64,000 nucleotides of DNA, taken from NCBI RefSeq assembly GCF_003634105.1, contig NZ_RBIQ01000007.1, positions 1,550,001 to 1,614,000 on the forward strand, written 5' to 3'. Below, piece after piece: positions 1 to 64,000 of the stretch. The stretch's first letter is position 1. Every line of letters begins with the position of its first letter. Both the position numbers and the translations under genes were made by a program. Source of the DNA: Maribacter vaceletii (GTDB lineage Bacteria > Bacteroidota > Bacteroidia > Flavobacteriales > Flavobacteriaceae). The notes beneath the pieces were generated by a model. It made no database searches, was not told where the DNA came from, and saw nothing but the letters and a program-made list of their open reading frames with translations.

Positions 1-174
1 GGAAGTTTAACAAATAGGATTTTTGATGCAGAGAAAAATGCCTTTAAAAAATCTGGTTTAAATGGTTCTAGAATGGGAGATGCTGGATTATTAAGGTTCT
101 TTAGAAAACGTACATTGCTTATCCAGACAGGAAAACCACAGAGCATAAAAGATTTTGAAGAAATAAAGTTGTAA
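1..174 (+). CDS. C-terminal end of an unidentified protein (partial)
   Basis: The frame starting at base 1 is open for 57 codons and ends with TAA at 172-174, so the gene begins left of the window. The visible tail is basic, with a stretch reading MGDAGLLRFFRKRTLLIQTG, and has no signal or membrane segment. I do not recognise the family. It is followed by a strong hairpin terminator and lies tail-to-tail with the TonB receptor gene, so it is probably outside the catabolic island. Confidence 0.6.
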   Translation, partial: GSLTNRIFDAEKNAFKKSGLNGSRMGDAGLLRFFRKRTLLIQTGKPQSIKDFEEIKL

Positions 175-205
175 AAATCAGCTTATCAAGATTAATTTAG
201 AAACA

Positions 206-240
206 AAAAAACATGGACATTGTCCATGTTTTTTTGTTTT
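206..240. terminator. Bidirectional intrinsic terminator
   Basis: A near-perfect hairpin (arm ACATGGAC, loop ATT, arm GTCCATGT) is preceded by an A-run and followed by a T-run. It can therefore stop transcription from both sides. It lies between the end of the leftmost partial gene and the convergent TonB receptor gene. Confidence 0.8.
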
Positions 241-258
241 AAAAAGAGTAATAAAATT

Positions 259-293
259 AAAGACACCTTGAAAATCATAAACAAGATGTCTTT
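259..293 (-). terminator. Terminator-like hairpin after the TonB receptor gene
   Basis: On the minus strand AAAGACATCTTG pairs with CAAGGTGTCTTT over 12 bp including one G-U pair, with an 11-nt loop and a T-rich tail. On the plus strand the same position would be a mismatch. This fits an RNA made from the minus strand, that is, the TonB receptor transcript. Confidence 0.6.
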
Positions 294-320
294 AGCACTA
301 ATTAACTCAAAAAAATAATT

Positions 321-2975
321 TTAGAATGTATACCCTAAGGTAAATAATACCCTTTTTGGGTTTTGGAATACTGCAGAAGATATTCTTCCTATACCATCTG
401 GATTAGCTTGCAACTCTCTTAAACTAGCATCTCCATCCTGTCCGCCAACTACAAGTTGTCTTGCATTAGCGCCATCGAAAAGGTTCTTAATACGCATGCT
501 AATTTTTAATTCATCTGTGCCTAATGGGAATGTATAATACGCACCAAGATTGTATTCAGACATTGTAGGAAGTTCAACAAGATTTAATACATCTGCATAA
601 GCTCCTGAGTATGTTACACCTCCAAAATCTGCACCCCATCTATCTGTACCATATCCAATATTTAAATTATAAATGGTAGAAGGTCTATTTTGCGCCTTTA
701 ATCCACCAATATCAAAGGCTTGTAAGCCATTTTCGGTAGTAACAAGATTAAGCCCATATATGTTATCAGGATCTGTGCTAGAACTTAATGGTACTAAGAA
801 TTTTTTATATTCAGAATTAGAAAGTGTTACCGCTCCCCTTAATAAAAGCCCTTTTATCGTTTTTGGTGTATATACTGCGGAAAGTTCTCCACCAAAGATT
901 TTATTAGAACCAGCAGGTTCTTCTACCCATTCACCAAGATCACCATTGAAAATAGTTGCGGTTCTATTGTCTATAGTAGTATTGAACATGGTTATATCTA
1001 AAGTTAAATCACCTAGACCTGCTCTATAACCTATTTCTAGATTATTAACAATTTCATTTTCATCTGGTAAAATAGTTGTCAAGTTAATAGAACCTGGTAA
1101 TGAAAACGCTCTAACATAATTGGCATAAATAGCAGAAGATTCTCCTAATAAATAATTAGCACCTATAGAATACGATAAATCATTAAATTTTAATTCGTTT
1201 TCTTCAAATGTAGCAGGATCGTAATCAACACCTGTTAGTCTTATTTCTTGTGGATCATTGTTGAATCTAGTTTTTAACCAATCGTAACGAAAAGAAACGT
1301 TAACACTTAATTTTTCGTTAAATACCATTTCATCTCCTATAAAAAAGGCTGTACTTGTTTCCTGTCTATTAGAAGAAGTATTAGAAACATAAGAAGTTGG
1401 TGGTAAGGAAGGGTCGCTAAAAGATCCATTAGAAAAACCAAAAGCACTTGCTACGTTTGGATTTCTAAAGGTTACGTTTGTTCCATATATGAAATTTAAA
1501 CCCAAACGATCTCTTTCTGCTGTGCTATAATACACACCTCCACTAATATTATGCTCAGCGTTAGCTCCTTTAATTTGCTTAGAAATTCTATGTTCAGTAA
1601 TCCAATCTCTATTTTGGTTATCTGCTGCACCATTAAATCTACTTACTGTTGTGTTTACGTCATAAAAAGTAGAGAAGTTAAATTCATTTATATCTAGATA
1701 TTTAAAATCATTATATCTAAACCTTTCATTCCAGAACCATCCGTTTCCTAAATCAATATTAAAATCTACTCCAACAGTCGTACCTATTGTTTTTTCTTTA
1801 TTTCGTCCTGGATTATCTCTAAGAGCAACACCATTAGCATCAGTAGCCGTAGAAGTATCAAAGAAAGCATTTCTTACCCCAATTTCACCAAAAACTGTAG
1901 TAAGGTTTCCTGCATCATTAAAAAATGTGTTAGCTGGGTGCCAGCCTTCTAATATTTTGCCGTTTTCTAAATCCCAAGGACCATCTGTTATGTTTTGAAA
2001 TTGGTTGTTAAAAGTACTTCCATATACACGAATGGAAGACGTTTCTGTAATAAGCCAATCAAAATTAGCTCTAATTTGGGCTCCTCTATCTTTAGCAAAC
2101 TGCTCCTTAACACCAGAATCTTCTAAAACATAACCACCTATATTATAACGAATCTTTTCAGTAAGAGGCCCATTAAAATTAAAATCTGCTCTAAAATCTA
2201 CTTCATCTTCAAATTGGTGACCTTCTCTAGAATTATTGCTATACTTTGTTAAAGAAAAAGACCCTTTATGTTCCGTTCCTCCAACTTTAGATATTATATT
2301 TATTGCACCAGCTGCTGCAGCTCTACCAAAAAGAGTTGCTGCAGCACCACGTACTACTTCAATAGTTTGAACACTTGGGTCAATACCAAAGAACTCTTGG
2401 GTCCCACCAGTTAATGCTTGGGTACCTGTAATAGGTAAACCATCAATTAAGGTAGTAGTATAACTTGATCCCCCCGGAAAACCGCGAATATTAAATCCAC
2501 CTTTTCTACCTTGGGTTTCATCAATGGTTATACCTGGTGTATTTTGAATTGCTTCAGAAAATGATTCAGGCTTTAAAATATTTAATTCCTGAGTACCAAT
2601 AGTATTAATTGCTGTTGTAGCTTGTAGTTTTCTTACTGGTTTCCTAGTAGAGGATACAACAACTTCATTTAAAAGACTTACATCTTCTTTAAGTTGAACA
2701 TTAGCTACTGATCCGCTTACCTCAACTTTCTTTCGGCCAAAACCAATATAGGAGAATATTAAAACATCTCCGTTTGCTGCTTGTATGCTATACATACCAT
2801 TGTCATCAGTTACTACACCATTAGAGGTGCCTTGTTGCTGTACTGTTGCTCCTAAGATTGGAACATTGTTGTCGTCTGTTACTTTTCCTGTTACTGTTCC
2901 TTGGGCAAAAGCTCCTGCCGAACACAGTAAAAAACTAAGGAAACAAATCAAATGTGAAATTTTGTACGTTTTCAT
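321..2975 (-). CDS. TonB-dependent outer-membrane receptor
   Basis: An 884-residue outer-membrane receptor for TonB-driven uptake. Residues 1-25 are a signal peptide ending AFAQ. Residues about 27-100 form a carboxypeptidase-regulatory-like (CarboxypepD_reg) domain typical of Bacteroidota receptors. A plug domain follows (about 110-230, with GGFNIRGFPGG and VVRGAAATLFGRAAAAGAINI), then a long beta-barrel ending in a terminal Phe (LGYTF). The plug and barrel resemble siderophore-type receptors more than SusC, and there is no SusD partner. Tandem TTAA-N5-TTAA operator units lie 118 bp upstream, so I infer it imports the substrate of the neighbouring island. The substrate cannot be read from sequence, and ferric-siderophore uptake remains an alternative. 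Confidence 0.93.
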   Translation of the reverse strand: MKTYKISHLICFLSFLLCSAGAFAQGTVTGKVTDDNNVPILGATVQQQGTSNGVVTDDNGMYSIQAANGDVLIFSYIGFGRKKVEVSGSVANVQLKEDVSLLNEVVVSSTRKPVRKLQATTAINTIGTQELNILKPESFSEAIQNTPGITIDETQGRKGGFNIRGFPGGSSYTTTLIDGLPITGTQALTGGTQEFFGIDPSVQTIEVVRGAAATLFGRAAAAGAINIISKVGGTEHKGSFSLTKYSNNSREGHQFEDEVDFRADFNFNGPLTEKIRYNIGGYVLEDSGVKEQFAKDRGAQIRANFDWLITETSSIRVYGSTFNNQFQNITDGPWDLENGKILEGWHPANTFFNDAGNLTTVFGEIGVRNAFFDTSTATDANGVALRDNPGRNKEKTIGTTVGVDFNIDLGNGWFWNERFRYNDFKYLDINEFNFSTFYDVNTTVSRFNGAADNQNRDWITEHRISKQIKGANAEHNISGGVYYSTAERDRLGLNFIYGTNVTFRNPNVASAFGFSNGSFSDPSLPPTSYVSNTSSNRQETSTAFFIGDEMVFNEKLSVNVSFRYDWLKTRFNNDPQEIRLTGVDYDPATFEENELKFNDLSYSIGANYLLGESSAIYANYVRAFSLPGSINLTTILPDENEIVNNLEIGYRAGLGDLTLDITMFNTTIDNRTATIFNGDLGEWVEEPAGSNKIFGGELSAVYTPKTIKGLLLRGAVTLSNSEYKKFLVPLSSSTDPDNIYGLNLVTTENGLQAFDIGGLKAQNRPSTIYNLNIGYGTDRWGADFGGVTYSGAYADVLNLVELPTMSEYNLGAYYTFPLGTDELKISMRIKNLFDGANARQLVVGGQDGDASLRELQANPDGIGRISSAVFQNPKRVLFTLGYTF

Positions 2976-3093
2976 AGGTGTTTAATTATTAGTTCAATTT
3001 AGTTAGTTTAACATAGTGTTTTTGGTAGTTCTCGCCTTTTCTATAGATGTGTTTTTAACAGATTGGGCTTTAAATTCTTCACCAATATAATAA

Positions 3094-3122
3094 TTAATAA
3101 TGTTAATTGTTAATTAAATTAA
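3094..3122. promoter_or_regulatory. Tandem TTAA-N5-TTAA operator, TonB side
   Basis: TTAATAATGTTAA (3094-3106) and TTAATTAAATTAA (3110-3122) are two 13-bp palindromic units with starts exactly 16 bp apart. The same architecture occurs before other transcription units of the island. It lies 118 bp upstream of the receptor start codon. Confidence 0.65.
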
Positions 3123-3326
3123 CTATTTTTTCAAAAAAAATTGAATTTTGTTATTTTTGAGTTAAATTTTTAGAAATATGTAATTTTTGTTGCGTTTATT
3201 TAAAAATTAATCAATGTACTGCAGATTGTGTTGCTAATAACATATAAAATTTAGGCATATATATATTAAGGTATAATTTTTTATTTTTAAATAGTTTATA
3301 CAGTATACTTTTAAAAGTAAATTTAA

Positions 3327-3355
3327 TTAAATCAATAAACTATTAACTAAGTTAA
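3327..3355. promoter_or_regulatory. TTAA-N5-TTAA operator, DUF1838 side
   Basis: TTAACTAAGTTAA (3343-3355) is a perfect palindrome about a central A and is followed by CTAAT. A degenerate second unit (TTAAATCAATAAA) lies 16 bp upstream at 3327. The start codon of the DUF1838 gene is 79 bp downstream. Confidence 0.65.
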
Positions 3356-3434
3356 CTAATTTTTTTTGTAGTTTAGAGCTTACTAAAAATTAGTACAAGC
3401 GTTTAGTATGCTTAATATAATTTAAATTATAGAT

Positions 3435-4301
3435 ATGAGACTTATTAGTAGTTTATTCCTTGCCTTTTTTATTTTTATGGGTTGTAAAGATGAAAAACAA
3501 TTAGAAACCCAGAAAGAGGAAAAAGAAGTATTACATCCTTCTCAAGATAAAAAATCTTACAAACATGCTCCAGAACCTCTTAAAACATGGGTAAATGCTA
3601 GAGCTGGAACAGGAAAACCAGTACACTGGATAGCAGAGGGTAGTGTATATGAATACCCGTCTGGAAAAAAACTTTTTGGTATGATTGGTTTTGATAGCTC
3701 CACCATAATTTGGCCAGAAGAAGAAAATGGTAAAATAACCCATTTAACCAGAAAAACTTTTGCGTATACAGATCCAGAGACAGGAGAGGTTATTACAGAG
3801 TACAATGGTAATAAAGTAGAGCCAATTGCATATCCTTACCAAATGATAACTTATAGATTAGAAAACAACAAAATTTTTGGTGATGTAGAACAAGGAGTAG
3901 GAGAAAGAGTACAACAAATTAAAGCTAAAGAAGGTATTCCTTATAGAAAAATGGGAAATACATTTGTGTACAATGCTTCTGTTTTTTTAGATTTTCCTTT
4001 GCCTTCAGGAACTCAATATCAAGCATGGGAAAATTACGATTTTTTTATACATCCAGAGGCTACTGTAGAGGAGCCACATCAAATGAGTTGGCAGCGTTAT
4101 GGCAAATTACCAAAATGGGCTGGTGATGGTCATGCTATTATTCAACTATATTCTTGGCGGGTAGAAAGCCATGAAGAATTTCCTTCAAATCTTTTAAATT
4201 GGGCAAAAGAAGTTAAACCTAAATGGCTTAATCCTCCAAAAGATGTAGCAGAGATAAGAGCGCTACAAAAAGGTAAAGCTGGTGCTGGTTGGGGAAGGTA
4301 A
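3435..4301 (+). CDS. DUF1838 family lipoprotein
   Basis: A 288-residue protein with a lipoprotein signal (hydrophobic run then FMGC, Cys at about 17), so probably anchored in the envelope. The mature part matches DUF1838 by its layout: a WIAEGSVYEYPSGK segment early, then TDPETGEV near residue 115, and aromatic-rich strands to the end. DUF1838 has no established function. Three more members lie in this island (31190, 33193, 47422), each near a VOC or CpcT-like gene. Here a VOC gene follows after 66 bp in the same direction. This copy lacks the NPxTG part of the family pattern, so it is a divergent member. Confidence 0.8.
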   Translation: MRLISSLFLAFFIFMGCKDEKQLETQKEEKEVLHPSQDKKSYKHAPEPLKTWVNARAGTGKPVHWIAEGSVYEYPSGKKLFGMIGFDSSTIIWPEEENGKITHLTRKTFAYTDPETGEVITEYNGNKVEPIAYPYQMITYRLENNKIFGDVEQGVGERVQQIKAKEGIPYRKMGNTFVYNASVFLDFPLPSGTQYQAWENYDFFIHPEATVEEPHQMSWQRYGKLPKWAGDGHAIIQLYSWRVESHEEFPSNLLNWAKEVKPKWLNPPKDVAEIRALQKGKAGAGWGR

Positions 4302-4367
4302 TTCTAATTGCTTTTTTATGTATAAAGCAAAAAACTAATTTACAATTTAACTGAAAAATAAAACATC

Positions 4368-5396
4368 ATGATTAAGCAGCAAGAAATTAGAGGAGTTTAT
4401 GAATCATGTATAGGGGTTCCCGATCTTATAGCGGCAATTGCATTTTGGAACCAATTTGGTTACCGAATTGTAGATCAAGGCGAATTATCTGCAGAAAGCG
4501 CAAAAAAACTTTATAATGTTAACTCAAAAGTTAAGTCAGTTCAATTACAACATTTAGATAGTGATCATAGTTTTATACGATTAATGCAATGGGATAAACC
4601 AACAAATAAAGGTATAGGTTATACTGCTAATCTCCGTTATAACGGTGGTAGATGGGGTGTGTTATTAACAAAAAGTGTTCTTAATATTTTAAACCATGTA
4701 GAAGATGCTATTGCTAAAGGAGATTTATGGTCTTTTATTATGCCGCATTGGTTACAGGTGTATCAAATGGAAAAAGGAAAACCATTTTTTGATAGACCAC
4801 TTGGCGTTAGAGAAGGAATTGCTTTACACCCTTATTGCAGATTAGCAATTTTTGAAAGATATAATTATGAAAAACCGACTTATGGTAATATAGATGAAAA
4901 TTCTTTTTTAAAATCTAGTCAATTTACACATCATGGAATCTTATTGCGTACAGATGACATTAGTTCATTAAAATTCTATGATGAATGTCTTGGTTTGTTA
5001 AGACAAAAAGAACAAAATTTAGGAGGAAAACCTACTTGTTCATCTGGTAACCAACAGACTTTTGGTCTTAGCAGTTCTGAGGTTTATAGTATTCATGATT
5101 TTGATGACCCAAGATCTTCTTTAGATGTTAAAGGTCATTTGTCTGGGCGTTTAAAAATTGTTAGAATGTACACTTCTTCAGAAATGAAAGATGTTCATGA
5201 CCTTTCTCGACCGGGTTCCCTTGGAATGTCTCTTTTAACTTATCAAGTGAGAGATATTGAAATGTATAGAAAAAAGGTTATAGAAGGTGGAGCTACTAAT
5301 GTTACAGAAATCTATGAAAATGAATTTAAAGAACCCAGTATTTCATTTAATTCCCCTGATGGATTGACATGGAATTTAGTTGGGAATTTAATATAA
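4368..5396 (+). CDS. Two-domain VOC (glyoxalase/extradiol dioxygenase fold) protein
   Basis: A 342-residue cytosolic protein (no signal) built of two vicinal-oxygen-chelate modules. The first starts at about residue 8 (GVYESCIGVPDL) and the second at about 184 (FTHHGILLRTDDISSLKFYDECLGLL). It ends with the typical SPDGLTWNL strand. VOC proteins are metal-dependent lyases, isomerases or ring-cleaving dioxygenases. The reaction here cannot be assigned. It is related in layout to the two-domain VOC genes at 32225, 36245 and 44924 and probably shares a transcript with the DUF1838 gene upstream. Confidence 0.8.
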   Translation: MIKQQEIRGVYESCIGVPDLIAAIAFWNQFGYRIVDQGELSAESAKKLYNVNSKVKSVQLQHLDSDHSFIRLMQWDKPTNKGIGYTANLRYNGGRWGVLLTKSVLNILNHVEDAIAKGDLWSFIMPHWLQVYQMEKGKPFFDRPLGVREGIALHPYCRLAIFERYNYEKPTYGNIDENSFLKSSQFTHHGILLRTDDISSLKFYDECLGLLRQKEQNLGGKPTCSSGNQQTFGLSSSEVYSIHDFDDPRSSLDVKGHLSGRLKIVRMYTSSEMKDVHDLSRPGSLGMSLLTYQVRDIEMYRKKVIEGGATNVTEIYENEFKEPSISFNSPDGLTWNLVGNLI

Positions 5397-5414
5397 TTCG
5401 CCATGTAATTATAA

Positions 5415-5525
5415 AGTGCAGATAAGTTTAAATATAGAGTTAGGAGTACTTCTAAAACTGATGATTCTAGTTTAACAACCTTTGCAGATTACGATTTTCA
5501 TGATTTAGATAAGATAAAAGATTAA
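5415..5525 (+). pseudogene. Remnant of a CpcT/CpeT-like gene (C-terminal end only)
   Basis: A short open frame ending with TAA at 5523-5525 and preceded in frame by a stop at 5412. It encodes FKYRVRSTSK, then TTFADYDFHDLDKIKD. This matches the C-terminus of the CpcT-like protein at 35547-36224, which ends in SYRDK, then TAANYAYHDLDRIK. No start codon or rest of the gene is present, so I read it as the surviving tail of a deleted paralogue. A strong terminator follows directly. Confidence 0.65.
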
Positions 5526-5533
5526 TTTTTAGT

Positions 5534-5571
5534 AAAAAAGCCCTTGTTTATATATGAACAAGGGCTTTTAT
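5534..5571 (+). terminator. Intrinsic terminator
   Basis: A 12-bp perfect stem (AAAGCCCTTGTT / AACAAGGGCTTT) with an 8-nt loop, an A-run before and a T-run after. It closes the DUF1838-VOC unit, together with the CpcT remnant, ahead of the AceE operon. Confidence 0.85.
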
Positions 5572-5664
5572 ATTCACATATTTTAGGTGTAAAATATTGA
5601 TAATAAGTAGAAATGGGAAGTAAAAATACTTTTATTAAAAATATTTTTTTTAAAATAAATTTAG

Positions 5665-5693
5665 TTAACATAATTAATAGTTAATAATATTAA
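5665..5693. promoter_or_regulatory. Tandem TTAA-N5-TTAA operator before the AceE operon
   Basis: TTAACATAATTAA (5665-5677) and TTAATAATATTAA (5681-5693, a perfect palindrome) have starts 16 bp apart. The aceE-like start codon is 50 bp downstream. A possible -7-like box TATCTTTA lies at 5705-5712, one base off the Bacteroidetes consensus. Confidence 0.7.
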
Positions 5694-5743
5694 TTAAAAT
5701 TTATTATCTTTAGACGGTATTTAACATACTCAATATTAAGGCT

Positions 5744-8413
5744 ATGAATGAAACAGTAAAAGCTAACGATTTAGAATGGGGTCAAGAGTTACAAGAATGG
5801 ATAGCATCTTTAGATGAAGTTATTCAAGATTTAGGAGATGAACAGGCTGCAAAACTTATACGCCGTTTACGAGCATTCGCAATTAAAAAAGGAGTAAAAC
5901 TGGCTGGGGAAGCTCTTAACTCTCCGTACATAAATACTATAAACGTAAAACACCAGCCTCCATACCCTGGAGATACGGTATTAGAAACTAAAATAGAAAA
6001 TATTAATCGCTGGAATGCTATGGCAATGGTATTACAGGGGTATGATAGTGGAGCAGGTGTAGGAGGGCATATTGCCACCTACGCATCGGCAGCTAGTATG
6101 TACGAGGTTGGTTTAAATCATTTTTTTAGAAAAAAATCGGAAGATTATGGAGGAGATTTAGTCTCTTTTCAGCCGCACGCCGCACCTGGAATATATGCAA
6201 GAGCATTACTAGAAGGACGTTTAACAGAAGATAATCTTAAAAATTTTAGAAGAGAACTACAAGCAGAAGGTGGTTTACCATCGTATCCGCATCCAAGAAG
6301 AATGCCATCTTTTTGGGAAATACCTGCAGCCTCAATGGGACTTATAGGGGTAAGCGCCATATACCAAGCTCGTTTTCAAAAATATTTAGAAAATAGAGGA
6401 TTAAAAGAGAAAAAAGGAGGTAAAATTTGGGCATTTGTTGGGGATGGAGAAATGGATGAACCAGAAACTCTTGGAACTTTAAATATTGCCGTAAGGGAGC
6501 AGCTAGATAATTTGGTGCTTGTAGTAAATTGTAATTTACAGCGCTTAGATGGCCCTGTTCGTGGTAATGGAAAAGTTATTCAAGAATTGGAAAGAAGCTT
6601 CTTAGGAGCAGGTTGGAATGTTACTAAGGTAATTTGGGGAAGCGAGTGGGATTCTTTAATAGAAAGAGATCATAAAGGTATTTTGGTAGATAGAATGAAT
6701 GAAGCCTTAGATGGCGATTACCAAATGTACTCTGTGTTGCCAGGAGATGAAGTTCGTAAGCATTGGATAAAAGATAACCCAGAGTTAGAACAATTAATGC
6801 AATCTTTATCTGATGAAGAAATAAGAACTATTAGACGTGGAGGGCATGATTATAAAAAAATATTTGCAGCATTTGATAAAGCAGCAAAACCAAATGGAAA
6901 GCCTAGTGTAATACTTATGAAAACCTTAAAGGGGTATGGCATGGGAGATTCTGGTGAAGGAAAAAATACGACGCACCAGAAAAAAAGCATGACGGCAGAT
7001 GAACGTATAGACGCAGCTGCAAGATTTGGTATTCCAATGAGTAAAGAAGATGCTGCAAAAGCTAAATTTTATATACCATCTCCAGATAGTCCAGAGATTA
7101 AATACCTTAAAGAAAAAAGAGAAGCTTTAGGAGGGTATTTACCAGAGCGTAAAGATGAAAGTATTACAATAAAAACTCCCGGAGACGATTTGTTTGGCGA
7201 GTTTTATGAAGGTACAGGAGATAGAGAGGTTTCTACCACTATGGTTTTGGTAAGGTTAATCACAAAACTAATTCGTCATGATGGTATTAAAGAATATATA
7301 GTTCCTATTATTCCGGATGAGGCAAGAACTTTTGGTTTAGATGGCCTTTTCCGTTATGCAGGAATTTATCAGCCTAAAGGGCAATTATACAAACCAGTAG
7401 ATGCTGGTAGTGTTTCGTATTATAGAGAAAGTGTAGATGGTCAAATACTACAAGAGGGTATTTGTGAAGCTGGTGCAATAGCTTCTTTTATGGCAGCAGG
7501 TTCTGCTTATGCGATGCATGGCTTGCCAATGATTCCTTTTTACGTTTTCTATTCCATTTTTGGTTTTCAGCGTGTGGGAGATATGATTTGGGCATGTGGA
7601 GATATGCTTTGTAAAGGTTTTTTAATTGGAGGAACTTCAGGAAGAACAACTCTTAATGGTGAAGGAGTACAACACCAAGATGGACATTCACATATGCTTT
7701 CTAGTGTAGTTCCAAATATGAAAAGTTACGATCCTTCTTTTGCTTATGAATTGGCGATTATAATTAAAGATGGTATTTATAGAATGTATGAGATGCAAGA
7801 AAAAATCTTTTACTATATCACGGTAACTAACGAGAATTACACTATGCCAGTTATGCCTAAAGGTGTAGAAGAAGGTGTAATTAAAGGAATGTATCGCTAT
7901 CAAAAATCAACAAAAAAATCTAAAAGAAAAGCACATTTAATGGGTAGTGGTTCTATAATGAGTCAGGTTTTAGAAGCAAAAGAGCTATTAGAGAGCATGG
8001 ATATTTCTACAGACATTTGGAGTGTTACAAGTTATACAGAGCTGCAACGAGAAGCTTTAAATGCAGAAAGAGAAGCGTTATTATCTACAGCAGAAAAGAA
8101 GCCTAAATCCTATATAGAGACAATATTAGAAAAGGAAACTGGTGTTTTTGTTTCCGTATCTGATTATATGAAATCTTGGGGTATGGGTATCTCTAAATGG
8201 ATGCCAGAGGCATACCATGTTTTAGGGACAGATGGTTATGGTTTAAGCGAATCTAGAACCGATTTAAGAGACTATTTTGAAATTAGTCCTAAGTACATTG
8301 CTTTAGCAGCACTTCAATTACTAAGAAAAGAAGGAGAGGTTACAGCAAAAGAAGTTAAAGATTTTATTAAAGCACAAAATATTGACAGTGCTAAAATTAA
8401 CCCTGCATTGTAA
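5744..8413 (+). CDS. aceE: AceE-type 2-oxoacid dehydrogenase E1 (homodimeric)
   Basis: An 889-residue thiamine-diphosphate enzyme of the homodimeric pyruvate dehydrogenase E1 family, the same length as E. coli AceE. It decarboxylates a 2-oxoacid and passes the acyl group to E2 lipoate. The ThDP motif GDGEMDEPE sits near residue 232, and the family segments HPRRMPSFWEIP and HQDGHSHMLSSVVPN are intact. The E2 gene follows after 20 bp. No E3 (dihydrolipoamide dehydrogenase) is nearby, so E3 would be shared with another complex. AceE relatives also act on 2-oxobutanoate in catabolic clusters (for example MdeB), so the substrate here may be pyruvate or 2-oxobutanoate. Family certain, substrate inferred. 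Confidence 0.93.
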   Translation: MNETVKANDLEWGQELQEWIASLDEVIQDLGDEQAAKLIRRLRAFAIKKGVKLAGEALNSPYINTINVKHQPPYPGDTVLETKIENINRWNAMAMVLQGYDSGAGVGGHIATYASAASMYEVGLNHFFRKKSEDYGGDLVSFQPHAAPGIYARALLEGRLTEDNLKNFRRELQAEGGLPSYPHPRRMPSFWEIPAASMGLIGVSAIYQARFQKYLENRGLKEKKGGKIWAFVGDGEMDEPETLGTLNIAVREQLDNLVLVVNCNLQRLDGPVRGNGKVIQELERSFLGAGWNVTKVIWGSEWDSLIERDHKGILVDRMNEALDGDYQMYSVLPGDEVRKHWIKDNPELEQLMQSLSDEEIRTIRRGGHDYKKIFAAFDKAAKPNGKPSVILMKTLKGYGMGDSGEGKNTTHQKKSMTADERIDAAARFGIPMSKEDAAKAKFYIPSPDSPEIKYLKEKREALGGYLPERKDESITIKTPGDDLFGEFYEGTGDREVSTTMVLVRLITKLIRHDGIKEYIVPIIPDEARTFGLDGLFRYAGIYQPKGQLYKPVDAGSVSYYRESVDGQILQEGICEAGAIASFMAAGSAYAMHGLPMIPFYVFYSIFGFQRVGDMIWACGDMLCKGFLIGGTSGRTTLNGEGVQHQDGHSHMLSSVVPNMKSYDPSFAYELAIIIKDGIYRMYEMQEKIFYYITVTNENYTMPVMPKGVEEGVIKGMYRYQKSTKKSKRKAHLMGSGSIMSQVLEAKELLESMDISTDIWSVTSYTELQREALNAEREALLSTAEKKPKSYIETILEKETGVFVSVSDYMKSWGMGISKWMPEAYHVLGTDGYGLSESRTDLRDYFEISPKYIALAALQLLRKEGEVTAKEVKDFIKAQNIDSAKINPAL

Positions 8414-8433
8414 TAAAGTAAAATTCTAGACAG

Positions 8434-9708
8434 ATGATTGAATTTAAATTACCATCCTTAGGAGAAGGCATAGAAAAAGGAACTATAATTTCTATTTTAG
8501 TAAAAGAAGGGGATACCATAGAGGCAGAGCAATCTTTAATAGAGGTTGAAACAGATAAAGTAGTTGTAGAAGTACCCGCAGAACAAGGGGGTGTAATAAC
8601 TTCTGTTTTAGTTGCTATAGGTGATGAAATAGGAGAAGGAACACCTTTTTTAAAGTTGGCAGGAGGCGATACTTCCGAAACTAAAGAAGAAAAGAAAGTA
8701 GATAAAGAGGAAGAAACCAAAGCAAAAGAGGAGCCAGCAATACAAGAGCCAGCTGTTTCGGTTGCAGCACCAGTTGTTGCATTACCTAAAATAGAGGTGG
8801 AGACGCAGCTTAAAAAAGGTTTTAGAGCATCTCCCTTAGCAAGAAAAATGGCAAAAGAAATTGGCATTAATTTGGCTGATGTTCCATTAACCAGAGAAAC
8901 AAAAAGGATTTCATTACAAGATGTAAAAGATTTTGCTAAGCAATTAAATGAAGGTAGAACAAAAGGAGTAGGAACTATGAACACCCCAGATTTACCAGAC
9001 TTTAGTAAATGGGGTAGTATTTCTAAAAAACCTCTCTCAGGAATATCGCAAGCTACAAGTAAAAACATGAGTGGATCTTGGTCTGTTATTCCACATGCTT
9101 GGTTACAAGAAAAAGTAGATATTACTAATTTAGAAGCTAAACGTCAACAGCATAAAATTGCTATAAAAGAAAAAGGAGGAGCATTAACAATTACTAGTAT
9201 TTTGGTAAAGGTGGTTGCCAAAGCATTAGAAAGTTATCCTATTTTTAATTGTAGTTATGATGCCAATGCTAATGAAATAATCTATAAAGAGTATATAAAT
9301 GTTGGCGTAGCCGTAGACACAGATAGAGGACTTTTGGTGCCAGGGTTAAAAAGCCCAAATACTAAAAGTATTAGCCAAATAGCTATGGAATTAACAGAGG
9401 TTTCTACCAAGGTAAAACAAAAGAAAGTTTCTAAAGAAGATTTAGAAGGTATTACGTTTACTATTTCTAATCTTGGAGGCATTGGAACTACTGCTATTTT
9501 TCCTTTAGTAGCTTTTCCGCAAGTTGCAATTTTAGGAGTTGCCGCTAGTGCAACGGAACCGGTATGGGTAGATGGAGAGTTTAAACCAAGACTACTAATG
9601 CCAATTACTATTGGTTTTGACCATAGAATAATTAATGGAGCAGACGCTGCACGTTTTATAAAGCATATTAAAGAGCTTTTAGAAGATTGGTTTTTATTGA
9701 GTTTATAG
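8434..9708 (+). CDS. Dihydrolipoyl acyltransferase E2 of the 2-oxoacid dehydrogenase complex
   Basis: A 424-residue E2 core enzyme. An N-terminal lipoyl domain (about 1-77) carries the lipoyl lysine K42 in ETDKVV. An acidic/Ala-Pro linker is followed by a peripheral-subunit-binding domain (about 130-165, RASPLARKMAKEIGINLADV) and the acyltransferase domain. The active-site stretch reads DHRIINGADAARF, so the usual HxxxDG is HxxxNG: the His is kept, the Asp is replaced by Asn. There is one lipoyl domain rather than the two or three common in AceE partners. It directly follows the AceE-type E1 and presumably forms its complex. Confidence 0.92.
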   Translation: MIEFKLPSLGEGIEKGTIISILVKEGDTIEAEQSLIEVETDKVVVEVPAEQGGVITSVLVAIGDEIGEGTPFLKLAGGDTSETKEEKKVDKEEETKAKEEPAIQEPAVSVAAPVVALPKIEVETQLKKGFRASPLARKMAKEIGINLADVPLTRETKRISLQDVKDFAKQLNEGRTKGVGTMNTPDLPDFSKWGSISKKPLSGISQATSKNMSGSWSVIPHAWLQEKVDITNLEAKRQQHKIAIKEKGGALTITSILVKVVAKALESYPIFNCSYDANANEIIYKEYINVGVAVDTDRGLLVPGLKSPNTKSISQIAMELTEVSTKVKQKKVSKEDLEGITFTISNLGGIGTTAIFPLVAFPQVAILGVAASATEPVWVDGEFKPRLLMPITIGFDHRIINGADAARFIKHIKELLEDWFLLSL

Positions 9709-9727
9709 TAATTTAAAAAAGAGTAAA

Positions 9728-10390
9728 ATGACCCTATTTTTAATTTTAAAGTATTTTCATATTCTACTATTTGTATTTTGGTTAGGGACAGATATGGGAA
9801 CTTATTATTCTAGCAAGTTTGTAATAAACCCAAAGCTTAGTGCTCCGCAACGAGCAACTGCATTACAAATTTTATTAGGGTGTGATTTGGGTCCCCGTAT
9901 GGCTATGCCTTTAATAATGCCAACAGGTATTCATATGGCGAGTATAATGGGAGTTGTAAAAGTTAGTAACCTTGGACTTGGATTACTATGGGGAGGAGCG
10001 TTACTTTGGCTGTTTTTAGTTTTAAAAGTCCATTTTGGAAAAGATGAAGAGCAAAAAAAGAATCTAAAAGAAATAGATTTTTGGATACGTCCTATCATTG
10101 TATTTGGAGTATCTGTTTTTGCCATATATTCCTTATTTGTTCCAACATATATTATAGCGCCCTGGATATCGTATAAACTATTAATTGTCTGCGCATTAAT
10201 ACTTTTTGGTTTAGGCATAAGATACCAGTTAGGCATATTTACACCTGCATTTGTGAATCTAATGCAAGGAAAAAATATAGAGGAATCTAATGCTATTATG
10301 AAAACCAGAATGGATAAATGCTTACCTTACGTTTATGGTATTTGGATTGGTTTATTACTTAATGCTGCTTTTGGAGTACACTTAATATAA
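9728..10390 (+). CDS. Integral membrane protein of unknown function
   Basis: A 220-residue protein with about five hydrophobic segments (starting near residues 2, 60, 85, 118 and 140, plus a C-terminal one at about 198-216). Histidines occur inside or next to membrane helices (H11 in the first, H66 near the second), which could suit haem or metal binding, but no family signature is certain. It lies 19 bp after the E2 gene and 7 bp before the next gene, so it is co-transcribed with the AceE complex. Transport or electron-transfer roles are both possible. I do not assign a function. Confidence 0.7.
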   Translation: MTLFLILKYFHILLFVFWLGTDMGTYYSSKFVINPKLSAPQRATALQILLGCDLGPRMAMPLIMPTGIHMASIMGVVKVSNLGLGLLWGGALLWLFLVLKVHFGKDEEQKKNLKEIDFWIRPIIVFGVSVFAIYSLFVPTYIIAPWISYKLLIVCALILFGLGIRYQLGIFTPAFVNLMQGKNIEESNAIMKTRMDKCLPYVYGIWIGLLLNAAFGVHLI

Positions 10391-10397
10391 GACAAAC

Positions 10398-11120
10398 ATG
10401 AAACATAAAACCATAAGAGGCTATATTAGATACACCAGTAAAAAACCAGAAAGATTAGACAAAGAGAGGGGACGAGAGTTTTTTACTATTACAACACAGA
10501 GTGATGCAAAAGTAGTTATGCAAGCACATTGCGAAATAGATGACGCTCCTAATGTTGTACGCGATGTTGTTTTGGCAATGGAAAAAGACGGTACGCCTTT
10601 AGATTGTAGTGTTCGTTTATCTGTAGGGAATCAATTTGAAGGCTCAGGATGGTTTCGTATTACACCTTCTTATGCAGAGTGCGAAATGATTAACCGTAGT
10701 GATGGCCGTATTTCTCAAAAAATAGAAGTTACTACGCCTGTGCGTTGGTTACAAGCACATCCTATTGTTGGCGACGGTATTTTAATGAAAGCTTATGATA
10801 TATCTAAAGGACCAGGCAAACAGGTGTTAAAAGATTTTATGCTAACATCTCCAGACCATAGAGGGGCTACTGGGCCATTGCTTTTTAAGATGACTAAGAT
10901 GAGTATTGAATATATTGGAGAGGAAGAAATTACTATTGCGGCTGGTACTTTTAAAGCGCGTCATTTTGCTGTGGGAGATACTGCAGGGAGTCTTTTAGAG
11001 GAGCATCCTCCTTACCATGTTTGGGTTACTGCAGATGAGGATTATCTTTTTTTAAAAGCAAATGCGGCAGGGTATATGCAAACACATTATGAACTAGAGA
11101 GTGTGGAATATTTTAATTAA
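10398..11120 (+). CDS. Hypothetical protein with DUF3108-like C-terminal half
   Basis: A 240-residue soluble protein without signal or membrane segment. The C-terminal part (YIGEEEITIAAGTFKARHF, then VWVTADEDYLFLKA) resembles the beta-strand pattern of DUF3108/lipocalin-like proteins, but the match is weak and by eye only. It is the last gene of the AceE operon, 7 bp after the membrane protein, and lies convergent to the quinone-reductase gene. Function unknown. A ligand-binding beta-barrel is only a guess. Confidence 0.65.
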   Translation: MKHKTIRGYIRYTSKKPERLDKERGREFFTITTQSDAKVVMQAHCEIDDAPNVVRDVVLAMEKDGTPLDCSVRLSVGNQFEGSGWFRITPSYAECEMINRSDGRISQKIEVTTPVRWLQAHPIVGDGILMKAYDISKGPGKQVLKDFMLTSPDHRGATGPLLFKMTKMSIEYIGEEEITIAAGTFKARHFAVGDTAGSLLEEHPPYHVWVTADEDYLFLKANAAGYMQTHYELESVEYFN

Positions 11121-11140
11121 TTTATTCTTTTTAATGAAAA

Positions 11141-11788
11141 TTATAAAAGCTGTTTTTTGATGTAAGAAGCATAATCTTCTAATATTTTTTTTCGGTCTTC
11201 ATCACTAATCCTAGAAGCACCATATGCAACAAAATCTGGAAGTACATCAAAACCAATTAGATTAAAAATTCCTTGATGTATGTTTTTTAGAATATCAGTA
11301 ATAGTTCTTTTATGTGCACCATTTTTGGAATAAAAATCAGCAGGGCTTCCAGTTGTTATACTAAGCAATGCTTTTTTATTTTTAAAGCGACCTTCCTTGT
11401 AAAATCCATATTCTCCTCCATAAGCAAAACCATATGCTAAAACACGGTCTACCCAACCTTTTAAAATAGCGGGCATACCAAACCACCATAGAGGAAAGTT
11501 AAAAATAAGAACATCGGCCTTAATCAAGAGTTCCATTTCTTCTCTTATTTCATCTGAAAATAAATTATTTTGATGTGCATGTATTTGCTCCGAAGCATAT
11601 TTGTAATAGGAAGCATCGGAAGTCTTTTTAAAATCGTGTTTACCGCCAATAGGGTTAAAATCTTTTTTATATAAATCTGAAATAGTCACGGTATGCCCTT
11701 CTCTTTCAAAAGTAGATGTAGCTGTATTTGCTAGAGCGGAACAAAAGGAATCGGGGTTTTCGTGAGCGTGAATTATTAGAATATTCAT
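11141..11788 (-). CDS. Flavodoxin-like NAD(P)H:quinone oxidoreductase
   Basis: A 215-residue protein of the Flavodoxin_2 family (NQO1/MdaB/KefF-like), which uses FMN or FAD to reduce quinones by two electrons. It opens with a Rossmann-like strand (MNILIIHAHENPDSFCSAL) and has the typical FPLWWFGMPAILKGWVDRV segment near residues 98-117 and the ITTGSP loop. It is the last gene of the minus-strand unit that starts with two MFS transporters. In context it may reduce a quinonoid or conjugated intermediate. That role is inferred. Confidence 0.88.
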   Translation of the reverse strand: MNILIIHAHENPDSFCSALANTATSTFEREGHTVTISDLYKKDFNPIGGKHDFKKTSDASYYKYASEQIHAHQNNLFSDEIREEMELLIKADVLIFNFPLWWFGMPAILKGWVDRVLAYGFAYGGEYGFYKEGRFKNKKALLSITTGSPADFYSKNGAHKRTITDILKNIHQGIFNLIGFDVLPDFVAYGASRISDEDRKKILEDYASYIKKQLL

Positions 11789-11807
11789 AAGGGTTATTTT
11801 ATTTTAG

Positions 11808-12815
11808 CTAAAGAGAAACAACAACTTTACCGCAACTTTTACCTTCTAGTAGGTATTTAGACGCATCTATAATAGATTCAATTCCATTAAAGACAGTGGG
11901 GTCAACTTTTATTTTAATTTTTTTCTGTTGGTATAAATTAAATAAATAATTACGTGCTTCTGGGTGTTGTTCTTTGTACAAATGATTCATAAAACAACGA
12001 ACCGAAGCTCCTTTCCAATAGATGCTTTCGTATACTCTTGGTCCGGTAATTTGTTCAAACTCAGGAGCAGTTAACTCTGTAGCTAAACCACTAACTACTA
12101 AACGGCCTAAAGGAGCTAAGTTTTCTAAAAAAGCATCGAACATATAACTACCAACAGAGTCAAAACCAACATCAATTTTATTGGCATATTCTTTTTTAAG
12201 TACTTCCGAAATAGTTTCTTTTTTATAGTTAATAATTCTATCGCAAGAATTAAGGCTTTTTAATAATTCTACTTTTTTATTATTACCACAAATAGCAACT
12301 ACATGACAGTTTTTTTGTTTAGCAAGTTGAACAACAATATGTCCTAAACCACCAGAAGCTGCAGAGACTACTATAGTTTCTCCTTCTTTTAATTCTGCGG
12401 TGTTTTTTAAAGCTAAATACCCCGAAACCCCAGTAGGATTCATAGTTAAATATTCTGGTGAAGCTTCTGGAATTTTAATAGCATCTTTTTCTAATACAAC
12501 TTGATATTCCTGGTAAGCAGTACCAACTTTTACTGTGGAAATTGCATCTCCTATTTTTATATTTTTTACAGCTGTACCAATATCAGAAACTATCCCAACA
12601 GACTCTACACCAAACACGTACGGAAATTGAACATTTATATAAGGCACTTTTCCTTTATAAAGTTCCCTGTCATAAATAGCATTAATACCAATAAAAGTGT
12701 TCTTAATTAAAACCTCGGAGCCTTTTAATTTGGGAATGGGAGATTCTATTATAGTACTAGCCTCATGAATAGATTCTGAAAATTGTTGTAATACAAGTTG
12801 TTTGTTTAGAACCAT
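11808..12815 (-). CDS. Zinc-independent MDR-family oxidoreductase (quinone/enone reductase type)
   Basis: A 335-residue medium-chain dehydrogenase/reductase with a GroES-like N-terminal domain and an NADPH-binding motif SAASGGLGHIVVQLAKQ near residue 150. The zinc-ligand cysteines of alcohol dehydrogenases are missing, which places it with quinone oxidoreductase and prostaglandin-reductase-like enzymes that reduce alpha,beta-unsaturated ketones. A second MDR enzyme lies at 53054 at the other end of the island. It is co-directional with its neighbours with 7-19 bp gaps. Substrate unknown. Confidence 0.88.
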   Translation of the reverse strand: MVLNKQLVLQQFSESIHEASTIIESPIPKLKGSEVLIKNTFIGINAIYDRELYKGKVPYINVQFPYVFGVESVGIVSDIGTAVKNIKIGDAISTVKVGTAYQEYQVVLEKDAIKIPEASPEYLTMNPTGVSGYLALKNTAELKEGETIVVSAASGGLGHIVVQLAKQKNCHVVAICGNNKKVELLKSLNSCDRIINYKKETISEVLKKEYANKIDVGFDSVGSYMFDAFLENLAPLGRLVVSGLATELTAPEFEQITGPRVYESIYWKGASVRCFMNHLYKEQHPEARNYLFNLYQQKKIKIKVDPTVFNGIESIIDASKYLLEGKSCGKVVVSL

Positions 12816-12822
12816 AAGTAAG

Positions 12823-13578
12823 TTATTTTAGAATAAATAGACTGTCTGGCAAGTTTTCGTTTACTTCAAAGTCTTTCCAAATAACTTCATTAGCTATTTT
12901 TTTATCATAAAAAAGTTCTACTCTTCCTGCTTGTAGCCAGGAATACTCATCTTTACTAAAGAATTCGGAGTACTCCCTATGATGCCATCCACGAGGGGTG
13001 TTAAAAGCTACTTTTACTATTTTAAAATCTTCCTTATCAATACCAAAGAAAGTTTCTCCTTTATTTGGGTCTGTAACTTGTATAGTATATGCTGGCTTTG
13101 TTTTTACAGTATCATCTGGCATAATTTTTAAGGAGTAGCCTTTGTCTAGAGCATGGCGTATTGCTCCATACCCAAAATTAGATGCCCAACGGCTATCTGC
13201 TGCAGATTTTTCTTGTTTTCCGTTAAGGTCATATGTGTTTTCGCCATCATAGCTAACCATAAAAACTGGGGTGCTATCTCTAAAAGATTCTATGCGTACT
13301 TTTCCGTTTGCTTTATGTGCAGCATTTTTTGTTTCTGCAAATTTACGCCACATATTATGAGTTTCATGAGTTACAGGTTTTCCTTCATAATAGAAAATTC
13401 CATATCCTTTTAGAGTTAAACTTTTAGGTTTTTGCCAAAATGTACCGCCTGCTTTTTTATGTGCTTTTTGCATTATTTGCGTTGCAGTTAGCGGTTCTAT
13501 AGTTTTAGTTTCTTTTTTTTCTTTACAACTAGATAAAAATGCTATAGCCAAAGAAATTAGTAAGAGTAATTTTTTCAT
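12823..13578 (-). CDS. Lipoprotein of unknown function (LolA-like fold possible)
   Basis: A 251-residue lipoprotein with signal MKKLLLLISLAIAFLSSC (Cys 18). The mature part begins with a helical ATQIMQKAHKKAGG segment followed by alternating beta-strands (SLTLKGYGIFYYEGKP, then IQVTDPNKGETFFGIDKEDFKIVK). This strand order recalls outer-membrane-lipoprotein sorting or LolA/LppX-like half-barrels that bind hydrophobic ligands. That comparison is by eye. It sits between a CpcT-like gene and an MDR gene in the minus-strand unit. Confidence 0.75.
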   Translation of the reverse strand: MKKLLLLISLAIAFLSSCKEKKETKTIEPLTATQIMQKAHKKAGGTFWQKPKSLTLKGYGIFYYEGKPVTHETHNMWRKFAETKNAAHKANGKVRIESFRDSTPVFMVSYDGENTYDLNGKQEKSAADSRWASNFGYGAIRHALDKGYSLKIMPDDTVKTKPAYTIQVTDPNKGETFFGIDKEDFKIVKVAFNTPRGWHHREYSEFFSKDEYSWLQAGRVELFYDKKIANEVIWKDFEVNENLPDSLFILK

Positions 13579-13589
13579 AAATTGTAGTT

Positions 13590-14300
13590 TTATTTACAAG
13601 GTTGTTCTTTAAGGTTAATTGTTGGGCCTTTATCATGTACGCCAAAAACAGGGTTTCCATCACTATCTGTAGCAGTATCTTCTAATAATAAAGCGTCTTT
13701 TCTTAAGATTAAGGTTTCATTTAGGTATACTTGTTTTCCAAATCTATCTGAGTAATAATTACATTCATTTTTCTTTAAATACCCTTTAAAAAAAGAGTCC
13801 TCTTTTTTCCAAAAAACATCACATCCTGGTTTAAGAAAAAAATCCTCTTCTGTTAAATCTTCAAACACTTCGGAATTTAGATGGCCGTTTTTGAGTTTCT
13901 TAGGCTCTTTAGGGGTGTAAATTCTTAGTCTAATAGCTTGTTCTTTTTCAACAATCTCAAAAGCATATATTCTTTGACGGTATAAATCATTTAAATCATA
14001 ATGTTGAGATTGTTGTGCGTAAAGTGTTCTTCCGGGAATAAAAGGAAGTTCTACTTCATGGAATATATGATGTGTTTGTCTATGTTTTTTTTCGGCATCT
14101 ATTTTAGTGACAGCCTCTTTATAGACTTGTTGATGATTGTCATACTCTCCAGGAAACCATGCTAATAAGGTATCTAAGTCCTGTTGTAAGTTGTTATAAC
14201 CACTTTTTTTGGAAGAGTTAGTATTACTATTTTTTGTTTTTGAAGCACTAATTAGAGTACTTACAAGAAGTAAAAAGAAAATTGTTTTATATTTTTTCAT
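13590..14300 (-). CDS. Exported CpcT/CpeT-family protein (bilin-lyase fold)
   Basis: A 236-residue protein with an N-terminal signal (MKKYKTIFFLLLVSTLISAS). The mature part is the clearest CpcT/CpeT match in the window: LAWFPGEYDNHQQ near the start, YRQRIYAFEI in the middle, PGCDVFWKKEDSFFKGYL and a C-terminal strand set. In cyanobacteria CpcT attaches phycocyanobilin to Cys-153 of phycocyanin beta. This host shows no phycobiliproteins, so the exported fold more likely binds a linear tetrapyrrole or similar ligand. That is inference. It lies 5 bp from the MFS gene upstream. Confidence 0.85.
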   Translation of the reverse strand: MKKYKTIFFLLLVSTLISASKTKNSNTNSSKKSGYNNLQQDLDTLLAWFPGEYDNHQQVYKEAVTKIDAEKKHRQTHHIFHEVELPFIPGRTLYAQQSQHYDLNDLYRQRIYAFEIVEKEQAIRLRIYTPKEPKKLKNGHLNSEVFEDLTEEDFFLKPGCDVFWKKEDSFFKGYLKKNECNYYSDRFGKQVYLNETLILRKDALLLEDTATDSDGNPVFGVHDKGPTINLKEQPCK

Positions 14301-14305
14301 ATGAT

Positions 14306-15562
14306 TTATTTGTTATTAAATATTGGTTGTATTCTAGGGATAAAAACCATTATAAGTAATGCCGATATAATATGTAAAAACGCTACTATAACAAAGACCG
14401 GAGAATAAGAAATAGTGTCTACTAGCCAGCCAATAATTGGGGTAAAAAGCATGGCGCCAAAACTACCTGCAGAACCAGTAATACCCCAAACGGAAGCAGC
14501 ATCTTTTTTGGAAAAAACATCAATTGGTAAAGTAAATAAAGAAGATTGTTTAAACTGCGTAGCAAAAAGTGAAATACTAATAAGTGTAATAGCAATGTAT
14601 GGAGACTCTACGTATAAACAACCTAACACAGGAACAACTAAGATAGCACCAACCCATAACACCCATTTTCTAGAAGCATTTAAGGAAAACCCTTTGGATA
14701 TTAATTTTTCACCGGTCCAACCACCAACAAAACTTCCAATATCTGAAAAAAGAAAAGGTATCCAAGCAAACATTCCAATTTCAGTTAAACTAAAACCCTT
14801 TTCATCTGCTAGCCATGATGGTAGCCAGAAAACAAAAAAATAAAATGCACCGTCTGATACAAACCTTGCTAATGCTAAACCCCAGACTTCTTTATATCTA
14901 AAATAATGTACCCAAGGCAATTTTTCCTTTGTTTGTTCTAGTTCCTTTTTCCCTTGAATTAGCTTTAATTCTTCTTTAGATATTTTAGGATGTTGTTCAG
15001 GTTCATAGTAAATCCAACGCCATAAGAGTAGCCAAAAAAATCCTAGAGCACCAGTTACTACAAATGCCATTTTCCAGCCAAAAGAGATAATAAGCCAGGC
15101 TAATAAGGGAGGAGCAATAATAGCACCTAGACCAGGGCCCATATTTACAATGCCAACAGCTTTAGAACGTTCTTCTTTTGGGAACCATTCCGATATTGCT
15201 TTCATGGCTGCAGGATAATTACCAGCTTCGCCAATGCCTAATAAAAATCTAAAAATTCCAAGACTTAACATTCCACTTCCAAATGCGTGCAGCATATTCG
15301 CAATGGACCACCAAACAATAGCGATAGAAAACCCTTTTTTTGTACCTAAAACATCTATTAATCTTCCAGAAATTATTTGCATAATGGTATATGCTAATAA
15401 AAAAGAACTAACAATCCAGCTATATTGTTCGTTAGATAAATTTAAATCTTCGCGTATAACTGGAGCGGCAACAGAAAGTGCTTGTCTATCAATATAATTT
15501 ATAGTTGTAGCTAAAAAAATAGTAGCAATAATCCACCAGCGAATATTTTTTGTGGCTTTCAT
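14306..15562 (-). CDS. MFS transporter, anion:cation symporter (ACS) type
   Basis: A 418-residue inner-membrane transporter with about 12 hydrophobic segments. NYIDRQALSVAAPVIREDL at the start and FLLGIGEAGNYPAAMKAISEW near residue 105 are typical of the ACS family (ExuT, GudP and other organic-anion carriers). It is second in a minus-strand unit after a different MFS gene. A carboxylate breakdown product of the pathway is a plausible cargo, but the substrate cannot be read from sequence. Confidence 0.9.
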   Translation of the reverse strand: MKATKNIRWWIIATIFLATTINYIDRQALSVAAPVIREDLNLSNEQYSWIVSSFLLAYTIMQIISGRLIDVLGTKKGFSIAIVWWSIANMLHAFGSGMLSLGIFRFLLGIGEAGNYPAAMKAISEWFPKEERSKAVGIVNMGPGLGAIIAPPLLAWLIISFGWKMAFVVTGALGFFWLLLWRWIYYEPEQHPKISKEELKLIQGKKELEQTKEKLPWVHYFRYKEVWGLALARFVSDGAFYFFVFWLPSWLADEKGFSLTEIGMFAWIPFLFSDIGSFVGGWTGEKLISKGFSLNASRKWVLWVGAILVVPVLGCLYVESPYIAITLISISLFATQFKQSSLFTLPIDVFSKKDAASVWGITGSAGSFGAMLFTPIIGWLVDTISYSPVFVIVAFLHIISALLIMVFIPRIQPIFNNK

Positions 15563-15570
15563 TATTTAGG

Positions 15571-16830
15571 CTATTTCTTCTCTACATCAAAATTTCTGTA
15601 TTTTCCTAGTAATAGTAAAGGAAAAGAGCCTACTAAAAATGCCATCATAGCATAGTGTAAAATAGAATCGTAACTACCGGTAGATGCAAAAAATTTACCA
15701 AAAATTACTGGGCCAAAACCTGCTCCGAATGCAAAAAAACCATATAAGAACCCATAAATTGCAGCGTAATTCTTCATTCCAAAATAACGGGAAACTAAAT
15801 AGGCCATAAGGTCATATTCTACACCGGCTCCAAAACCTAAAATTACTACAGCAATGAGTGCATTGGCATAAGTTAAATCAGCTCCTTGCAAAATATAACA
15901 GGAAATAGCTGGAATACTCAACAAAATAAAAGCAACGGCAGGAGCCCAGAAACGGTCTAGTAAGTATCCGCCTATTAATCGTCCCATTAATACAGAATAC
16001 CCAATAACACTTGCTAAAATAACAGCATCTCCAGTGTTAAAACCTTTATTTGAAAGCAAGTTTTCTAAATTTGGTATTGGTCCTCCAACAGCAAAGGATA
16101 TAAGAATAAAACAAAATGCAAGTAACCAGAATTTCCAATCTTTAAAGGCTTCTTTTACGGTCATTCCAGATTTGGTAGTGGTAGCATGGCTGGGAACTTC
16201 ATCTTTTAATTTCTTTAATTTTTTAGCAACTTTAGGATCATCAATATCTCTAAAAAAGAAATAGGCTAAAGGTAAAGCAATAAGTATAGGGAGTAAGCCA
16301 ACCCCTAAATAAGCTGTTTTCCAATCAAAATTTTCAATTAAAGAAAAAGCAAATAGTTTGGCAAAGGCACCAAATAATCCAGTTCCTAATAAAGAAAGCC
16401 CAAGTGCTAAACCTCTATTTTCATTAAACCAATTGTTTATTACTCTTGTCCAAGTCATAGGCAAGGTTCCTGCACCTGCAAAGGCCATTACACCCCACAA
16501 AGTATAGTATAAAACCTTTGATCCTGTATTTAAACTAAAAGCAATAAAAGAGATTCCAAACAATAATAAAGATAACATGGCAGTTTTTCTGGCACTAACT
16601 TTATCTGCAATATATCCAATTAAAGGACTGGCTATTAATGCTGATAAGGTAAAAACGGTAAGCCCTCCCATTACAGTATCCATGCCCCAACCAAAATTTT
16701 TAGATAAAGGAATTGCAAAAACACCAATAGTATAAAATGGTAATGGCGACATACCTAAACCAATTCCAAAAGTTGATGAAAGGATAACGGGCCAGCCAAA
16801 TTTAAATTCTTTTAGGTTAGAAAAATTCAT
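15571..16830 (-). CDS. MFS transporter, OFA/monocarboxylate type
   Basis: A 419-residue 12-helix transporter with GLGMSPLPFYTIGVFAIPLSK in helix 1 and WFNENRGLALGLSLLGTGLF near residue 130, which resembles oxalate/formate and monocarboxylate carriers. It is first in the minus-strand unit ending at 11141. A 12-bp inverted repeat lies 48-81 bp upstream, and the shared tandem operator lies 232 bp upstream. Probable role is import or export of a carboxylate of the pathway. Confidence 0.9.
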   Translation of the reverse strand: MNFSNLKEFKFGWPVILSSTFGIGLGMSPLPFYTIGVFAIPLSKNFGWGMDTVMGGLTVFTLSALIASPLIGYIADKVSARKTAMLSLLLFGISFIAFSLNTGSKVLYYTLWGVMAFAGAGTLPMTWTRVINNWFNENRGLALGLSLLGTGLFGAFAKLFAFSLIENFDWKTAYLGVGLLPILIALPLAYFFFRDIDDPKVAKKLKKLKDEVPSHATTTKSGMTVKEAFKDWKFWLLAFCFILISFAVGGPIPNLENLLSNKGFNTGDAVILASVIGYSVLMGRLIGGYLLDRFWAPAVAFILLSIPAISCYILQGADLTYANALIAVVILGFGAGVEYDLMAYLVSRYFGMKNYAAIYGFLYGFFAFGAGFGPVIFGKFFASTGSYDSILHYAMMAFLVGSFPLLLLGKYRNFDVEKK

Positions 16831-16877
16831 AGTTTATCTATTTAATTAGTAGTTCATTTTTTATTTTTAAAAGTCTT

Positions 16878-16911
16878 TTTTGATTAAAAAATTACTCAAT
16901 TTTAATCAAAA
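16878..16911. promoter_or_regulatory. 12-bp inverted repeat upstream of the MFS unit
   Basis: TTTTGATTAAAA and TTTTAATCAAAA form a perfect inverted repeat with a 10-nt spacer. It differs from the TTAA-N5-TTAA operators and occurs 48 bp upstream of the minus-strand MFS start. It could be a separate operator or a leader hairpin. Confidence 0.45.
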
Positions 16912-17061
16912 GAAGGTAATAATGACTATTTTTTTTGATTTTATTATATTTTTTTAATCATGCTAATTTTGGGTTTAATTAACTGAAAATTAATATTTTA
17001 GGTTTATTTTTGATGTCTTTTTTAATGCTGCTAGACCTAAAATTATTTATAAATTTAATAA

Positions 17062-17090
17062 TTAAGTATGTTAATTATTAATAAAATTAA
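17062..17090. promoter_or_regulatory. Tandem TTAA-N5-TTAA operator before the LeuC/HyuA unit
   Basis: TTAAGTATGTTAA (17062-17074) and TTAATAAAATTAA (17078-17090) have starts 16 bp apart and are followed by CTA as at several other sites. The next start codon (17141) is 50 bp downstream. It may also serve the divergent MFS unit. Confidence 0.68.
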
Positions 17091-17140
17091 CTATTTTTAT
17101 GAGGTAAATGCAAAACACCTGACATTTAAATAAATTAATT

Positions 17141-17659
17141 ATGAAGAATTATGAACTAAAATTATTTCCTAAGCACACAGGAATTTGGGAAGGAACATAT
17201 AGAAGGATAGGAGCAGATGGAATTCTTATAGATCAATGGAAAAGTAGACTAACAATTAGATTTTTACCAGATGGAAGATACCATCAAGTTAATCAATATT
17301 TCTGGGAAGATGGATTTGAAGAATGTTTAGACTTTGGAATAAATAGTTTTAATGATAAAGGAGAGCTAATTTTTGAAAATCCAAGATTATCAGGAAAAGC
17401 ATGGGAAACAGGTAGGAGTGTGGTTCTTATATGGGACTATAAACACAGACCAGGAATGACTCTTTTTGAACAAATAGATTTAATAGGTAATGACGATCAT
17501 AGAATAAGAGTTTGGAAATGGTCTGAAAAAGACACCTTCAATGGAGTAACCATGATTGAAGAGCGTAAAGTTGCTACAGAAGAAGAAATAGACCCTCAAT
17601 TCTGGGTAGACCTTCCTAACAAAAGAACAAACGGACAAGCTTCAAGATCTGATAGTTAA
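17141..17659 (+). CDS. Lipocalin-like protein (DUF3598/CpcS-type fold suspected)
   Basis: A 172-residue soluble protein without signal. HTGIWEGTYRRIGADGILID followed by RLTIRFLPDGRYHQVNQYFWEDG gives the GxW strand start and amphipathic strands of a lipocalin-type barrel. It resembles DUF3598 proteins, which are related to CpcS bilin lyases. The match is by eye and moderate. It is first in a long plus-strand unit and precedes the LeuC-like gene by 39 bp. If right, it would be a cytosolic pigment or ligand carrier, complementing the exported CpcT-like proteins. Confidence 0.6.
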   Translation: MKNYELKLFPKHTGIWEGTYRRIGADGILIDQWKSRLTIRFLPDGRYHQVNQYFWEDGFEECLDFGINSFNDKGELIFENPRLSGKAWETGRSVVLIWDYKHRPGMTLFEQIDLIGNDDHRIRVWKWSEKDTFNGVTMIEERKVATEEEIDPQFWVDLPNKRTNGQASRSDS

Positions 17660-17698
17660 TATTTAACATCAGCTAATAAAATTTAAAATACTCATAAT

Positions 17699-18967
17699 AT
17701 GGGAATGACCATTACTGAAAAAATTATGGCCCGCAATAGCGGAAGAGACCATGTAGTGCCTGGGGAATTAGTGTGGACAGATGTGCATACAGTAATGACA
17801 ATGGATTACCTTGGTAAAACTTGTTTTGATAAATTTAGATCACTTGGTAAAACTGAAGTGTTTAATAAAGATAGGGTAATATGCGTGTCGGATCACTTGG
17901 TTCCTCCCCCAAACCAAAAATTTGCCACTATGTTAAATGAGTGGCGAGAAGTTGTAAAGCAACATGATATTACTAATTTTTATGATTTAGGAAGACAAGG
18001 AATTGCACACCAAATTATGGTAGAGCAAGGCCATGTACTCCCTGGAACTATAAGTATTGGGACAGATTCTCATGCGAATACATATGGTGCCGTAGGTGCA
18101 GTTGGTAATGCAATAGGAGTAACGGATGCTGCTGTGGCTATGGCTACAGGAAAAGCATGGTTTAGAATCCCAAAAACAGTAAAGTTTCATGTTACAGGAA
18201 AGTGGCAACCGTGGGTAATGGCAAAAGATTTAAGTCTTCATATTATGGGGATGATGAATTGGAATGGACATCTATTGTATAAATCTATAGAGTTTACAGG
18301 ACCAGCAATTGAAAGTTTAAGCATGGCAGGTAGAATGACGCTATGTAATATGACGGTTGATTTAGGTGCAAAAAATGGAATTATAGCTCCAGATGCAATA
18401 ACTCAAAGATATTTAAAAGATAGAGCTATTGGAGATTGGGATATGATTGCTAGTGATGAGGATGCAGAATACGATCAAGTATATACTATCGATATTTCCG
18501 ATTTAGGACCAACAGTTGCTATGCCAGGAAAGTTAGATGATACAGTGCCTGTAGAGAAACTTATTGGAACTAAGTTTAATAAGGCATTTGTAGGTACATG
18601 CACCAATGGTAGGTTAGAAGATATTGCAACAATCGCAAAAATCTTGAGAGGGAAACAAGTACATAGAGATGTAAATATGATTTTAGTACCAGCTAGTCAA
18701 ACCGTTTATTTACAAGCATTACGAGAAGGATATATAGAGACTTTAATAGAAGCAGGAGTAGCCGTAGATACTCCAAGTTGTGCGGCATGCGCAGGAATAC
18801 ATACGGGTGTTGCTGGTGATGGTGATATAGTTCTTAGTGCAGGAAATAGAAACATGACAGGGCGTATGGGAAGTAAAAAAGCAGAAATTTATTTAACATC
18901 GCCAAGTGTGGTTGCAGCATCTGCTTTAACAGCAGTAGTTACAGACCCAAGAACTCTTAGTGTATAA
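17699..18967 (+). CDS. LeuC-type hydro-lyase large subunit (aconitase family)
   Basis: A 422-residue [4Fe-4S] dehydratase subunit of the 3-isopropylmalate dehydratase/homoaconitase type. The cluster ligands are present as C301 (GTCTNGR), C361 and C364 (SCAACAG). DSHANTYGAVGAVGNAIG is the substrate-loop region. The small subunit is at 20334, separated from it by an FAD enzyme gene. Relatives hydrate substituted maleates, for example dimethylmaleate hydratase of nicotinate breakdown. There are no other leucine-biosynthesis genes here, so a catabolic maleate or citraconate-like substrate is more likely than leucine synthesis. Confidence 0.9.
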   Translation: MGMTITEKIMARNSGRDHVVPGELVWTDVHTVMTMDYLGKTCFDKFRSLGKTEVFNKDRVICVSDHLVPPPNQKFATMLNEWREVVKQHDITNFYDLGRQGIAHQIMVEQGHVLPGTISIGTDSHANTYGAVGAVGNAIGVTDAAVAMATGKAWFRIPKTVKFHVTGKWQPWVMAKDLSLHIMGMMNWNGHLLYKSIEFTGPAIESLSMAGRMTLCNMTVDLGAKNGIIAPDAITQRYLKDRAIGDWDMIASDEDAEYDQVYTIDISDLGPTVAMPGKLDDTVPVEKLIGTKFNKAFVGTCTNGRLEDIATIAKILRGKQVHRDVNMILVPASQTVYLQALREGYIETLIEAGVAVDTPSCAACAGIHTGVAGDGDIVLSAGNRNMTGRMGSKKAEIYLTSPSVVAASALTAVVTDPRTLSV

Positions 18968-18978
18968 ATAAAAGATAT

Positions 18979-20322
18979 ATGAAAAGAAGGTCCTTTATAC
19001 AAAAAACAGGAATAGTTGGTTTGGGTTTAGCTATAACCCCTTTAGCATGTACTAATGCTTTAGATACCGAAATTCTTATTTTGGGTGGAGGTTTATCTGG
19101 TCTTTATTTAGCATACTTACTAGAAAAAGAAGGAAGAGATTATATATTATTAGAAGGCAGTAATAGAATTGGCGGAAGAATGTTTACGCGCAAGGATATG
19201 GATAGAGATGTGGGTGGAAAAGGTGTGGGAGATGGTTATGCAGAAGTTATGTCTCTTATAGAGGAACTTAATACAGAAATGATAGATATAACGGATTATA
19301 TGAATTCGCCTACGGCAATTTATAAAGACGGTGTATTGCATAATACTTGGGACAGTAAAGAGCCAAACCCAAGAATGCTACAATATATAGCATTTGGAAA
19401 AGAAAAAAAACTAGACGCTTTAGATGAATGGTATAAAAGACCAGAGTTAGATGAAGTTTATAGTAAAGTTTTAAAACGTAATGGTTTATCTGAAACAGAA
19501 ATAGACTTAGTAAATATATCTGCTAACTACAATGATGTGAGAGAAACTTCAGTAATGAATGCGTACCATAGTAGCGCATTTATAAAGTATAACACTTCTA
19601 AGAGAGTTCTTAATTTTAAAGGAGGAACAGCTCCGTTTATAGAATCTATAGTAAAAACACTTAAAAAACCTGTTTTAAAGAACAAAATGGTTACCTCTAT
19701 TGATGATTCAGGAGACAGTGTTTTGGTTACTTGCAGTGATGGTACAAATTATAAAAGTAAAAAAGTAGTTTCTACAATGCCATTTTCTACATTGAGAGAT
19801 GTAAAAATGAATGTTAGTTTTAATAGCAACCAAGAAAAGGCTATTCAGAATTTAAACTACACCAAAATAACACAAATTCATTTAACACATAGTGCACCTT
19901 ATTGGGAAGAGGATGGTAGTCCTGCAGCTATGTGGACAGATACTCCTCTAGAACGTGTTATGAATTTAAGTTCTCATAAAGATGAAAAACAAATAGCTTG
20001 TTGGGTTAATGGAAAAGGAACCAATTTTTTTGATACTATGTCAGAGAAAGAAGTTGCAGCGTATACCATTAAAAAAATGAATGAGATTCGTCCAGCATCA
20101 ATAGGAAAAATAGAATATTTAGGAATGCAAAATTGGGGGAAATATAAATATAACAAAGGAGCATATGCAGAGTTTGGTGTAGGGCAAGCTTCTTGGTTTG
20201 AAGATATGATAAAACCCGCAAGCAATTTACATTTTGCAGGAGAACATACAGCCCATATGTCTAGAGGTATGGAAGCGGCAGCGGAATCTGCCAAAAGAGT
20301 ATTTTTTGAATTAATAAATTAA
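18979..20322 (+). CDS. Exported FAD-dependent amine-oxidase-family enzyme
   Basis: A 447-residue flavoprotein with a twin-arginine signal (MKRRSFIQKTGIVGLG) and a possible lipobox (PLAC). Residues about 30-60 hold the FAD dinucleotide motif ILGGGLSGLYLAYLLE. The C-terminus has the second FAD-binding segment (HFAGEHTAHMSRGMEAAAES). The family includes monoamine oxidases and L-amino-acid oxidases as well as protoporphyrinogen oxidase and phytoene desaturase relatives. Two paralogues lie at 45926 and 49395. It is inserted between the two subunits of the LeuCD-like hydratase. Tat export suggests it acts folded, with cofactor, in the periplasm. Confidence 0.88.
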   Translation: MKRRSFIQKTGIVGLGLAITPLACTNALDTEILILGGGLSGLYLAYLLEKEGRDYILLEGSNRIGGRMFTRKDMDRDVGGKGVGDGYAEVMSLIEELNTEMIDITDYMNSPTAIYKDGVLHNTWDSKEPNPRMLQYIAFGKEKKLDALDEWYKRPELDEVYSKVLKRNGLSETEIDLVNISANYNDVRETSVMNAYHSSAFIKYNTSKRVLNFKGGTAPFIESIVKTLKKPVLKNKMVTSIDDSGDSVLVTCSDGTNYKSKKVVSTMPFSTLRDVKMNVSFNSNQEKAIQNLNYTKITQIHLTHSAPYWEEDGSPAAMWTDTPLERVMNLSSHKDEKQIACWVNGKGTNFFDTMSEKEVAAYTIKKMNEIRPASIGKIEYLGMQNWGKYKYNKGAYAEFGVGQASWFEDMIKPASNLHFAGEHTAHMSRGMEAAAESAKRVFFELIN

Positions 20323-20333
20323 AATAAAAAACA

Positions 20334-20858
20334 ATGATAAAAGGAAAATGTTGGGTAGCGGACGATTATGTAATGGCCTACGATATTATCATTCAAGAAT
20401 ATTGGACATCTGCAATAGACCCTGAGGAAAATAGTAAGTGGGTAATGGCAGGGGTAAAAGAAGAGTTTAATAAAGAAAATGCCTTTAAAGATCAAGGGTT
20501 TACTTTTATTGTAGCTGCTCATAATTTTGCAGGAGGAGGTAAATCTATAGAGCACGTAATTACTGGTCTTATGGGGTCAGGAATACAAGCAGTATTCGCT
20601 ACAAGTTTTGCAAGGTTGCAGTTTCGTAATGCTATAAATTACGGACTACCATTTGTTACTTGTGATGATATTGATAAAGGATGTGAAACAGGAGATGAGT
20701 TAGAGTATAACCCAGAGACAGGTATTATTAACAATATTACTAAAGGCACCTCTTTCCAATCTGTACCTGCTGCTCCTTTCGTAGCGGAGGTAGGTGCGGC
20801 TGGCGGACTAATGAATTACGTTCGTGAAAAAATTGCAAAAGGAGAACCAATAGAATAG
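20334..20858 (+). CDS. LeuD-type hydro-lyase small subunit
   Basis: A 174-residue partner of the LeuC-like subunit at 17699. It has the swivelling-domain features of LeuD/aconitase C-terminal domains: DDYVMAYDIIIQEYW at the start, an AHNFAGGGKSIEHVITGLMGSG substrate loop (usually FGCGSSRE-like, here altered), and a NYGLPFVTC segment. The altered loop, where the usual GSSRE reads GGKSIEH, suggests a substrate different from isopropylmalate. The aldolase gene follows 4 bp later. Confidence 0.85.
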   Translation: MIKGKCWVADDYVMAYDIIIQEYWTSAIDPEENSKWVMAGVKEEFNKENAFKDQGFTFIVAAHNFAGGGKSIEHVITGLMGSGIQAVFATSFARLQFRNAINYGLPFVTCDDIDKGCETGDELEYNPETGIINNITKGTSFQSVPAAPFVAEVGAAGGLMNYVREKIAKGEPIE

Positions 20859-20862
20859 TGGT

Positions 20863-21624
20863 ATGAAAGAGAATAAACTAAAAAAGAGAATTGAAGAAAA
20901 TAAAGTAGGTTTTGGAGTTATTTCGCCTACAATAGATCCTACTATATGTGAGTATATTGGTTTACTAGGAATGGACTTTTATATGATAGATGGGGAGCAT
21001 GGAGCAATAACGGCTTCAGATATTACCAATATGGTACGTGCCTGTGAACTTAGAGATACAACACCTTTAGCAAGAATAAGAAGTGTAGATACAAAGCTTA
21101 TTTTACAGTATATGGATGCAGGTGTAATGGGAGTCATGATGCCAACTATTGATAATGTAGATGATGTAAAAAAATTGGTAGAGGCTGTAAAATATCCGCC
21201 AATAGGAAAAAGAGGGTTAGGTCCTGTAAGAGCTGCAGATTATATGCAAGGCCCTATGAGTCAAGCAGAGTATGTAAAGTTCGCTAATAAACAAACTTTA
21301 GTATTGCCACAAATAGAAACTATGGAATGTGTAAAGAACCTTCCTGAGTTATGTAAGATTGATGGTGTAGATGGTTTTATTATTGGTCCAAGAGATTTGG
21401 CAATGTCTATGGGGTATTATGATGGGCCAGGGCATGACGAAGTTAAAAAAGTACTAGATAAAATATTTGCTACCATTTTAGAATCTGGTAAATGGTTTGG
21501 TACAGTAGCCGGTAATGCAGCACAAGCAGAAGGATTAATAGAAAAAGGAGCTTCTTTTATAATGAACTCTGTTCAAGGATTTATAAAAGTTTCTGGAAAT
21601 GCTTTCTTAGAAGCAAGAAAATAA
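20863..21624 (+). CDS. HpcH/HpaI-family aldolase
   Basis: A 253-residue class II aldolase of the 4-hydroxy-2-oxoheptanedioate aldolase type, which splits 4-hydroxy-2-oxoacids into pyruvate (or oxaloacetate) and an aldehyde. Signature residues are visible: H46 in DGEHG, the RIRS arginine, the metal ligand Glu in QIETMECV and Asp in IGPRDLAMSMG. It lies 4 bp after the LeuD-like gene, which suggests it cleaves the hydrated product or a derivative. The released pyruvate or 2-oxobutanoate could feed the AceE/E2 complex. That link is inferred. Confidence 0.9.
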   Translation: MKENKLKKRIEENKVGFGVISPTIDPTICEYIGLLGMDFYMIDGEHGAITASDITNMVRACELRDTTPLARIRSVDTKLILQYMDAGVMGVMMPTIDNVDDVKKLVEAVKYPPIGKRGLGPVRAADYMQGPMSQAEYVKFANKQTLVLPQIETMECVKNLPELCKIDGVDGFIIGPRDLAMSMGYYDGPGHDEVKKVLDKIFATILESGKWFGTVAGNAAQAEGLIEKGASFIMNSVQGFIKVSGNAFLEARK

Positions 21625-21693
21625 TTTGTAGTATAAGTACTACAAGTATATATTCCATGTTATTATAAAGAGTTTAATTTTTAAGTAGAAAAT

Positions 21694-22005
21694 ATGGCAG
21701 CATTAGTAGTTTTATTTAATCTAAAAAATAACGCTTCACAGGAGGCATATGAAAAGTGGGCAATAACTACCGATGTCCCTACCGCTTCAAATATGTCTTC
21801 TGTAGATTCATTTAAAGTATTCAAATTAGGTACTATAATGGGTACTAATAATACATCACCTTTTCAATATTGCGAGGTTTTAGAAATTAATGATATGACA
21901 AAATTAGGAGAAGAGGTAACCTCAGAAACAATGCAAAAAGTAGCAGCAGAATTTCAAGAATTTGCAGATAATCCTACGTTTATTATATCAGAACAAATAG
22001 CTTAA
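21694..22005 (+). CDS. REDY/HapK-like small protein
   Basis: A 103-residue protein with the dimeric alpha+beta barrel pattern (ALVVLFNLKNNASQEAYEKW, then SVDSFKVFKLG, then YCEVLEINDM). It matches my memory of REDY-like protein HapK, named from red-pigment prodigiosin gene clusters; function is not established. It sits between the aldolase and an SDR gene. The association with tripyrrole pigment clusters is of interest next to several bilin-lyase-like genes here. An EthD/monooxygenase-like role is an alternative. Confidence 0.65.
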   Translation: MAALVVLFNLKNNASQEAYEKWAITTDVPTASNMSSVDSFKVFKLGTIMGTNNTSPFQYCEVLEINDMTKLGEEVTSETMQKVAAEFQEFADNPTFIISEQIA

Positions 22006-22008
22006 TAT

Positions 22009-22842
22009 ATGTATAATCTCAAAGGAAAAACAGCAATAATTACAGGCTCAGGAAAAAGTGGAGCTATTGGAGAGGCTATTGCGTATAAACTAGCTTCTGA
22101 AGGTTGTAATATAGTAATTTCAGATATTGGTATAACTAAAGAAGAACAGTTCAGCGCAGAACATATTGGTACCACTAAAGAAATGGATACTATTGTTTCT
22201 GAAATTAAAAAGTTAGGAGTAAATGCAGTGGGTATTTCTTGTGATGTACGTATGGAAAATCAAGTATCGCACCTAATGGAAAAAGCTAAAGAGGCTTTTG
22301 GTAGTGTAGATATTTTGGTTAATAATGCTGGTATTGGTTACATTATGGAACCTTTTACAGAATTTAAAGAAGAAAGTTGGGATGCTGTTTTAGATGTGAA
22401 TCTTAAAGGAGCTTTTTTATGTTCCAAACATGCAGCTTTACAAATGATAGAACAGGGTAATGGCGGTTGTATTATTAATATAGCGAGCCAGGCTGCAAAG
22501 TCAGGCTTTCCATTTGCGGCAGCATATACAGCTTCAAAACATGGAATGATTGGCTTAACACGTTCCAATGCCGTAGAATTAGGAGCGTATAAAATTAGAG
22601 TAAATGCAGTGTGTCCAAATCATATTACTACAGGCTTAGGACATTGGCAAAATAAATTTTTTAGTGATAAAATGGGGTTAGATTATGATAAATATTTACA
22701 ATCTATTGTAGATAAAAACCCTTTAAAAAGAACAGGATTAGTAGAAGATATAGCTAAGGCGGTGGCTTTTTTAGCGTCTGATCAAGCAGATTATATTACT
22801 GGTGAGGCTATGAATGTTACAGGAGGAGAAGAGTACCATTAA
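22009..22842 (+). CDS. Short-chain dehydrogenase/reductase (SDR)
   Basis: A 277-residue classical SDR using NAD(P)H. The Rossmann motif TGSGKSGAIGEAIA is near residue 12, NNAGIGY near residue 105, and the catalytic Ser-Tyr-Lys set is present with YTASKHG near residue 168. The C-terminus ends in the usual NVTGGEEYH. It starts 3 bp after the HapK-like gene. It probably oxidises or reduces a hydroxyl or keto intermediate. Substrate unknown. Confidence 0.92.
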   Translation: MYNLKGKTAIITGSGKSGAIGEAIAYKLASEGCNIVISDIGITKEEQFSAEHIGTTKEMDTIVSEIKKLGVNAVGISCDVRMENQVSHLMEKAKEAFGSVDILVNNAGIGYIMEPFTEFKEESWDAVLDVNLKGAFLCSKHAALQMIEQGNGGCIINIASQAAKSGFPFAAAYTASKHGMIGLTRSNAVELGAYKIRVNAVCPNHITTGLGHWQNKFFSDKMGLDYDKYLQSIVDKNPLKRTGLVEDIAKAVAFLASDQADYITGEAMNVTGGEEYH

Positions 22843-22940
22843 AAAGAGGAATGTATAATGCAGAGGTGATTTTTTAGCTTGCTTACAATTTCTATTGCAA
22901 CAAGTAATACAATTATCAACCTACAATAGAACTTACTACA

Positions 22941-25013
22941 ATGAAATTAGGAATAGATATAGGAGGAACATTTACAGATTTTGTGTTGTTTGAAGATACA
23001 AGTAATCAACTTTATTTTGCAAAAACACTAACAACATACCCAGACCCTACAGTAGGTATTTTTAACGGGATAAAGGAGCTGGAAGCTAAATTTGGTTTTC
23101 CAGTAAAAGAGATAGATGCTATTGTACATGGAACAACCTTGGTTACTAATGCAGTAATAGAACGTAAAGGAGCTAAGACAGCATTTATAACAACCAAAGG
23201 TTTTGAAGATGTTTTAGAAATTGGTCGTGAAATGCGTTATGATATTTACGATATCTTTTTAACCATGCCCAAGCCATTAATTCCAAGAAATTTACGAATG
23301 GGTATTTCTGAAAGGGTAGATACGCATGGAAATATTTTGACAGAATTAGATGAAACTCACTTACAACCATTAGCAAAAGCTTTAAAAGATAATGGTATTG
23401 AGGCAGTAGGCGTTTGTTTATTAAATTCTTTTGCGAATACAAAACATGAGAAAGTACTAGGAGACTTTTTATCTAAAAATGTACCAGACGTTTATTATAG
23501 TCTTTCTTCGGAAATAATGCCAGAAATTAGGGAATATGAACGTAGTTCGGCAACAGCAATGAACGCTTATGTGCAGCCTATTACAGATAAGTATTTAAAA
23601 GATTTTGAAACACAATTACGAGAATCAGGTTTTTCTGGAAACATAAATATTATGATTTCTAGTGGAAAATTAACTACTATAGACGGTGCTCGTAAATCGC
23701 CAATTCACTTATTAGAATCTGGCCCAGCTGGTGGAGCAATGGCAGGGGTTTTTTACGGAACACATTTAGAAGAAGAAAACCTACTTTGTTTTGATATGGG
23801 GGGTACCACAGCAAAAGCCTGTGTAATTTATGAAGGAAAACCAGAAATTACCAACCACTTTGAAGCTGGTAGAGTAAAACGATTTAAAAAAGGGAGTGGA
23901 TTACCTGTGCGTATTCCTGTTATAGATTTAATAGAAATTGGTGCTGGTGGTGGTAGTATAGCTCGTGTAAATAATATAGGTTTATTAACTGTTGGTCCAG
24001 ATAGTGCATCTTCTACTCCAGGTCCTGCATGTTATAATTTAGGAGGAGAAGACCCAACAGTAACAGATGCGGATTTGGTATTAGGGTATTTAAATGCTGA
24101 TTATTTCTTAGGAGGAGATATGCAATTAAGCGTAGATGCAGCAAGAGAAGCAATACGAGTAAAATTAGCAGATCCATTACATATTTCTATAGAAGAAGCT
24201 GCAATGGGTGTACATAAAATTGTGAACGAAAATATGGCTAATGCCGCAAGAGTTCATGTTTTAGAAAAAGGAATGGATCCTCGTCATTTTAATATGATAG
24301 GTTTTGGAGGCGCAGGCCCAGTACATGCTTTTGGAGTAGCAAAGTTGTTAAATACAAAACGCTTAATTATTCCTGTGGGAGCAGGAGTAACATCTGCATT
24401 AGGCTTTTTAGTATCGCCTGTTGCTAGTGAAAAAATTCACAGTTTTATTTCAGAAGTAAAAGAAATAAATTGGGAAGAAGTAAACACTTTCTTGGCAGAT
24501 ATGGAGAAAGATGGATATAACTTTTTAGCACAATCTGGAATAGATAAAAAAGAAGCTACTGTAGAACGCGTTGTTGAAATGCGTTATGCAGGTCAGGGCC
24601 ATGAAATTACAATTGAAATTCCAAAAGGAGAATTAAGTGAAAAATCTATTCCAGAAATAGAGAAACGTTTTGTTAAAGAATACGAGTTTAGATATAACAG
24701 GTCTATAGAAGGGATGTCTTTAGAGATGGTAACTTGGCGTGTAGTAGTGCAAGGGCCAATACCACAAATGAAAGTAAAACAATTTTCTACTACAGCTACA
24801 GATGCAGAAGCATACAAAGGAGTTAGAAAAGTTTATTTTGAAGAAACAGGATATTTAGATTGCCCTGTTTATGATAGGTACGCCCTTAAATCTAACGAAA
24901 AATTTGACGGCCCTGCCATTATAGAGGAAACAGAAAGTACTACAGTAATTGGAGTAAATAGTTCTGTACATGTAGATAAAGACAAAAATATAATTATTGA
25001 TTTACACCATTAA
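22941..25013 (+). CDS. hyuA: Hydantoinase/oxoprolinase subunit A (ATP-dependent)
   Basis: A 690-residue member of the HyuA/5-oxoprolinase/acetone-carboxylase beta family. ATP-binding motifs are visible: GIDIGGTFTDFVLF at the N-terminus, ESGPAGGAMAG near residue 258 and FDMGGTTAKACVI near residue 284, plus GAGGGSIARV near residue 333. The family activates and opens five-membered cyclic amides (hydantoins, 5-oxoproline) or carboxylates ketones. The HyuB partner is at 26527, with an FAD enzyme gene between. Substituted maleimides, succinimides or lactams are plausible substrates here. Confidence 0.92.
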   Translation: MKLGIDIGGTFTDFVLFEDTSNQLYFAKTLTTYPDPTVGIFNGIKELEAKFGFPVKEIDAIVHGTTLVTNAVIERKGAKTAFITTKGFEDVLEIGREMRYDIYDIFLTMPKPLIPRNLRMGISERVDTHGNILTELDETHLQPLAKALKDNGIEAVGVCLLNSFANTKHEKVLGDFLSKNVPDVYYSLSSEIMPEIREYERSSATAMNAYVQPITDKYLKDFETQLRESGFSGNINIMISSGKLTTIDGARKSPIHLLESGPAGGAMAGVFYGTHLEEENLLCFDMGGTTAKACVIYEGKPEITNHFEAGRVKRFKKGSGLPVRIPVIDLIEIGAGGGSIARVNNIGLLTVGPDSASSTPGPACYNLGGEDPTVTDADLVLGYLNADYFLGGDMQLSVDAAREAIRVKLADPLHISIEEAAMGVHKIVNENMANAARVHVLEKGMDPRHFNMIGFGGAGPVHAFGVAKLLNTKRLIIPVGAGVTSALGFLVSPVASEKIHSFISEVKEINWEEVNTFLADMEKDGYNFLAQSGIDKKEATVERVVEMRYAGQGHEITIEIPKGELSEKSIPEIEKRFVKEYEFRYNRSIEGMSLEMVTWRVVVQGPIPQMKVKQFSTTATDAEAYKGVRKVYFEETGYLDCPVYDRYALKSNEKFDGPAIIEETESTTVIGVNSSVHVDKDKNIIIDLHH

Positions 25014-25015
25014 TT

Positions 25016-26443
25016 ATGCAATATGATATTCTAATAGTAGGAGCAGGGACAGCAGGAATGAGCTGTGCTATTACTGCAGCAGAACGAGGGCTTAAAGTTG
25101 GGGTAGTAGAAAAAGCAGATTATGTTGGCGGAGCATTACACTGGTCTGGTGGGCATATGAGTGCTGGAGGTACACATTTGCAAAAAGAAAAAGGTATTGA
25201 AGATTCTCCAGAAAAGCATTTAGAAGATATTTATAGAATTAATAATAAATCGGGAGATTTAGACCTTACAGAAAAAGCTGTTGTAGAAGCACCAAAAACT
25301 ATTCAATGGTTAGATGATTTAGGTATGGAATGGTCACCAGATTGCCCTCGAATAATTTATGGGCATGTAGCTTATGAAACTGCGAGGACTATTTATGGCC
25401 CAGAAAAAGCATTAAGCATATACAAGGTTTTACTGCCTCAATGGGAGAGACATATTGCAAGTGGAGCAATAGAAATTCATTTTAACAATTCTTTTTCAGG
25501 TTTAAGAAAAACGGAGAATAGGTATAATGCTGTTCTTTGTAATTCTGCCGAAGGAGAAAAAACATACACAGCTAATAATATTGTAATTACTACAGGAGGC
25601 TATGGTAGCAACCCTGCTTATTTTAAAGAAAAACATGGAGATATACCCTTAGTTAGTAGTGCGCATCCAAACGCTACTGCAGATGGTCATATAATAGTAG
25701 AAAAACAAGGCGCTAATTTTAGATTAGCAAATTTTCATTTACCTAGCTTGGGTGGTATGGAAGAGGAAGAAGGGAGCGGCCGAGTAGATTTTAATAAAGC
25801 TTGGGCAATGGTATTAACCTCAATTTATCGTCAACCAAGAGATATTTATGTAAATGCATTTGGGAAAAGATTTATTAAAGAAGATGAGGTAAGTCCAGAA
25901 ACAAGAGAACTTACCGTAATGAAACAACCAGATTGGTGTTTTTGGGTAATTTTTGATGAAAATGCTTTAGTTGCAATGGATAATAATGGGAATCATAATC
26001 CTATAGTTATTGGCTGGACGGTAGAGCAAATAAAAGAGGAAGCTCTAAAAAATAGAGCTTTAACTATGGCGGATTCAATAGAAGAATTGGCAGAAAAAAC
26101 TGGCTTACCTGTAGCTAATTTAAAAGAAACTGTTCTAAGTTATAACCAAATGGTTGTAACTAAAGAAGACCCCGATTTTGGAAGAACATATTTAGAAGAT
26201 CCAATTAAAAAAGCTCCTTTTTATGCTTTAAAATTACATGCATCTGTGCTTGTAACTTTTGGAGGAATTAAGGTAAATAATGAATTACAAATAGTAGATA
26301 AACAAAATAATCCAATGGAGGGTTTGTATGCTGCAGGAGAATTTTTAGGTTTAGGAGCAACAAGCGGAAGTTCTTTTTGTAGCGGTATGGCAATTACACC
26401 TGCATTAAGTTTTGGAAGAATTTTAGGAAAAACTTTGGGCTAG
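25016..26443 (+). CDS. FAD-dependent oxidoreductase, fumarate-reductase/ketosteroid-dehydrogenase type
   Basis: A 475-residue flavoprotein starting 2 bp after HyuA. The FAD motif is DILIVGAGTAGMSCAITAAERG at the very N-terminus, so it is cytosolic. The C-terminal GLYAAGEFLGLGATSGSSFCSGMAI segment is the second FAD contact. The family covers fumarate/urocanate reductases and 3-ketosteroid dehydrogenases, which form or remove C=C bonds next to carbonyl groups. Placement between HyuA and HyuB suggests it acts on the same cyclic substrate or on the opened acid. Confidence 0.88.
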   Translation: MQYDILIVGAGTAGMSCAITAAERGLKVGVVEKADYVGGALHWSGGHMSAGGTHLQKEKGIEDSPEKHLEDIYRINNKSGDLDLTEKAVVEAPKTIQWLDDLGMEWSPDCPRIIYGHVAYETARTIYGPEKALSIYKVLLPQWERHIASGAIEIHFNNSFSGLRKTENRYNAVLCNSAEGEKTYTANNIVITTGGYGSNPAYFKEKHGDIPLVSSAHPNATADGHIIVEKQGANFRLANFHLPSLGGMEEEEGSGRVDFNKAWAMVLTSIYRQPRDIYVNAFGKRFIKEDEVSPETRELTVMKQPDWCFWVIFDENALVAMDNNGNHNPIVIGWTVEQIKEEALKNRALTMADSIEELAEKTGLPVANLKETVLSYNQMVVTKEDPDFGRTYLEDPIKKAPFYALKLHASVLVTFGGIKVNNELQIVDKQNNPMEGLYAAGEFLGLGATSGSSFCSGMAITPALSFGRILGKTLG

Positions 26444-26484
26444 TTTTTCAAAGTTTAACATTCAAATTAAGATTAGTAATCAAA

Positions 26485-26509
26485 AATTAGTTAACTTAGT
26501 TAACTAATT
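26485..26509. promoter_or_regulatory. 25-bp perfect palindromic operator before HyuB
   Basis: The left arm AATTAGTTAACT, a central T and the right arm AGTTAACTAATT form a perfect 25-bp palindrome. Its core TTAACTTAGTTAA (26491-26503) has the same TTAA-N5-TTAA form as the tandem operators, but no second unit 16 bp away was found. It ends 17 bp before the HyuB start codon, giving the downstream half of the long unit its own control point. Confidence 0.72.
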
Positions 26510-26526
26510 GTAATACATGTTAATTC

Positions 26527-28143
26527 ATGCAAACAAAAACAACTTTTGACCCAATAGCGCTGAGTATTCTTTGGTCTCGGCTAATAAGTATAGTAGATGA
26601 AGCAGGAACCACCTTGCAGCGAACATCATTCTCTACAGTAACAAGAGAATCTAATGATTTTGCAGTGGTTTTAATGGATAGGAAAGGAAGGTCTATAGCA
26701 CAATCTAGTGTTTCTGTTCCTTCATTCTTAGGAGTTTTACCCATGCTTACAAAAGCATTATTGGCAGATTATTTTCCATTAGATACTTGGAAAGAAGGAG
26801 ATGTAGTTATGACAAATGACCCATGGTTATGTGCTGGTCATAAACCCGATATTGGTATCGTTTCCCCAATTTTTCATGAAAGTAAACTAATAGGATTTAT
26901 AGGCACTATTGCACACTCTCCAGATATGGGAGGTGTATTATGGGGCGCTGGTTCTAGAGATTTATATGAAGAAGGGCTAATGGTTCCCCCGACCAAACTT
27001 ATATCCGAAGGAAAGCCTAACCATACATTATTTAATATTTTAGAACATAATGTTAGAGCCTCCGATCAAACAATAGGTGATATTAGAGCACAAATTGCGG
27101 CTAATGATCAAGGAATAAAATCTTTGATGAAATTAATGGAGGAAAATAATTTAGAAGACCTTCAAGATTTGGCAGATGCAGTTATAAATGCATCAGAAAA
27201 GGCAATGAGAGAAGCATTATTAGCGGCTCCAGATGGTAGTTACCAATATAGTTATGATACCGATGGTGATGGTAGAGGAAATGGATGTCATTTTGAGATT
27301 ACTGTAACGATTAAAGGGGATGAAATCCATGCAGACTATGAAGGTACTTCAGGTGCGCACCCATTAAGTATCAATGCCGTATTAAATTATACATATGCAT
27401 ATACTGCGTATCCTATTAAATGTACTTTTAGCCCAGATGTACCAAATAATGATGGTTCTTTTTACCCTATAAAGGTTACGGCACCAAAAGGATGTTTAGT
27501 AAATGCGCAAAAACCATCCCCTCTGGGAGCTCGTAATATTACAGGTAATATGTTGCACTCAGTGGTTTTTGGAGCATTGGCAAAAGCAGTTCCAGAGCAA
27601 GTACAAGCAGATTGCGGGAGTGCTTGTTGGTGTATTGTTTTAAATGGAGAACATAAAGGAAAAGAGTTTGTAGAATATTTCTTTTTAAATGGAGGTTATG
27701 GAGCAAGACCAACTATGGATGGCGAGCATGTACTTAGTTTTCCTACCAATGTAGCAAATGTTCCTATAGAGGTTTTAGAAACAGATATTGCTGTTTTGGT
27801 TACCGAAAAATCGCTAGTACCAAACTCTGGCGGAGAAGGAAAGTATAGAGGAGGTTTAGGACAACGTTTTAGCTTTAAAAATGTAGGAGAAAATGCCTTA
27901 AATTTATCATTACTAACAGAAAAAACACAAACTCCTGCTAAGGGTATTTTATTAGGTCAGGATGGGCAAATGGGAGCAATGGAAATTATTCCGCATAGAG
28001 ATTTTCCACCAAAAGGATTAGATAAATTACATCCAGGAGAAGAATTAATATTAACACTTCCGGGAGGAGGAGGTTATGGGGATCCAGCACAACGAGATAA
28101 GGCGTTAATAGAAGAAGATAAAGCTTTAGGATATATAATATAA
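26527..28143 (+). CDS. hyuB: Hydantoinase/oxoprolinase subunit B
   Basis: A 538-residue HyuB-family protein (N-methylhydantoinase B/acetone carboxylase alpha type), partner of HyuA at 22941. Typical segments include RTSFSTVTRESNDFAVVLMD, TNDPWLCAGHKPDIG and the C-terminal glycine-rich LPGGGGYGDPAQRD. Length fits the family. The palindromic operator lies just upstream, and the methyltransferase gene follows after 5 bp. Together HyuA and HyuB form an ATP-dependent cyclic-amide-opening enzyme. The exact ring is unknown. Confidence 0.92.
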   Translation: MQTKTTFDPIALSILWSRLISIVDEAGTTLQRTSFSTVTRESNDFAVVLMDRKGRSIAQSSVSVPSFLGVLPMLTKALLADYFPLDTWKEGDVVMTNDPWLCAGHKPDIGIVSPIFHESKLIGFIGTIAHSPDMGGVLWGAGSRDLYEEGLMVPPTKLISEGKPNHTLFNILEHNVRASDQTIGDIRAQIAANDQGIKSLMKLMEENNLEDLQDLADAVINASEKAMREALLAAPDGSYQYSYDTDGDGRGNGCHFEITVTIKGDEIHADYEGTSGAHPLSINAVLNYTYAYTAYPIKCTFSPDVPNNDGSFYPIKVTAPKGCLVNAQKPSPLGARNITGNMLHSVVFGALAKAVPEQVQADCGSACWCIVLNGEHKGKEFVEYFFLNGGYGARPTMDGEHVLSFPTNVANVPIEVLETDIAVLVTEKSLVPNSGGEGKYRGGLGQRFSFKNVGENALNLSLLTEKTQTPAKGILLGQDGQMGAMEIIPHRDFPPKGLDKLHPGEELILTLPGGGGYGDPAQRDKALIEEDKALGYII

Positions 28144-28148
28144 AAAAA

Positions 28149-29336
28149 ATGGCTGCAAAGAATTTACCACCAGTATGGAACAAGATAGCAAAACATGCTA
28201 TGATGCCAGAAACGAATCATGATGAGAGAGCTAGGTATAATTTTCTAGCGAGTTTAAATAAGCATTTGGCACATGTTTCGCAGGGAAATAAAATGGCTTA
28301 TGAAAAAAGGGTAGAACCAGCTTTTAAAGCCAAAAATGGTCGCGATATAGCATCTGTAGAGGAATTACAAGAGGCTATAAGTAAAGATGCTCATTATCAA
28401 ATTTGGTCTTCTTTACGTAGAAGTACTATGGAAATGCGCCAACAAGCAGGGCGCTCTATAGTTCTAAGACAGGCAGAAGAATTAAGAGATAAAGCAGAGG
28501 AGTTTAATAAAGGAAAATCTACCTTAGTATTAGATCCTAACTGTAAAGTTCCAGAATATTTATTGGCAGTGGATAATCATTTAATGCCAGGAAGTTACCA
28601 TACCGAATTAATTGAAGGAGATGTTACTCCTGCAGCAAATTATGATTCTGGAATTTTTGTTACTACTGCTGGTTTACTTGGCAGGTATAATGACGGTGGA
28701 GGTAAAGCAATAACAAGTTGGGTTAAAAAAACCTACCCAGATTTTGCCCCAAAAAGAATTTTAGATATTGGTTGTGGCATGGGGCATAATGTATTACCAA
28801 TTGCAAAAGCCTTTCCTAATGCCGAGGTAATTGCAATTGATACAGGAGCCCCAATGCTGCGTTATGCACATGCACGTGCATTAGATTTAGGCATAACAAA
28901 TGTTACATTCATGCAAATGGATGCAGCAAAAACAATATTTGAAAATGAATCTTTTGATTGGATCCAATCTACTATGTTTTTTCATGAAACCGGAGGAAAA
29001 TCTATCTACACAATTATGGAAGAAGTATATCGTCTTTTAAAACCAGGCGGACTTACATTACATATAGAACAACCCCAATATACAGAGGATATGAGTCTAT
29101 TCGAAAAATTTATAAGGGATTGGGATGCACTTAATAACAGTGAGCCTTATTGGTCTAAAATGCATGATATAGAACCTATAGATTTAATGCAAGCATCTGG
29201 CTTTAGAAAGGAAGATTTTATGCAAATAGGAGCAAAAGCAGAAAACGATTTGGATGATGGTACTCAAAAAGCAGATGAACCAGAAGATCATGGACGATCA
29301 CCAATTTGGAATGTTTTTGGCGCAATAAAAAATTAA
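28149..29336 (+). CDS. SAM-dependent class I methyltransferase
   Basis: A 395-residue protein. The N-terminal ~185 residues are helical and unrecognised. The methyltransferase domain starts near residue 203 with motif I ILDIGCGMGHNVLP, followed by VIAIDTGAPML and MDAAKT, and the YRLLKPGG segment typical of UbiE/Methyltransf_11. No signal. It begins 5 bp after HyuB. It may methylate a pathway acid or phenol/enol. It is unusual that the catalytic domain follows such a long extra N-terminal region. Confidence 0.85.
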   Translation: MAAKNLPPVWNKIAKHAMMPETNHDERARYNFLASLNKHLAHVSQGNKMAYEKRVEPAFKAKNGRDIASVEELQEAISKDAHYQIWSSLRRSTMEMRQQAGRSIVLRQAEELRDKAEEFNKGKSTLVLDPNCKVPEYLLAVDNHLMPGSYHTELIEGDVTPAANYDSGIFVTTAGLLGRYNDGGGKAITSWVKKTYPDFAPKRILDIGCGMGHNVLPIAKAFPNAEVIAIDTGAPMLRYAHARALDLGITNVTFMQMDAAKTIFENESFDWIQSTMFFHETGGKSIYTIMEEVYRLLKPGGLTLHIEQPQYTEDMSLFEKFIRDWDALNNSEPYWSKMHDIEPIDLMQASGFRKEDFMQIGAKAENDLDDGTQKADEPEDHGRSPIWNVFGAIKN

Positions 29337-29348
29337 AAAAGAAAACCA

Positions 29349-29702
29349 ATGATTGATCATATAAAATTAGCATCTAGCAAATCTAAAGGCAAACGTCCTT
29401 ATTTTCATGAGGACCCTGCAGTAGAGCGTGTATTAAATATAACCATGGCTATTGCTGGTGAATTAGCGGTAATGCGTGAACGTATGGACACTATAGAGCG
29501 CTTGTTAGAGAAAAAAGGATTAGTTTCTCAAGAAGAAATAGATAACTACGTGCCAGAATCTAAAGAAGAAGAAACGCAAAGACAGGAATGGCATAGTGAG
29601 TATATTTCTAGAGTATTGCGTATAGTGCAGCAGGAGATGGAAGAACTAGAGAATCCAGATAAGTCTATTGCAGATATTGCTAATGATATAGATAAAATGT
29701 AA
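29349..29702 (+). CDS. Small helical protein of unknown function
   Basis: A 117-residue charged, mostly helical protein with a likely coiled-coil stretch (about residues 35-60, ELAVMRERMDTIERLLEKKG) and an acidic C-terminal half. No signal or known motif. Its stop codon overlaps the next start by one base (TAATG at 29700-29704), showing tight coupling with the SnoaL-like gene. It may be an accessory subunit of the methyltransferase upstream. That is a guess from position. Confidence 0.7.
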   Translation: MIDHIKLASSKSKGKRPYFHEDPAVERVLNITMAIAGELAVMRERMDTIERLLEKKGLVSQEEIDNYVPESKEEETQRQEWHSEYISRVLRIVQQEMEELENPDKSIADIANDIDKM

Positions 29703-30121
29703 TGGCAGAACTACACGATAGAATTACAAAATTTTTTAATGCTATTATTCAAGAGGATATAGAGGAGATAAAAAACGGATATTGTAAAGATGAACAAACT
29801 TATGTTGTATTAGAAGGCCCTCGTTTTAGTACCAAAGGATATACGATGATAGCTAAAGGATGGTCAGACTTTAAAAACTCCCCTATTGCCATGACCAAAA
29901 TTGTTTGGACAGAAGGCCCTTTTGAAGAAATTGTAGGAGACATGGGATGGATTAGTGGAATTACAGAGCTTTATCTTAATGTAGGAGGTAAAGAGGTGTT
30001 TAATACGTTTAGATCTTCTTTTGTGTTCAAGAAAGAAGATAATGATTGGAAAATTCGTCATGAGCATGTATCTGCTCCACACCCTGATCCATATGGTGTT
30101 GGAGATTGGCTAAAAAAATAA
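29702..30121 (+). CDS. NTF2/SnoaL-like protein
   Basis: A 139-residue protein with the cone-shaped alpha+beta (NTF2-like) pattern: N-terminal helix ITKFFNAIIQEDIEEIKNGY, then strands and a C-terminal KKEDNDWKIRHEHVS strand typical of the SnoaL_3/DUF4440 group. Such proteins are hydrolases, isomerases or ligand binders. It overlaps the upstream small gene by one base and is followed by a CpcT-like gene after 18 bp. Confidence 0.8.
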   Translation: MAELHDRITKFFNAIIQEDIEEIKNGYCKDEQTYVVLEGPRFSTKGYTMIAKGWSDFKNSPIAMTKIVWTEGPFEEIVGDMGWISGITELYLNVGGKEVFNTFRSSFVFKKEDNDWKIRHEHVSAPHPDPYGVGDWLKK

Positions 30122-30139
30122 AACATCAAACTTAATTAT

Positions 30140-31186
30140 ATGAAACCCATTAAGAAAATAGTAATAACCCTAATTTTTTTAATGGGTTTTTTAGTAGGTA
30201 ATAGTCAGCAAAAAAAAGAAAATAAAGCGTCTAGTTCTCCAGCCATGGGAGAAACATCAAAAAGTACTATTAAAAGGTTAGCAACTACGGTAGAACCAAA
30301 TAGAAAATTTTCTTATCCAGAAAGAGAGTTAGATTATCTTATGCATATTTGGAAAGGAGAATATGACAATGTTGAGCAGTTAGATTTTGATAAAATACAG
30401 AAACTTGAAGGTAAAAAGCATGATAGAGTTCATGTGTCTATACGTCAATTTCAAAATTCTAATTTTGGTGTTGGGGCTGTGTATGTTGAAGAATATAGAG
30501 AAGACAATGTAAATATAATTACAAGGCAATGTATTTATCAATTAGTACCAGACGATAAAGAAAATGCAATTAAGGTTAAAGTATATCATTTTAAAACAAA
30601 AAAACCAATACTAGCAAAAAGGGATAGTTTTAAAGCAGTGTCTGTATTAACCCCCAATTCTAATCTTTTAAAAGAGGGTTGTTCCATGATACTTAGAAGA
30701 AACGGAGATGGTTTTCTTGCAAAAACTATTTTAGATAGCTGTACAGATAAACAAGTAAAGGAGTATCAATTTAGTGTTACAGAAAATTCATTTCATTTTA
30801 CAGAAGAAGGTATAAAGACTGCATATCAATTAGAAAAAGCACGTTGTTTTACTTGTATGATAGATTTTCCGAATGATACAAATGGGAGGTCTACGGTGAC
30901 TAATCATTATATAGATATTTTAGATCAAGGAGGATCTTTTAAGTTTAAGTATCCAGATGGCCGTAATATGCTACTTGGAATGCGAAATACTTGGTCTTTT
31001 GGTATGCACAGAGAAACCTTTGTAATATATATATTAGATCAAGAAACAAATAAAACATTAATATATTCTTGGGGTAATCCAGGTGCAGATCGCATTGGTT
31101 TTAACCCAGGGTGGATTCGTGTGCAATGCGATTTAAAAACGCCTCGAAATGTAAAAATGCAACAGGAATTAAGACCTGGTTCTTAA
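30140..31186 (+). CDS. Exported CpcT/CpeT-family protein with extra C-terminal domain
   Basis: A 348-residue protein with a signal peptide (MKPIKKIVITLIFLMGFLVG). Residues about 65-230 are CpcT/CpeT-like (YLMHIWKGEYDNVEQ, then YVEEYREDNVNIITRQCIY, then CSMILRRNGDGFLAK). Residues about 235-345 form an added domain with HYIDILDQGG and IGFNPGWIRVQCDL, also present in the paralogue at 48377. The added domain is not known to me. It ends its unit 3 bp from the convergent DUF1838 gene. Confidence 0.78.
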   Translation: MKPIKKIVITLIFLMGFLVGNSQQKKENKASSSPAMGETSKSTIKRLATTVEPNRKFSYPERELDYLMHIWKGEYDNVEQLDFDKIQKLEGKKHDRVHVSIRQFQNSNFGVGAVYVEEYREDNVNIITRQCIYQLVPDDKENAIKVKVYHFKTKKPILAKRDSFKAVSVLTPNSNLLKEGCSMILRRNGDGFLAKTILDSCTDKQVKEYQFSVTENSFHFTEEGIKTAYQLEKARCFTCMIDFPNDTNGRSTVTNHYIDILDQGGSFKFKYPDGRNMLLGMRNTWSFGMHRETFVIYILDQETNKTLIYSWGNPGADRIGFNPGWIRVQCDLKTPRNVKMQQELRPGS

Positions 31187-31189
31187 AAG

Positions 31190-32122
31190 TTACTTTTCAT
31201 TGTTCTTACGCTCTTCTTTGTAGCTTGTATAGGTGCTTCTTCTACCTTTCCAAGGTTGTTCATTATCAAAATAATTGGGTTGTACTTTAGAAACATAGTC
31301 ATGCATAGAGTCTGGTATTTCAGAAATATCTACTATTTTTTTGCCTGTAGCGCGCCACATTACAAATCCAGGTTTTTGCCCCATATGTAACCAAGGTTCC
31401 CAGGAGTTTATTGCTGTCCAGAAAAAAGTTTGTTCGCAAGAATCTATGTTTGGGTTAAATAGTTGTTTTGCATCTGTAACATACGTTGTAGAAGAGCCAA
31501 AATGCATTTGTTCACCAGCCGATGAAATTGGCCATTCTTCAGGTTGTAGCGGATTTTTAAAACTTGCAGAACCATATTCATCTAACCAAATTTGCTCTCC
31601 AGATTGTACCCAATTCTCTTTATAGGGCTTAATGGTTTCGCCAGATAAGATTCCATCTGGGGTATATGTTGTATTACTCCCTCCGCCATACATAAAATGA
31701 AAGGGTTCTATAATTTCATTAGTATAAGGATTTTTCCATGTATCTAGAACTTTGCCAGTTTCTAAGTCGCCAAAGAAACCTAAATCAAAACTTTCTTTAG
31801 TATAATTATTTCCTTCTTTTTTCCAGTTACTTTTAGCTAAACCCTGCAAAGTTGTTAATGGTTTAGGAGCTTCTCCAGGTAGTATGCCCCATAAATGTCC
31901 AGAAAACCAGTTGTATATAGTGGCAGGTTTTAGGCTTCCCATTAAACGAATATGTGATTTAAAAATTTCTCCTTTAGAGGAGGAAAGTGTTGCACTTTCT
32001 TTTGTTTTTATTTCAGGAATAAAAGGAGTGGCTAAACCTATTCCAGGAATAGCCGCAAAAGATAATGCCGTTGAGGTATTTAAAAAGGAACGCCTACTTA
32101 TATTTTTTCTGTCTTTTTTCAT
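31190..32122 (-). CDS. Tat-exported DUF1838 family protein
   Basis: A 310-residue protein with a twin-arginine signal (NISRRSFLNTSTALSFAAIP). DUF1838 landmarks: IYNWFSGHLWGILPGEAPKPL near residue 67, FFGDLETGKVLDTWKNPYTNE near residue 115, HFMYGG, and INSWEPWLHMGQKPGFVMWRATG near residue 240. Tat export suggests a cofactor-bound or folded protein. It stands alone on the minus strand and shares the tandem operator at 32161-32189 with the divergent VOC gene. Confidence 0.88.
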   Translation of the reverse strand: MKKDRKNISRRSFLNTSTALSFAAIPGIGLATPFIPEIKTKESATLSSSKGEIFKSHIRLMGSLKPATIYNWFSGHLWGILPGEAPKPLTTLQGLAKSNWKKEGNNYTKESFDLGFFGDLETGKVLDTWKNPYTNEIIEPFHFMYGGGSNTTYTPDGILSGETIKPYKENWVQSGEQIWLDEYGSASFKNPLQPEEWPISSAGEQMHFGSSTTYVTDAKQLFNPNIDSCEQTFFWTAINSWEPWLHMGQKPGFVMWRATGKKIVDISEIPDSMHDYVSKVQPNYFDNEQPWKGRRSTYTSYKEERKNNEK

Positions 32123-32160
32123 AGTACTAAAAATTAATTCTCTTAAAGATATTCAAATAA

Positions 32161-32189
32161 TTAATGTAATTAACAGTTAACTATGTTAA
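32161..32189. promoter_or_regulatory. Tandem TTAA-N5-TTAA operator in a divergent promoter region
   Basis: TTAATGTAATTAA (32161-32173) and TTAACTATGTTAA (32177-32189) have starts 16 bp apart. The site lies midway between the minus-strand DUF1838 start (38 bp away) and the plus-strand VOC start (35 bp away), so one element can serve both units. Confidence 0.72.
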
Positions 32190-32224
32190 TTATTTTGTAT
32201 CTTGTTGGTATAATACCAAAGTGA

Positions 32225-33181
32225 ATGCATCAACTAAAGACAATTTTAGAAGTAATTTACAGTGTAGGTGACATAGATAAAGTTAAGAATTTTTTCTGTG
32301 ATTATGGTGGATTGTCTGCTGTTGGGGTATTTAAAACAAATGCATCTGTACTTAAATTTTGGAATCTTAAAGAAGAGGCTACTGCAGATGAAGTTTTGAT
32401 TCAATTTAATAAGCACTCTTCGGGAAAGTTACGATTGGTGAAGTTTAATAATGTATCGCAAGAAATTATTAGGTCTTCTCAAAAGCCATGGGATACTGGT
32501 GGTATTATGGATATTAATTTGCGAGTACCAGAAGTAGCTAAAACTTTTAATGAAATAAGAGATTTAGGTTGGCATGGATTAAGTGATCCATTGTTACAAA
32601 CAATGGGTCCTTTTAAATTGTATGATATTTTAATGCAAGGGTATGATGATATTATTGTAGCATTTACGCATAGGGTAGAGCCGTCTTTAGAATTGCCAGA
32701 AGGCTATAAAATACCTTCTCATATTTACAATTCTTCTTTAACTGTTAAAAGTTTAGAAGAGTCAAGAGATTTTTATGAGAATCAATTGGGCTTTATACTT
32801 TTAAATGAATACGAAGTTAAAAAGGAGGAAGCTGTAGAAAATATGTTTGGTATACCTATGAATATGATTACAGATGTTACTTGTAAAGCCAATATTTTTT
32901 CTTTAGATGGCACACGAGATGTAATGTTTCAATTATGCGAGTTTGAGGGTGTAGATGGTAAAGATTTTTCTAATCTAGCAATCCCCCCCAATAAAGGGTT
33001 ATTGTTATATCGCTGTGAAGTAGAAAATATAGAATCTTATTACACTAATTTATTAAAAAAGGAAGTAAAAATATATAGAGAACTACAAGAAATAATTATA
33101 GAACCTTATGGCAGTGTAAAATGTTTTGCGCTACCTAGTCCAGATGGGGTTTGGTGGGAATTTTTAGAAAAAACTAATTAA
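32225..33181 (+). CDS. Two-domain VOC protein
   Basis: A 318-residue cytosolic protein of two VOC modules (first from residue 3, second from about residue 165, HIYNSSLTVKSLEESRDFYE), ending SPDGVWWEFLEK. It is a close paralogue of the protein at 44924: both share LRLVKFNNVSQE-like and DTGGIMDINLRV-like segments. It heads the plus-strand unit to 41399 and is followed by a DUF1838 gene after 11 bp. A lyase or ring-cleaving dioxygenase role is possible but unassigned. Confidence 0.82.
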   Translation: MHQLKTILEVIYSVGDIDKVKNFFCDYGGLSAVGVFKTNASVLKFWNLKEEATADEVLIQFNKHSSGKLRLVKFNNVSQEIIRSSQKPWDTGGIMDINLRVPEVAKTFNEIRDLGWHGLSDPLLQTMGPFKLYDILMQGYDDIIVAFTHRVEPSLELPEGYKIPSHIYNSSLTVKSLEESRDFYENQLGFILLNEYEVKKEEAVENMFGIPMNMITDVTCKANIFSLDGTRDVMFQLCEFEGVDGKDFSNLAIPPNKGLLLYRCEVENIESYYTNLLKKEVKIYRELQEIIIEPYGSVKCFALPSPDGVWWEFLEKTN

Positions 33182-33192
33182 ATATTATAGAG

Positions 33193-34092
33193 ATGAAAAC
33201 AAAATTTAGCTTAACATTTAGTTTATTATTTGTACTTGGCCTGTATGCTCAAAAGAGAGAATTTAAAGGATTAGAAGCACTTCAAATGCTTCAAAAAACA
33301 GTATGTAATACCTTAGAAGAAGGTAAGCCCGTTTATGGCATGTGGGAGGGTCGCATGTATAGTCGAATTGAAGGTGAAAAAGACGTAAATATTTTCAATG
33401 TGATTGGTATTAATGTACGGCAATGTGATTGTGTTGAGGATGACGTAAAAGGAAAAGGATTTCGAAGTGTTGGTCGTGAAATAATGCTTTATCTCGACCC
33501 TGAAACAGGGGAGATTTTAGATACTTGGAAAAACCCTTGGACCGGAGAAACGGTTGAGGTTTTACATGTAGCAAACGACCCGGTTAGTATGCGCAGTTAC
33601 ATATACGAAAATGATGAAAAAGGTGAAGAAAGAGCTACGTTTTCTTTTCGACAATATGGTGATGTTGCGGTGACCTCTTATGAATATCCGCTTTTTTATA
33701 ATAACCCATTAGCTGGCGAATATCAAAATGCAATAGGTGGTAAATACCATGCTATGGAAATCTTCAACACTTATTATAGTACTGAAGAAATTACCAACGC
33801 CAAAATTAAAAATTTACAAACATCAAGTATTTCTTGGTCTCGTATTTCGCAATGGCTACCATGGATGAATATGGGCGGTAAACAAGGAATTATGGTGGTA
33901 AACTCAACAGGACAAAGTGTTCTTGATAAAGATCAAATATGGCCTAAAATCCAAACAATATTAAAAGAGAGATATCCTTTATATAGGAATCCTCCTGCTA
34001 AAGATGATAAAAGACCTAATGAAACTTCATGGACGGTATATAAAAAATATATAGCTAGCAAGAAAAAGGAAGAAGAAAGTAAAAAAGAATAA
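33193..34092 (+). CDS. Exported DUF1838 family protein
   Basis: A 299-residue protein with a classical signal peptide ([20 protein letters not shown]). DUF1838 pattern: [21 protein letters not shown] near residue 47, [19 protein letters not shown] near residue 100, and [19 protein letters not shown] near residue 218. It lies between a VOC gene and a peroxiredoxin gene. The C-terminus is Lys/Glu rich. Function unknown as for the whole family. Confidence 0.88.
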
Positions 34093-34109
34093 TCTTTAAT
34101 AGTATTAGA

Positions 34110-34574
34110 ATGATAGTAGAAGTAGGAAAAAAAGCGCCAGATTTCTCACTAGTAGGAACCGATTTACAACAAATTAAACTAAGTGATTTTAAAGGAAAAA
34201 ATTTAATACTACACTTTTTTCCTTTAGCGTTTACCAGTGTCTGTACAGAACAATTATGTACAGCTAATGGAGAAGATAACGATTATGCTTCTCTTAATGC
34301 AGCTGTTGTAGGGGTATCTGTTGATTCTCCTTTTGTTTTAGATAAGTTCGCTAAAGAAAACAATTTAAATTTTCCTTTAGGTTCGGATTTTAATAGAAAG
34401 GTAAGTAACGATTATGGTGTTTTGTTTGATGGCGATTTTGCAGGAATGACTGGTTTTTCAATGCGTTCTGCTTTTGTAATAGATAAAGCAGGAGTAATAC
34501 GTTATGCAGAAACTACAGATGGTAAAACACTTCCAGATTTTACTAAAATTAAAGAAACATTAGCTAGCTTATAG
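34110..34574 (+). CDS. Peroxiredoxin (AhpE/Bcp-like)
   Basis: A 154-residue thioredoxin-fold peroxidase without signal. The peroxidatic cysteine lies in [14 protein letters not shown] near residue 45, with a second Cys five residues later that could resolve it. [19 protein letters not shown] and the [14 protein letters not shown] strand are standard. It reduces peroxides using thiols. In this unit it may protect against peroxide released by oxidase reactions. That is inferred from context. Confidence 0.9.
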
Positions 34575-34589
34575 TTTAATAATACTCCT

Positions 34590-35528
34590 ATGAAAAAATA
34601 TCTTTTAATAGTAATTATACCAGTATTATTTTCTTTAAAAAGTAATACTATAGAAGAGATAAAATCTTTTAAAGATTGTGAAAACTGCCCAGAAATGGTA
34701 GAAGTTCCAGAAGGATCCGTTTACATTGGCTCTCATGAAGATGAAATTGGAAGAAAAAAAGGAGAGCGAAACAGAGTAAAAGCAACAATTAAGAAACCTT
34801 TTGCAGTTGCAAAAACAGAAATAACGTTAGCTCAGTATAGAGTTTTTATGGAAGAAACAAAATACAAATCTAAGCAAGCTTTTTATAAAGGAGAACCATT
34901 GGTTGGCTGTAATTATTTTGATGGAAAAAGCTATGGGTATGTTGCAGAACATAATTGGAAAAACCCAGGGTATCCGCAAAGAGAAACGGATCCCGTTGTT
35001 TGTGTTAGTTGGAGTGATGCTAATGCTTATGCGCAATGGTTAAGTAAAAAAACAGGAAGGACATATAGAGTTCCTTCTGCAGTAGAATTTGAATATGCTT
35101 CCAGAGCAGGAAGTTCCTCTCCTTGGTATTGGGGTACAGACCCAGCGGAGGCTTGTGATTATGCTAATGTTGGTGATAAGGCATTTGCTAAGAAATTTCC
35201 AACAAGAGCTTCTTTTCCATGTACAGATGGGTATGTTTTTACTACTAGAGTTGGAAGATTTAAACCTAATAAATTTGGATTGTTTGATATGGTTGGTAAT
35301 GCTTGGGAATGGACAAGCGATTGTTTTCAAAATGATTTAACAAATGCTCCTGTGGATGGTTCTGCTTGGGTAGATAATGAGAATAATGAATGTGATGCAA
35401 GAACCCCAAAAGGTGGTAGTTGGATAAGTGGAATCTCTTGGGGAAGAGCAGCAGTAAGATCTAGAGATGGTGCAGATTATAAAAGTTTTATGTTAGGTTT
35501 TAGAGTAGCTGCAGAAATCAAAAAATAA
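34590..35528 (+). CDS. Exported SUMF1/FGE-fold protein lacking the FGE cysteines
   Basis: A 312-residue protein with a signal peptide (MKKYLLIVIIPVLFSLKS) and a full formylglycine-generating-enzyme (SUMF1) fold: VEVPEGSVYIGSHEDE, KTEITLAQYRVFMEET, WSDANAYAQWLSKKTGRTYRVPS and DMVGNAWEWTSD. The C-terminal KGGSWISGISWGRAAVRSRD region has neither of the two catalytic cysteines of true FGE. No sulfatase gene is near. It is therefore probably not a sulfatase activator, and may be a structural or different oxidoreductase use of the fold. Confidence 0.85.
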   Translation: MKKYLLIVIIPVLFSLKSNTIEEIKSFKDCENCPEMVEVPEGSVYIGSHEDEIGRKKGERNRVKATIKKPFAVAKTEITLAQYRVFMEETKYKSKQAFYKGEPLVGCNYFDGKSYGYVAEHNWKNPGYPQRETDPVVCVSWSDANAYAQWLSKKTGRTYRVPSAVEFEYASRAGSSSPWYWGTDPAEACDYANVGDKAFAKKFPTRASFPCTDGYVFTTRVGRFKPNKFGLFDMVGNAWEWTSDCFQNDLTNAPVDGSAWVDNENNECDARTPKGGSWISGISWGRAAVRSRDGADYKSFMLGFRVAAEIKK

Positions 35529-35546
35529 TAATTAAACAAAATAAAA

Positions 35547-36224
35547 ATGAAAACTATTACCAGCATTTTTTTTATAATAAGTATGGTGTCTACTTGTTAT
35601 GCGCAAAACAAAGCTATAGATTCTTTGGAAACGGAGTTAAATAGCATCATGAATATTTGGCCTGGAAAATATAACAATGATAAACAAATTAAAAAGGTAA
35701 AAGAAGAAGGAGGAGATGTTTGGTTGTTAGATGATACAGGGAAAGATGGTTATTTACAAATAGAATCGCATTATGTAAAGTTAAATAACCCAGATATAGG
35801 GGAACATGTAATATATGTGGAAGAATATAGAGACCACCAACCAGATAGTACCTATAGACAACGAATTTATACGCTTTCTATTGATGATAGTCTACATATT
35901 ATTCGTGTTAAAATGTGGCCTTTTAAAGATAAGAAGAAGTATGTAGGCGCTTATAATAACCCAGAATTACTAGCTTCTATAACTACGGATGAGATCAGTG
36001 CCTATCCAGATAAATGCGACTTATTAGTAAAGAAAGTAGGCAAAAAATTTAATATGTATATGAATGGTACCGACTGTTCTTTTGGAGATAAGTGCTTTAA
36101 TTATCAAGTAGTTTTAAGTGAAAATATTTTTAGTTATCGAGATAAAATAACAATACTATCTACAGGGAAAACAGTTTCAACGGCAGCTAATTATGCCTAT
36201 CATGATTTAGATAGAATTAAGTAA
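35547..36224 (+). CDS. Exported CpcT/CpeT-family protein
   Basis: A 225-residue protein with signal MKTITSIFFIISMVSTCYAQ. The mature part is a one-domain CpcT/CpeT fold: MNIWPGKYNNDKQI, YVEEYRDHQPDSTYRQRIYTL, then DKCDLLVKKVGKKFNMYMNGTDC. Its last residues (TAANYAYHDLDRIK) match the remnant at 5415-5525. It is between the SUMF1-like and a VOC gene in one unit. Confidence 0.84.
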   Translation: MKTITSIFFIISMVSTCYAQNKAIDSLETELNSIMNIWPGKYNNDKQIKKVKEEGGDVWLLDDTGKDGYLQIESHYVKLNNPDIGEHVIYVEEYRDHQPDSTYRQRIYTLSIDDSLHIIRVKMWPFKDKKKYVGAYNNPELLASITTDEISAYPDKCDLLVKKVGKKFNMYMNGTDCSFGDKCFNYQVVLSENIFSYRDKITILSTGKTVSTAANYAYHDLDRIK

Positions 36225-36244
36225 AAGGAGTAAAGAAAAAGATT

Positions 36245-37246
36245 ATGAAAAAAACGACAAGAAATATTCCAACAGGTATAGGAGAAGGAGCTTTAACAAG
36301 TTATATACATACAGCAACATTATGTACGGTAGATTTAGATACCTATAAACATTTCTATGGAGAGGTTATGAAAATGCAGATAGATGCAGTAGAACTCAAT
36401 CAGGAAGATAAGAATAAACAAAAAAAGTTTTGGAATATTCCAGAAGAGATAGACTACGATTTATATCATTGTTACAGAGCAACAGTACCCAGTTTAATAC
36501 AGTTAAGAATACTACATTTAAAAACGGCTACACCAAAAATTCATAATAGTTATAGTTCTTATGAAACTGGTAGTTTTTCTTTAGGTTTTCCAACGTCTAA
36601 TGCCAAGAACATGGATAAAAGAATGCAGGAATATAATGTTCAAGCAATGGCACCAATGCAATTAGGAGATATTGTAAGAGCAGATGGCGAAAAAGGACAA
36701 TATCTTGAAACAATTTATAAAGGGCCAGATTATTTACATTGTGTAGGAATTGAGCGTGTAAACTTTCCTCAACTGGCACCTTGCGATCCGGTAGATGGTT
36801 TTGGGGGGCCAGGATATTCCGCTTTTGTGGCTAAAGATTCTGATGCTGAAGTGGCTTTTTACACAGATGTTTTAGAGCATTATGTACTGTTTGATTCGGT
36901 TTGGGAAGCGGCAGATGAAGGTGCTTTAGGGGTAAACGCTAATACACCATTTCGTTTTTGTGGTATTTATGCTCCAGAAGCAAAACAAAATCATTACTTA
37001 TTATTAGATTTTAAAGATGGTAATATGGTTGATACTGGGGTGCAAAGTTGTGTTCCAAACCAAGGCTTGGGTATGTACTCTTTTCAAACCAGTGATATTA
37101 ATAAGGTTATGGCCAATGCGGTGAAAAAAGGTATTACAGTTAAATCAGAAATACAGAAAGTTTCTGATTATATTTTAGGAGATGGGAAAGCCTGTGTATT
37201 AGAAACACCAAATGGACTATATGTAGAAATTTTTCAAGAAGATTAA
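36245..37246 (+). CDS. Two-domain VOC protein
   Basis: A 333-residue cytosolic VOC protein. Module one starts near residue 20 (IHTATLCTVDLDTYKHFYGE), module two near residue 190 (GYSAFVAKDSDAEVAFYTDVLE). It ends TPNGLYVEIFQED. It differs clearly from the 32225/44924 pair, so it probably has another substrate. The stop codon abuts the next ATG (37247), so the CpcT-like protein downstream is translationally coupled to it. Confidence 0.82.
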   Translation: MKKTTRNIPTGIGEGALTSYIHTATLCTVDLDTYKHFYGEVMKMQIDAVELNQEDKNKQKKFWNIPEEIDYDLYHCYRATVPSLIQLRILHLKTATPKIHNSYSSYETGSFSLGFPTSNAKNMDKRMQEYNVQAMAPMQLGDIVRADGEKGQYLETIYKGPDYLHCVGIERVNFPQLAPCDPVDGFGGPGYSAFVAKDSDAEVAFYTDVLEHYVLFDSVWEAADEGALGVNANTPFRFCGIYAPEAKQNHYLLLDFKDGNMVDTGVQSCVPNQGLGMYSFQTSDINKVMANAVKKGITVKSEIQKVSDYILGDGKACVLETPNGLYVEIFQED

Positions 37247-37816
37247 ATGAATCCAATACTAAAAAAGTTTGCAGATATACTCTGCGGTACGTTAGACAAT
37301 AAGGCACAAATAGAGGCTGAAATTTCCGAAAGAAAGCAGATACATCCGTATGCAAAACATGTTACAGATATTTGTGACCATCGTATTATAAATAGGCCAG
37401 AAGGGCACCCGGGTATATATATTCTAGAGGAAAGTTATTACATAAAGCCGGGGCAATCGGAAACAGAAATAAAACCTTTGTTTTTTTATATCACTGCAAA
37501 AGGTGAAAATTCGGCTTTATTGCATTCAATGCAAGTTCCGCTTCATATGAAACCTGAAGAGGTTATTAATGCCAATGACGATTTAGTTTTTGATTTCAAT
37601 GAATTAGAAATGAGACCTTGGGGTCCTGCAGAATATACTTGGCACGAAGACAAACAATGTTTCACTGTAGATCATGAAGATCCAATAGGTCCTGGAATGA
37701 CCTTTAGACTAACAGAAACGTTAAAGCAAGGAGAGCTTTTTGTTATGGAACAAGTGAAAAAAGATGGTGTTAAACTAACCCCATACGATACACCGATACA
37801 CTATATAAAAATTTAA
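37247..37816 (+). CDS. Cytosolic, divergent CpcT/CpeT-like protein
   Basis: A 189-residue protein without signal peptide, unlike the other four CpcT-like proteins. It retains the overall order: FADILCGTLDNKAQIEAE at the start, HVTDICDHRI, and YILEESYYI strand. The match to CpcT/CpeT is distant. Coupled directly to the VOC gene upstream and 2 bp from the MFS gene downstream, it is a candidate for handling the ligand after it has entered the cytosol. Confidence 0.65.
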   Translation: MNPILKKFADILCGTLDNKAQIEAEISERKQIHPYAKHVTDICDHRIINRPEGHPGIYILEESYYIKPGQSETEIKPLFFYITAKGENSALLHSMQVPLHMKPEEVINANDDLVFDFNELEMRPWGPAEYTWHEDKQCFTVDHEDPIGPGMTFRLTETLKQGELFVMEQVKKDGVKLTPYDTPIHYIKI

Positions 37817-37818
37817 CT

Positions 37819-39045
37819 ATGAGTGAAAAACAGACATTTGGCGTCTTATTTGGCATCGCTATTTTAGGAACTATAACATTAGTAGTTACTAACGGAATGA
37901 CCATTTCAGGTATTGGTGTTTTTGATACTGCCATTCTTGAAGAATTTGGATTAACACGTTCTGAACTTAAGCTTCGAGGTTTGATTAATTTGGTGGCTTC
38001 TTCGGTTATTATGCCATTTGTAGGTGCTACTATTGACCGTTTTGGAGTAAAAAAGATGCTTGTAATTGGGTTGTTGTTCATTGCAGGTTTACTTTATTCT
38101 TACTCACTAGTAGAGGCTGCCTGGCACATGTATGTTATACATTTCTTGTTTGCTTTTGCAGTTTCTGCTGCAGGTACTCTTGCGGTTATTATAATGGTAT
38201 CGCAACGCGTAAAGAGTAAAAGAGGAACCGCAATAGGTATTGCTTTAGCTGGTACTTCATTAGGTGGTGTAATTGTACCCCAAATTGGTTTAAGATTGCT
38301 TAATAATTTCGGATGGCGTGGGGCTTTTCAATGGGAGTCTATTGTACCGGTATTAATTGCTATTGCAATTTTCATTCTACTAAAACCTATAAAATATAAG
38401 AATAAGAGTGTTGATACAGCAGTTACAGATGAAGAAACAGGGCTCGTGGAGTTTACCATTAAAGACGCTATAAAAACACCTGTATTTTGGGCAATCTGTT
38501 TTGCAGGCATTTTCTGTTTTTATAGTATTCTTGGTATTATAGATAACTTGTTTTTATATCTAAGCGAACTCAATTTTACTACGGAACAGGCTACGAATGC
38601 ATTTAGTATATTTTTTGCCATAATTCTTATTGCAAAACTGTCTTCTGGAGTTGCTACAGATTATATTAATGAGCACATGCTATTTAAAATACAATTGGTA
38701 CTAATGATATCTGGAGCAGCACTTTTGGCCGTAAATTCTGCAGACCTTATTTGGCCTTCGCTAATTTTATTAGGACTAGGTTGGGGAGGTCTTTATACGC
38801 TATTTAACTATATAATTATAACCACATTTGGTGTAAAATCTGCAGGAAAAATAGGTGGTGCTATTTCCTTTTTTGAAGGTGTAGGTTCTGGTTTAGGAAT
38901 GTGGTTAACTGCCGTAATTGCAGATTCTACAGGGTCTTATAGTATAAGTTTTTGGTTTATTGTTGGTTTGCTATGTGTAGCTTTAGCTATTTCGTTTTTT
39001 ATTAAACCTATAGTTCCTGAAAATAAAAGTATTCTGTCCAATTAA
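37819..39045 (+). CDS. MFS transporter (OFA/monocarboxylate-like), copy 1
   Basis: A 408-residue 12-helix transporter. Helix 1 reads FGVLFGIAILGTITLVVTNG, and RGTAIGIALAGTSLGGVIVP is in the first half. Tandem paralogue of the next gene (39097), with the same order of segments such as GLGWGGLYTLFNYIIITTFG. The pair probably arose by local duplication and may carry two related substrates. Substrate unknown. Confidence 0.9.
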   Translation: MSEKQTFGVLFGIAILGTITLVVTNGMTISGIGVFDTAILEEFGLTRSELKLRGLINLVASSVIMPFVGATIDRFGVKKMLVIGLLFIAGLLYSYSLVEAAWHMYVIHFLFAFAVSAAGTLAVIIMVSQRVKSKRGTAIGIALAGTSLGGVIVPQIGLRLLNNFGWRGAFQWESIVPVLIAIAIFILLKPIKYKNKSVDTAVTDEETGLVEFTIKDAIKTPVFWAICFAGIFCFYSILGIIDNLFLYLSELNFTTEQATNAFSIFFAIILIAKLSSGVATDYINEHMLFKIQLVLMISGAALLAVNSADLIWPSLILLGLGWGGLYTLFNYIIITTFGVKSAGKIGGAISFFEGVGSGLGMWLTAVIADSTGSYSISFWFIVGLLCVALAISFFIKPIVPENKSILSN

Positions 39046-39096
39046 ATGTTTTAAAAAATTGGCGAGTAAGCCCTTAACGCTATAACAACTTAAAAT

Positions 39097-40329
39097 ATGG
39101 CAAATAAAAACTCTTTCCTAAAGGTACTTGGAGTAGCTATTTTAGGAACAATTTTATTGATAGTATCTAATGGTTTAACTATTTCGGGAATTACAATTTT
39201 TGATGAAGCAATTTTGAATGATTTGGATTGGACTAAATCTGAATTAAAATTTAGAGATTTTATTAATTTAGTATCTGCAGCCTTACTTGCTCCCTTTGTA
39301 GGAGCCGTAATAGATAAATATGGAGCAAAACGATTAATGATAATTGGTTTGCTCGTAATATCAGCTATGCTATATCTTTATTCTAAGATAGAATTTACCT
39401 GGCATGTATACTTAATTCATTTTGTTTTTGCTATTGCTCTCTCAGGTGCGGGGGCTCTTGCGGTTTTGATAATGGTTTCAAAGCGTGTTACTGAAAAAAG
39501 AGGAATTGCAATAGGAATAGCATTGGCAGGAACTTCTGCAGGTGGAATTATTATTCCTCAAATAGGAATTCCGTTATTAAAGAATTTTGGTTGGCGTACT
39601 GCATTTCAGTACGAAGCTTTATTGCCTATTTTAGTAGCTATCCTATTACTTATTTTTATAAAACCTGTTACGTTTAAAGAGAAAACAACTACAGATACCT
39701 CTGAAAAAGATAAAGAAACTGGCCTAATTGAGGTTCAATTTAAAAAAGCTTTAAAAACACCTGTTTTTTGGGCTATTTGTATAGCAGGAGCATGTTGCTT
39801 TTATAGTATTATGGGATTAATAACAAATCTTTTTCTTTACCTAAGAGAGCAAGATTTTTCAGTTGTTTCAGCAGGAAATACGTTGAGTATTTTCTTTATG
39901 ATAATTTTGGGTTCTAAATTGGTTTCTGGCGCCATTGCAGAATACATAAATGAACATAAACTTTTTAAAATTCAGGTGTCTTTAATGGCTTTAGGTGCTT
40001 TGTGCATTGCTCTTGATTCTCCTGTTTTAGTATGGCCAGCTTTAATTTTGTATGCTTTAGGTTGGGGAGGCCTTTATACTATAATTAATTATATTATTAT
40101 TACCACATTTGGGGTTAAATCTGCAGGTAAAATTGGAGGAATAATAGCAGCTTTTAAAGGCCTTGGAGCTGGTTTAGGTGCTTGGATGACAGGTTTAATT
40201 TCGGACCAAACTGGTTCTTATAGTATGAGTTTTTGGGTGGTTGTGATTATACTTTGTATAGCAATTTCTGTTTCCTTTTTTATAAAACCAATTGTTTCTG
40301 TTCAAGAAACAGGAAAAATAGCTTCTTAA
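39097..40329 (+). CDS. MFS transporter (OFA/monocarboxylate-like), copy 2
   Basis: A 410-residue paralogue of the previous gene. They share FWAICIAGACCFYSIMGLI-like and ALGWGGLYTIINYIIITTFG-like segments and both end in FFIKPIV. It lies 51 bp after copy 1 and 11 bp before the aminotransferase start. The two copies have diverged well beyond a recent duplication, so both are probably used. Confidence 0.9.
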   Translation: MANKNSFLKVLGVAILGTILLIVSNGLTISGITIFDEAILNDLDWTKSELKFRDFINLVSAALLAPFVGAVIDKYGAKRLMIIGLLVISAMLYLYSKIEFTWHVYLIHFVFAIALSGAGALAVLIMVSKRVTEKRGIAIGIALAGTSAGGIIIPQIGIPLLKNFGWRTAFQYEALLPILVAILLLIFIKPVTFKEKTTTDTSEKDKETGLIEVQFKKALKTPVFWAICIAGACCFYSIMGLITNLFLYLREQDFSVVSAGNTLSIFFMIILGSKLVSGAIAEYINEHKLFKIQVSLMALGALCIALDSPVLVWPALILYALGWGGLYTIINYIIITTFGVKSAGKIGGIIAAFKGLGAGLGAWMTGLISDQTGSYSMSFWVVVIILCIAISVSFFIKPIVSVQETGKIAS

Positions 40330-40340
40330 TTTTTGTGCCT

Positions 40341-41399
40341 ATGTTATTAGATATTTTAAATAATAGAGATCCAGAAAAGGTAATTACTGAAACAGAATAT
40401 AATTATGTTAGACTTAGTGCTAACGAGAATCCTTTAGGGCCTTCAAAAAAGGTTCGTAATGCCATGATAGCTGCTTTTGATAAAGGGTGTCGTTATCCAT
40501 ATGAAGAAACAGAGGCTTTAGCAGAACTTATTGCAAGAAAAGAAGGGGTTTCTAGAGCGCATATTGTTATTTGTGTAGGTTCATCAGAAGGTTTAAATGC
40601 TACCGGGTTAACTTATGGAGTTAATGGCGGAGAAATTATAACAGCAGATCCTGTCTATGATTTTTTAATGACCTATGCAGAACGTTTTGGGGCTTTTATT
40701 AATAAAGTGCCCTTAGCTAAAAATATGCGACATGATTTAGCCGAAATGAAAAGAAGAATAACGAGTAACACTTCTTTAGTTTTTGTTTGTAATCCTAATA
40801 ACCCAACAGGAGATTTAATTCCAAAAGAAGAGTTGCTAGATTTCTTTACTTCTGTATCGGAAAAAACAATAGTATTTTCTGACGAAGCTTATTGTGATTA
40901 TATAACTGAGCCAGATTACCCTTCCATGATTAATTTAGTTAAAGAAGGAAAAAATGTAATTGTGTCTAAGTCTTTCTCTAAAGTATACGCGCTTGCAGGT
41001 CTTAGGATGGGCTATTTAGTTGCTAGACCAGATATTGCAGCAAGGATTAGGAAAAATATAATGGCAAGACCAAATATGATGGCCATAGCGGCAATAAAAG
41101 CATCTTATGAAGATGAGGAGTTTTATGCTAAAAGTCTTGCTTCTAACATGGAATGCAAAGCGTATGTGTATAAAATATTAGAAGAACTTAATCTCTATTA
41201 TATTCCTTCGCATACCAATTTTATTTTCTTTAATTCGGGTCTAGATATAAGAGAACTTCGAGTACAAATGAGAAATAAAGGAATAGCTATTGGGCGCCCT
41301 TTTTTACCGCATATAAATTGGTGCCGTATAAGTATGGGAAACATGGAAGATATGGTGAAATTTGGAGAGGCTTTGAAACAAGTTATAAAAAATAGATAA
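40341..41399 (+). CDS. HisC-like PLP-dependent aminotransferase
   Basis: A 352-residue class I/II aminotransferase of the histidinol-phosphate type. ANENPLGPSKKVRNAM is near residue 30, CNPNNPTGDLIP near residue 150, and the PLP lysine is in SKSFSKVYALAGLRMGY near residue 215. I start it at ATG 40341: an upstream in-frame ATG at 40233 lies inside the MFS gene and would add 36 residues absent from the family. No histidine genes are near, so a pathway amine or amino acid is more likely. Confidence 0.87.
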   Translation: MLLDILNNRDPEKVITETEYNYVRLSANENPLGPSKKVRNAMIAAFDKGCRYPYEETEALAELIARKEGVSRAHIVICVGSSEGLNATGLTYGVNGGEIITADPVYDFLMTYAERFGAFINKVPLAKNMRHDLAEMKRRITSNTSLVFVCNPNNPTGDLIPKEELLDFFTSVSEKTIVFSDEAYCDYITEPDYPSMINLVKEGKNVIVSKSFSKVYALAGLRMGYLVARPDIAARIRKNIMARPNMMAIAAIKASYEDEEFYAKSLASNMECKAYVYKILEELNLYYIPSHTNFIFFNSGLDIRELRVQMRNKGIAIGRPFLPHINWCRISMGNMEDMVKFGEALKQVIKNR

Positions 41400-41431
41400 C
41401 CTATATAATAACCCCAAAAAATACGTAGTTA

Positions 41432-41977
41432 TTATTCTTTAATTTGAACAATCATTTCAATTTCACAAGCTCCATTAAACGGTATTGCTGCCATACCTAC
41501 AGCAGACCTAGCGTGTAAACCACGTTCACCAAAAACTTCGAACATTAAATCAGAAAATCCATTTATTACTTTAGATTGATCAGTAAAATTAGGTTCTGAA
41601 TTTACCATGCCTAATACCTTTACTATTCTTTCCACCTTATTTAAATCGCCAAGATATTTTTTTAACGTTGATAAATGATTAATTCCAACTAGCCGAGCTG
41701 CCTCATACCCCTCTTCAGTAGTTAAATCTTTGCCAAGTTTACCTGTGTAGTTTTTAGTTTTAGAAAATGGTACATTCCCAGATAAGTAAAGCATATTATC
41801 TACTTTAACTGCTAAGGATATTTTATAGGTCGTAGGCTCACTAGGTTCCGTTAATTCTATTCCCAGCTCTTTTAACCGTTCTTCTACATCATAATCATAC
41901 AAATCATTTTTAGGGGACTCTTGTGCATTAGAAAATGTTGATCCGATAATAAAAAATAGTAAGACAGCATGTTTCAT
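41432..41977 (-). CDS. Exported RidA/YjgF-family protein
   Basis: A 181-residue protein with signal MKHAVLLFFIIGSTFSNAQ. The RidA core spans about residues 45-180 (YLSGNVPFSKTKNYTG, then ERIVKVLGMVNSEPNF, then RSAVGMAAIPFNGACEIEMI). The conserved Arg of the active site is present as RSAVG. RidA hydrolyses reactive enamines/imines. Export is uncommon and suits imine products of the exported amine-oxidase-type enzymes of this unit. It is the last gene of the long minus-strand unit. A weak stem (41405-41412/41428-41435) lies in the convergent gap. Confidence 0.85.
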   Translation of the reverse strand: MKHAVLLFFIIGSTFSNAQESPKNDLYDYDVEERLKELGIELTEPSEPTTYKISLAVKVDNMLYLSGNVPFSKTKNYTGKLGKDLTTEEGYEAARLVGINHLSTLKKYLGDLNKVERIVKVLGMVNSEPNFTDQSKVINGFSDLMFEVFGERGLHARSAVGMAAIPFNGACEIEMIVQIKE

Positions 41978-41986
41978 AAAATTGAG

Positions 41987-42850
41987 TTATTCGTTTAGAT
42001 TTGTTGCAATAGTTTTATTGTTTCTAGACCATTCGCTCCATGAACCAACATAAAGATTAGGAATTTCTATTTCTGCATGTGCCATTGCCAAAAGCGTATG
42101 GCAAGCAGTAACTCCAGACCCGCAATGTACAGTTACGTTTTTCAAAGGTTTTGATCCTATTATTTTTTCATATTTCTTTTTTAAAATAGAAGATTCTAAG
42201 TATAGTCCGTTTTCATCTAAATTAGTGCTAGTAAAAGGAATGTTGGTAGCTCCAGGAATATGCCCAGCAATTAAATCTATTGGTTCTACTTCTCCGTTAT
42301 AACGTTCTTTGGCGCGAACATCAATAACTAGGTAGTCTTTGTCTTGTGAAATTTTTTCTACCTCGTTCATTGTTTTCATTGGTAGTTTCCATTTATCAAT
42401 AACATATAAAGGAACTTTTACAGGTGTTTCTTCGCCAGAGCTTGTAGGGTATCCAACTTTTATGGCTTCTTTTAAGCCACCATTTAATACTTGTACGTTT
42501 TTGTGACCAATAGCAGTAAGCATCCACCATAATCGGGCAGAAGCAATAGCAGCACTTTTATCATCATAAATTACTACGTGACTATCGGGAGAAATACCTA
42601 AATTGGTTATTACTTTTGAGAATTTTTCTATACTTGGTAGCGGATGCCTACCGCCATTTGCAAGGTTTTCTTTTATATCAGACAAGTCGTTGTTTAAGTT
42701 TACATGTAAGGCGCCTTTTAAATGATTTTCTAAATAGGTTGCTTTTATATCTTTTCCCATTCTAGTATCTATGAGTACTAAATTGTTGTTCTGACTAATG
42801 GTTAAAAGTTCTTCTGCGGAAATAAGTGGTTTTATTGTTTTGTTACTCAT
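41987..42850 (-). CDS. Two-domain sulfurtransferase (rhodanese/3-mercaptopyruvate type)
   Basis: A 287-residue protein of two rhodanese domains. The C-terminal domain has the active loop HCGSGVTAC near residue 242. CGSGVT is typical of 3-mercaptopyruvate sulfurtransferases rather than classical CRKGVT rhodaneses. The N-terminal domain is inactive as usual (no loop Cys). No signal. Its link with the pathway is unclear. It lies 7 bp after a VOC gene. Confidence 0.9.
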   Translation of the reverse strand: MSNKTIKPLISAEELLTISQNNNLVLIDTRMGKDIKATYLENHLKGALHVNLNNDLSDIKENLANGGRHPLPSIEKFSKVITNLGISPDSHVVIYDDKSAAIASARLWWMLTAIGHKNVQVLNGGLKEAIKVGYPTSSGEETPVKVPLYVIDKWKLPMKTMNEVEKISQDKDYLVIDVRAKERYNGEVEPIDLIAGHIPGATNIPFTSTNLDENGLYLESSILKKKYEKIIGSKPLKNVTVHCGSGVTACHTLLAMAHAEIEIPNLYVGSWSEWSRNNKTIATNLNE

Positions 42851-42857
42851 AGCGTAA

Positions 42858-43292
42858 TTATTCTTTTAAAATTTCATAAAGTAAAATAAGGTGCCCATCA
42901 AAGTCTATAAAAGCTTGTTCTAAATAAGATTCACCATCGGTAGTATCTTTCAGAAAGTCTAATGTTTCTAACCCTAAAGAAGCAATATTAGATATCATTT
43001 TTTTTAAATCATCTACCTGTAAAACTAAAACAGCCATTCTAGGACCTTTTGGTTCTGGTAGTTTATATTCTTTAACTTCAGTAAGTGCAAAAGTTCGTTT
43101 TTGGGAAGGGCTATCTAAAGCACAAAAAGTAACCTGTGCATTTTTAGGTAAGTTAAATACAGGGTAGGAGTAGGAGTCATCTTCTGATTTTTTAATATAG
43201 TTAACAGAGAACCCTAAAATATCGCTATAAATGGATAAAGATTTTTTTAAATCTGCAACCAACAGTGTCGCCCTTTTAAACTGTATTGGCAT
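42858..43292 (-). CDS. Single-domain VOC protein, copy 2
   Basis: A 144-residue VOC protein, tandem paralogue of 43303-43740 with 10 bp between. FKRATLLVADLKKSLSIYSD at the start and FIDFDGHLILLYEI at the end are typical. The pair shares YSYPVFNLPK and RTFALTEVK-like segments. The two could form a heterodimer, since one-module VOC enzymes assemble as dimers. Substrate unknown. Confidence 0.85.
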   Translation of the reverse strand: MPIQFKRATLLVADLKKSLSIYSDILGFSVNYIKKSEDDSYSYPVFNLPKNAQVTFCALDSPSQKRTFALTEVKEYKLPEPKGPRMAVLVLQVDDLKKMISNIASLGLETLDFLKDTTDGESYLEQAFIDFDGHLILLYEILKE

Positions 43293-43302
43293 ATCAAAAG
43301 GA

Positions 43303-43740
43303 TTATATTTTTTCCATTAATTGATAAAGCACAATTAAATGCCCATCATAATCTATAAAAGCTTGTTCTATAAAAGTGGCGTAGTCATTTTCATCTGTTT
43401 TAACATCGGTAGTTTTTAGGCCTAAATCTTTAATTTTTGATATAACATCTGCTAAATCATCAACCTTGATAACGGATGCGGTCATATGAATACCTTCTTG
43501 TTTTGGAAGCGGAACCCCTTTTATTTCGGTAAGAGCAAATGTTCGCTCTTGGGTAGGGCTATCCATGGTAGCAAAGTTTAAATCAGCTTCATTAGGAATA
43601 TTAAAAACTGGGTAAGAGAAAGAGTCTTTCTCTGAAGGTTGTATGTAATTAATAGTGAATCCTAGAATATCTCTGTAAATAGTAAGAGAACGCTCTAAAT
43701 CTGCAACACAAAGGGTAATTCTTTTATAAAGTAATGACAT
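43303..43740 (-). CDS. Single-domain VOC protein, copy 1
   Basis: A 145-residue VOC protein upstream of its paralogue. YKRITLCVADLERSLTIYRD at the start, FIEQAFIDYDGHLIVLYQL at the end. Cytosolic. It follows the nitrilase-like lipoprotein gene by 24 bp. Confidence 0.85.
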   Translation of the reverse strand: MSLLYKRITLCVADLERSLTIYRDILGFTINYIQPSEKDSFSYPVFNIPNEADLNFATMDSPTQERTFALTEIKGVPLPKQEGIHMTASVIKVDDLADVISKIKDLGLKTTDVKTDENDYATFIEQAFIDYDGHLIVLYQLMEKI

Positions 43741-43764
43741 ATTTTTTTCTTTTAGTGAATATTG

Positions 43765-44904
43765 TTAATCTGCTGTTTTAACTGGTACGTAACGACTAAT
43801 ACTATCAAATAATATTTTCATTTCTTCACCAGTTTTGGGTAACTTTTCATTTGTTATATCTAAATGATTAATAGGTATTTCTTGCTGGTATTGTTCAAAA
43901 ATTGGCTTAGTAATTTCTAAGGCATAGTTAGGTATGGTTCTATTTTTTCTAAAAGCTGCAATAGGAATTTTAGCTTCTACAATACCATCTTCTTCTTTAC
44001 TTGGATGTTTTGCCAGTATTTCTCCATGAGGACTCACAATTATTGACTCACCTGCATTATAACCGGTGCTCACAGGAAGCGTAAAATTTGCCATAGCGGA
44101 ATAAAAATCATTACTCCAAGCCGTAAAAACAACATCTTCTTGTGCAAAAAGCGTTGCGGTTCTAAGCATAATTTCGGTGCCTCTCATAGCAAAGGCTGCA
44201 AAAATAAAAGGGTCAAATTGAACAGTACTTACGGCTATGTTTCCAAATTCGGTTTGTAGCACAGGAAATTCTTCTTCTACCCCATATTTTTTACGATAAG
44301 CATCTCTAACGCCTTCTACAGTAGTTGTTGTTATTTCTTTAGTTTTATAAAGACGCTTTATATTTCTAGATTTCCAAAAAGTTTTAGCAATTTTTCCATC
44401 TCTTCCTAAAACGGTATTAATACTTAAAATATGATCTGGCCAAGCAGCGTCTCTAACATAACTGCCAAAAATGACATAACAATCGCAAGATTTTGCAATT
44501 TTACCTAGCCTTTTGGTCTCTGGCCCTGGAACCTCAATAGTAAAAGGGAGTTTTTCTTGTCTGGTTCCAGAAGAGTAGCCAGTTAAAGGAAACTCATGAA
44601 ATAATATAATATCTGGTTTGTCACCTTCTGTTTGTGCTTGTATCGCTAGCTCTTCCATATATGTCATATTCTCATCTAGCCCTTCTCCAATAGAAGGAAA
44701 ACTAGATAAAGATTTTACGCGGGTTTGCATAACTTTCAATACAATAGTATCCTTTTCTAAAGGGACTTTATCATAGGAACCATCTGCTTTTACTAATACA
44801 ATTTTAGAATCTTCAGTTTTATTTGAAGTCTGTTCCGTTTTAGAATCTGCACAAGCATTTGTAAGCAAAATGAACAGTAAGAGCAAGATTGTTTTTTTTA
44901 GCAT
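43765..44904 (-). CDS. Nitrilase-fold lipoprotein without the catalytic cysteine
   Basis: A 379-residue lipoprotein (lipobox TNAC, Cys 18) of the carbon-nitrogen hydrolase family. Two of the three catalytic residues are present, Glu104 (FHEFPLTGYSS) and Lys178 (KTFWKSRN), but the third strand reads VSTVQFDPF, with Gln229 where family members have Cys. The only other cysteines are in SCDCYVIFG (140, 142), elsewhere in the fold. So amidase activity is doubtful. It may be a pseudoenzyme or ligand binder, or use another nucleophile. Lipidation suggests an envelope location. Confidence 0.85.
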   Translation of the reverse strand: MLKKTILLLLFILLTNACADSKTEQTSNKTEDSKIVLVKADGSYDKVPLEKDTIVLKVMQTRVKSLSSFPSIGEGLDENMTYMEELAIQAQTEGDKPDIILFHEFPLTGYSSGTRQEKLPFTIEVPGPETKRLGKIAKSCDCYVIFGSYVRDAAWPDHILSINTVLGRDGKIAKTFWKSRNIKRLYKTKEITTTTVEGVRDAYRKKYGVEEEFPVLQTEFGNIAVSTVQFDPFIFAAFAMRGTEIMLRTATLFAQEDVVFTAWSNDFYSAMANFTLPVSTGYNAGESIIVSPHGEILAKHPSKEEDGIVEAKIPIAAFRKNRTIPNYALEITKPIFEQYQQEIPINHLDITNEKLPKTGEEMKILFDSISRYVPVKTAD

Positions 44905-44923
44905 GATGTTTTGTTAATTTATT

Positions 44924-45910
44924 TTAATCAATAATTTCTAAAAACTCTAACCAAACACCATCTGGTGTTCTTATGGAAAAGGCCTTAATTTTTCCATAGG
45001 GATTAATCTCTAAAACTTGTACTTCTGTATTTAGTTCACCACCTTTTTCTACTATTTTTTTAGCATAAGTTTCTGCATCTTTTACAGGAAAACGAAGCAT
45101 TAGAATGCCAAGGTTAGGTGGTTTTGCTAAATGGGAACAATCTTTTCCTTTTAATTCTTTGGTTTCTAAAAGTTCTATGGAACCAAAATTTTTTCCTTCT
45201 GGGTGAATTACACAAACAGGAGCAGTTATACCGCCATTAATATTTGGAGGAATTCCTATAACATTATTCCCGTTTTCTCGTTTATCGCCAGGCGATTCAA
45301 AATAAAATTTAAACCCTAAAATATCTGTAAAAAAAGAAAGGGTTTTTTTATAGTTTTTACAGATGGTTGTTGAGTTAAAAAAGCGGCTAGTTTTTTCAAA
45401 TTCAAAACCTTCTAATGGAGGATAAAATCTTTGCATAATAGCAATGGTAACTCCGTCTGGACCTTTTAGAAGTACTTCGGCAACATCAAATTTTCCAAAG
45501 GTAAAGCGGTGTGGATCTGTAAACCCATTCCAGCCTTCGTTCTGAAAGTTACGATACATAGTTTCCATATCTTTTACTCTGGTGTTTACATCAAAAATAC
45601 CTCCAGAATCCCAAATCTGAGCTCCCGAACGTATTTGTTCTTGCGCCACATTATGGAACTTTACTAAACGTAAAAAACCATCCGTATCTCCTGGATTAAT
45701 TAAAAGAATTTCTTCAATTTTCACATCTTCATTTAAATGCCATAAAGTATTTAAATTTTTATCAGCAGTATTTTTATATACAACTTTCCAACCACAAATA
45801 TTTTTAAGAAAAGCCTCCCATTTTTCTATATTATAAACACTAAAAACTACTTCTTGAAACCCCTTAAGATTAGAGTCTGAATTTTTAAAATGTAAATTAT
45901 GCTTCAGCAT
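44924..45910 (-). CDS. Two-domain VOC protein
   Basis: A 328-residue cytosolic protein, paralogue of 32225-33181. Module one starts near residue 18 (EVVFSVYNIEKWEAFLKN), module two near residue 186. LRLVKFHNVAQE and DSGGIFDVNTRV parallel the paralogue, as does the end TPDGVWLEFLEI. It lies between the amine-oxidase-type gene upstream and the nitrilase-like gene downstream in the same minus-strand unit. Confidence 0.82.
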   Translation of the reverse strand: MLKHNLHFKNSDSNLKGFQEVVFSVYNIEKWEAFLKNICGWKVVYKNTADKNLNTLWHLNEDVKIEEILLINPGDTDGFLRLVKFHNVAQEQIRSGAQIWDSGGIFDVNTRVKDMETMYRNFQNEGWNGFTDPHRFTFGKFDVAEVLLKGPDGVTIAIMQRFYPPLEGFEFEKTSRFFNSTTICKNYKKTLSFFTDILGFKFYFESPGDKRENGNNVIGIPPNINGGITAPVCVIHPEGKNFGSIELLETKELKGKDCSHLAKPPNLGILMLRFPVKDAETYAKKIVEKGGELNTEVQVLEINPYGKIKAFSIRTPDGVWLEFLEIID

Positions 45911-45925
45911 GTGTTTGGGTTTTAT

Positions 45926-47425
45926 TTATCCTATTAAATTTAGCAACTCTAATGCTGCACGTTCGCCAGATTCCATAGCGCCTTCCATACCTCTATTCAT
46001 TATAGCGGTATGCTCCCCAGCAAAATGTATTCTTCCTATGGGTTTTGCTAAGTGGTTAGCAAAATCTGTAATTTGCCCAGGTTGCCAGTAGGCATAGGCA
46101 CCACCAGCATACGGGTTGTTAATCCAAGTCCAATAATAGGTAAAACGTAACGCTCCTTTTAAACTTGGTCGTATATCTTCCAGAACTTTAGTTACAGCAG
46201 TAATGGCATCCTTACGATTCATTTTATCTACTTCAATAGCAACATTACTATTTAAAAAAGCAACGCAACTAGTTACTTTATCTGGGTTTTGAATATCATT
46301 TTTTAATGCCATAAAACGCCCTGCCAAATTATCGCACCACATACTTGGAGGGAGACCATCTTCTTCCCAGTATTTTTTGGTAGGAACAAAATGTAGTTGT
46401 ACTACAGGTGTATATTCTAAATTAGTAAAGCCTCTTTTTTGGTTTTCTGTACTACAAGAAGGTATACTAACGTGTCTTAATGCAGAGGTTGGTAGTGTAA
46501 CCAAAGTATATGGAGCTCTTAATTTGTTGCCATTATTTAATGTTATGGTAGTAGCATCTGCTTCGGCAGAAATACTTTTAACAGGACTATTTAATAGAAT
46601 ATCTTGTTTAAATGCAGCACCCATAGCTTTTGGTAAACGCTGATTTCCGCCTACAATGGCACCTCCTTTACCGTTTGATGCAGTCTGTTGCCCTATCCAC
46701 GTTAATATCTGAAAATACATCATTATGGAAATGTTTTTAGCATCAACTCCATAACTCGAGTTTGTGCCCATGCATAATTTTATAGCATCATCGGAGAATC
46801 CTTTTTCTTTAAGAACAAGGTAAACAGATTTATCCCAATCTTTATATTTAGGGTTTCTCCAAGCTGCTAAATCATTTGGTGGTAACGGGTTTATTTTAGA
46901 GAACATAGGCCAGGTAGTATACGCTGGCAAAGATTTTCTAAACCCTTCTGGCAGGGTGTTAAGCGAATGTTCTGACCAATTTTCTGGAAGGATAAAATTA
47001 TTTTTAATATGATAAATTAATTCCCCTTTTCTTGCTTCAGTTCTAGGACGATCAGAACCTATTTTAACGTTGTGTTTTTCAGCAGCATCTATTACTCTGG
47101 CATAGCCTCCGCCAATACCATTTGCCCCTAGTTCAGGATGTCCTGGTACATCTTTTTCTTTAGCAGTATGTACACGACCACCAAGTCTGTCAGTAGCTTC
47201 TACAATTTTCACCTTTAAACCAGCTCCCTCTAAAATAAGTGCCGCGTTTAAGCCAGATAATCCAGCACCAATAATTATAACATCGGCATCTAAATTCTTT
47301 TTACTTCCAGAGATACAAGAGTTTAAACCAAAATAAAAAGGTGCGGCAGCTAAGAGTAAACTACTCTTTTTAAGCATATCTCTACGGTCAATATTTTTTA
47401 ACCCTTTTGTATGTTGTTTTTTCAT
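45926..47425 (-). CDS. Exported FAD-dependent amine-oxidase-family enzyme
   Basis: A 499-residue flavoprotein with a twin-arginine-like signal (NIDRRDMLKKSSLLLAAAP) and a possible lipid-attachment Cys (LNSC). FAD motif VIIIGAGLSGLNAALILEGAG near residue 50, RLGGRVHTA near 85, and C-terminal HFAGEHTAIMNRGMEGAMES. It is similar in length and layout to the 49395 protein. Its start overlaps the stop of the DUF1838 gene by four bases (ATGA type), so the two are translationally coupled. Confidence 0.88.
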   Translation of the reverse strand: MKKQHTKGLKNIDRRDMLKKSSLLLAAAPFYFGLNSCISGSKKNLDADVIIIGAGLSGLNAALILEGAGLKVKIVEATDRLGGRVHTAKEKDVPGHPELGANGIGGGYARVIDAAEKHNVKIGSDRPRTEARKGELIYHIKNNFILPENWSEHSLNTLPEGFRKSLPAYTTWPMFSKINPLPPNDLAAWRNPKYKDWDKSVYLVLKEKGFSDDAIKLCMGTNSSYGVDAKNISIMMYFQILTWIGQQTASNGKGGAIVGGNQRLPKAMGAAFKQDILLNSPVKSISAEADATTITLNNGNKLRAPYTLVTLPTSALRHVSIPSCSTENQKRGFTNLEYTPVVQLHFVPTKKYWEEDGLPPSMWCDNLAGRFMALKNDIQNPDKVTSCVAFLNSNVAIEVDKMNRKDAITAVTKVLEDIRPSLKGALRFTYYWTWINNPYAGGAYAYWQPGQITDFANHLAKPIGRIHFAGEHTAIMNRGMEGAMESGERAALELLNLIG

Positions 47426-48327
47426 TTTTCATCCCATTTAAGTTCTTCTGTAAAAATACCAGGTTGCTTTTCTTCCGTAGCAGCGATAAAATCTTTTGGT
47501 AAATCTTCTTTGTTAAAAAAAGTAGACCCACTAGATGTCCATATCATATGTCCAGGTGTTCCTTGCATTTTTAAAATAGAAAGCCAAGAGGTTTCACTTG
47601 TCCAATGAAATTCAGATGGAATGTGGGTATAGGACCTATCTGTTAAATATTTTCTATCAACATCATAAGTATCTAGTGTCATTTCTGTTCTCCAAGTTTG
47701 CGATTTTTTTTCGAACCACTTGGTAAAAGCATGTCTGGTAATATGAATTTTATCACCCATTTCTGTAAAAACCAAATTAAGAGGAGCATTAAAAGCGGTA
47801 CTTTCCATATTAAAGTTAGCATCTACTACAGGCCCAAGTGGCGTCATTTCTCCTCCGCGAATTCCTGCTCTAAAAGGAGGGACTTCTACTTCTTTCCCTG
47901 TATATGGATTAACCATATTACTTAAAAAAGCATTTGTTTTTGGGTCTCTATAAAGTAACCAACCTTTAGATTTGGTTTCTATATTTCCATTTTCTAGTAA
48001 ACGCATTATTTTTATGCCACAACCAGAATATCTAAATACTTCTTTTCCGAAAACATTTAGGCTATCGGGCTTATCTGGTCTAATGCCAAAAACACGTCCT
48101 TCTGAATAAGAATAGGTTATTTTTCCTGATATGTCTCCCTGTATTTTTTCAAAAATTAATAATTGATCCTTAGGGTCGTTAAGGTCATAATCAATCTTCT
48201 TAATATCTATATTATTTTCCTTAATTTCTTTTTTTGCGGATTCTTTAGGGGAGCAATTAAAGACTAGTAAAAGAGTGAATAGTCCGTATACTATTTTAGA
48301 AATATGCTTTATTTTATAGAAATTCAT
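47422..48327 (-). CDS. DUF1838 family lipoprotein
   Basis: A 301-residue lipoprotein (LLLVFNCSP lipobox, Cys about 25). DUF1838 landmarks: ITYSYSEGRVFGIRPDKPDSL near residue 74, LLYRDPKTNAFLSNMVNPYTG near residue 124, and WTSETSWLSILKMQGTPGHMIW near residue 257. It overlaps the downstream amine-oxidase-type gene by four bases, which suggests the two act together at the membrane. Confidence 0.87.
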   Translation of the reverse strand: MNFYKIKHISKIVYGLFTLLLVFNCSPKESAKKEIKENNIDIKKIDYDLNDPKDQLLIFEKIQGDISGKITYSYSEGRVFGIRPDKPDSLNVFGKEVFRYSGCGIKIMRLLENGNIETKSKGWLLYRDPKTNAFLSNMVNPYTGKEVEVPPFRAGIRGGEMTPLGPVVDANFNMESTAFNAPLNLVFTEMGDKIHITRHAFTKWFEKKSQTWRTEMTLDTYDVDRKYLTDRSYTHIPSEFHWTSETSWLSILKMQGTPGHMIWTSSGSTFFNKEDLPKDFIAATEEKQPGIFTEELKWDEK

Positions 48328-48376
48328 AACTAATTGTTTTTAATTGATTTGATATTAAAAAAGACTTAAGTATTTT

Positions 48377-49384
48377 TTATTTTTCACATTCGCATACTGC
48401 AGAGACCCATCCCAACTGAAATCCTATTTTTTTAGCCTTTGGTTCTGCAAAAGCTAAAGCTACGGAAGCTTTTTGGCCTTCTTCTTTAAGACGTAAAAAG
48501 AAAAAATTAGAATCTTCTAGTTTGTAAAAAGGATACTCTTTATCTCGTAATTGAATAAAGTAAGTTTTGCCATTAATAGGGTTTAACATGGTAGCCATAC
48601 CTCCTTGATTATGTACTTTTAGGTTTTTAAAACTTTTATCTTTTTCACTTGGTGCATAGTATGCAGTTTCAAAAAAAGAAACATCGCAAGTGTAGTATTT
48701 TACCTTTTTCATTTTATGAGGTTCTGCATTAGGATGCCCTTTATGAAATGAATCGTCTTTAACCAAAAAAGTACGGTCTACACGCCAGTATTGTTTTTCT
48801 GATAGTATAATATCATGGACAGAATATCTTTTTTCTTTTCCTTTCCCAAATTGGCAGGCTTTGCTCTCCATGCTTCCGTGGTACTGATCTCCTTTTCTTT
48901 GGAATATTACATCGCAACCATCTAAGCCAAATAGAATTTCGGGGGTAATATTTGCAATCATATTTTCATGAGTATCACTTCCTATGCTATATTTTTCGGC
49001 ATCTTTTAGAAAGTAAATTTTCATGGTAATCCCTGGTTTGTTTTTTAAGCTTTCAAAAGAAACAAGCCTTTGTCTGCTAATTTTTGTTGGGTCATTATCA
49101 AGATATTCTTCCACGTAAAAAACAAATTTCCCTACGCTATCTGCTTTCACTCTTTTATGAACGGCATGCATTTGTTGGTGTTTTTCATTTGCTTTTCCCC
49201 ACCAATCTCCACGCGCTTCTACCCACATTTGATCGTCATTATCAAATTCGCCTTCAAACCAATTTGCCATAACTTCTAGGTCGCGGGTATTTGGGTCTCC
49301 TAAATCAAAAGTTATATTTGGCGAAGCTATTGTTAGTTGTATACTAAAGATTGTAAATAAAATTAAAGAAGTATAGAGTTTCAT
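48377..49384 (-). CDS. Exported CpcT/CpeT-family protein with extra C-terminal domain
   Basis: About 335 residues with signal MKLYTSLILFTIFSIQLTIAS. I start at ATG 49384 rather than the in-frame ATG at 49402, which lies inside the upstream gene. Residues about 30-210 are CpcT/CpeT-like (VMANWFEGEFDNDDQMW, then FYVEEYLDNDPTKISRQRLV, then DGCDVIFQRKGDQYHGSM). The last ~120 residues (from YYTCDVSFFETAYY, through VHNQGG, to IGFQLGWVSAVCECEK) match the added domain of the protein at 30140. It follows the FAD enzyme at 49395. Confidence 0.8.
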   Translation of the reverse strand: MKLYTSLILFTIFSIQLTIASPNITFDLGDPNTRDLEVMANWFEGEFDNDDQMWVEARGDWWGKANEKHQQMHAVHKRVKADSVGKFVFYVEEYLDNDPTKISRQRLVSFESLKNKPGITMKIYFLKDAEKYSIGSDTHENMIANITPEILFGLDGCDVIFQRKGDQYHGSMESKACQFGKGKEKRYSVHDIILSEKQYWRVDRTFLVKDDSFHKGHPNAEPHKMKKVKYYTCDVSFFETAYYAPSEKDKSFKNLKVHNQGGMATMLNPINGKTYFIQLRDKEYPFYKLEDSNFFFLRLKEEGQKASVALAFAEPKAKKIGFQLGWVSAVCECEK

Positions 49385-49394
49385 AAAGTTATTA

Positions 49395-50897
49395 TTAAGC
49401 ATTAAGAATAATGTCTAGAGCGGCTCTTTCTCCAGACTCAAAAGCACCTTCCATTCCTCTTTCCATAATAGAAGTATGTTCTCCGCAGAAATGAATATTA
49501 CCATGGTTATTTCGCATGTGGTTTGCGAATTTTTTTACCTGGCCAGGTTGCCAGTATACCCAGTCCCCAGCTCCATGAACATCTCTCTCGCAGGATTGAA
49601 TTATTAATCGTTCTAGAGCTCCTTTTGTAGAGGGTCTCATTTCGGCCAATTTCATTTCTACATAATTAAAGACTTGATCATCCGTCATTAATCTAAATTT
49701 GTTAGATTCGGGCCCGTTTATATAAGCTATTGCAGCATCTGGGTCAGTTTTGTTTCTTTTGGTACGTACTGCAAATCGTTCTAAAGGACCATCAGTCCAC
49801 ATATTAGCCTCCATACCATCTTTTTCCCAGAAAGGCTCTTTAACTAAGAAATGAGCTTGGACAGAAAGTCCATAATCCATTTGATCAATAGCTTCTTTAG
49901 TAACTCCAGAGATATGAGGTTCAAAAGTTACATTACGCAAAACGGAGATAGGAATACTACAGATTATGTGCTTTCCTCTATACTCACTACCATCGGCGCA
50001 ACTCACTTGTACAATGCCATTTTCTTCTTTAAAACCTACTACAGTTTTACCTAAATGAGGTTCATTTTTTAAGCTACCTGCCATGGCTTCTGGTAACAAA
50101 GAGTTTCCTCCTTTTACCATTTTCCAATTTGTACCATCTGGAAAACTAATTTTACCACTACTAAAATGCATTACGTGATAACGGCGCAGTTCATTTATTG
50201 CCGAGGTTCTGTGCATTCCTCCTGAATGTATAACAACATTCATTAAGCGAATAGTTTCTTCATTTACGCCTTTAGATCTGAGGTATTGATCATGAGGAAT
50301 ATCGTATTTATGAAATTCTGGTTCTAACCAAGCATCTAAAGGTTTTCCAGATAAAGGATTGTCTCTATGCGATATAGTAGAAAGAAAGCGGTGCGGTAAT
50401 AAGGTTCTATCCTCTCCTTCTAAAGGGTTTAACTTATGAGATTCCCAGTTTTTAGCATCTATATAATTTCCTTTAATATTATATAACCATGGTCTATTAT
50501 TTCCTCCTCCTTCCGGATTATACATTTCTAAACCAAGTTTATTAACGGTACTGATCATACGAGCATAGTTTGCCCCAATGTATTCCCCGGCAGCTTCTGG
50601 TTTTCCAGGAACATCTAACAGCGTGTAAACTCTACCACCTAATCTTTGTCTACCTTCAATTACTTGTACATCGTAACCAGATTCTTCTAGAAGCATTGCA
50701 GCATGTAAACCAGAAAGTCCGGCGCCAACAACAATAACATCATGAGAGGCTTTAATAGGTTTGTTTTTTATATGAATTGCAGGAGCTTCAGAAGAAGCCG
50801 ATTCTTTTTTGGAGTTGGTAGTACAACTTGCCGGTAATATTAAACCTGCTGATGCACCAGCAATTCCTTGAATAAACTTTCTTCTATTCGTTTTCAT
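49395..50897 (-). CDS. Exported FAD-dependent amine-oxidase-family enzyme
   Basis: A 500-residue flavoprotein with a twin-arginine signal (MKTNRRKFIQGIAGASAG) and a lipobox (LPASC). FAD motif VIVVGAGLSGLHAAMLLEES near residue 54 and C-terminal HFCGEHTSIMERGMEGAFES. The gene begins 15 bp after a lipoprotein cytochrome c gene. This suggests it passes electrons to the cytochrome and so works as a dehydrogenase and not as a peroxide-forming oxidase. That is inferred. Confidence 0.88.
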   Translation of the reverse strand: MKTNRRKFIQGIAGASAGLILPASCTTNSKKESASSEAPAIHIKNKPIKASHDVIVVGAGLSGLHAAMLLEESGYDVQVIEGRQRLGGRVYTLLDVPGKPEAAGEYIGANYARMISTVNKLGLEMYNPEGGGNNRPWLYNIKGNYIDAKNWESHKLNPLEGEDRTLLPHRFLSTISHRDNPLSGKPLDAWLEPEFHKYDIPHDQYLRSKGVNEETIRLMNVVIHSGGMHRTSAINELRRYHVMHFSSGKISFPDGTNWKMVKGGNSLLPEAMAGSLKNEPHLGKTVVGFKEENGIVQVSCADGSEYRGKHIICSIPISVLRNVTFEPHISGVTKEAIDQMDYGLSVQAHFLVKEPFWEKDGMEANMWTDGPLERFAVRTKRNKTDPDAAIAYINGPESNKFRLMTDDQVFNYVEMKLAEMRPSTKGALERLIIQSCERDVHGAGDWVYWQPGQVKKFANHMRNNHGNIHFCGEHTSIMERGMEGAFESGERAALDIILNA

Positions 50898-50912
50898 GAC
50901 ATGGTAGATTAA

Positions 50913-51422
50913 TTATTCTTCTATTTTTGTTTCTTCTTTGAGGTATTCAATTAAAGCAGTTTGCTGCTCTTCTTTTTTAATACCAACAAAAGCCATTTTA
51001 GTTTGGGGAACATAACCTGCAGGGTCTTGCATCCATTTACGAATGGTCTCTTCGCTCCATGTTATTCCAGAAGCCTTGAGTGCTTCAGAGTATTCAAAAC
51101 CTTCTGTAGTCGCAGATTTTTTGCCAAAAATGCCATATAAATTAGGTCCAACTTTATGCGCTTCCCCTTTTTTTAAATTGTGGCAGGCAGCACAGGCAAT
51201 AAACATTCTTTTTCCTAGAACGTTTGTATTTTGCGTTTTATCGGAATTAGTTTCGGCTATAGGAGTGGTCTTTGATTCAGTTTTTATATTAAAGGTTGGT
51301 TCTTCTTTTTTTTCTTTTTGTCCACAGGAAGAAATTAGTAAAAATGTAAGTAAAAATAGTGGATAGAAAATTTTACTTGTCTTTAAATTTAATTTCTTAT
51401 TTTTTGTTTTAAGTGTAATCAT
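50913..51422 (-). CDS. Class I c-type cytochrome lipoprotein
   Basis: A 169-residue lipoprotein (LLISSC, Cys 33) with one haem-binding CAACH at 77-81 and a probable axial Met in PQTKMAFVGI. The fold is like cytochrome c2/c550 (GPNLYGIFGKKSATTEGFEYS). It is the first gene of the long minus-strand unit and most likely takes electrons from the FAD enzymes encoded next to it and delivers them to the respiratory chain. Confidence 0.92.
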   Translation of the reverse strand: MITLKTKNKKLNLKTSKIFYPLFLLTFLLISSCGQKEKKEEPTFNIKTESKTTPIAETNSDKTQNTNVLGKRMFIACAACHNLKKGEAHKVGPNLYGIFGKKSATTEGFEYSEALKASGITWSEETIRKWMQDPAGYVPQTKMAFVGIKKEEQQTALIEYLKEETKIEE

Positions 51423-51453
51423 ATTTGGGTTTTTAAGTAATTGGAATAATTAA

Positions 51454-51482
51454 TTAATTAAATTAATAGTTAATAAAGTTAA
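51454..51482. promoter_or_regulatory. Tandem TTAA-N5-TTAA operator before the cytochrome c unit
   Basis: TTAATTAAATTAA (51454-51466, perfect palindrome) and TTAATAAAGTTAA (51470-51482) have starts 16 bp apart. The element is 31 bp upstream of the cytochrome c start on the minus strand and 52 bp from the stop of the amidohydrolase gene. Confidence 0.72.
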
Positions 51483-51534
51483 CTAAATAATTTAATAAAC
51501 AAAAATCTGAATGTTAAAATGTTAGGATATTTTT

Positions 51535-52950
51535 TTACTTGTATATTTTCCCTTGTTTAATTACGGTGTTAATTTTTTTAGTATTTTCTATGTTTTTTAA
51601 AGGGTTGGCATTAAGAATAAGTAAATCTGCCCACATGGTTTCTTTAATTTGGCCTAGTTCTTTTTCTAAGTTAAAATATTTTGCAGGATTTGTTGTTGCT
51701 GTTTTTAATACTTCTAATATTGGTATGCCAGTTTCTGCTAATGCAGCTAGTTCTTCATGTAAACTTAACCCGGGAGTTAAGTAAGCTATAGGTGTGTCTG
51801 TGCCTGCCATAATTGGAATCCCTTTATCATATATTTTTTTTACCATTTTTATATGCCATTCATCATACTCTTTTCTAAAATCTGAGGCTTTTATTTGTGT
51901 TAAAGCTTTGGATCTATTTTGCCAATAATTTGCAATAGAGTCTGGTAAGGCAGAATAGCTACTCTGCCATTCTTTCTTTTCAAAATATCTTCTACTAAAA
52001 AAAGTATTTAACGCTAATGTTGGTATTTGCCAAGTATCATTTTCTTTTAAGATAGTTAAAATAGAATCGGCTTTAGTATCATCATAATTAGCAATAGCTT
52101 TTTTCTGTTGGGCATTATGAATGTTTAGCCGTAATTCTCCACCATGGCTATGTATTGTATTTTTTAATAGAGCTCTTCTTTCTCTTAATAGCTCTTGAGA
52201 GTTAGAGGCGCAAGATAAATCTAGATTGCGTATATGCTCCATACTATGTAAGCCTGCATTAGATGCGCTAATAACATCCATGCTTAATGGAACATGACCA
52301 GTTACTTTAAGACCTTTTTGGTTTGCTATCTTTATAATATGCTTAAACTGTTCTGGGGTTAGCATCTCATAAGCCTTTAAAAAATCTACCCCCATTTTTT
52401 CTAAGTATTGTATCTGGTTAGTAATTTGTTCTTTAGAATTTAGAGCTACAGAAAGTTCAGGGTGTCTTGCATCACTACCATCATATACATTTGAGATACC
52501 ATCTAATAAAGGGCCCGCCATAAATATTCTTGGAGCTAAAGTTGGATTAGCAATAGAATGATCTTTACATTTTTTTACTATATTAATTTTGCCACCAGTG
52601 TCTCTAACGCTAGTAACACCATATTTTAAAAATAAAGAAGACATTATTGGGGTTAATTCTTTGATATAGTCGTAATGCACATGAGTATCCCAAAGACCAG
52701 GGATTAAGTATTTATTTGTGCCATCAATAATTGTGTTTTTTTTAGAAAGAACAATGTTTTTTTTGTGTTCTATTTTAAAAATTTTACCATCTTTTAAAAC
52801 TACAGTTTGCTTTTCTTTTAAACCCTCTAGAGGGTCTATTGTATTAATGTTTTCTATGCAGATAGCGTTCTCGAAAAATTCCTCTTTAGAACTGCATGAG
52901 AAAAGGATTAGTAGTAAAAATAGAAATGTATATATACTATTTAAAAACAT
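51535..52950 (-). CDS. Amidohydrolase-family lipoprotein (imidazolonepropionase-like)
   Basis: A 471-residue metal-dependent amidohydrolase with a lipobox (LILFSCSS, Cys about 19). Metal-ligand segments are visible: DTHVHYDY near residue 88, LKAYE with the bridging Lys, GLKVTGHVP, HSMEHI and AGTDTPI. The family hydrolyses cyclic amides, esters or imides and includes imidazolonepropionase and prolidase-type members. It is a monocistronic minus-strand gene sharing the operator 52989-53017 with the divergent MDR gene. Envelope location suggests action before uptake into the cytosol. Confidence 0.88.
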   Translation of the reverse strand: MFLNSIYTFLFLLLILFSCSSKEEFFENAICIENINTIDPLEGLKEKQTVVLKDGKIFKIEHKKNIVLSKKNTIIDGTNKYLIPGLWDTHVHYDYIKELTPIMSSLFLKYGVTSVRDTGGKINIVKKCKDHSIANPTLAPRIFMAGPLLDGISNVYDGSDARHPELSVALNSKEQITNQIQYLEKMGVDFLKAYEMLTPEQFKHIIKIANQKGLKVTGHVPLSMDVISASNAGLHSMEHIRNLDLSCASNSQELLRERRALLKNTIHSHGGELRLNIHNAQQKKAIANYDDTKADSILTILKENDTWQIPTLALNTFFSRRYFEKKEWQSSYSALPDSIANYWQNRSKALTQIKASDFRKEYDEWHIKMVKKIYDKGIPIMAGTDTPIAYLTPGLSLHEELAALAETGIPILEVLKTATTNPAKYFNLEKELGQIKETMWADLLILNANPLKNIENTKKINTVIKQGKIYK

Positions 52951-52988
52951 ATTAGAGTAGTTAAATTTGTTTAGGTAATAAAAAATGG

Positions 52989-53017
52989 TTAATTTAATTA
53001 ATTGTTAATATAGTTAA
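52989..53017. promoter_or_regulatory. Tandem TTAA-N5-TTAA operator in a divergent promoter region
   Basis: TTAATTTAATTAA (52989-53001, perfect palindrome) and TTAATATAGTTAA (53005-53017) have starts 16 bp apart. It is 38 bp from the amidohydrolase start and 36 bp from the MDR start. It is the rightmost member of the operator set in this window. Confidence 0.72.
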
Positions 53018-53053
53018 TTAAATGTTTAATTCAAAAAATATACCATTTTAGTT

Positions 53054-54070
53054 ATGCAAAATAATAGACTAGTTCTAGCTTCTCGTCCTACAGATTTTAT
53101 TTCTTCTAATAATTTTAAATTAGAAAAAGTAGAGTTGCCAAAACTTAAATTTGGCGAGTTTTTAATTAAAGTACTTTACTTGTCTGTAGCTCCTGTGATG
53201 AAATTTTATATGTTAGATGGCGCAGGTATAGAAAGTCCTTTACAAATAGGAGATGTAATGCGAGGTAGAGGTGTTGGCGAAGTAGTGGAAAGTAAAAATG
53301 CAGATTTTAGTGTTGGAGATATTGTACAAGGAAAATGTGGTTGGCAAGAATATGTTATTTGTGATGGAAGTCCGTACCATATGATGTATAAAGTAGAACA
53401 GCGAATTTTACCTTATTCTACAGCACTAGGTGTTTTGGGAATGACAGGTTTTACTTCTTATTTTGGTTTGTATAAAGTTGGGGCTTTACAAAAAGGAGAA
53501 AACGTTTTGGTTTCAGCAGCAGCTGGTGGTGTAGGTTCCTCTGTAGGTAGTTTGGCAAAAATAAAAGGAGCTAAGGCAGTTGGTTTTGCAAGTACAGATG
53601 AAAAATGCAGATTGTTAGTAGAGAAATTGGGCTATATAGGGGCTATTAATTATAATAGTGAAAATATTGGGGCTCAAATTGATACTTTTTTTCCTGATGG
53701 CATAGATGTTTATTTTGATAACGTAGGTGGGCCTTTGTTAGATATTGCTTTAACAAAGTTAAAGCGATACGCTAGAGTGGTTTGTTGTGGAAGAATTTCT
53801 CAATATTTAGAGGGTAAAGACGCCTCTGTTTATCCTTTAAAAAATTGGCATAGAATAGGAGCTACGAGGTCTAAAATGGAAGGATTTTTTATATATGATT
53901 TTGAAAATGAATTTCCAATAGCAGAAAAAGAAATGTCGCAATGGATTAAAGACGGAAAGTTAGATTACCAAGAAGATATTTTAGAAGGATTGGAAAATAT
54001 GCCAATTGCTCTTAATCGTTTGTTCCAAAAAAAGAATGTTGGGAAACAACTAGTAAGGATTAGTGAATAG
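53054..54070 (+). CDS. MDR-family NADP-dependent oxidoreductase (enone reductase type)
   Basis: A 338-residue medium-chain reductase of the zinc-free leukotriene/prostaglandin reductase (CurA-like) group. NADPH motif VSAAAGGVGSSVGSLAKIKGAKAVGFAST near residue 155, then GIDVYFDNVGGPLLD near residue 217. It reduces alpha,beta-unsaturated carbonyl compounds with NADPH. Last gene of the island on the right: its 3' end overlaps the convergent glycosyltransferase gene by 11 bp. Confidence 0.9.
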   Translation: MQNNRLVLASRPTDFISSNNFKLEKVELPKLKFGEFLIKVLYLSVAPVMKFYMLDGAGIESPLQIGDVMRGRGVGEVVESKNADFSVGDIVQGKCGWQEYVICDGSPYHMMYKVEQRILPYSTALGVLGMTGFTSYFGLYKVGALQKGENVLVSAAAGGVGSSVGSLAKIKGAKAVGFASTDEKCRLLVEKLGYIGAINYNSENIGAQIDTFFPDGIDVYFDNVGGPLLDIALTKLKRYARVVCCGRISQYLEGKDASVYPLKNWHRIGATRSKMEGFFIYDFENEFPIAEKEMSQWIKDGKLDYQEDILEGLENMPIALNRLFQKKNVGKQLVRISE

Positions 54071-54770
54071 CAATCTTTTTCTTGTAATAATCGTGTAGTT
54101 CACATGGGCTTGCTCCAAAGTGTTTTTTTAAATGAATAATGCCGAAGTAATATTGTAGTTTGTAGATTCCAATTTTCTCGTACCTCCTTGCCGAGGTTTT
54201 TACTTTTTGTGGTAAAATAGTGAAAGTATGTTCTTTATAAACTCTACTGATAAACTCATTATCTTCATAAATAATAAAGTTTTCATTAAAACCATTTAGA
54301 GAATTAAAGAGTTCTTTAGAAATGAATAAAGATTGGTCTCCTCCTCTACATATTTTATGGTTTATTTTAGAAAACCATGCAAAGAATTTTAAAAATAAGT
54401 GGTTGTTATCAAATTTCATTTGAAAACATCCTACATTTTGTTTTTTAAGAAACGCATTTGCTATTAAGGCATCAAAATTTTTAGGTGGAAAAGTATCAAT
54501 ATGTAAAAAATAGAAAATATTTCCAGTAGCTTTTTTTGCTCCTGTATTCATTTGCTTGGCTCTGCCTTTTTTTGAAGAAATAACGATAGCTCCATTTTCT
54601 TTTGCAATAGAAACAGTGTTATCTGTGCTGCCGCCATCAACAATAATTATTTCTTTTATAAAATTACTTTTAGAAATATTGGTTTTTAAATGAGAAAGTA
54701 ATTTAGGAATACTTTTTTCTTCATTTAAAACGGGAATAACAATAGATATTTGTGGGGGATTATTTTTCAT
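54060..54770 (-). CDS. Family 2 glycosyltransferase, arsenosugar-associated type (TIGR04283-like)
   Basis: A 236-residue cytosolic GT-A enzyme. ISIVIPVLNEEKSIPKLLSH at the start, VDGGSTDNT near residue 46, the DxD-like FLHIDTFPP near residue 92, and the family-specific GGDQSLFISKELF region. The combination with PNP, DUF547, a TIGR04282-like transferase and a rhodanese in one minus-strand unit matches the arsenosugar-associated cluster of flavobacteria. Its start overlaps the upstream gene by 11 bp. Confidence 0.85.
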   Translation of the reverse strand: MKNNPPQISIVIPVLNEEKSIPKLLSHLKTNISKSNFIKEIIIVDGGSTDNTVSIAKENGAIVISSKKGRAKQMNTGAKKATGNIFYFLHIDTFPPKNFDALIANAFLKKQNVGCFQMKFDNNHLFLKFFAWFSKINHKICRGGDQSLFISKELFNSLNGFNENFIIYEDNEFISRVYKEHTFTILPQKVKTSARRYEKIGIYKLQYYFGIIHLKKHFGASPCELHDYYKKKIAIH

Positions 54771-55476
54771 TTAAACTCCAATTGTAGTCTAGGTATTTTA
54801 CACTTGTTTTTTTAGAAAAATTAATAGTAGTATATGGTTTTATAAAGTCTACAATAGTCCCTTTTGTTGTAAAATCTTTTTTAAACCATTTAAAAATTTG
54901 AGACAATTCTACTTCTGATGAGGAGATTTTATTTCGTTTAGAATCGTTAATAAAGTCTTTAGTTGCTTGTTCTAATTGTGTTTCTATTTTTGAAGCAATA
55001 AAAGCTTCATTTTTTAGCATTGGGCAAGAGAAAGAAGCACAGTTAATAGCAAAATGAATTCTTGGTTCGTTCATTTTTCTTAGAATTTTATGTTCAATAT
55101 CTCCTAAAGAAAGAGTTTTGTTACCAACTTTTATCCATTGCTTATCCCAAGGTTTTGAAATGTTTTTAATGCTATTTGTAGGATAGTTGTCTAAAATAAG
55201 TTTTACAGTTGCAGCATTGTAAAGGTTTATATAGTATGCTAATTTTTCATTTTTATTAGCCGTGTTATTTATAGGTTTGCTTTCTAATTTGTTTATATAA
55301 TTAGATAAAGTAGTAGTGTCTTTTAAAAACCCTTTATAATCTACATTTCCATTGTGATCTACGTGAGTTTTTAAAAGAGAATCCCAACTACTATGCTCTA
55401 TTTTATTAGATTGCCCGTTTACTAGGTTGCTAAAAAGAGAAAATAGTAATAAAAATGTGTAGCTATAAAATTGCAT
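54760..55476 (-). CDS. Exported DUF547 protein
   Basis: A 238-residue protein with signal MQFYSYTFLLLFSLFSNLVNGQ. The DUF547 domain is recognised by YINLYNAATVKLILDNYP near residue 87 and IHFAINCASFSCPML near residue 140, where cysteines occur in the conserved NCAS/SCP stretch. Function unknown; the family has a papain-like cysteine-peptidase-related fold. Part of the arsenosugar-type unit. Confidence 0.88.
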   Translation of the reverse strand: MQFYSYTFLLLFSLFSNLVNGQSNKIEHSSWDSLLKTHVDHNGNVDYKGFLKDTTTLSNYINKLESKPINNTANKNEKLAYYINLYNAATVKLILDNYPTNSIKNISKPWDKQWIKVGNKTLSLGDIEHKILRKMNEPRIHFAINCASFSCPMLKNEAFIASKIETQLEQATKDFINDSKRNKISSSEVELSQIFKWFKKDFTTKGTIVDFIKPYTTINFSKKTSVKYLDYNWSLNEK

Positions 55477-55541
55477 TGTAAAGCTTTATTTTTTAGTTGT
55501 TAAAAGTTTTAAAACCTTACAATGCAGTGGTGATTTTTAAG

Positions 55542-56363
55542 TTATAATTGCTTTATCAATTCTTTAAATAGCAGTATCATTTTAGGTTCTGTATTGCCTG
55601 CTACTTCTATTATTTCTTGAATATTAACTGGTTGTAAATTGTCAGGGTCACATTCATCGGTAAGTACAGATACTGCTACAATGGGTAGTTTTAAATGGTT
55701 TGCTACAATTACCTCTGGCACGGTACTCATTCCTACCGCATCTGCACCAATAATTTTTAGCATACGGTATTCTGCTTTGGTTTCTAATTGCGGACCTACT
55801 ACAGATGCATAAACTCCTTTTTGTATAGAGATATTATTTTTAATAGCAATAGCTTCTATTTTTTTACGCATAGCAAGGTCATAGGGTTCTAGCATATCTA
55901 CAAAGCGATCCCCAAATTCTGCTACATTTTTAAAAGCTAAAGGAGAGCCACCCTGAAGATTTATGTGGTCTTCAATAAGCATAATATCTCCCTTCTTGTA
56001 ATTTAAATTTATTGCCCCTGCTGCATTTGATACAAAAAGGTTTTTTATTCCCAATTGGTGCATTACACGAATAGGGTAGGTAATGTCCATAAAATCATAT
56101 CCTTCATACAAATGAAAGCGACCTTCCATAACCACTACTTTTTTGCCTTCTATAGTGCCATAGATTAATTTTCCAGTATGAAATTCTACCGTTGCTAATG
56201 GAAAGAATGGAATGTGATTATAATGAGCTGTTATTGGGTCTTCTATTTCATTTACTAGCTTGCCTAAGCCAGTTCCTAAAATTATACCTATTTCAGGGTT
56301 TAAAAATCCTTTTTTTTCAAGAAAGTCTACAGACTCTTGTAACTGTTTTTTTGTAATTGTCAT
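55542..56363 (-). CDS. Purine-nucleoside phosphorylase
   Basis: A 273-residue trimeric-type PNP (PNP/MTAP family), which cleaves purine nucleosides with phosphate. GIILGTGLGKLVNEIE near residue 25, MEGRFHLYEGYDFMDITYPIRVM near residue 75, SNAAGAINLNYKKGDIM near residue 113 and GADAVGMSTVPEVIVANH near residue 195. Next to arsenosugar-type transferases it probably handles the adenosyl part released from SAM. Its start overlaps the stop of the next upstream gene. Confidence 0.93.
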   Translation of the reverse strand: MTITKKQLQESVDFLEKKGFLNPEIGIILGTGLGKLVNEIEDPITAHYNHIPFFPLATVEFHTGKLIYGTIEGKKVVVMEGRFHLYEGYDFMDITYPIRVMHQLGIKNLFVSNAAGAINLNYKKGDIMLIEDHINLQGGSPLAFKNVAEFGDRFVDMLEPYDLAMRKKIEAIAIKNNISIQKGVYASVVGPQLETKAEYRMLKIIGADAVGMSTVPEVIVANHLKLPIVAVSVLTDECDPDNLQPVNIQEIIEVAGNTEPKMILLFKELIKQL

Positions 56364-57031
56364 ATGATTTTTATAAATGGTTTAAAGGCTTTAATGTCTT
56401 TAATGTCTTCATAAACATCTACATCATTTTTTGCCTCTAAAATATGTGTTTTTGTGTTTTTTAAATCATTTAATGTGTCTTGTAAAACGGTATTTGTACC
56501 CCATTCTTTGTTTTTAAATAATTTGGAGTTGGGAGCTTTCATTCCTAAAAGATAATACCCGCCATCTATTGCTGGTCCAACAACATAATCGTTAGTATTT
56601 AGATGAATAAATGCCTTTTCAATATCTTCTTGGGATAAGTCATACATATCACTACCAATAACAACAATATGTTCAAAACCGGAATTAAATCCATCATTAA
56701 AAGCATTGAACATTCGCTCTCCTAAATCTGTTCCTTTTTGTATTTTTTTATTGTAAATGGTAGTATTCCAAGTATCTTTTTCCCAAATCTCTTCAGAATA
56801 AAATACTTGTTTAGTGGCATATATGTTTTTTGTAATGTTAGCTGTGTGTTGTAATAGAAATTTATAAATATCTAAAGCTGCATTTTTGCCAACAGTAGCA
56901 GCTAAACGAGTTTTACATTTTCCTAATTCTGGATTTCTGGTAAAAATTAGAAGTAAGTTCTTAGAATTTACAAGTTCAAAACGAATTGCTTTTTTATCGG
57001 TTTTGTTTTCATTTGGAGATAATACACCCAT
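56360..57031 (-). CDS. TIGR04282-like glycosyltransferase (arsenosugar-associated)
   Basis: A 223-residue GT-A protein of the CofC/MobA-like DUF2064 group. LLIFTRNPELGKCKTRLAATVG near residue 27 is the nucleotide-binding start, VIGSDMYDLS near residue 122 holds the metal Asp, and GPAIDGGYYLLGMK near residue 153 is typical. Four-base overlap with PNP. The likely start could be the Met at 57031 or slightly downstream. Confidence 0.87.
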   Translation of the reverse strand: MGVLSPNENKTDKKAIRFELVNSKNLLLIFTRNPELGKCKTRLAATVGKNAALDIYKFLLQHTANITKNIYATKQVFYSEEIWEKDTWNTTIYNKKIQKGTDLGERMFNAFNDGFNSGFEHIVVIGSDMYDLSQEDIEKAFIHLNTNDYVVGPAIDGGYYLLGMKAPNSKLFKNKEWGTNTVLQDTLNDLKNTKTHILEAKNDVDVYEDIKDIKAFKPFIKII

Positions 57032-57051
57032 TATTTATGCAGACTTTGTAT

Positions 57052-57546
57052 TTATTTATAAACTTTTTCGCCCTTTTTTAAAAGCTTGCCCCAATGTTTG
57101 TTGTAAGCATGTACTTTTTCCGTTTTTTCTTGATTTAAATTATATACAGGCTGGTCTTGGTTTTTCCATTCAAAAATTCCGCCATATAAATTTTTAACAT
57201 TAGTGAACCCCATTTTTTGTAACGTTTCTCCAATATTTTCTGAGCGAACGCCAATGGAACAATACACAACGATTGGAGCGTTTTTATTAGTGATTTTTTT
57301 TGAAATACTATCTTTATTAAAAGTATCATAGCCAACCCAGATAGCATTTTTTATATGGCTTACGTTAAACTCAGCCTCTTCTCTGCTATCTAATAAAACA
57401 ATACTATCATTAGGAATTAAATTAGCAACTTGAATATAGGGTACAGATTCTTTGTTGTAGTTTTTTAGAGTTTTATCTAGCTTAGATTGTGATTGTAAAC
57501 TAAAAAAACTGCAAATTAAAAATAAAAAACACCATATATTTCGCAT
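57052..57546 (-). CDS. Exported rhodanese-like protein
   Basis: A 164-residue single-domain rhodanese with signal MRNIWCFLFLICSFFSLQSQ. The active loop is YCSIGVRSENIG near residue 110 with the catalytic Cys kept. VLLDSREEAEFNVSHIKNA is the CH2A segment. First gene of the arsenosugar-type minus-strand unit. Periplasmic location. Confidence 0.9.
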   Translation of the reverse strand: MRNIWCFLFLICSFFSLQSQSKLDKTLKNYNKESVPYIQVANLIPNDSIVLLDSREEAEFNVSHIKNAIWVGYDTFNKDSISKKITNKNAPIVVYCSIGVRSENIGETLQKMGFTNVKNLYGGIFEWKNQDQPVYNLNQEKTEKVHAYNKHWGKLLKKGEKVYK

Positions 57547-57819
57547 ACTATTTTATAGGTTTAATGAGTATAACAAATATACTGTTTTACAAATATCAGC
57601 TTAATTTTGATTAGAATTATTTGATAGAAAACTTGTTTTTTTGTCTAAAGTTTTATGTGAAATTTGTCGGGAATACTTTAAAAAAATTACAGGTTATTGA
57701 AAATAATGTGCGTTGTGTTGCTCAAGTCTAGTTATTGGGTCGGTGGATTCACCTGTATAATATTTATCCAATGTAACAGAGTAAATAATATATAAATAAT
57801 GCATGATAAGTTCTTAAAA
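57547..57819. other. Intergenic stretch with no recognised feature
   Basis: The AT-rich region between the rhodanese gene and the tRNA terminator contains no ORF with a plausible product, no repeat and no TTAA-N5-TTAA tandem. It presumably holds the promoter of the arsenosugar-type unit. Confidence 0.4.
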
Positions 57820-57850
57820 ACAAAAAACCCTGCGTATGCAGGGTTTAATT
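57820..57850 (-). terminator. Terminator of the tRNA-Phe transcript
   Basis: On the minus strand AAACCCTGC pairs with GCAGGGTTT around a short loop and is followed by TTTTGTTTTT. It lies just 3' of the tRNA gene. Confidence 0.82.
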
Positions 57851-57851
57851 G

Positions 57852-57924
57852 TGGTGCCTCCAGGAATCGAACCAGGGACACATGGATTTTCAGTCCATTG
57901 CTCTACCAACTGAGCTAAGGCACC
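57852..57924 (-). tRNA. tRNA-Phe (GAA)
   Basis: A 73-nt cloverleaf on the minus strand. Acceptor arms GGTGCCT/AGGCACC, D-loop AGCTCAGTTGGTAGAGC, anticodon loop CTGAAAA giving anticodon GAA, and T-arm GGTTCGATTCC. The discriminator is A. The CCA end is not encoded. A promoter and a terminator flank it. Confidence 0.97.
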
Positions 57925-57941
57925 ATGCCGTTAAGCGGGTG

Positions 57942-57972
57942 CAAATATATGTTCAAATTTATTATATACAAA
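57942..57972 (-). promoter_or_regulatory. Bacteroidetes-type promoter of tRNA-Phe
   Basis: On the minus strand TTTG (57969-57972), a 19-nt spacer and TATATTTG (57942-57949) match the Bacteroidetes -33/-7 consensus TTTG-N19-TAnnTTTG exactly. It is 17 bp upstream of the tRNA 5' end. It supports the phylum assignment. Confidence 0.82.
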
Positions 57973-58024
57973 CAAAAATGAAAAAAAAGACGATTGTTTT
58001 TTTACATTTCTTAATCTTTGTAAC

Positions 58025-58753
58025 ATGAATTTAATTGTAGATGTAGGTAATACATATGTAAAACTGGCTGTTTTCGAGGAAGATAGCTTGCTATATGTGG
58101 TTTCTGTTAAGTTAATTTCTTTATCAGAAAATTTAGAAAATATATTTAAAGATTACCCCAATATTAGTAGAACTATAGTTTCTTCTGTTGGTAGGTTAGA
58201 TAATGAATCTATAAAAAAAATAGCAAAAAGAACACAGTTACATGAGTTAACATCTAGTTCTAAAACTGCTTTTGTTAATAAATACAGTAGTCCAAAAACA
58301 TTAGGGGTAGACCGTATTGCCCTAGCAATGGCGGGAGTACTCTTGTATTCTAATAAGAATGTGTTAATTATAGATGCTGGTACTTGTATAACCTATGATT
58401 TTGTGAATAGTGATAGAGAATATTTAGGAGGAGCCATTTCTCCTGGAATTCTTATGAGGTATACAGCATTAAATAATTTAACGGCAAAATTGCCTTTGCT
58501 AGATAAAAAACATACCGAAGATTTTATTGGAAACTCTACAGAAACAAGTATTCATAGTGGCGTAGTTAATGGTGTTTGTACAGAAATAGAAGGGATAATT
58601 GGTCAATATAAAAGCAGATTTAAAGATTTAACAGTTATTTTAACAGGAGGAGATACTCATTTTTTGTCAAAACGATTAAAAAATACCATATTTGCGGATT
58701 CCAAATTCCTGCTAAAGGGACTAAACTATTTGTTGGAATACAACAAGCACTAG
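58025..58753 (+). CDS. coaX: Type III pantothenate kinase
   Basis: A 242-residue CoaX, which phosphorylates pantothenate in coenzyme A synthesis. The phosphate motif DVGNTYVKLAVFE is at residues 5-17, GVDRIALAMAG near residue 98 and DAGTCITYDFV near residue 119 are standard. The stop codon abuts the ATG of the next gene. Housekeeping gene, outside the island. Confidence 0.95.
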   Translation: MNLIVDVGNTYVKLAVFEEDSLLYVVSVKLISLSENLENIFKDYPNISRTIVSSVGRLDNESIKKIAKRTQLHELTSSSKTAFVNKYSSPKTLGVDRIALAMAGVLLYSNKNVLIIDAGTCITYDFVNSDREYLGGAISPGILMRYTALNNLTAKLPLLDKKHTEDFIGNSTETSIHSGVVNGVCTEIEGIIGQYKSRFKDLTVILTGGDTHFLSKRLKNTIFADSKFLLKGLNYLLEYNKH

Positions 58754-60040
58754 ATGATTAAGAAAATTTTAATTGCAATTGTGTGCATAGCTTCGGTTAG
58801 TATGTACGCTCAAGAAGGGTCAGTTTCTCCATATTCTTACTTTGGAATAGGAGAGTTAAGAACTACAAGTACTGTAGAAAACCAAATGATGGGGGGCTTA
58901 GGAGTTTATGCAGATAGTATACACGTAAATCTTAAAAACCCTGCAGCATATAGTAAGTTAGGACTTTCCGGTAATGATAAGGTTGGTTTAACAACGTATA
59001 CAGCGGGTATTTCTCATAACAGAATAACACTTAGTAGTTTTACTGAAGAAGAAGAAACCGCTTTAACAAATTTAGATTATTTAGCACTTGGTTTTAGTTT
59101 AGGAAAAGGACTAGGTATTGGTTTTGGATTAATGCCCCACTCCTCTGTAGGGTATAATATTGAACAAGGAACAACTGGAAGCCAAGGGGCTGTGTCAAAT
59201 GTATATTCAGGTGAAGGTGGGTTAAATAAAGTTTATTTTTCTGTAGGCTATGAGTTTATGAAAGATCTTAGCTTTGGAGCAACTGCGAATTTTAATTTTG
59301 GTACTATTAATAGTAGTAGGGTACAATCTACAGAAGGTATTCAATTTGGAACCTTTGACCGTAGAGAATCTAAAATAAATGGAATAGATTTTAATTTAGC
59401 AGTAAATTATACACCTAAGGTAACAAAAAAGCATACACTATATACTTCTCTAAGGGTTAAGACTCAGGGTAATTTAACCTCAAGTAATAGCCAAGAAATT
59501 GGTTCTTTTTCACCAGATAATGGAATAAATATAGAATTAATTGATGTAGACTTAGATGCGCAAGGCTTAAGAAATACAGAATTTAAAATTGCTCCAGCAA
59601 CTACTTTAGGAGTAGGTTTTGGAGAAGAAAAGAAATGGTTTTTAGGAGCAGAATATAGTATACAATCTTTAGATTCTTTTTCTAATGACTTCCTTGGAGC
59701 AACAAATGTTACTTACGGAGATGCTTCTGCTTTCTCCTTTGGAGGTTTTTATATACCAGAATATTCATCATTTACAAGTTACTTAAAAAGAGTTACTTAC
59801 AGGGCTGGTTTGCGTGCAGATAACTCTGGAATGATTGTAAATAATAAAGAAATTAAAGATTTTGGCATAACTTTTGGTTTAGGTCTACCACTGGGAAGAA
59901 GTTTTTCTAATATTAACCTAGGTTTTGAATTAGGAAAAAGAGGGACTTCTACAGCAAATTTAATAGAAGAAAACTACTTTAAAATTAATATAGGACTTTC
60001 TTTAAACGATTTGTGGTTCCAGAAAAGAAAAATTAATTAA
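58754..60040 (+). CDS. Outer-membrane beta-barrel protein of unknown function
   Basis: A 428-residue protein with signal MIKKILIAIVCIASVSMYAQ. The mature part starts SPYSYFGIGELR and MGGLGVYADSIHVNLKNPAAYS, a pattern common in flavobacterial FadL-like or PorV-like barrels, followed by alternating amphipathic strands. Directly follows coaX, as in related flavobacteria. Cargo unknown. Confidence 0.82.
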   Translation: MIKKILIAIVCIASVSMYAQEGSVSPYSYFGIGELRTTSTVENQMMGGLGVYADSIHVNLKNPAAYSKLGLSGNDKVGLTTYTAGISHNRITLSSFTEEEETALTNLDYLALGFSLGKGLGIGFGLMPHSSVGYNIEQGTTGSQGAVSNVYSGEGGLNKVYFSVGYEFMKDLSFGATANFNFGTINSSRVQSTEGIQFGTFDRRESKINGIDFNLAVNYTPKVTKKHTLYTSLRVKTQGNLTSSNSQEIGSFSPDNGINIELIDVDLDAQGLRNTEFKIAPATTLGVGFGEEKKWFLGAEYSIQSLDSFSNDFLGATNVTYGDASAFSFGGFYIPEYSSFTSYLKRVTYRAGLRADNSGMIVNNKEIKDFGITFGLGLPLGRSFSNINLGFELGKRGTSTANLIEENYFKINIGLSLNDLWFQKRKIN

Positions 60041-60078
60041 AAAATAGTACATTAACCACTTTAAAATAAAACAGTAAT

Positions 60079-61452
60079 ATGAAAACGAAACTTTACTTCG
60101 CAGCAATATTGTTTTTGGGAACAATAGGAGTAAGCAATGCTCAGGCTCAAAATCAAGAATGTATGACCAACTTATCTATATATGTTGAGCATGCTAAAGT
60201 TAAAAATTATGAAGCGGCATATACACCATGGAAAATGGTATATGACAATTGCCCGTCTTTAAACTGGGCAAATTTTGCCTATGGAGAAAGAATTTTAAAA
60301 GACAAAATTAAAAAATCTTCTGGAGCGGATAAAGATGCATTAATTTCAGACTTAATAAGTTTGTATGACAATAGTGTAAAACATTTTCCTAAAAAAGCAA
60401 CTCCTGCAGCTGTAGCAATAGATAAAGTGTTATTAAAGTATGATAACAAAATGACTAATGATGCAGAAATATATTCTATGTTAGGAGATGCATTTGTTAA
60501 TGATAAAGCAAACTTTAAAAACCCTAAAGCATTATACTTATATTTTTCTAGTTTGGTAGATTTACATAACTCAGGTGCTAAAGAACTTCAAGAAGTTTTT
60601 GATGTTTATGATGATGTTAATGAAAAAATAGAAGATGAAAATCTTAAATTAACAAACATTATTACAAAGTTACTACCTAAAGAAGAAGCAGGTACTTTAA
60701 CTTCTAAAGAGAAGAAACGTTTAAGTTCTGCAACAACAAATTCAGAATCATTTGGTAAAATTGCAGGAAGTATAGATTCTAAATTAGGAGCTCTTGCAGA
60801 TTGTGGAAACTTAATACCATTATACGAGAAAAACTTTGAAGAAAAAAAGGGTGATGTTAAATGGGTAAAAAGAGCAGTAGGAAGAATGTTTAGTAAAGAA
60901 TGTACTGAAGATCCAATGTTCAAAAAGTTATTTGATGAGCAATTAAAGTTAGATCCATCTGCAGATGCTTATATGTACGGTGGTATGTTAAAGCTTAAGT
61001 CTGGAGACAAGAATGGAGCAATATCAGATTTTAATAAAGCTGGTGAGTTAGAGAATGATTCTTATAAAAAATCTAACTTATTATATAAAATAGCTACTAT
61101 TTACAAAAAAGGAGGAAGCAAATCTACAGCTAGAAGCTATGCGCAAAAAGCAATAAATGCTAATTCATCTAATGGTAAAGCGTATTTATTAATTGCAAGT
61201 TTGTATGCAAGTAGTGCAAACAGTTGTGGAGCAACAACTTTTGAAAAACGTGCTATATATTGGAAAGCAGCAGAAATGGCAAGAAAAGCTGGAAGAGTAG
61301 ATCCATCACTAAGTGGTAGAGCAAACCAATCTGCAGCAAGTTATTCTGCAAAAGCACCAACAAAAGAAATGATTTTTACAGCTGGTAAAGCTGGCCAAAC
61401 CGTTACGTTTAAGTGTTGGGCAGGTGGTAGCGTAAAAGTTCCTAATTTATAA
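60079..61452 (+). CDS. Exported TPR-repeat protein
   Basis: A 457-residue protein with signal MKTKLYFAAILFLGTIGVSNAQA. Helical throughout, with recognisable TPR units near residues 300-390 (YMYGGMLKLKSGDKNGAISDFNKAG and YKIATIYKKGGSKSTARSYAQKA). Probable scaffold for protein contacts in the periplasm. Lies 38 bp after the outer-membrane protein gene and 1 bp before lptC. Confidence 0.85.
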   Translation: MKTKLYFAAILFLGTIGVSNAQAQNQECMTNLSIYVEHAKVKNYEAAYTPWKMVYDNCPSLNWANFAYGERILKDKIKKSSGADKDALISDLISLYDNSVKHFPKKATPAAVAIDKVLLKYDNKMTNDAEIYSMLGDAFVNDKANFKNPKALYLYFSSLVDLHNSGAKELQEVFDVYDDVNEKIEDENLKLTNIITKLLPKEEAGTLTSKEKKRLSSATTNSESFGKIAGSIDSKLGALADCGNLIPLYEKNFEEKKGDVKWVKRAVGRMFSKECTEDPMFKKLFDEQLKLDPSADAYMYGGMLKLKSGDKNGAISDFNKAGELENDSYKKSNLLYKIATIYKKGGSKSTARSYAQKAINANSSNGKAYLLIASLYASSANSCGATTFEKRAIYWKAAEMARKAGRVDPSLSGRANQSAASYSAKAPTKEMIFTAGKAGQTVTFKCWAGGSVKVPNL

Positions 61453-61453
61453 G

Positions 61454-62062
61454 ATGCGAAATTTTTTTACAGATAATTTAAAAAGCATTGCCATGGTATT
61501 TTCCATGGCAATGCTTTTTTTTTCATGTAAAGACAATTATAAAAGAGTAGGAGAAGAGGCTAAGCCTAATATATTTCCTCAAGGTGTTGCTAAAAATTTT
61601 GTACTTACCTATACAGAAACAAAAGAAAAACTAGATTCCGACGATAAAAAAGCATCAAAGGTTTTAGCTATTTTAACTAGTGCTATTAGTGAAGATTTTG
61701 ATAACTTAAAATTTCCACATAGAACTTTTCCAAACGGAGTACATGTAGATTTTTTTGATGAAAACAAAAAAAAGAGCACCATTACTGCCGATTATGGTAT
61801 TATTTATAGTGCAACAAATGTTATAGATTTACAAGGGAATGTGGTTATAAAAAGTCATGATGGTAAATTGTTAGAAACACCTCAATTATATTGGGATCAA
61901 TCTAATGAGTGGATATTTACGCAAGAGAAGTTTACTTTTACAAATCCAGAAGATGGTACCGTAATGGATGGGGAAGGGATGGATTTTAATAAAGATTTAA
62001 GTTTCTTAAACGCTCATAAAACCTATGGGTTAATGCTTATTAAAGAAGAAAAAGATGATTAA
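61454..62062 (+). CDS. lptC: LPS export protein LptC
   Basis: A 202-residue lipoprotein-like protein (MLFFSCKDN) with the LptC beta-jellyroll (VHVDFFDENKKKSTITADYGIIYSATNVIDLQGNVVIKSHDG near residue 95). It links the LptB2FG ABC transporter to LptA in lipopolysaccharide export. The last bases overlap the small membrane-protein gene by 8 bp. Confidence 0.88.
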   Translation: MRNFFTDNLKSIAMVFSMAMLFFSCKDNYKRVGEEAKPNIFPQGVAKNFVLTYTETKEKLDSDDKKASKVLAILTSAISEDFDNLKFPHRTFPNGVHVDFFDENKKKSTITADYGIIYSATNVIDLQGNVVIKSHDGKLLETPQLYWDQSNEWIFTQEKFTFTNPEDGTVMDGEGMDFNKDLSFLNAHKTYGLMLIKEEKDD

Positions 62063-62255
62063 GATTTTACGTTATACAGAGTATTTATATTTAATAGTGT
62101 TTTTTTTCTCTGTGTATAGAGTGTTTACCGATTGGAGTATAGATAAAAATTCTGCATATTTATTTATTTTCTTTGCTGCGGTATCTATTGGAATGTTCTT
62201 TTTTAGAAGAAACTACCGTGAAAAATTTGAGCAAAGAAAACGCGATAACCAATAA
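62055..62255 (+). CDS. Small two-helix membrane protein
   Basis: A 66-residue protein with two hydrophobic segments (about 10-25 and 34-50) and a basic, charged C-terminus (REKFEQRKRDNQ). It overlaps lptC by 8 bp and precedes the CorC-type gene by 5 bp, so it is a real translated gene. Function unknown; small proteins of this type are common next to lptC in flavobacteria. Confidence 0.75.
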   Translation: MIKILRYTEYLYLIVFFFSVYRVFTDWSIDKNSAYLFIFFAAVSIGMFFFRRNYREKFEQRKRDNQ

Positions 62256-62260
62256 ATGTC

Positions 62261-63550
62261 TTGGAAACTTCCCTAATTATTATAATCATTTCTCTCTTAT
62301 TTTCTGCTTTTTTTTCAGGAATGGAAATTGCATTTATTTCTGCTAATAAAATACATATAGAAATAGAGAAAAAGCAAGAAGGTTTTTTAGCAAAAATACT
62401 TACACTGTTAACTAAAAAACCATCAAAGTTCATAGCAACCATGCTAATTGGCAACAATATAGCATTAGTAATTTATGGTTTGTATATGGGAGAACTTTTA
62501 ATGCGTATTTTCCTAAATATCCAAGGAACAACCACAGGTTTTTTTCATGTATTCTTAACCGATTTTAGTTTGTTTACACAAACGCTAATCTCTACCCTTG
62601 TTATACTTGTTACTGCAGAGTTTTTACCAAAAGTTCTTTTTCAAATTTATTCTAATACCCTATTAAAAGTATTAGCTTTTCCAGCTTATATATTTTATAT
62701 ATTATTTTCAATAATTTCTGATTTTGTGTTGAAGGTATCCGATTTTATTTTAAAAACCTTTTTTAAAACCGATGGGGATGAGGTACAACTAGCTTTTAGT
62801 AAAATGGAATTAGGAGACTATATTACAGAACAAATGGAGACTGTGGAGGCTAATGATGAGGTAGATTCTGAAATTCAAATTTTTCAGAATGCATTAGAAT
62901 TTACTGCTGTTAAGGCTCGTGAAGTTATGGTGCCAAGGACAGAGATTACTGCGGTAGAATTAAATGAATCTCCTAAAGATTTGGCTAAACTTTTTACAGA
63001 AACAGGGTATTCAAAAATATTAATATATAAAGAAACTATAGACGATATTATTGGGTATATACATTCGTATGAGTTATTTAAAAAGCCGAAAACATTAAAA
63101 AGTATTCTATTGCCTGTAGAGCTAGTTCCAGAGACTATCTTAATTCATGACATTCTTAAAATACTTACTAAAAAAAGAAAAAGTATAGCAGTAGTTTTAG
63201 ATGAATATGGCGGAACATCTGGAATAATTACTGTAGAAGATATTGTAGAAGAGCTTTTTGGTGAGATTGAAGATGAGCATGATTCTACGGATTTACGAGA
63301 AGAAAAAATAGATGAAACTAACTTTTTGTTTTCTTCTAGGTTAGATGTAGATTATATAAATGAAAACTATAAATTAGAATTGCCAGAAAGTGATGAGTAT
63401 GAGACTTTAGGCGGATTTATAGTATATAAAACAGGAGAAATACCGGAACAAGATTCAGAAATAATAATAGATAATTTTCAATTTACAATTCTCGAAGTTT
63501 CTAATACAAAAATAGATTTAGTAGCTCTTAAAATAACAGAAGAAGACTAG
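62261..63550 (+). CDS. CNNM/CorC-type membrane protein with CBS domains
   Basis: A 429-residue protein with a DUF21/CNNM membrane domain (about 1-170), two CBS domains (about 205-330, VMVPRTEITAVEL and IAVVLDEYGGTSGIITVEDIVEE) and a CorC_HlyC domain (from about 345). Possible magnesium or cobalt efflux. It begins with TTG at 62261; the nearby ATG at 62256 is out of frame and the next in-frame ATG would remove part of the first helix, so TTG is preferred. Confidence 0.9.
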   Translation: METSLIIIIISLLFSAFFSGMEIAFISANKIHIEIEKKQEGFLAKILTLLTKKPSKFIATMLIGNNIALVIYGLYMGELLMRIFLNIQGTTTGFFHVFLTDFSLFTQTLISTLVILVTAEFLPKVLFQIYSNTLLKVLAFPAYIFYILFSIISDFVLKVSDFILKTFFKTDGDEVQLAFSKMELGDYITEQMETVEANDEVDSEIQIFQNALEFTAVKAREVMVPRTEITAVELNESPKDLAKLFTETGYSKILIYKETIDDIIGYIHSYELFKKPKTLKSILLPVELVPETILIHDILKILTKKRKSIAVVLDEYGGTSGIITVEDIVEELFGEIEDEHDSTDLREEKIDETNFLFSSRLDVDYINENYKLELPESDEYETLGGFIVYKTGEIPEQDSEIIIDNFQFTILEVSNTKIDLVALKITEED

Positions 63551-63642
63551 AAGAAAGAATAAGTGTCTTATGGTGTTTTTTAGGTTTTATTATTTCAATT
63601 AAAAATGGTAATTTCGCGAACTGATTTTAATTATTCCAAACA

Positions 63643-64000
63643 ATGGCAATTTTAGAAAATATAAGAAAAAGAACAACCGTTTTAATCCTTATTATTGGTT
63701 TAGCACTATTCGCATTTGTAATTTCAGGTGTTTTTACTAGTAGTAATATGGGCGGTGGAAAAGTAGGTTCTGCTGTTGCAGAGATAAATGGAGAAGAAGT
63801 TTCTATAGATGCTTTTAGATCTAAAGTAGAAGCTGCATCTAGACGTGTTGGGCCAACTACATCCTCTTTACAACTTGTAAACCAAGTTTGGGATCAGGAA
63901 GTTAAAAATACTATTTTAGGAGAACAATTTGAAGATTTAGGTATTGGTGTTGAGCAAGATCAAATTATAGATTTTCTTAAAACTACGGGATATGCTCAAA
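63643..64000 (+). CDS. PpiD/SurA-like periplasmic peptidyl-prolyl isomerase (partial)
   Basis: The gene starts at ATG 63643 and runs off the window, with 119 codons visible. The N-terminus has one membrane anchor (TVLILIIGLALFAFVISGVF) then AEINGEEVSIDAFRSKVEAASR, typical of SurA_N_3/PpiD foldases of Bacteroidota. The isomerase (parvulin) domain would lie beyond the edge. Confidence 0.85.
   Translation, partial: MAILENIRKRTTVLILIIGLALFAFVISGVFTSSNMGGGKVGSAVAEINGEEVSIDAFRSKVEAASRRVGPTTSSLQLVNQVWDQEVKNTILGEQFEDLGIGVEQDQIIDFLKTTGYAQ

Follow-up and report, generated by a model that had tools for sequence, protein, structure and literature searches.

The window, by which we mean the whole analysed stretch of 64,000 nucleotides of Maribacter vaceletii DNA, most likely contains most of a single catabolic system of roughly 70 genes: 51 in an island at positions 321-54070 and 18 in a second cluster that adjoins it on the left, outside the window. 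The best explanation, which we hold tentatively and at somewhat under even likelihood, is that both together degrade a pigment fragment of pyrrole type, with a tetrapyrrole (such as chlorophyll or a bilin) as its most probable source, via an imide, maleates and lyases to acyl-CoA. Searches of an open-access library found no published description of this system.

A Pfam run on all 51 genes recovered every family named in the original prediction where it had been placed, including HyuA/HyuB, LeuC/LeuD, HpaI, AceE and E2; its lipocalin-like and HapK-like proteins correspond to DUF3598_N at 17141 and HapK at 21694, both above Pfam cut-offs. The VOC enzymes were borne out as well, with that at 4368 below the Pfam cut-off and that at 36245 barely above it. 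The 'many' CpcT-like proteins come to four above the cut-off, and a fifth (from 37247) has only a weak profile match. Its exported FAD enzymes with a cytochrome c are represented by three Amino_oxidase flavoproteins, whose N-termini are Tat-like, and by a cytochrome c that looks like a lipoprotein; exported, Tat and lipoprotein leaders were called by a heuristic scan of N-termini. Of the predicted limits, the right end (54070) was retained and the left end was not, since the system runs on beyond the window. The genes are as follows (window coordinates, strand).

321..2975, -, TonB-dependent receptor, likely for substrate uptake (Pfam PF00593/PF07715); N-terminal part resembles SusC homologue and ferric enterobactin receptors
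3435..4301, +, DUF1838 protein a, lipoprotein-like leader (PF08894, 36.7 bits, cut-off 25)
4368..5396, +, two-domain VOC-like protein a (PF00903 below cut-off; 30% to left-cluster VOC)
5744..8413, +, AceE, homodimeric 2-oxoacid dehydrogenase E1 (TIGR00759, 1231 bits, cut-off 860)
8434..9708, +, 2-oxoacid dehydrogenase E2 (PF00198, PF00364)
9728..10390, +, membrane-type conserved protein (no Pfam match; kept in G026 and G215)
10398..11120, +, DUF3108-like protein (below Pfam cut-off; kept in Phenylobacterium and Kiruna loci)
11141..11788, -, flavodoxin-fold NAD(P)H oxidoreductase (PF02525)
11808..12815, -, zinc-type dehydrogenase/quinone reductase a (PF00107)
12823..13578, -, LolA-like protein (our own label), lipoprotein-like leader (weak PepSY match below cut-off)
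13590..14300, -, CpeT/CpcT-family protein a, exported-type leader (PF06206, 94 bits, cut-off 21; PDB 4o4o CpcT, E 5e-6)
14306..15562, -, MFS transporter 1 (PF07690)
15571..16830, -, MFS transporter 2 (PF07690)
17141..17659, +, DUF3598 protein (DUF3598_N), presumably lipocalin-type (PF12204, 28.3 bits, cut-off 22)
17699..18967, +, LeuC-type hydratase, large subunit (PF00330; NF001614, 515 bits, cut-off 385)
18979..20322, +, amine-oxidase-type flavoprotein a, Tat-like leader (PF01593)
20334..20858, +, LeuD-type hydratase, small subunit, divergent (PF00694; TIGR02087, 89 bits, below cut-off 109)
20863..21624, +, HpaI-family aldolase/lyase (PF03328; TIGR02311, 157 bits, below cut-off 369)
21694..22005, +, HapK-like protein (PF11639, 32 bits, cut-off 25)
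22009..22842, +, SDR dehydrogenase (PF13561)
22941..25013, +, HyuA, lactam/imide hydrolase subunit A family (PF01968; best NCBIfam caprolactamase alpha, 557 bits, cut-off 1000)
25016..26443, +, fumarate-reductase-type flavoprotein (PF00890)
26527..28143, +, HyuB (PF02538, 482 bits; caprolactamase beta, 205 bits, cut-off 1000)
28149..29336, +, SAM methyltransferase (PF13649)
29349..29702, +, small protein, kept next to the methyltransferase in other loci (no Pfam match)
29702..30121, +, SnoaL-like protein (PF13474)
30140..31186, +, two-domain CpeT/CpcT protein b, exported-type leader (PF06206, 52 bits, cut-off 21)
31190..32122, -, DUF1838 protein b, Tat-like leader (PF08894, 85 bits)
32225..33181, +, two-domain VOC b (PF00903)
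33193..34092, +, DUF1838 protein c, exported-type leader (PF08894, 220.7 bits; alignments A1, A2)
34110..34574, +, peroxiredoxin (PF00578)
34590..35528, +, SUMF1/FGE-domain protein (PF03781)
35547..36224, +, CpeT/CpcT protein c, exported-type leader (PF06206, 65 bits)
36245..37246, +, two-domain VOC c (PF00903, 25.8 bits, cut-off 20.6)
37247..37816, +, possible cytoplasmic CpeT relative d (no Pfam match; weak profile match across G-x-x-D-N-x-x-Q motif)
37819..39045, +, MFS transporter 3 (PF07690)
39097..40329, +, MFS transporter 4 (PF07690, 150 bits)
40332..41399, +, HisC-like aminotransferase (PF00155; unmatched in fetched G026/G215 islands)
41432..41977, -, RidA/YjgF protein, exported-type leader (PF14588; unmatched in fetched G026/G215 islands)
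41987..42850, -, two-domain rhodanese (PF00581; unmatched in fetched G026/G215 islands)
42858..43292, -, single-domain VOC a (PF00903)
43303..43740, -, single-domain VOC b (PF00903)
43765..44904, -, nitrilase-superfamily amidohydrolase, exported-type leader (PF00795)
44924..45910, -, two-domain VOC d (PF00903)
45926..47425, -, amine-oxidase-type flavoprotein b, Tat/lipoprotein-like leader (PF01593, 168 bits)
47422..48327, -, DUF1838 protein d, exported-type leader (PF08894, 49.5 bits)
48377..49402, -, two-domain CpeT/CpcT protein e, exported-type leader (PF06206, 78.6 bits)
49395..50897, -, amine-oxidase-type flavoprotein c, Tat-like leader (PF01593; nearest solved structures are monoamine oxidases)
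50913..51422, -, cytochrome c, lipoprotein-like leader (PF00034)
51535..52950, -, amidohydrolase, exported-type leader (PF01979)
53054..54070, +, NADPH-dependent reductase, presumably curcumin-reductase-like, right end of conserved block (PF16884; 78% and 75% in two relatives)

The 3.9 Mb genome has four DUF1838 and four CpeT matches, every one of them inside the island, and 44 and 43 of its 51 genes have a best match (55-92% identity) in the largely syntenic islands of genomes G026 and G215, respectively, which belong to two other genera. Therefore, the content of the island is not due to chance. The island is inherited as a block, so that gene co-occurrence among the three Flavobacteriaceae copies does not amount to many independent events. 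DUF1838 occurs in only 3/299 Flavobacteriaceae, and the first imide-hydrolase-family gene of the left cluster in exactly the same three (E up to 1e-30). As points against the model, G570 and G626 gave no imide-hydrolase match, and G422 has the second type only. Full-length AceE above the cut-off is found in only 6/279 Flavobacteriaceae, three of which are island carriers. The four DUF1838 proteins, which the original prediction did not name, proved to be the best marker, and protein c was the copy used as such. CpeT is present in 6/6 DUF1838-bearing versus 22/389 other Bacteroidota (Fisher test), and by BLAST a relative of CpeT a, b, c or e lies within 10 kb of DUF1838 in 20/32 Bacteroidota and 7/46 Pseudomonadota loci. 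Those seven and one C-terminal-domain match give eight proteobacterial CpeT candidates, three of which reach the Pfam cut-off, one barely. Among six chosen DUF1838 genomes outside Bacteroidota, CpeT is present in two and absent from four at the Pfam level. At least 9/46 proteobacterial DUF1838 loci have three or more core families (antisense ORFs hid genes), and many have no pathway neighbour.

The left cluster, which reaches about 17 kb left of the window, includes two cyclic-imide-hydrolase-family proteins, an amidase, a second LeuCD, a CoA-transferase, an HMG-CoA-lyase-type lyase and a VOC protein. In G026 and G215 no more than about 4 kb separates it from the island, and 17 and 16 of its 18 genes, respectively, are present. 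In other Bacteroidota (G330 and G311) window and left-cluster genes are combined in clusters of 27-29 kb. An imide-hydrolase-family gene matches 3qbu and PuuE, and the isochorismatase-family amidase matches N-carbamoylsarcosine amidohydrolase and 3ot4/3uao. The PuuE/cyclic-imide-hydrolase-family pair scores below the allantoinase equivalog cut-off; HyuAB, HpaI, the window LeuD and both imide-hydrolase-like proteins are below curated NCBIfam cut-offs. Propionyl-CoA genes, named by reading, also adjoin the island: a mutase in G000, a mutase and a carboxylase in G026, and matching carboxylase-type and small-mutase-type genes in G215; two further loci have propionyl-CoA genes as well. This left-cluster chain supports a maleimide endpoint better than anything within the window. 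The predicted chain ending in substituted maleimide or maleate, hydroxyacid and 2-oxoacid is supported by the left-cluster imide hydrolase and amidase families, second LeuCD, CoA-transferase and lyase, which fill its gaps and lay out of sight of the original prediction, whereas a linear tetrapyrrole as the start compound is not, since CpeT membership is non-diagnostic and CpeT occurs in so few of the chosen non-Bacteroidota genomes.

Parts of this chain resemble known systems. Nicotinate fermentation uses the dimethylmaleate hydratase DmdAB and a dimethylmalate lyase (we take PDB 3fa3 to be the latter), and the PEP-mutase/isocitrate-lyase family includes methylisocitrate and dimethylmalate lyases. 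Similarly, LeuC, LeuD, a lyase of that family directly adjoining the hydratase, and the imide-hydrolase pair are contiguous in Phenylobacterium and an unplaced Kiruna bin, both non-Bacteroidota; however, the window lyase belongs to the HpaI family and the left-cluster lyase to the HMG-CoA-lyase family. Other known systems are caprolactamase CapAB and hydantoinase HyuAB; the caprolactamase models are the nearest in NCBIfam for both island subunits, and since these score 557 and 205 against cut-offs of 1000, a substrate other than that of caprolactamase is expected. Passages of PMC9304392 relate P. putida cyclic imide hydrolases and HxnM of A. nidulans to 3qbu and PuuE, and fungal nicotinate breakdown (HxnM/HxnN) includes imide and amide hydrolysis. 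In the left cluster the imide-hydrolase-family pair adjoins an isochorismatase-family amidase, but LeuCD hydratases and C-C lyases come next, outside the fungal route as given in those passages.

In the proposed scheme, the fragment would be taken up by the TonB receptor and, judging from families and leaders, bound and processed in the periplasm by exported CpeT-fold and DUF1838 proteins, with Tat-exported amine-oxidase flavoproteins passing electrons to cytochrome c. Small lactam or imide fragments may then be imported by MFS carriers, opened by HyuAB and/or the left-cluster pair, and relieved of the amide nitrogen by the isochorismatase-family enzyme. The two LeuCD pairs would hydrate two differently substituted maleates; one product may be cleaved directly by HpaI, and for the other a CaiB-type CoA-transferase may provide activation before cleavage by the HMG-CoA-lyase-type enzyme. 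AceE/E2 would convert the 2-oxoacid to acyl-CoA, and the adjoining genes may handle propionyl-CoA. The two branches would match the two kinds of pyrrole ring within a tetrapyrrole, propionate-bearing and vinyl/ethyl-bearing.

That the substrate is a tetrapyrrole is no more than inferred, since CpeT proteins are also found singly in unrelated contexts, their pocket residues are equally conserved in such singletons and do not discriminate, CpeT is often missing beside proteobacterial DUF1838, and a whole-genome search of the host found no haem oxygenase. The island copies resemble the T-type phycobiliprotein lyases CpcT/CpeT (PF06206; PDB 4o4o, 4o4s), one matching 4o4o by sequence; among the presumed functional sites (65, 66, 68, 116, 137 and 163) they keep 116 and 137 (Cys), and some keep 65, 66, 68 and 163. 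In contrast to those lyases, they are multiple, carry exported-type leaders and adjoin catabolic rather than phycobiliprotein genes, and two have an extra C-terminal domain and lack Tyr65. Tetrapyrrole breakdown is known in plants (pheophorbide oxygenase) and gut bacteria (bilirubin reductase), routes which would share the substrate class and which, to our knowledge, end at tetrapyrroles. Their enzymes are absent from the Pfam and NCBIfam matches of the island, where one flavoprotein has a 54-residue NCBIfam match to bilirubin reductase, far below the cut-off. The island is carried by the namesake isolate of strain 4-528, and this strain draws more reads from green algae than from others, a pattern that suits chlorophyll products no less well than phycobilins.

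It is possible, if doubtful, that the same machinery degrades another nitrogen-ring compound yielding a cyclic imide or lactam, such as an alkaloid of algae, a derivative of pyridine or a tripyrrole resembling prodigiosin. The imide, lactam and amide hydrolase, amidase and nitrilase families suggest a nitrogen ring generally, CpeT is dispensable in several carriers, the pairing of LeuCD with a lyase is like the dimethylmaleate steps of nicotinate fermentation, and HapK is presumably named after a prodigiosin cluster. Imide then amide hydrolysis in fungal nicotinate breakdown (passages of PMC9304392) points the same way. However, a small heterocycle would not readily account for an island with four CpeT proteins plus a DUF3598 protein, and the presence of two LeuCD pairs, whose lyases differ, points to two distinct substituted maleates.

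A nitrogen-free hydrophobic substrate (terpenoid, carotenoid derivative, aromatic or polyketide) is unlikely; its hydrophobic core would be the task of CpeT, DUF1838 and VOC proteins, and the enzymes of amidohydrolase families would attack esters, lactones or bonds of another kind, or take part in side reactions. Binding of hydrophobic ligands is general among CpeT-fold proteins, carotene desaturases are among the relatives of flavin amine oxidases (weak NCBIfam matches), HyuAB relatives include acetophenone carboxylase, and HMG-CoA lyase and CaiB also serve terpenoid and branched-acid routes, but PuuE/cyclic-imide-hydrolase-family, isochorismatase-type amidase and nitrilase-superfamily proteins recur beside DUF1838 across other phyla. 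It is very improbable that the island makes or modifies a compound: although methyltransferase, aminotransferase, SnoaL-like and HapK-like proteins occur in biosynthetic clusters too, its Pfam matches include no synthase or assembly-line gene, and the TonB receptor, carriers, hydratases, lyases, 2-oxoacid dehydrogenase and adjacent propionyl-CoA genes fit catabolism.

If another nitrogen ring were the substrate, the tetrapyrrole half of the model would fall and the imide-to-dicarboxylate half would stand. Overall, the block, which occurs here and there among marine and freshwater bacteria, has the look of a so far undescribed catabolic route for a nitrogen-ring compound, perhaps for what remains when chlorophyll or related pigments are broken down.

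The host genome (G000; 3.9 Mb in 15 contigs) contains the window as G000:C1:1550001-1614000, and the island at 321-54070 of the window comprises 51 genes, every one of which was scanned with Pfam. The gene families named in the original prediction are all present: CpeT/CpcT (four proteins over the cut-off), DUF3598, HapK and VOC proteins were recognised, as were HyuA, HyuB, LeuC, LeuD, HpaI, AceE and E2. The predicted exported FAD enzymes and cytochrome c correspond to three amine-oxidase-type flavoproteins with Tat-like leaders and to a cytochrome c with a lipoprotein-like leader. The island also holds four DUF1838 proteins, which the prediction had not mentioned; the whole genome has four hits each to DUF1838 and CpeT, and none of them lies outside the island.

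Two relatives from genera of Flavobacteriaceae other than Maribacter, G026 and G215, carry a syntenic island. The best match lies within the G026 island for 44 of the 51 genes and within the G215 island for 43, with 55-92% identity and the order largely kept. Seven genes have no match in either island (VOC2a, CpeTa, one MFS, HisC, RidA, rhodanese, and one single-domain VOC), and DUF1838 b is additionally absent from that of G215. The HisC-like aminotransferase, RidA, and rhodanese genes (window 40332-42850), unmatched in the fetched G026 and G215 islands, also occur in some other Flavobacteriaceae loci and may be a later, separate addition. On the right, the first three genes from 54060 have no match in the G026 and G215 islands; therefore, the genes from 54060 on are outside the system. 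Those at 54060-57546, named by reading unscanned translations, encode a glycosyltransferase, a DUF547-like protein, a purine nucleoside phosphorylase, a DUF2064-like protein, and a rhodanese, and look like a separate cluster. In the Maribacter islands at L051 (9992-10894), L045, L048, and L052, DUF1838 c (window 33193-34092) shares only some 64-69% identity with its window counterpart, and the HyuA-HyuB-methyltransferase stretch is more than 80%, up to 99%, identical. It appears as if DUF1838 c had been exchanged separately, as a single gene, in several Maribacter islands.

The system is larger than originally predicted and extends leftward out of the window. L005, a 20 kb stretch adjoining the window on its left, starts with methylmalonyl-CoA mutase genes (by reading translations) and contains a cluster of 18 genes, for which families were assigned by profile scan where scanned and the regulator, carrier, SDR, and reductase labels by reading translations:

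MarR-type regulator
nitrilase-superfamily amidase
two-domain VOC protein
curcumin-reductase-like protein
alpha/beta hydrolase
249 aa protein with a match to the C-terminal part of a two-domain CpeT protein (L005:7983-8732)
two SDR proteins
BASS-type carrier
two PuuE-family proteins of the polysaccharide-deacetylase fold (L005:11146-12066 and 12053-13003)
isochorismatase-family protein (putative amidase, L005:13006-13668)
DUF4440 protein
CaiB-type CoA-transferase
CMD-like protein
second LeuD and LeuC
HMG-CoA-lyase-type protein

This left cluster, which is adjacent in G026 and G215 too, rules out an end of the island at the left edge of the window. In both relatives it is no more than about 4 kb away from the island (17 of the 18 genes in G026 and 16 in G215). 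In G330 and G311, from another Bacteroidota family, window and left-cluster genes are intermixed within a single block (roughly 27-29 kb), and part of such a mixed block occupies a 24 kb contig of G422. The first PuuE-family gene (E up to 1e-30) was found in three of 299 Flavobacteriaceae, which are also the three DUF1838 carriers, and in 11 of 14 chosen DUF1838 carriers at 57-100% identity. Among these 14, G422 has only the second PuuE-family type, and neither type was detected in G570 and G626 at E 1e-20.

The second half of the proposed pathway, from ring opening onward, can be read from the genes, most likely as follows. A cyclic imide or lactam would be opened by HyuAB and by the PuuE-family pair, the amide nitrogen would be lost through the isochorismatase-family protein, and the resulting substituted maleate would be hydrated by the two LeuCD pairs. 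Cleavage of a C-C bond could be catalysed by HpaI, by the CoA-transferase with the HMG-CoA-lyase-type protein, or, in other lineages, by a PEP-mutase-family enzyme; the 2-oxoacid would then be oxidised by AceE/E2, followed by use of propionyl-CoA. By reading translations, the left cluster of the host has mutase genes beside it, and the G026 island has both mutase and propionyl-CoA-carboxylase-type genes. The G215 island is flanked by relatives, at 59-90% identity, of the G026 small mutase and of its three carboxylase genes, and mutase/carboxylase-type propionyl-CoA genes also occur at loci L038 and L050. The first half may consist of uptake and periplasmic oxidation by the exported flavoproteins, cytochrome c, CpeT, and DUF1838 proteins, a proposal which rests on protein families and on leader peptides from a heuristic scan.

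One of the two PuuE-family proteins is related to the solved structures 3cl6 (PuuE; E 1.4e-21) and 3qbu (E 6e-11). Since both proteins fall below the equivalog cut-off for allantoinase (TIGR03212), the pair was assigned at the family level rather than to a substrate, as members of the cyclic imide hydrolase/PuuE family. PMC9304392 reports that the cyclic-imide-opening enzyme HxnM shares 64% identity with a homologue of cyclic imide hydrolase from P. putida and is related to HpPgdA (3qbu), of which the closest characterised relative is PuuE. LeuC belongs to the LeuC/homoaconitase subfamily NF001614 (cut-off 385) in both the window (515 bits) and the left cluster (550 bits). Against TIGR02087 (LeuD/DmdB, cut-off 109), the left-cluster LeuD scores 204 bits and the window LeuD 89 bits, below the cut-off. 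HpaI is a member only of the wider PF03328, being below the equivalog cut-off for 4-hydroxy-2-oxoheptanedioate aldolase (TIGR02311; 157 vs 369 bits), and HyuA and HyuB (557 and 205 bits) are below the caprolactamase CapAB equivalog cut-off of 1000. The left-cluster HMG-CoA-lyase-type protein exceeds its subfamily cut-off (NF004283; 294 vs 246 bits), and AceE exceeds the equivalog cut-off for pyruvate dehydrogenase (TIGR00759; 1231 vs 860 bits). This full-length homodimeric AceE (window 5744-8413) is over the cut-off in six of 279 Flavobacteriaceae, including all three island carriers; given this rarity, the reading of AceE as the ordinary pyruvate dehydrogenase in Flavobacteriaceae was rejected. 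The VOC protein at 32225 has no relative among solved structures at E 0.001.

DUF1838 itself gave chance-level matches only in a sequence search against solved structures, and profile comparisons revealed no relation between DUF1838 and CpeT or between DUF3598 and the protein at 37247. In the open-access literature searched, DUF1838 occurs in a single paper, which deals with aurantimycin. DUF1838 relatives are also encoded in 11 plasmid records, three of which were inspected: on the Novosphingobium P6W plasmid the relative has an alpha/beta hydrolase beside it and there is no other pathway gene among the annotated features, the Calothrix plasmid has no pathway gene there, and the Novosphingobium THN1 record is unannotated. 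A metagenome bin labelled Klebsiella pneumoniae (L070), probably a mis-assignment, contains a DUF1838 gene 57% identical to that of the window. A spaced palindrome, considered as a candidate regulator site, is no more frequent than expected by chance.

Of the five CpeT candidates in the island, four exceed the 21-bit cut-off of PF06206. They differ in how many are kept of Tyr65, Arg66, Arg68, Cys116, Cys137, and Asp163, which we take to be the ligand-pocket residues of CpcT:

13590: CpeTa, six residues kept
30140-31186: CpeTb, two-domain, three residues kept
35547: CpeTc, six residues kept
37247-37816: CpeTd, a possible relative without a Pfam hit, no residue kept
48377-49402: CpeTe, two-domain, five residues kept

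The C-terminal domain of CpeTb and CpeTe seems also to exist alone, as the 249 aa protein of the left cluster, which has no Pfam hit, and may represent an unnamed domain family. CpeT by itself does not imply bilins, since five control loci of Bacteroidota carry CpeT singly with no pathway gene near; four of these five control proteins keep all six pocket residues. In a sixth locus, G611, CpeT is longer than usual and the only nearby match is a generic aldehyde dehydrogenase. Three of the five singleton loci (L133-L137) lie near an arginyl-tRNA-synthetase-like gene, by reading translations. Haem oxygenase (PF01126) was searched in nine genomes: it is absent from G026, G215, G311, G679, and the whole host genome, as had been stated for the island, and present in G330, G422, G570, and G626 on contigs without the island. 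Its absence from the host fits use of an external pigment but lends no positive support to a tetrapyrrole substrate.

An even draw of 299 Flavobacteriaceae contained three genomes with DUF1838 and 22 with CpeT. Among 395 Bacteroidota in one draw, six have DUF1838 over the cut-off, and CpeT is present in all six vs 22 of the 389 others (Fisher 7e-8, which overstates independence because the six carriers represent three genera); G523, whose DUF1838 match stays below the cut-off and whose CpeT is unlinked, was left out of the carrier count. A profile of eight DUF1838 proteins confirmed 406 stretches in named genomes, and the 80 listed comprise 32 from Bacteroidota, 46 from Pseudomonadota, one from Fidelibacterota, and one unplaced. 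Within 10 kb of DUF1838, 20 of the 32 Bacteroidota loci have a match to CpeTa, b, c, or e; another 11 show nothing beyond the unconfirmed 37247-type protein or the C-terminal domain, and one has none; the respective numbers for the 46 Pseudomonadota loci are 7, 1, and 38. The Pfam cut-off is reached by three of these eight proteobacterial proteins, with L097 and L102 clearly over it and L078 just over it (21.4 vs 21 bits), and the other five have no Pfam hit, the CpeT part itself being unrecognised. At least eight core families occur in 28 of the 32 Bacteroidota loci vs none of the 46 Pseudomonadota loci listed, nine of which have at least three. For Pseudomonadota these counts are minimum values, since some genes were masked by long antisense ORFs; in eight of the 46 loci even the DUF1838 gene was not picked.

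A large proteobacterial version, in Phenylobacterium sp. Root700, includes a cytochrome c, flavoprotein, CoA-transferase, TonB receptor, HapK, SDR, methyltransferase, and ALDH, together with LeuC, LeuD, a lyase, and an imide-hydrolase pair. The lyase beside LeuCD there (PF13714, 168.7 bits) and in L101, an unplaced Kiruna bin, belongs to the PEP-mutase/isocitrate-lyase family; that of L101 scores 296 bits for methylisocitrate lyase (TIGR02317), under the cut-off of 354, and has 2,3-dimethylmalate lyase (3fa3) among its solved relatives.

Disubstituted maleimides are classical oxidation products of tetrapyrroles. The best explanation, to which we give nearly an even chance, is a catabolic system for a pyrrole-type pigment fragment, most probably derived from a tetrapyrrole (chlorophyll or bilin); we infer the identity of the pigment with a probability somewhat under one half. 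Since a tetrapyrrole would give two classes of maleimide, it would explain the two end branches, LeuCD with HpaI and LeuCD with the CoA-transferase and the HMG-CoA-lyase-type enzyme. A more complete proposal, held tentatively, is that the genes form an entire bacterial pathway mineralising tetrapyrrole pigments (breakdown products of chlorophyll or bilins), in which the uncharacterised DUF1838 family and relatives of the bilin-attaching proteins of cyanobacteria help to dismantle bilins, the two branches process two classes of substituted maleic acid, and the pathway occurs in fuller or reduced form across Flavobacteriaceae, Saprospiraceae, and Alpha- and Gammaproteobacteria. The singleton CpeT loci, the pocket residues shared with controls, the lack of haem oxygenase in the host, and the presence of CpeT at Pfam level in only two of six chosen carriers outside Bacteroidota (five proteobacterial, one unplaced) count against a tetrapyrrole. 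The weak linkage to CpeT outside Bacteroidota (seven of the 46 Pseudomonadota loci listed, three of eight candidates over the Pfam cut-off) makes the tetrapyrrole readings slightly less likely, and slightly more likely the still rather unlikely alternative that the same machinery degrades another nitrogen heterocycle. Of the predicted chain from pigment through maleimide to 2-oxoacid, the endpoint chemistry gains support from the left-cluster genes, and the tetrapyrrole start is one that we infer.

The best-matching named record among the matches listed is isolate 4-528 (L036), with a DUF1838 90% identical to that of the window. In PMC12313589 the number 4-528 belongs to the type strain of Maribacter algarum, which came from the red alga Gelidium and is reported to have its higher read recruitment in the green alga Ulva. 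As matched by strain number, a described type strain deposited in the culture collections MCCC and KCTC appears to carry the system. Phycobilin was rejected as the sole candidate since the strain comes from a red alga yet recruits better in Ulva; this gives phycobilins no advantage over chlorophyll products as the substrate.

Few nitrogen-bearing pigments are as abundant as chlorophyll and bilins. The open-access literature searched, including PMC9304392, PMC12313589, PMC10254012, and PMC7318184, yielded no description of this system, no gene-defined bacterial route from chlorophyll or bilin rings to central metabolism, and nothing on CpcT of Bacteroidetes or on phycobilin use by heterotrophs. 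The system deserves an experiment. If the tetrapyrrole route is true, it would name the genes, provide markers for pigment turnover in seas and lakes, and give a testable function to DUF1838, DUF3598, the exported CpeT proteins, and the C-terminal CpeT domain. Even with another nitrogen ring as substrate, some 70 genes make up a co-inherited system that has parts in several phyla and no description in the open-access literature searched.
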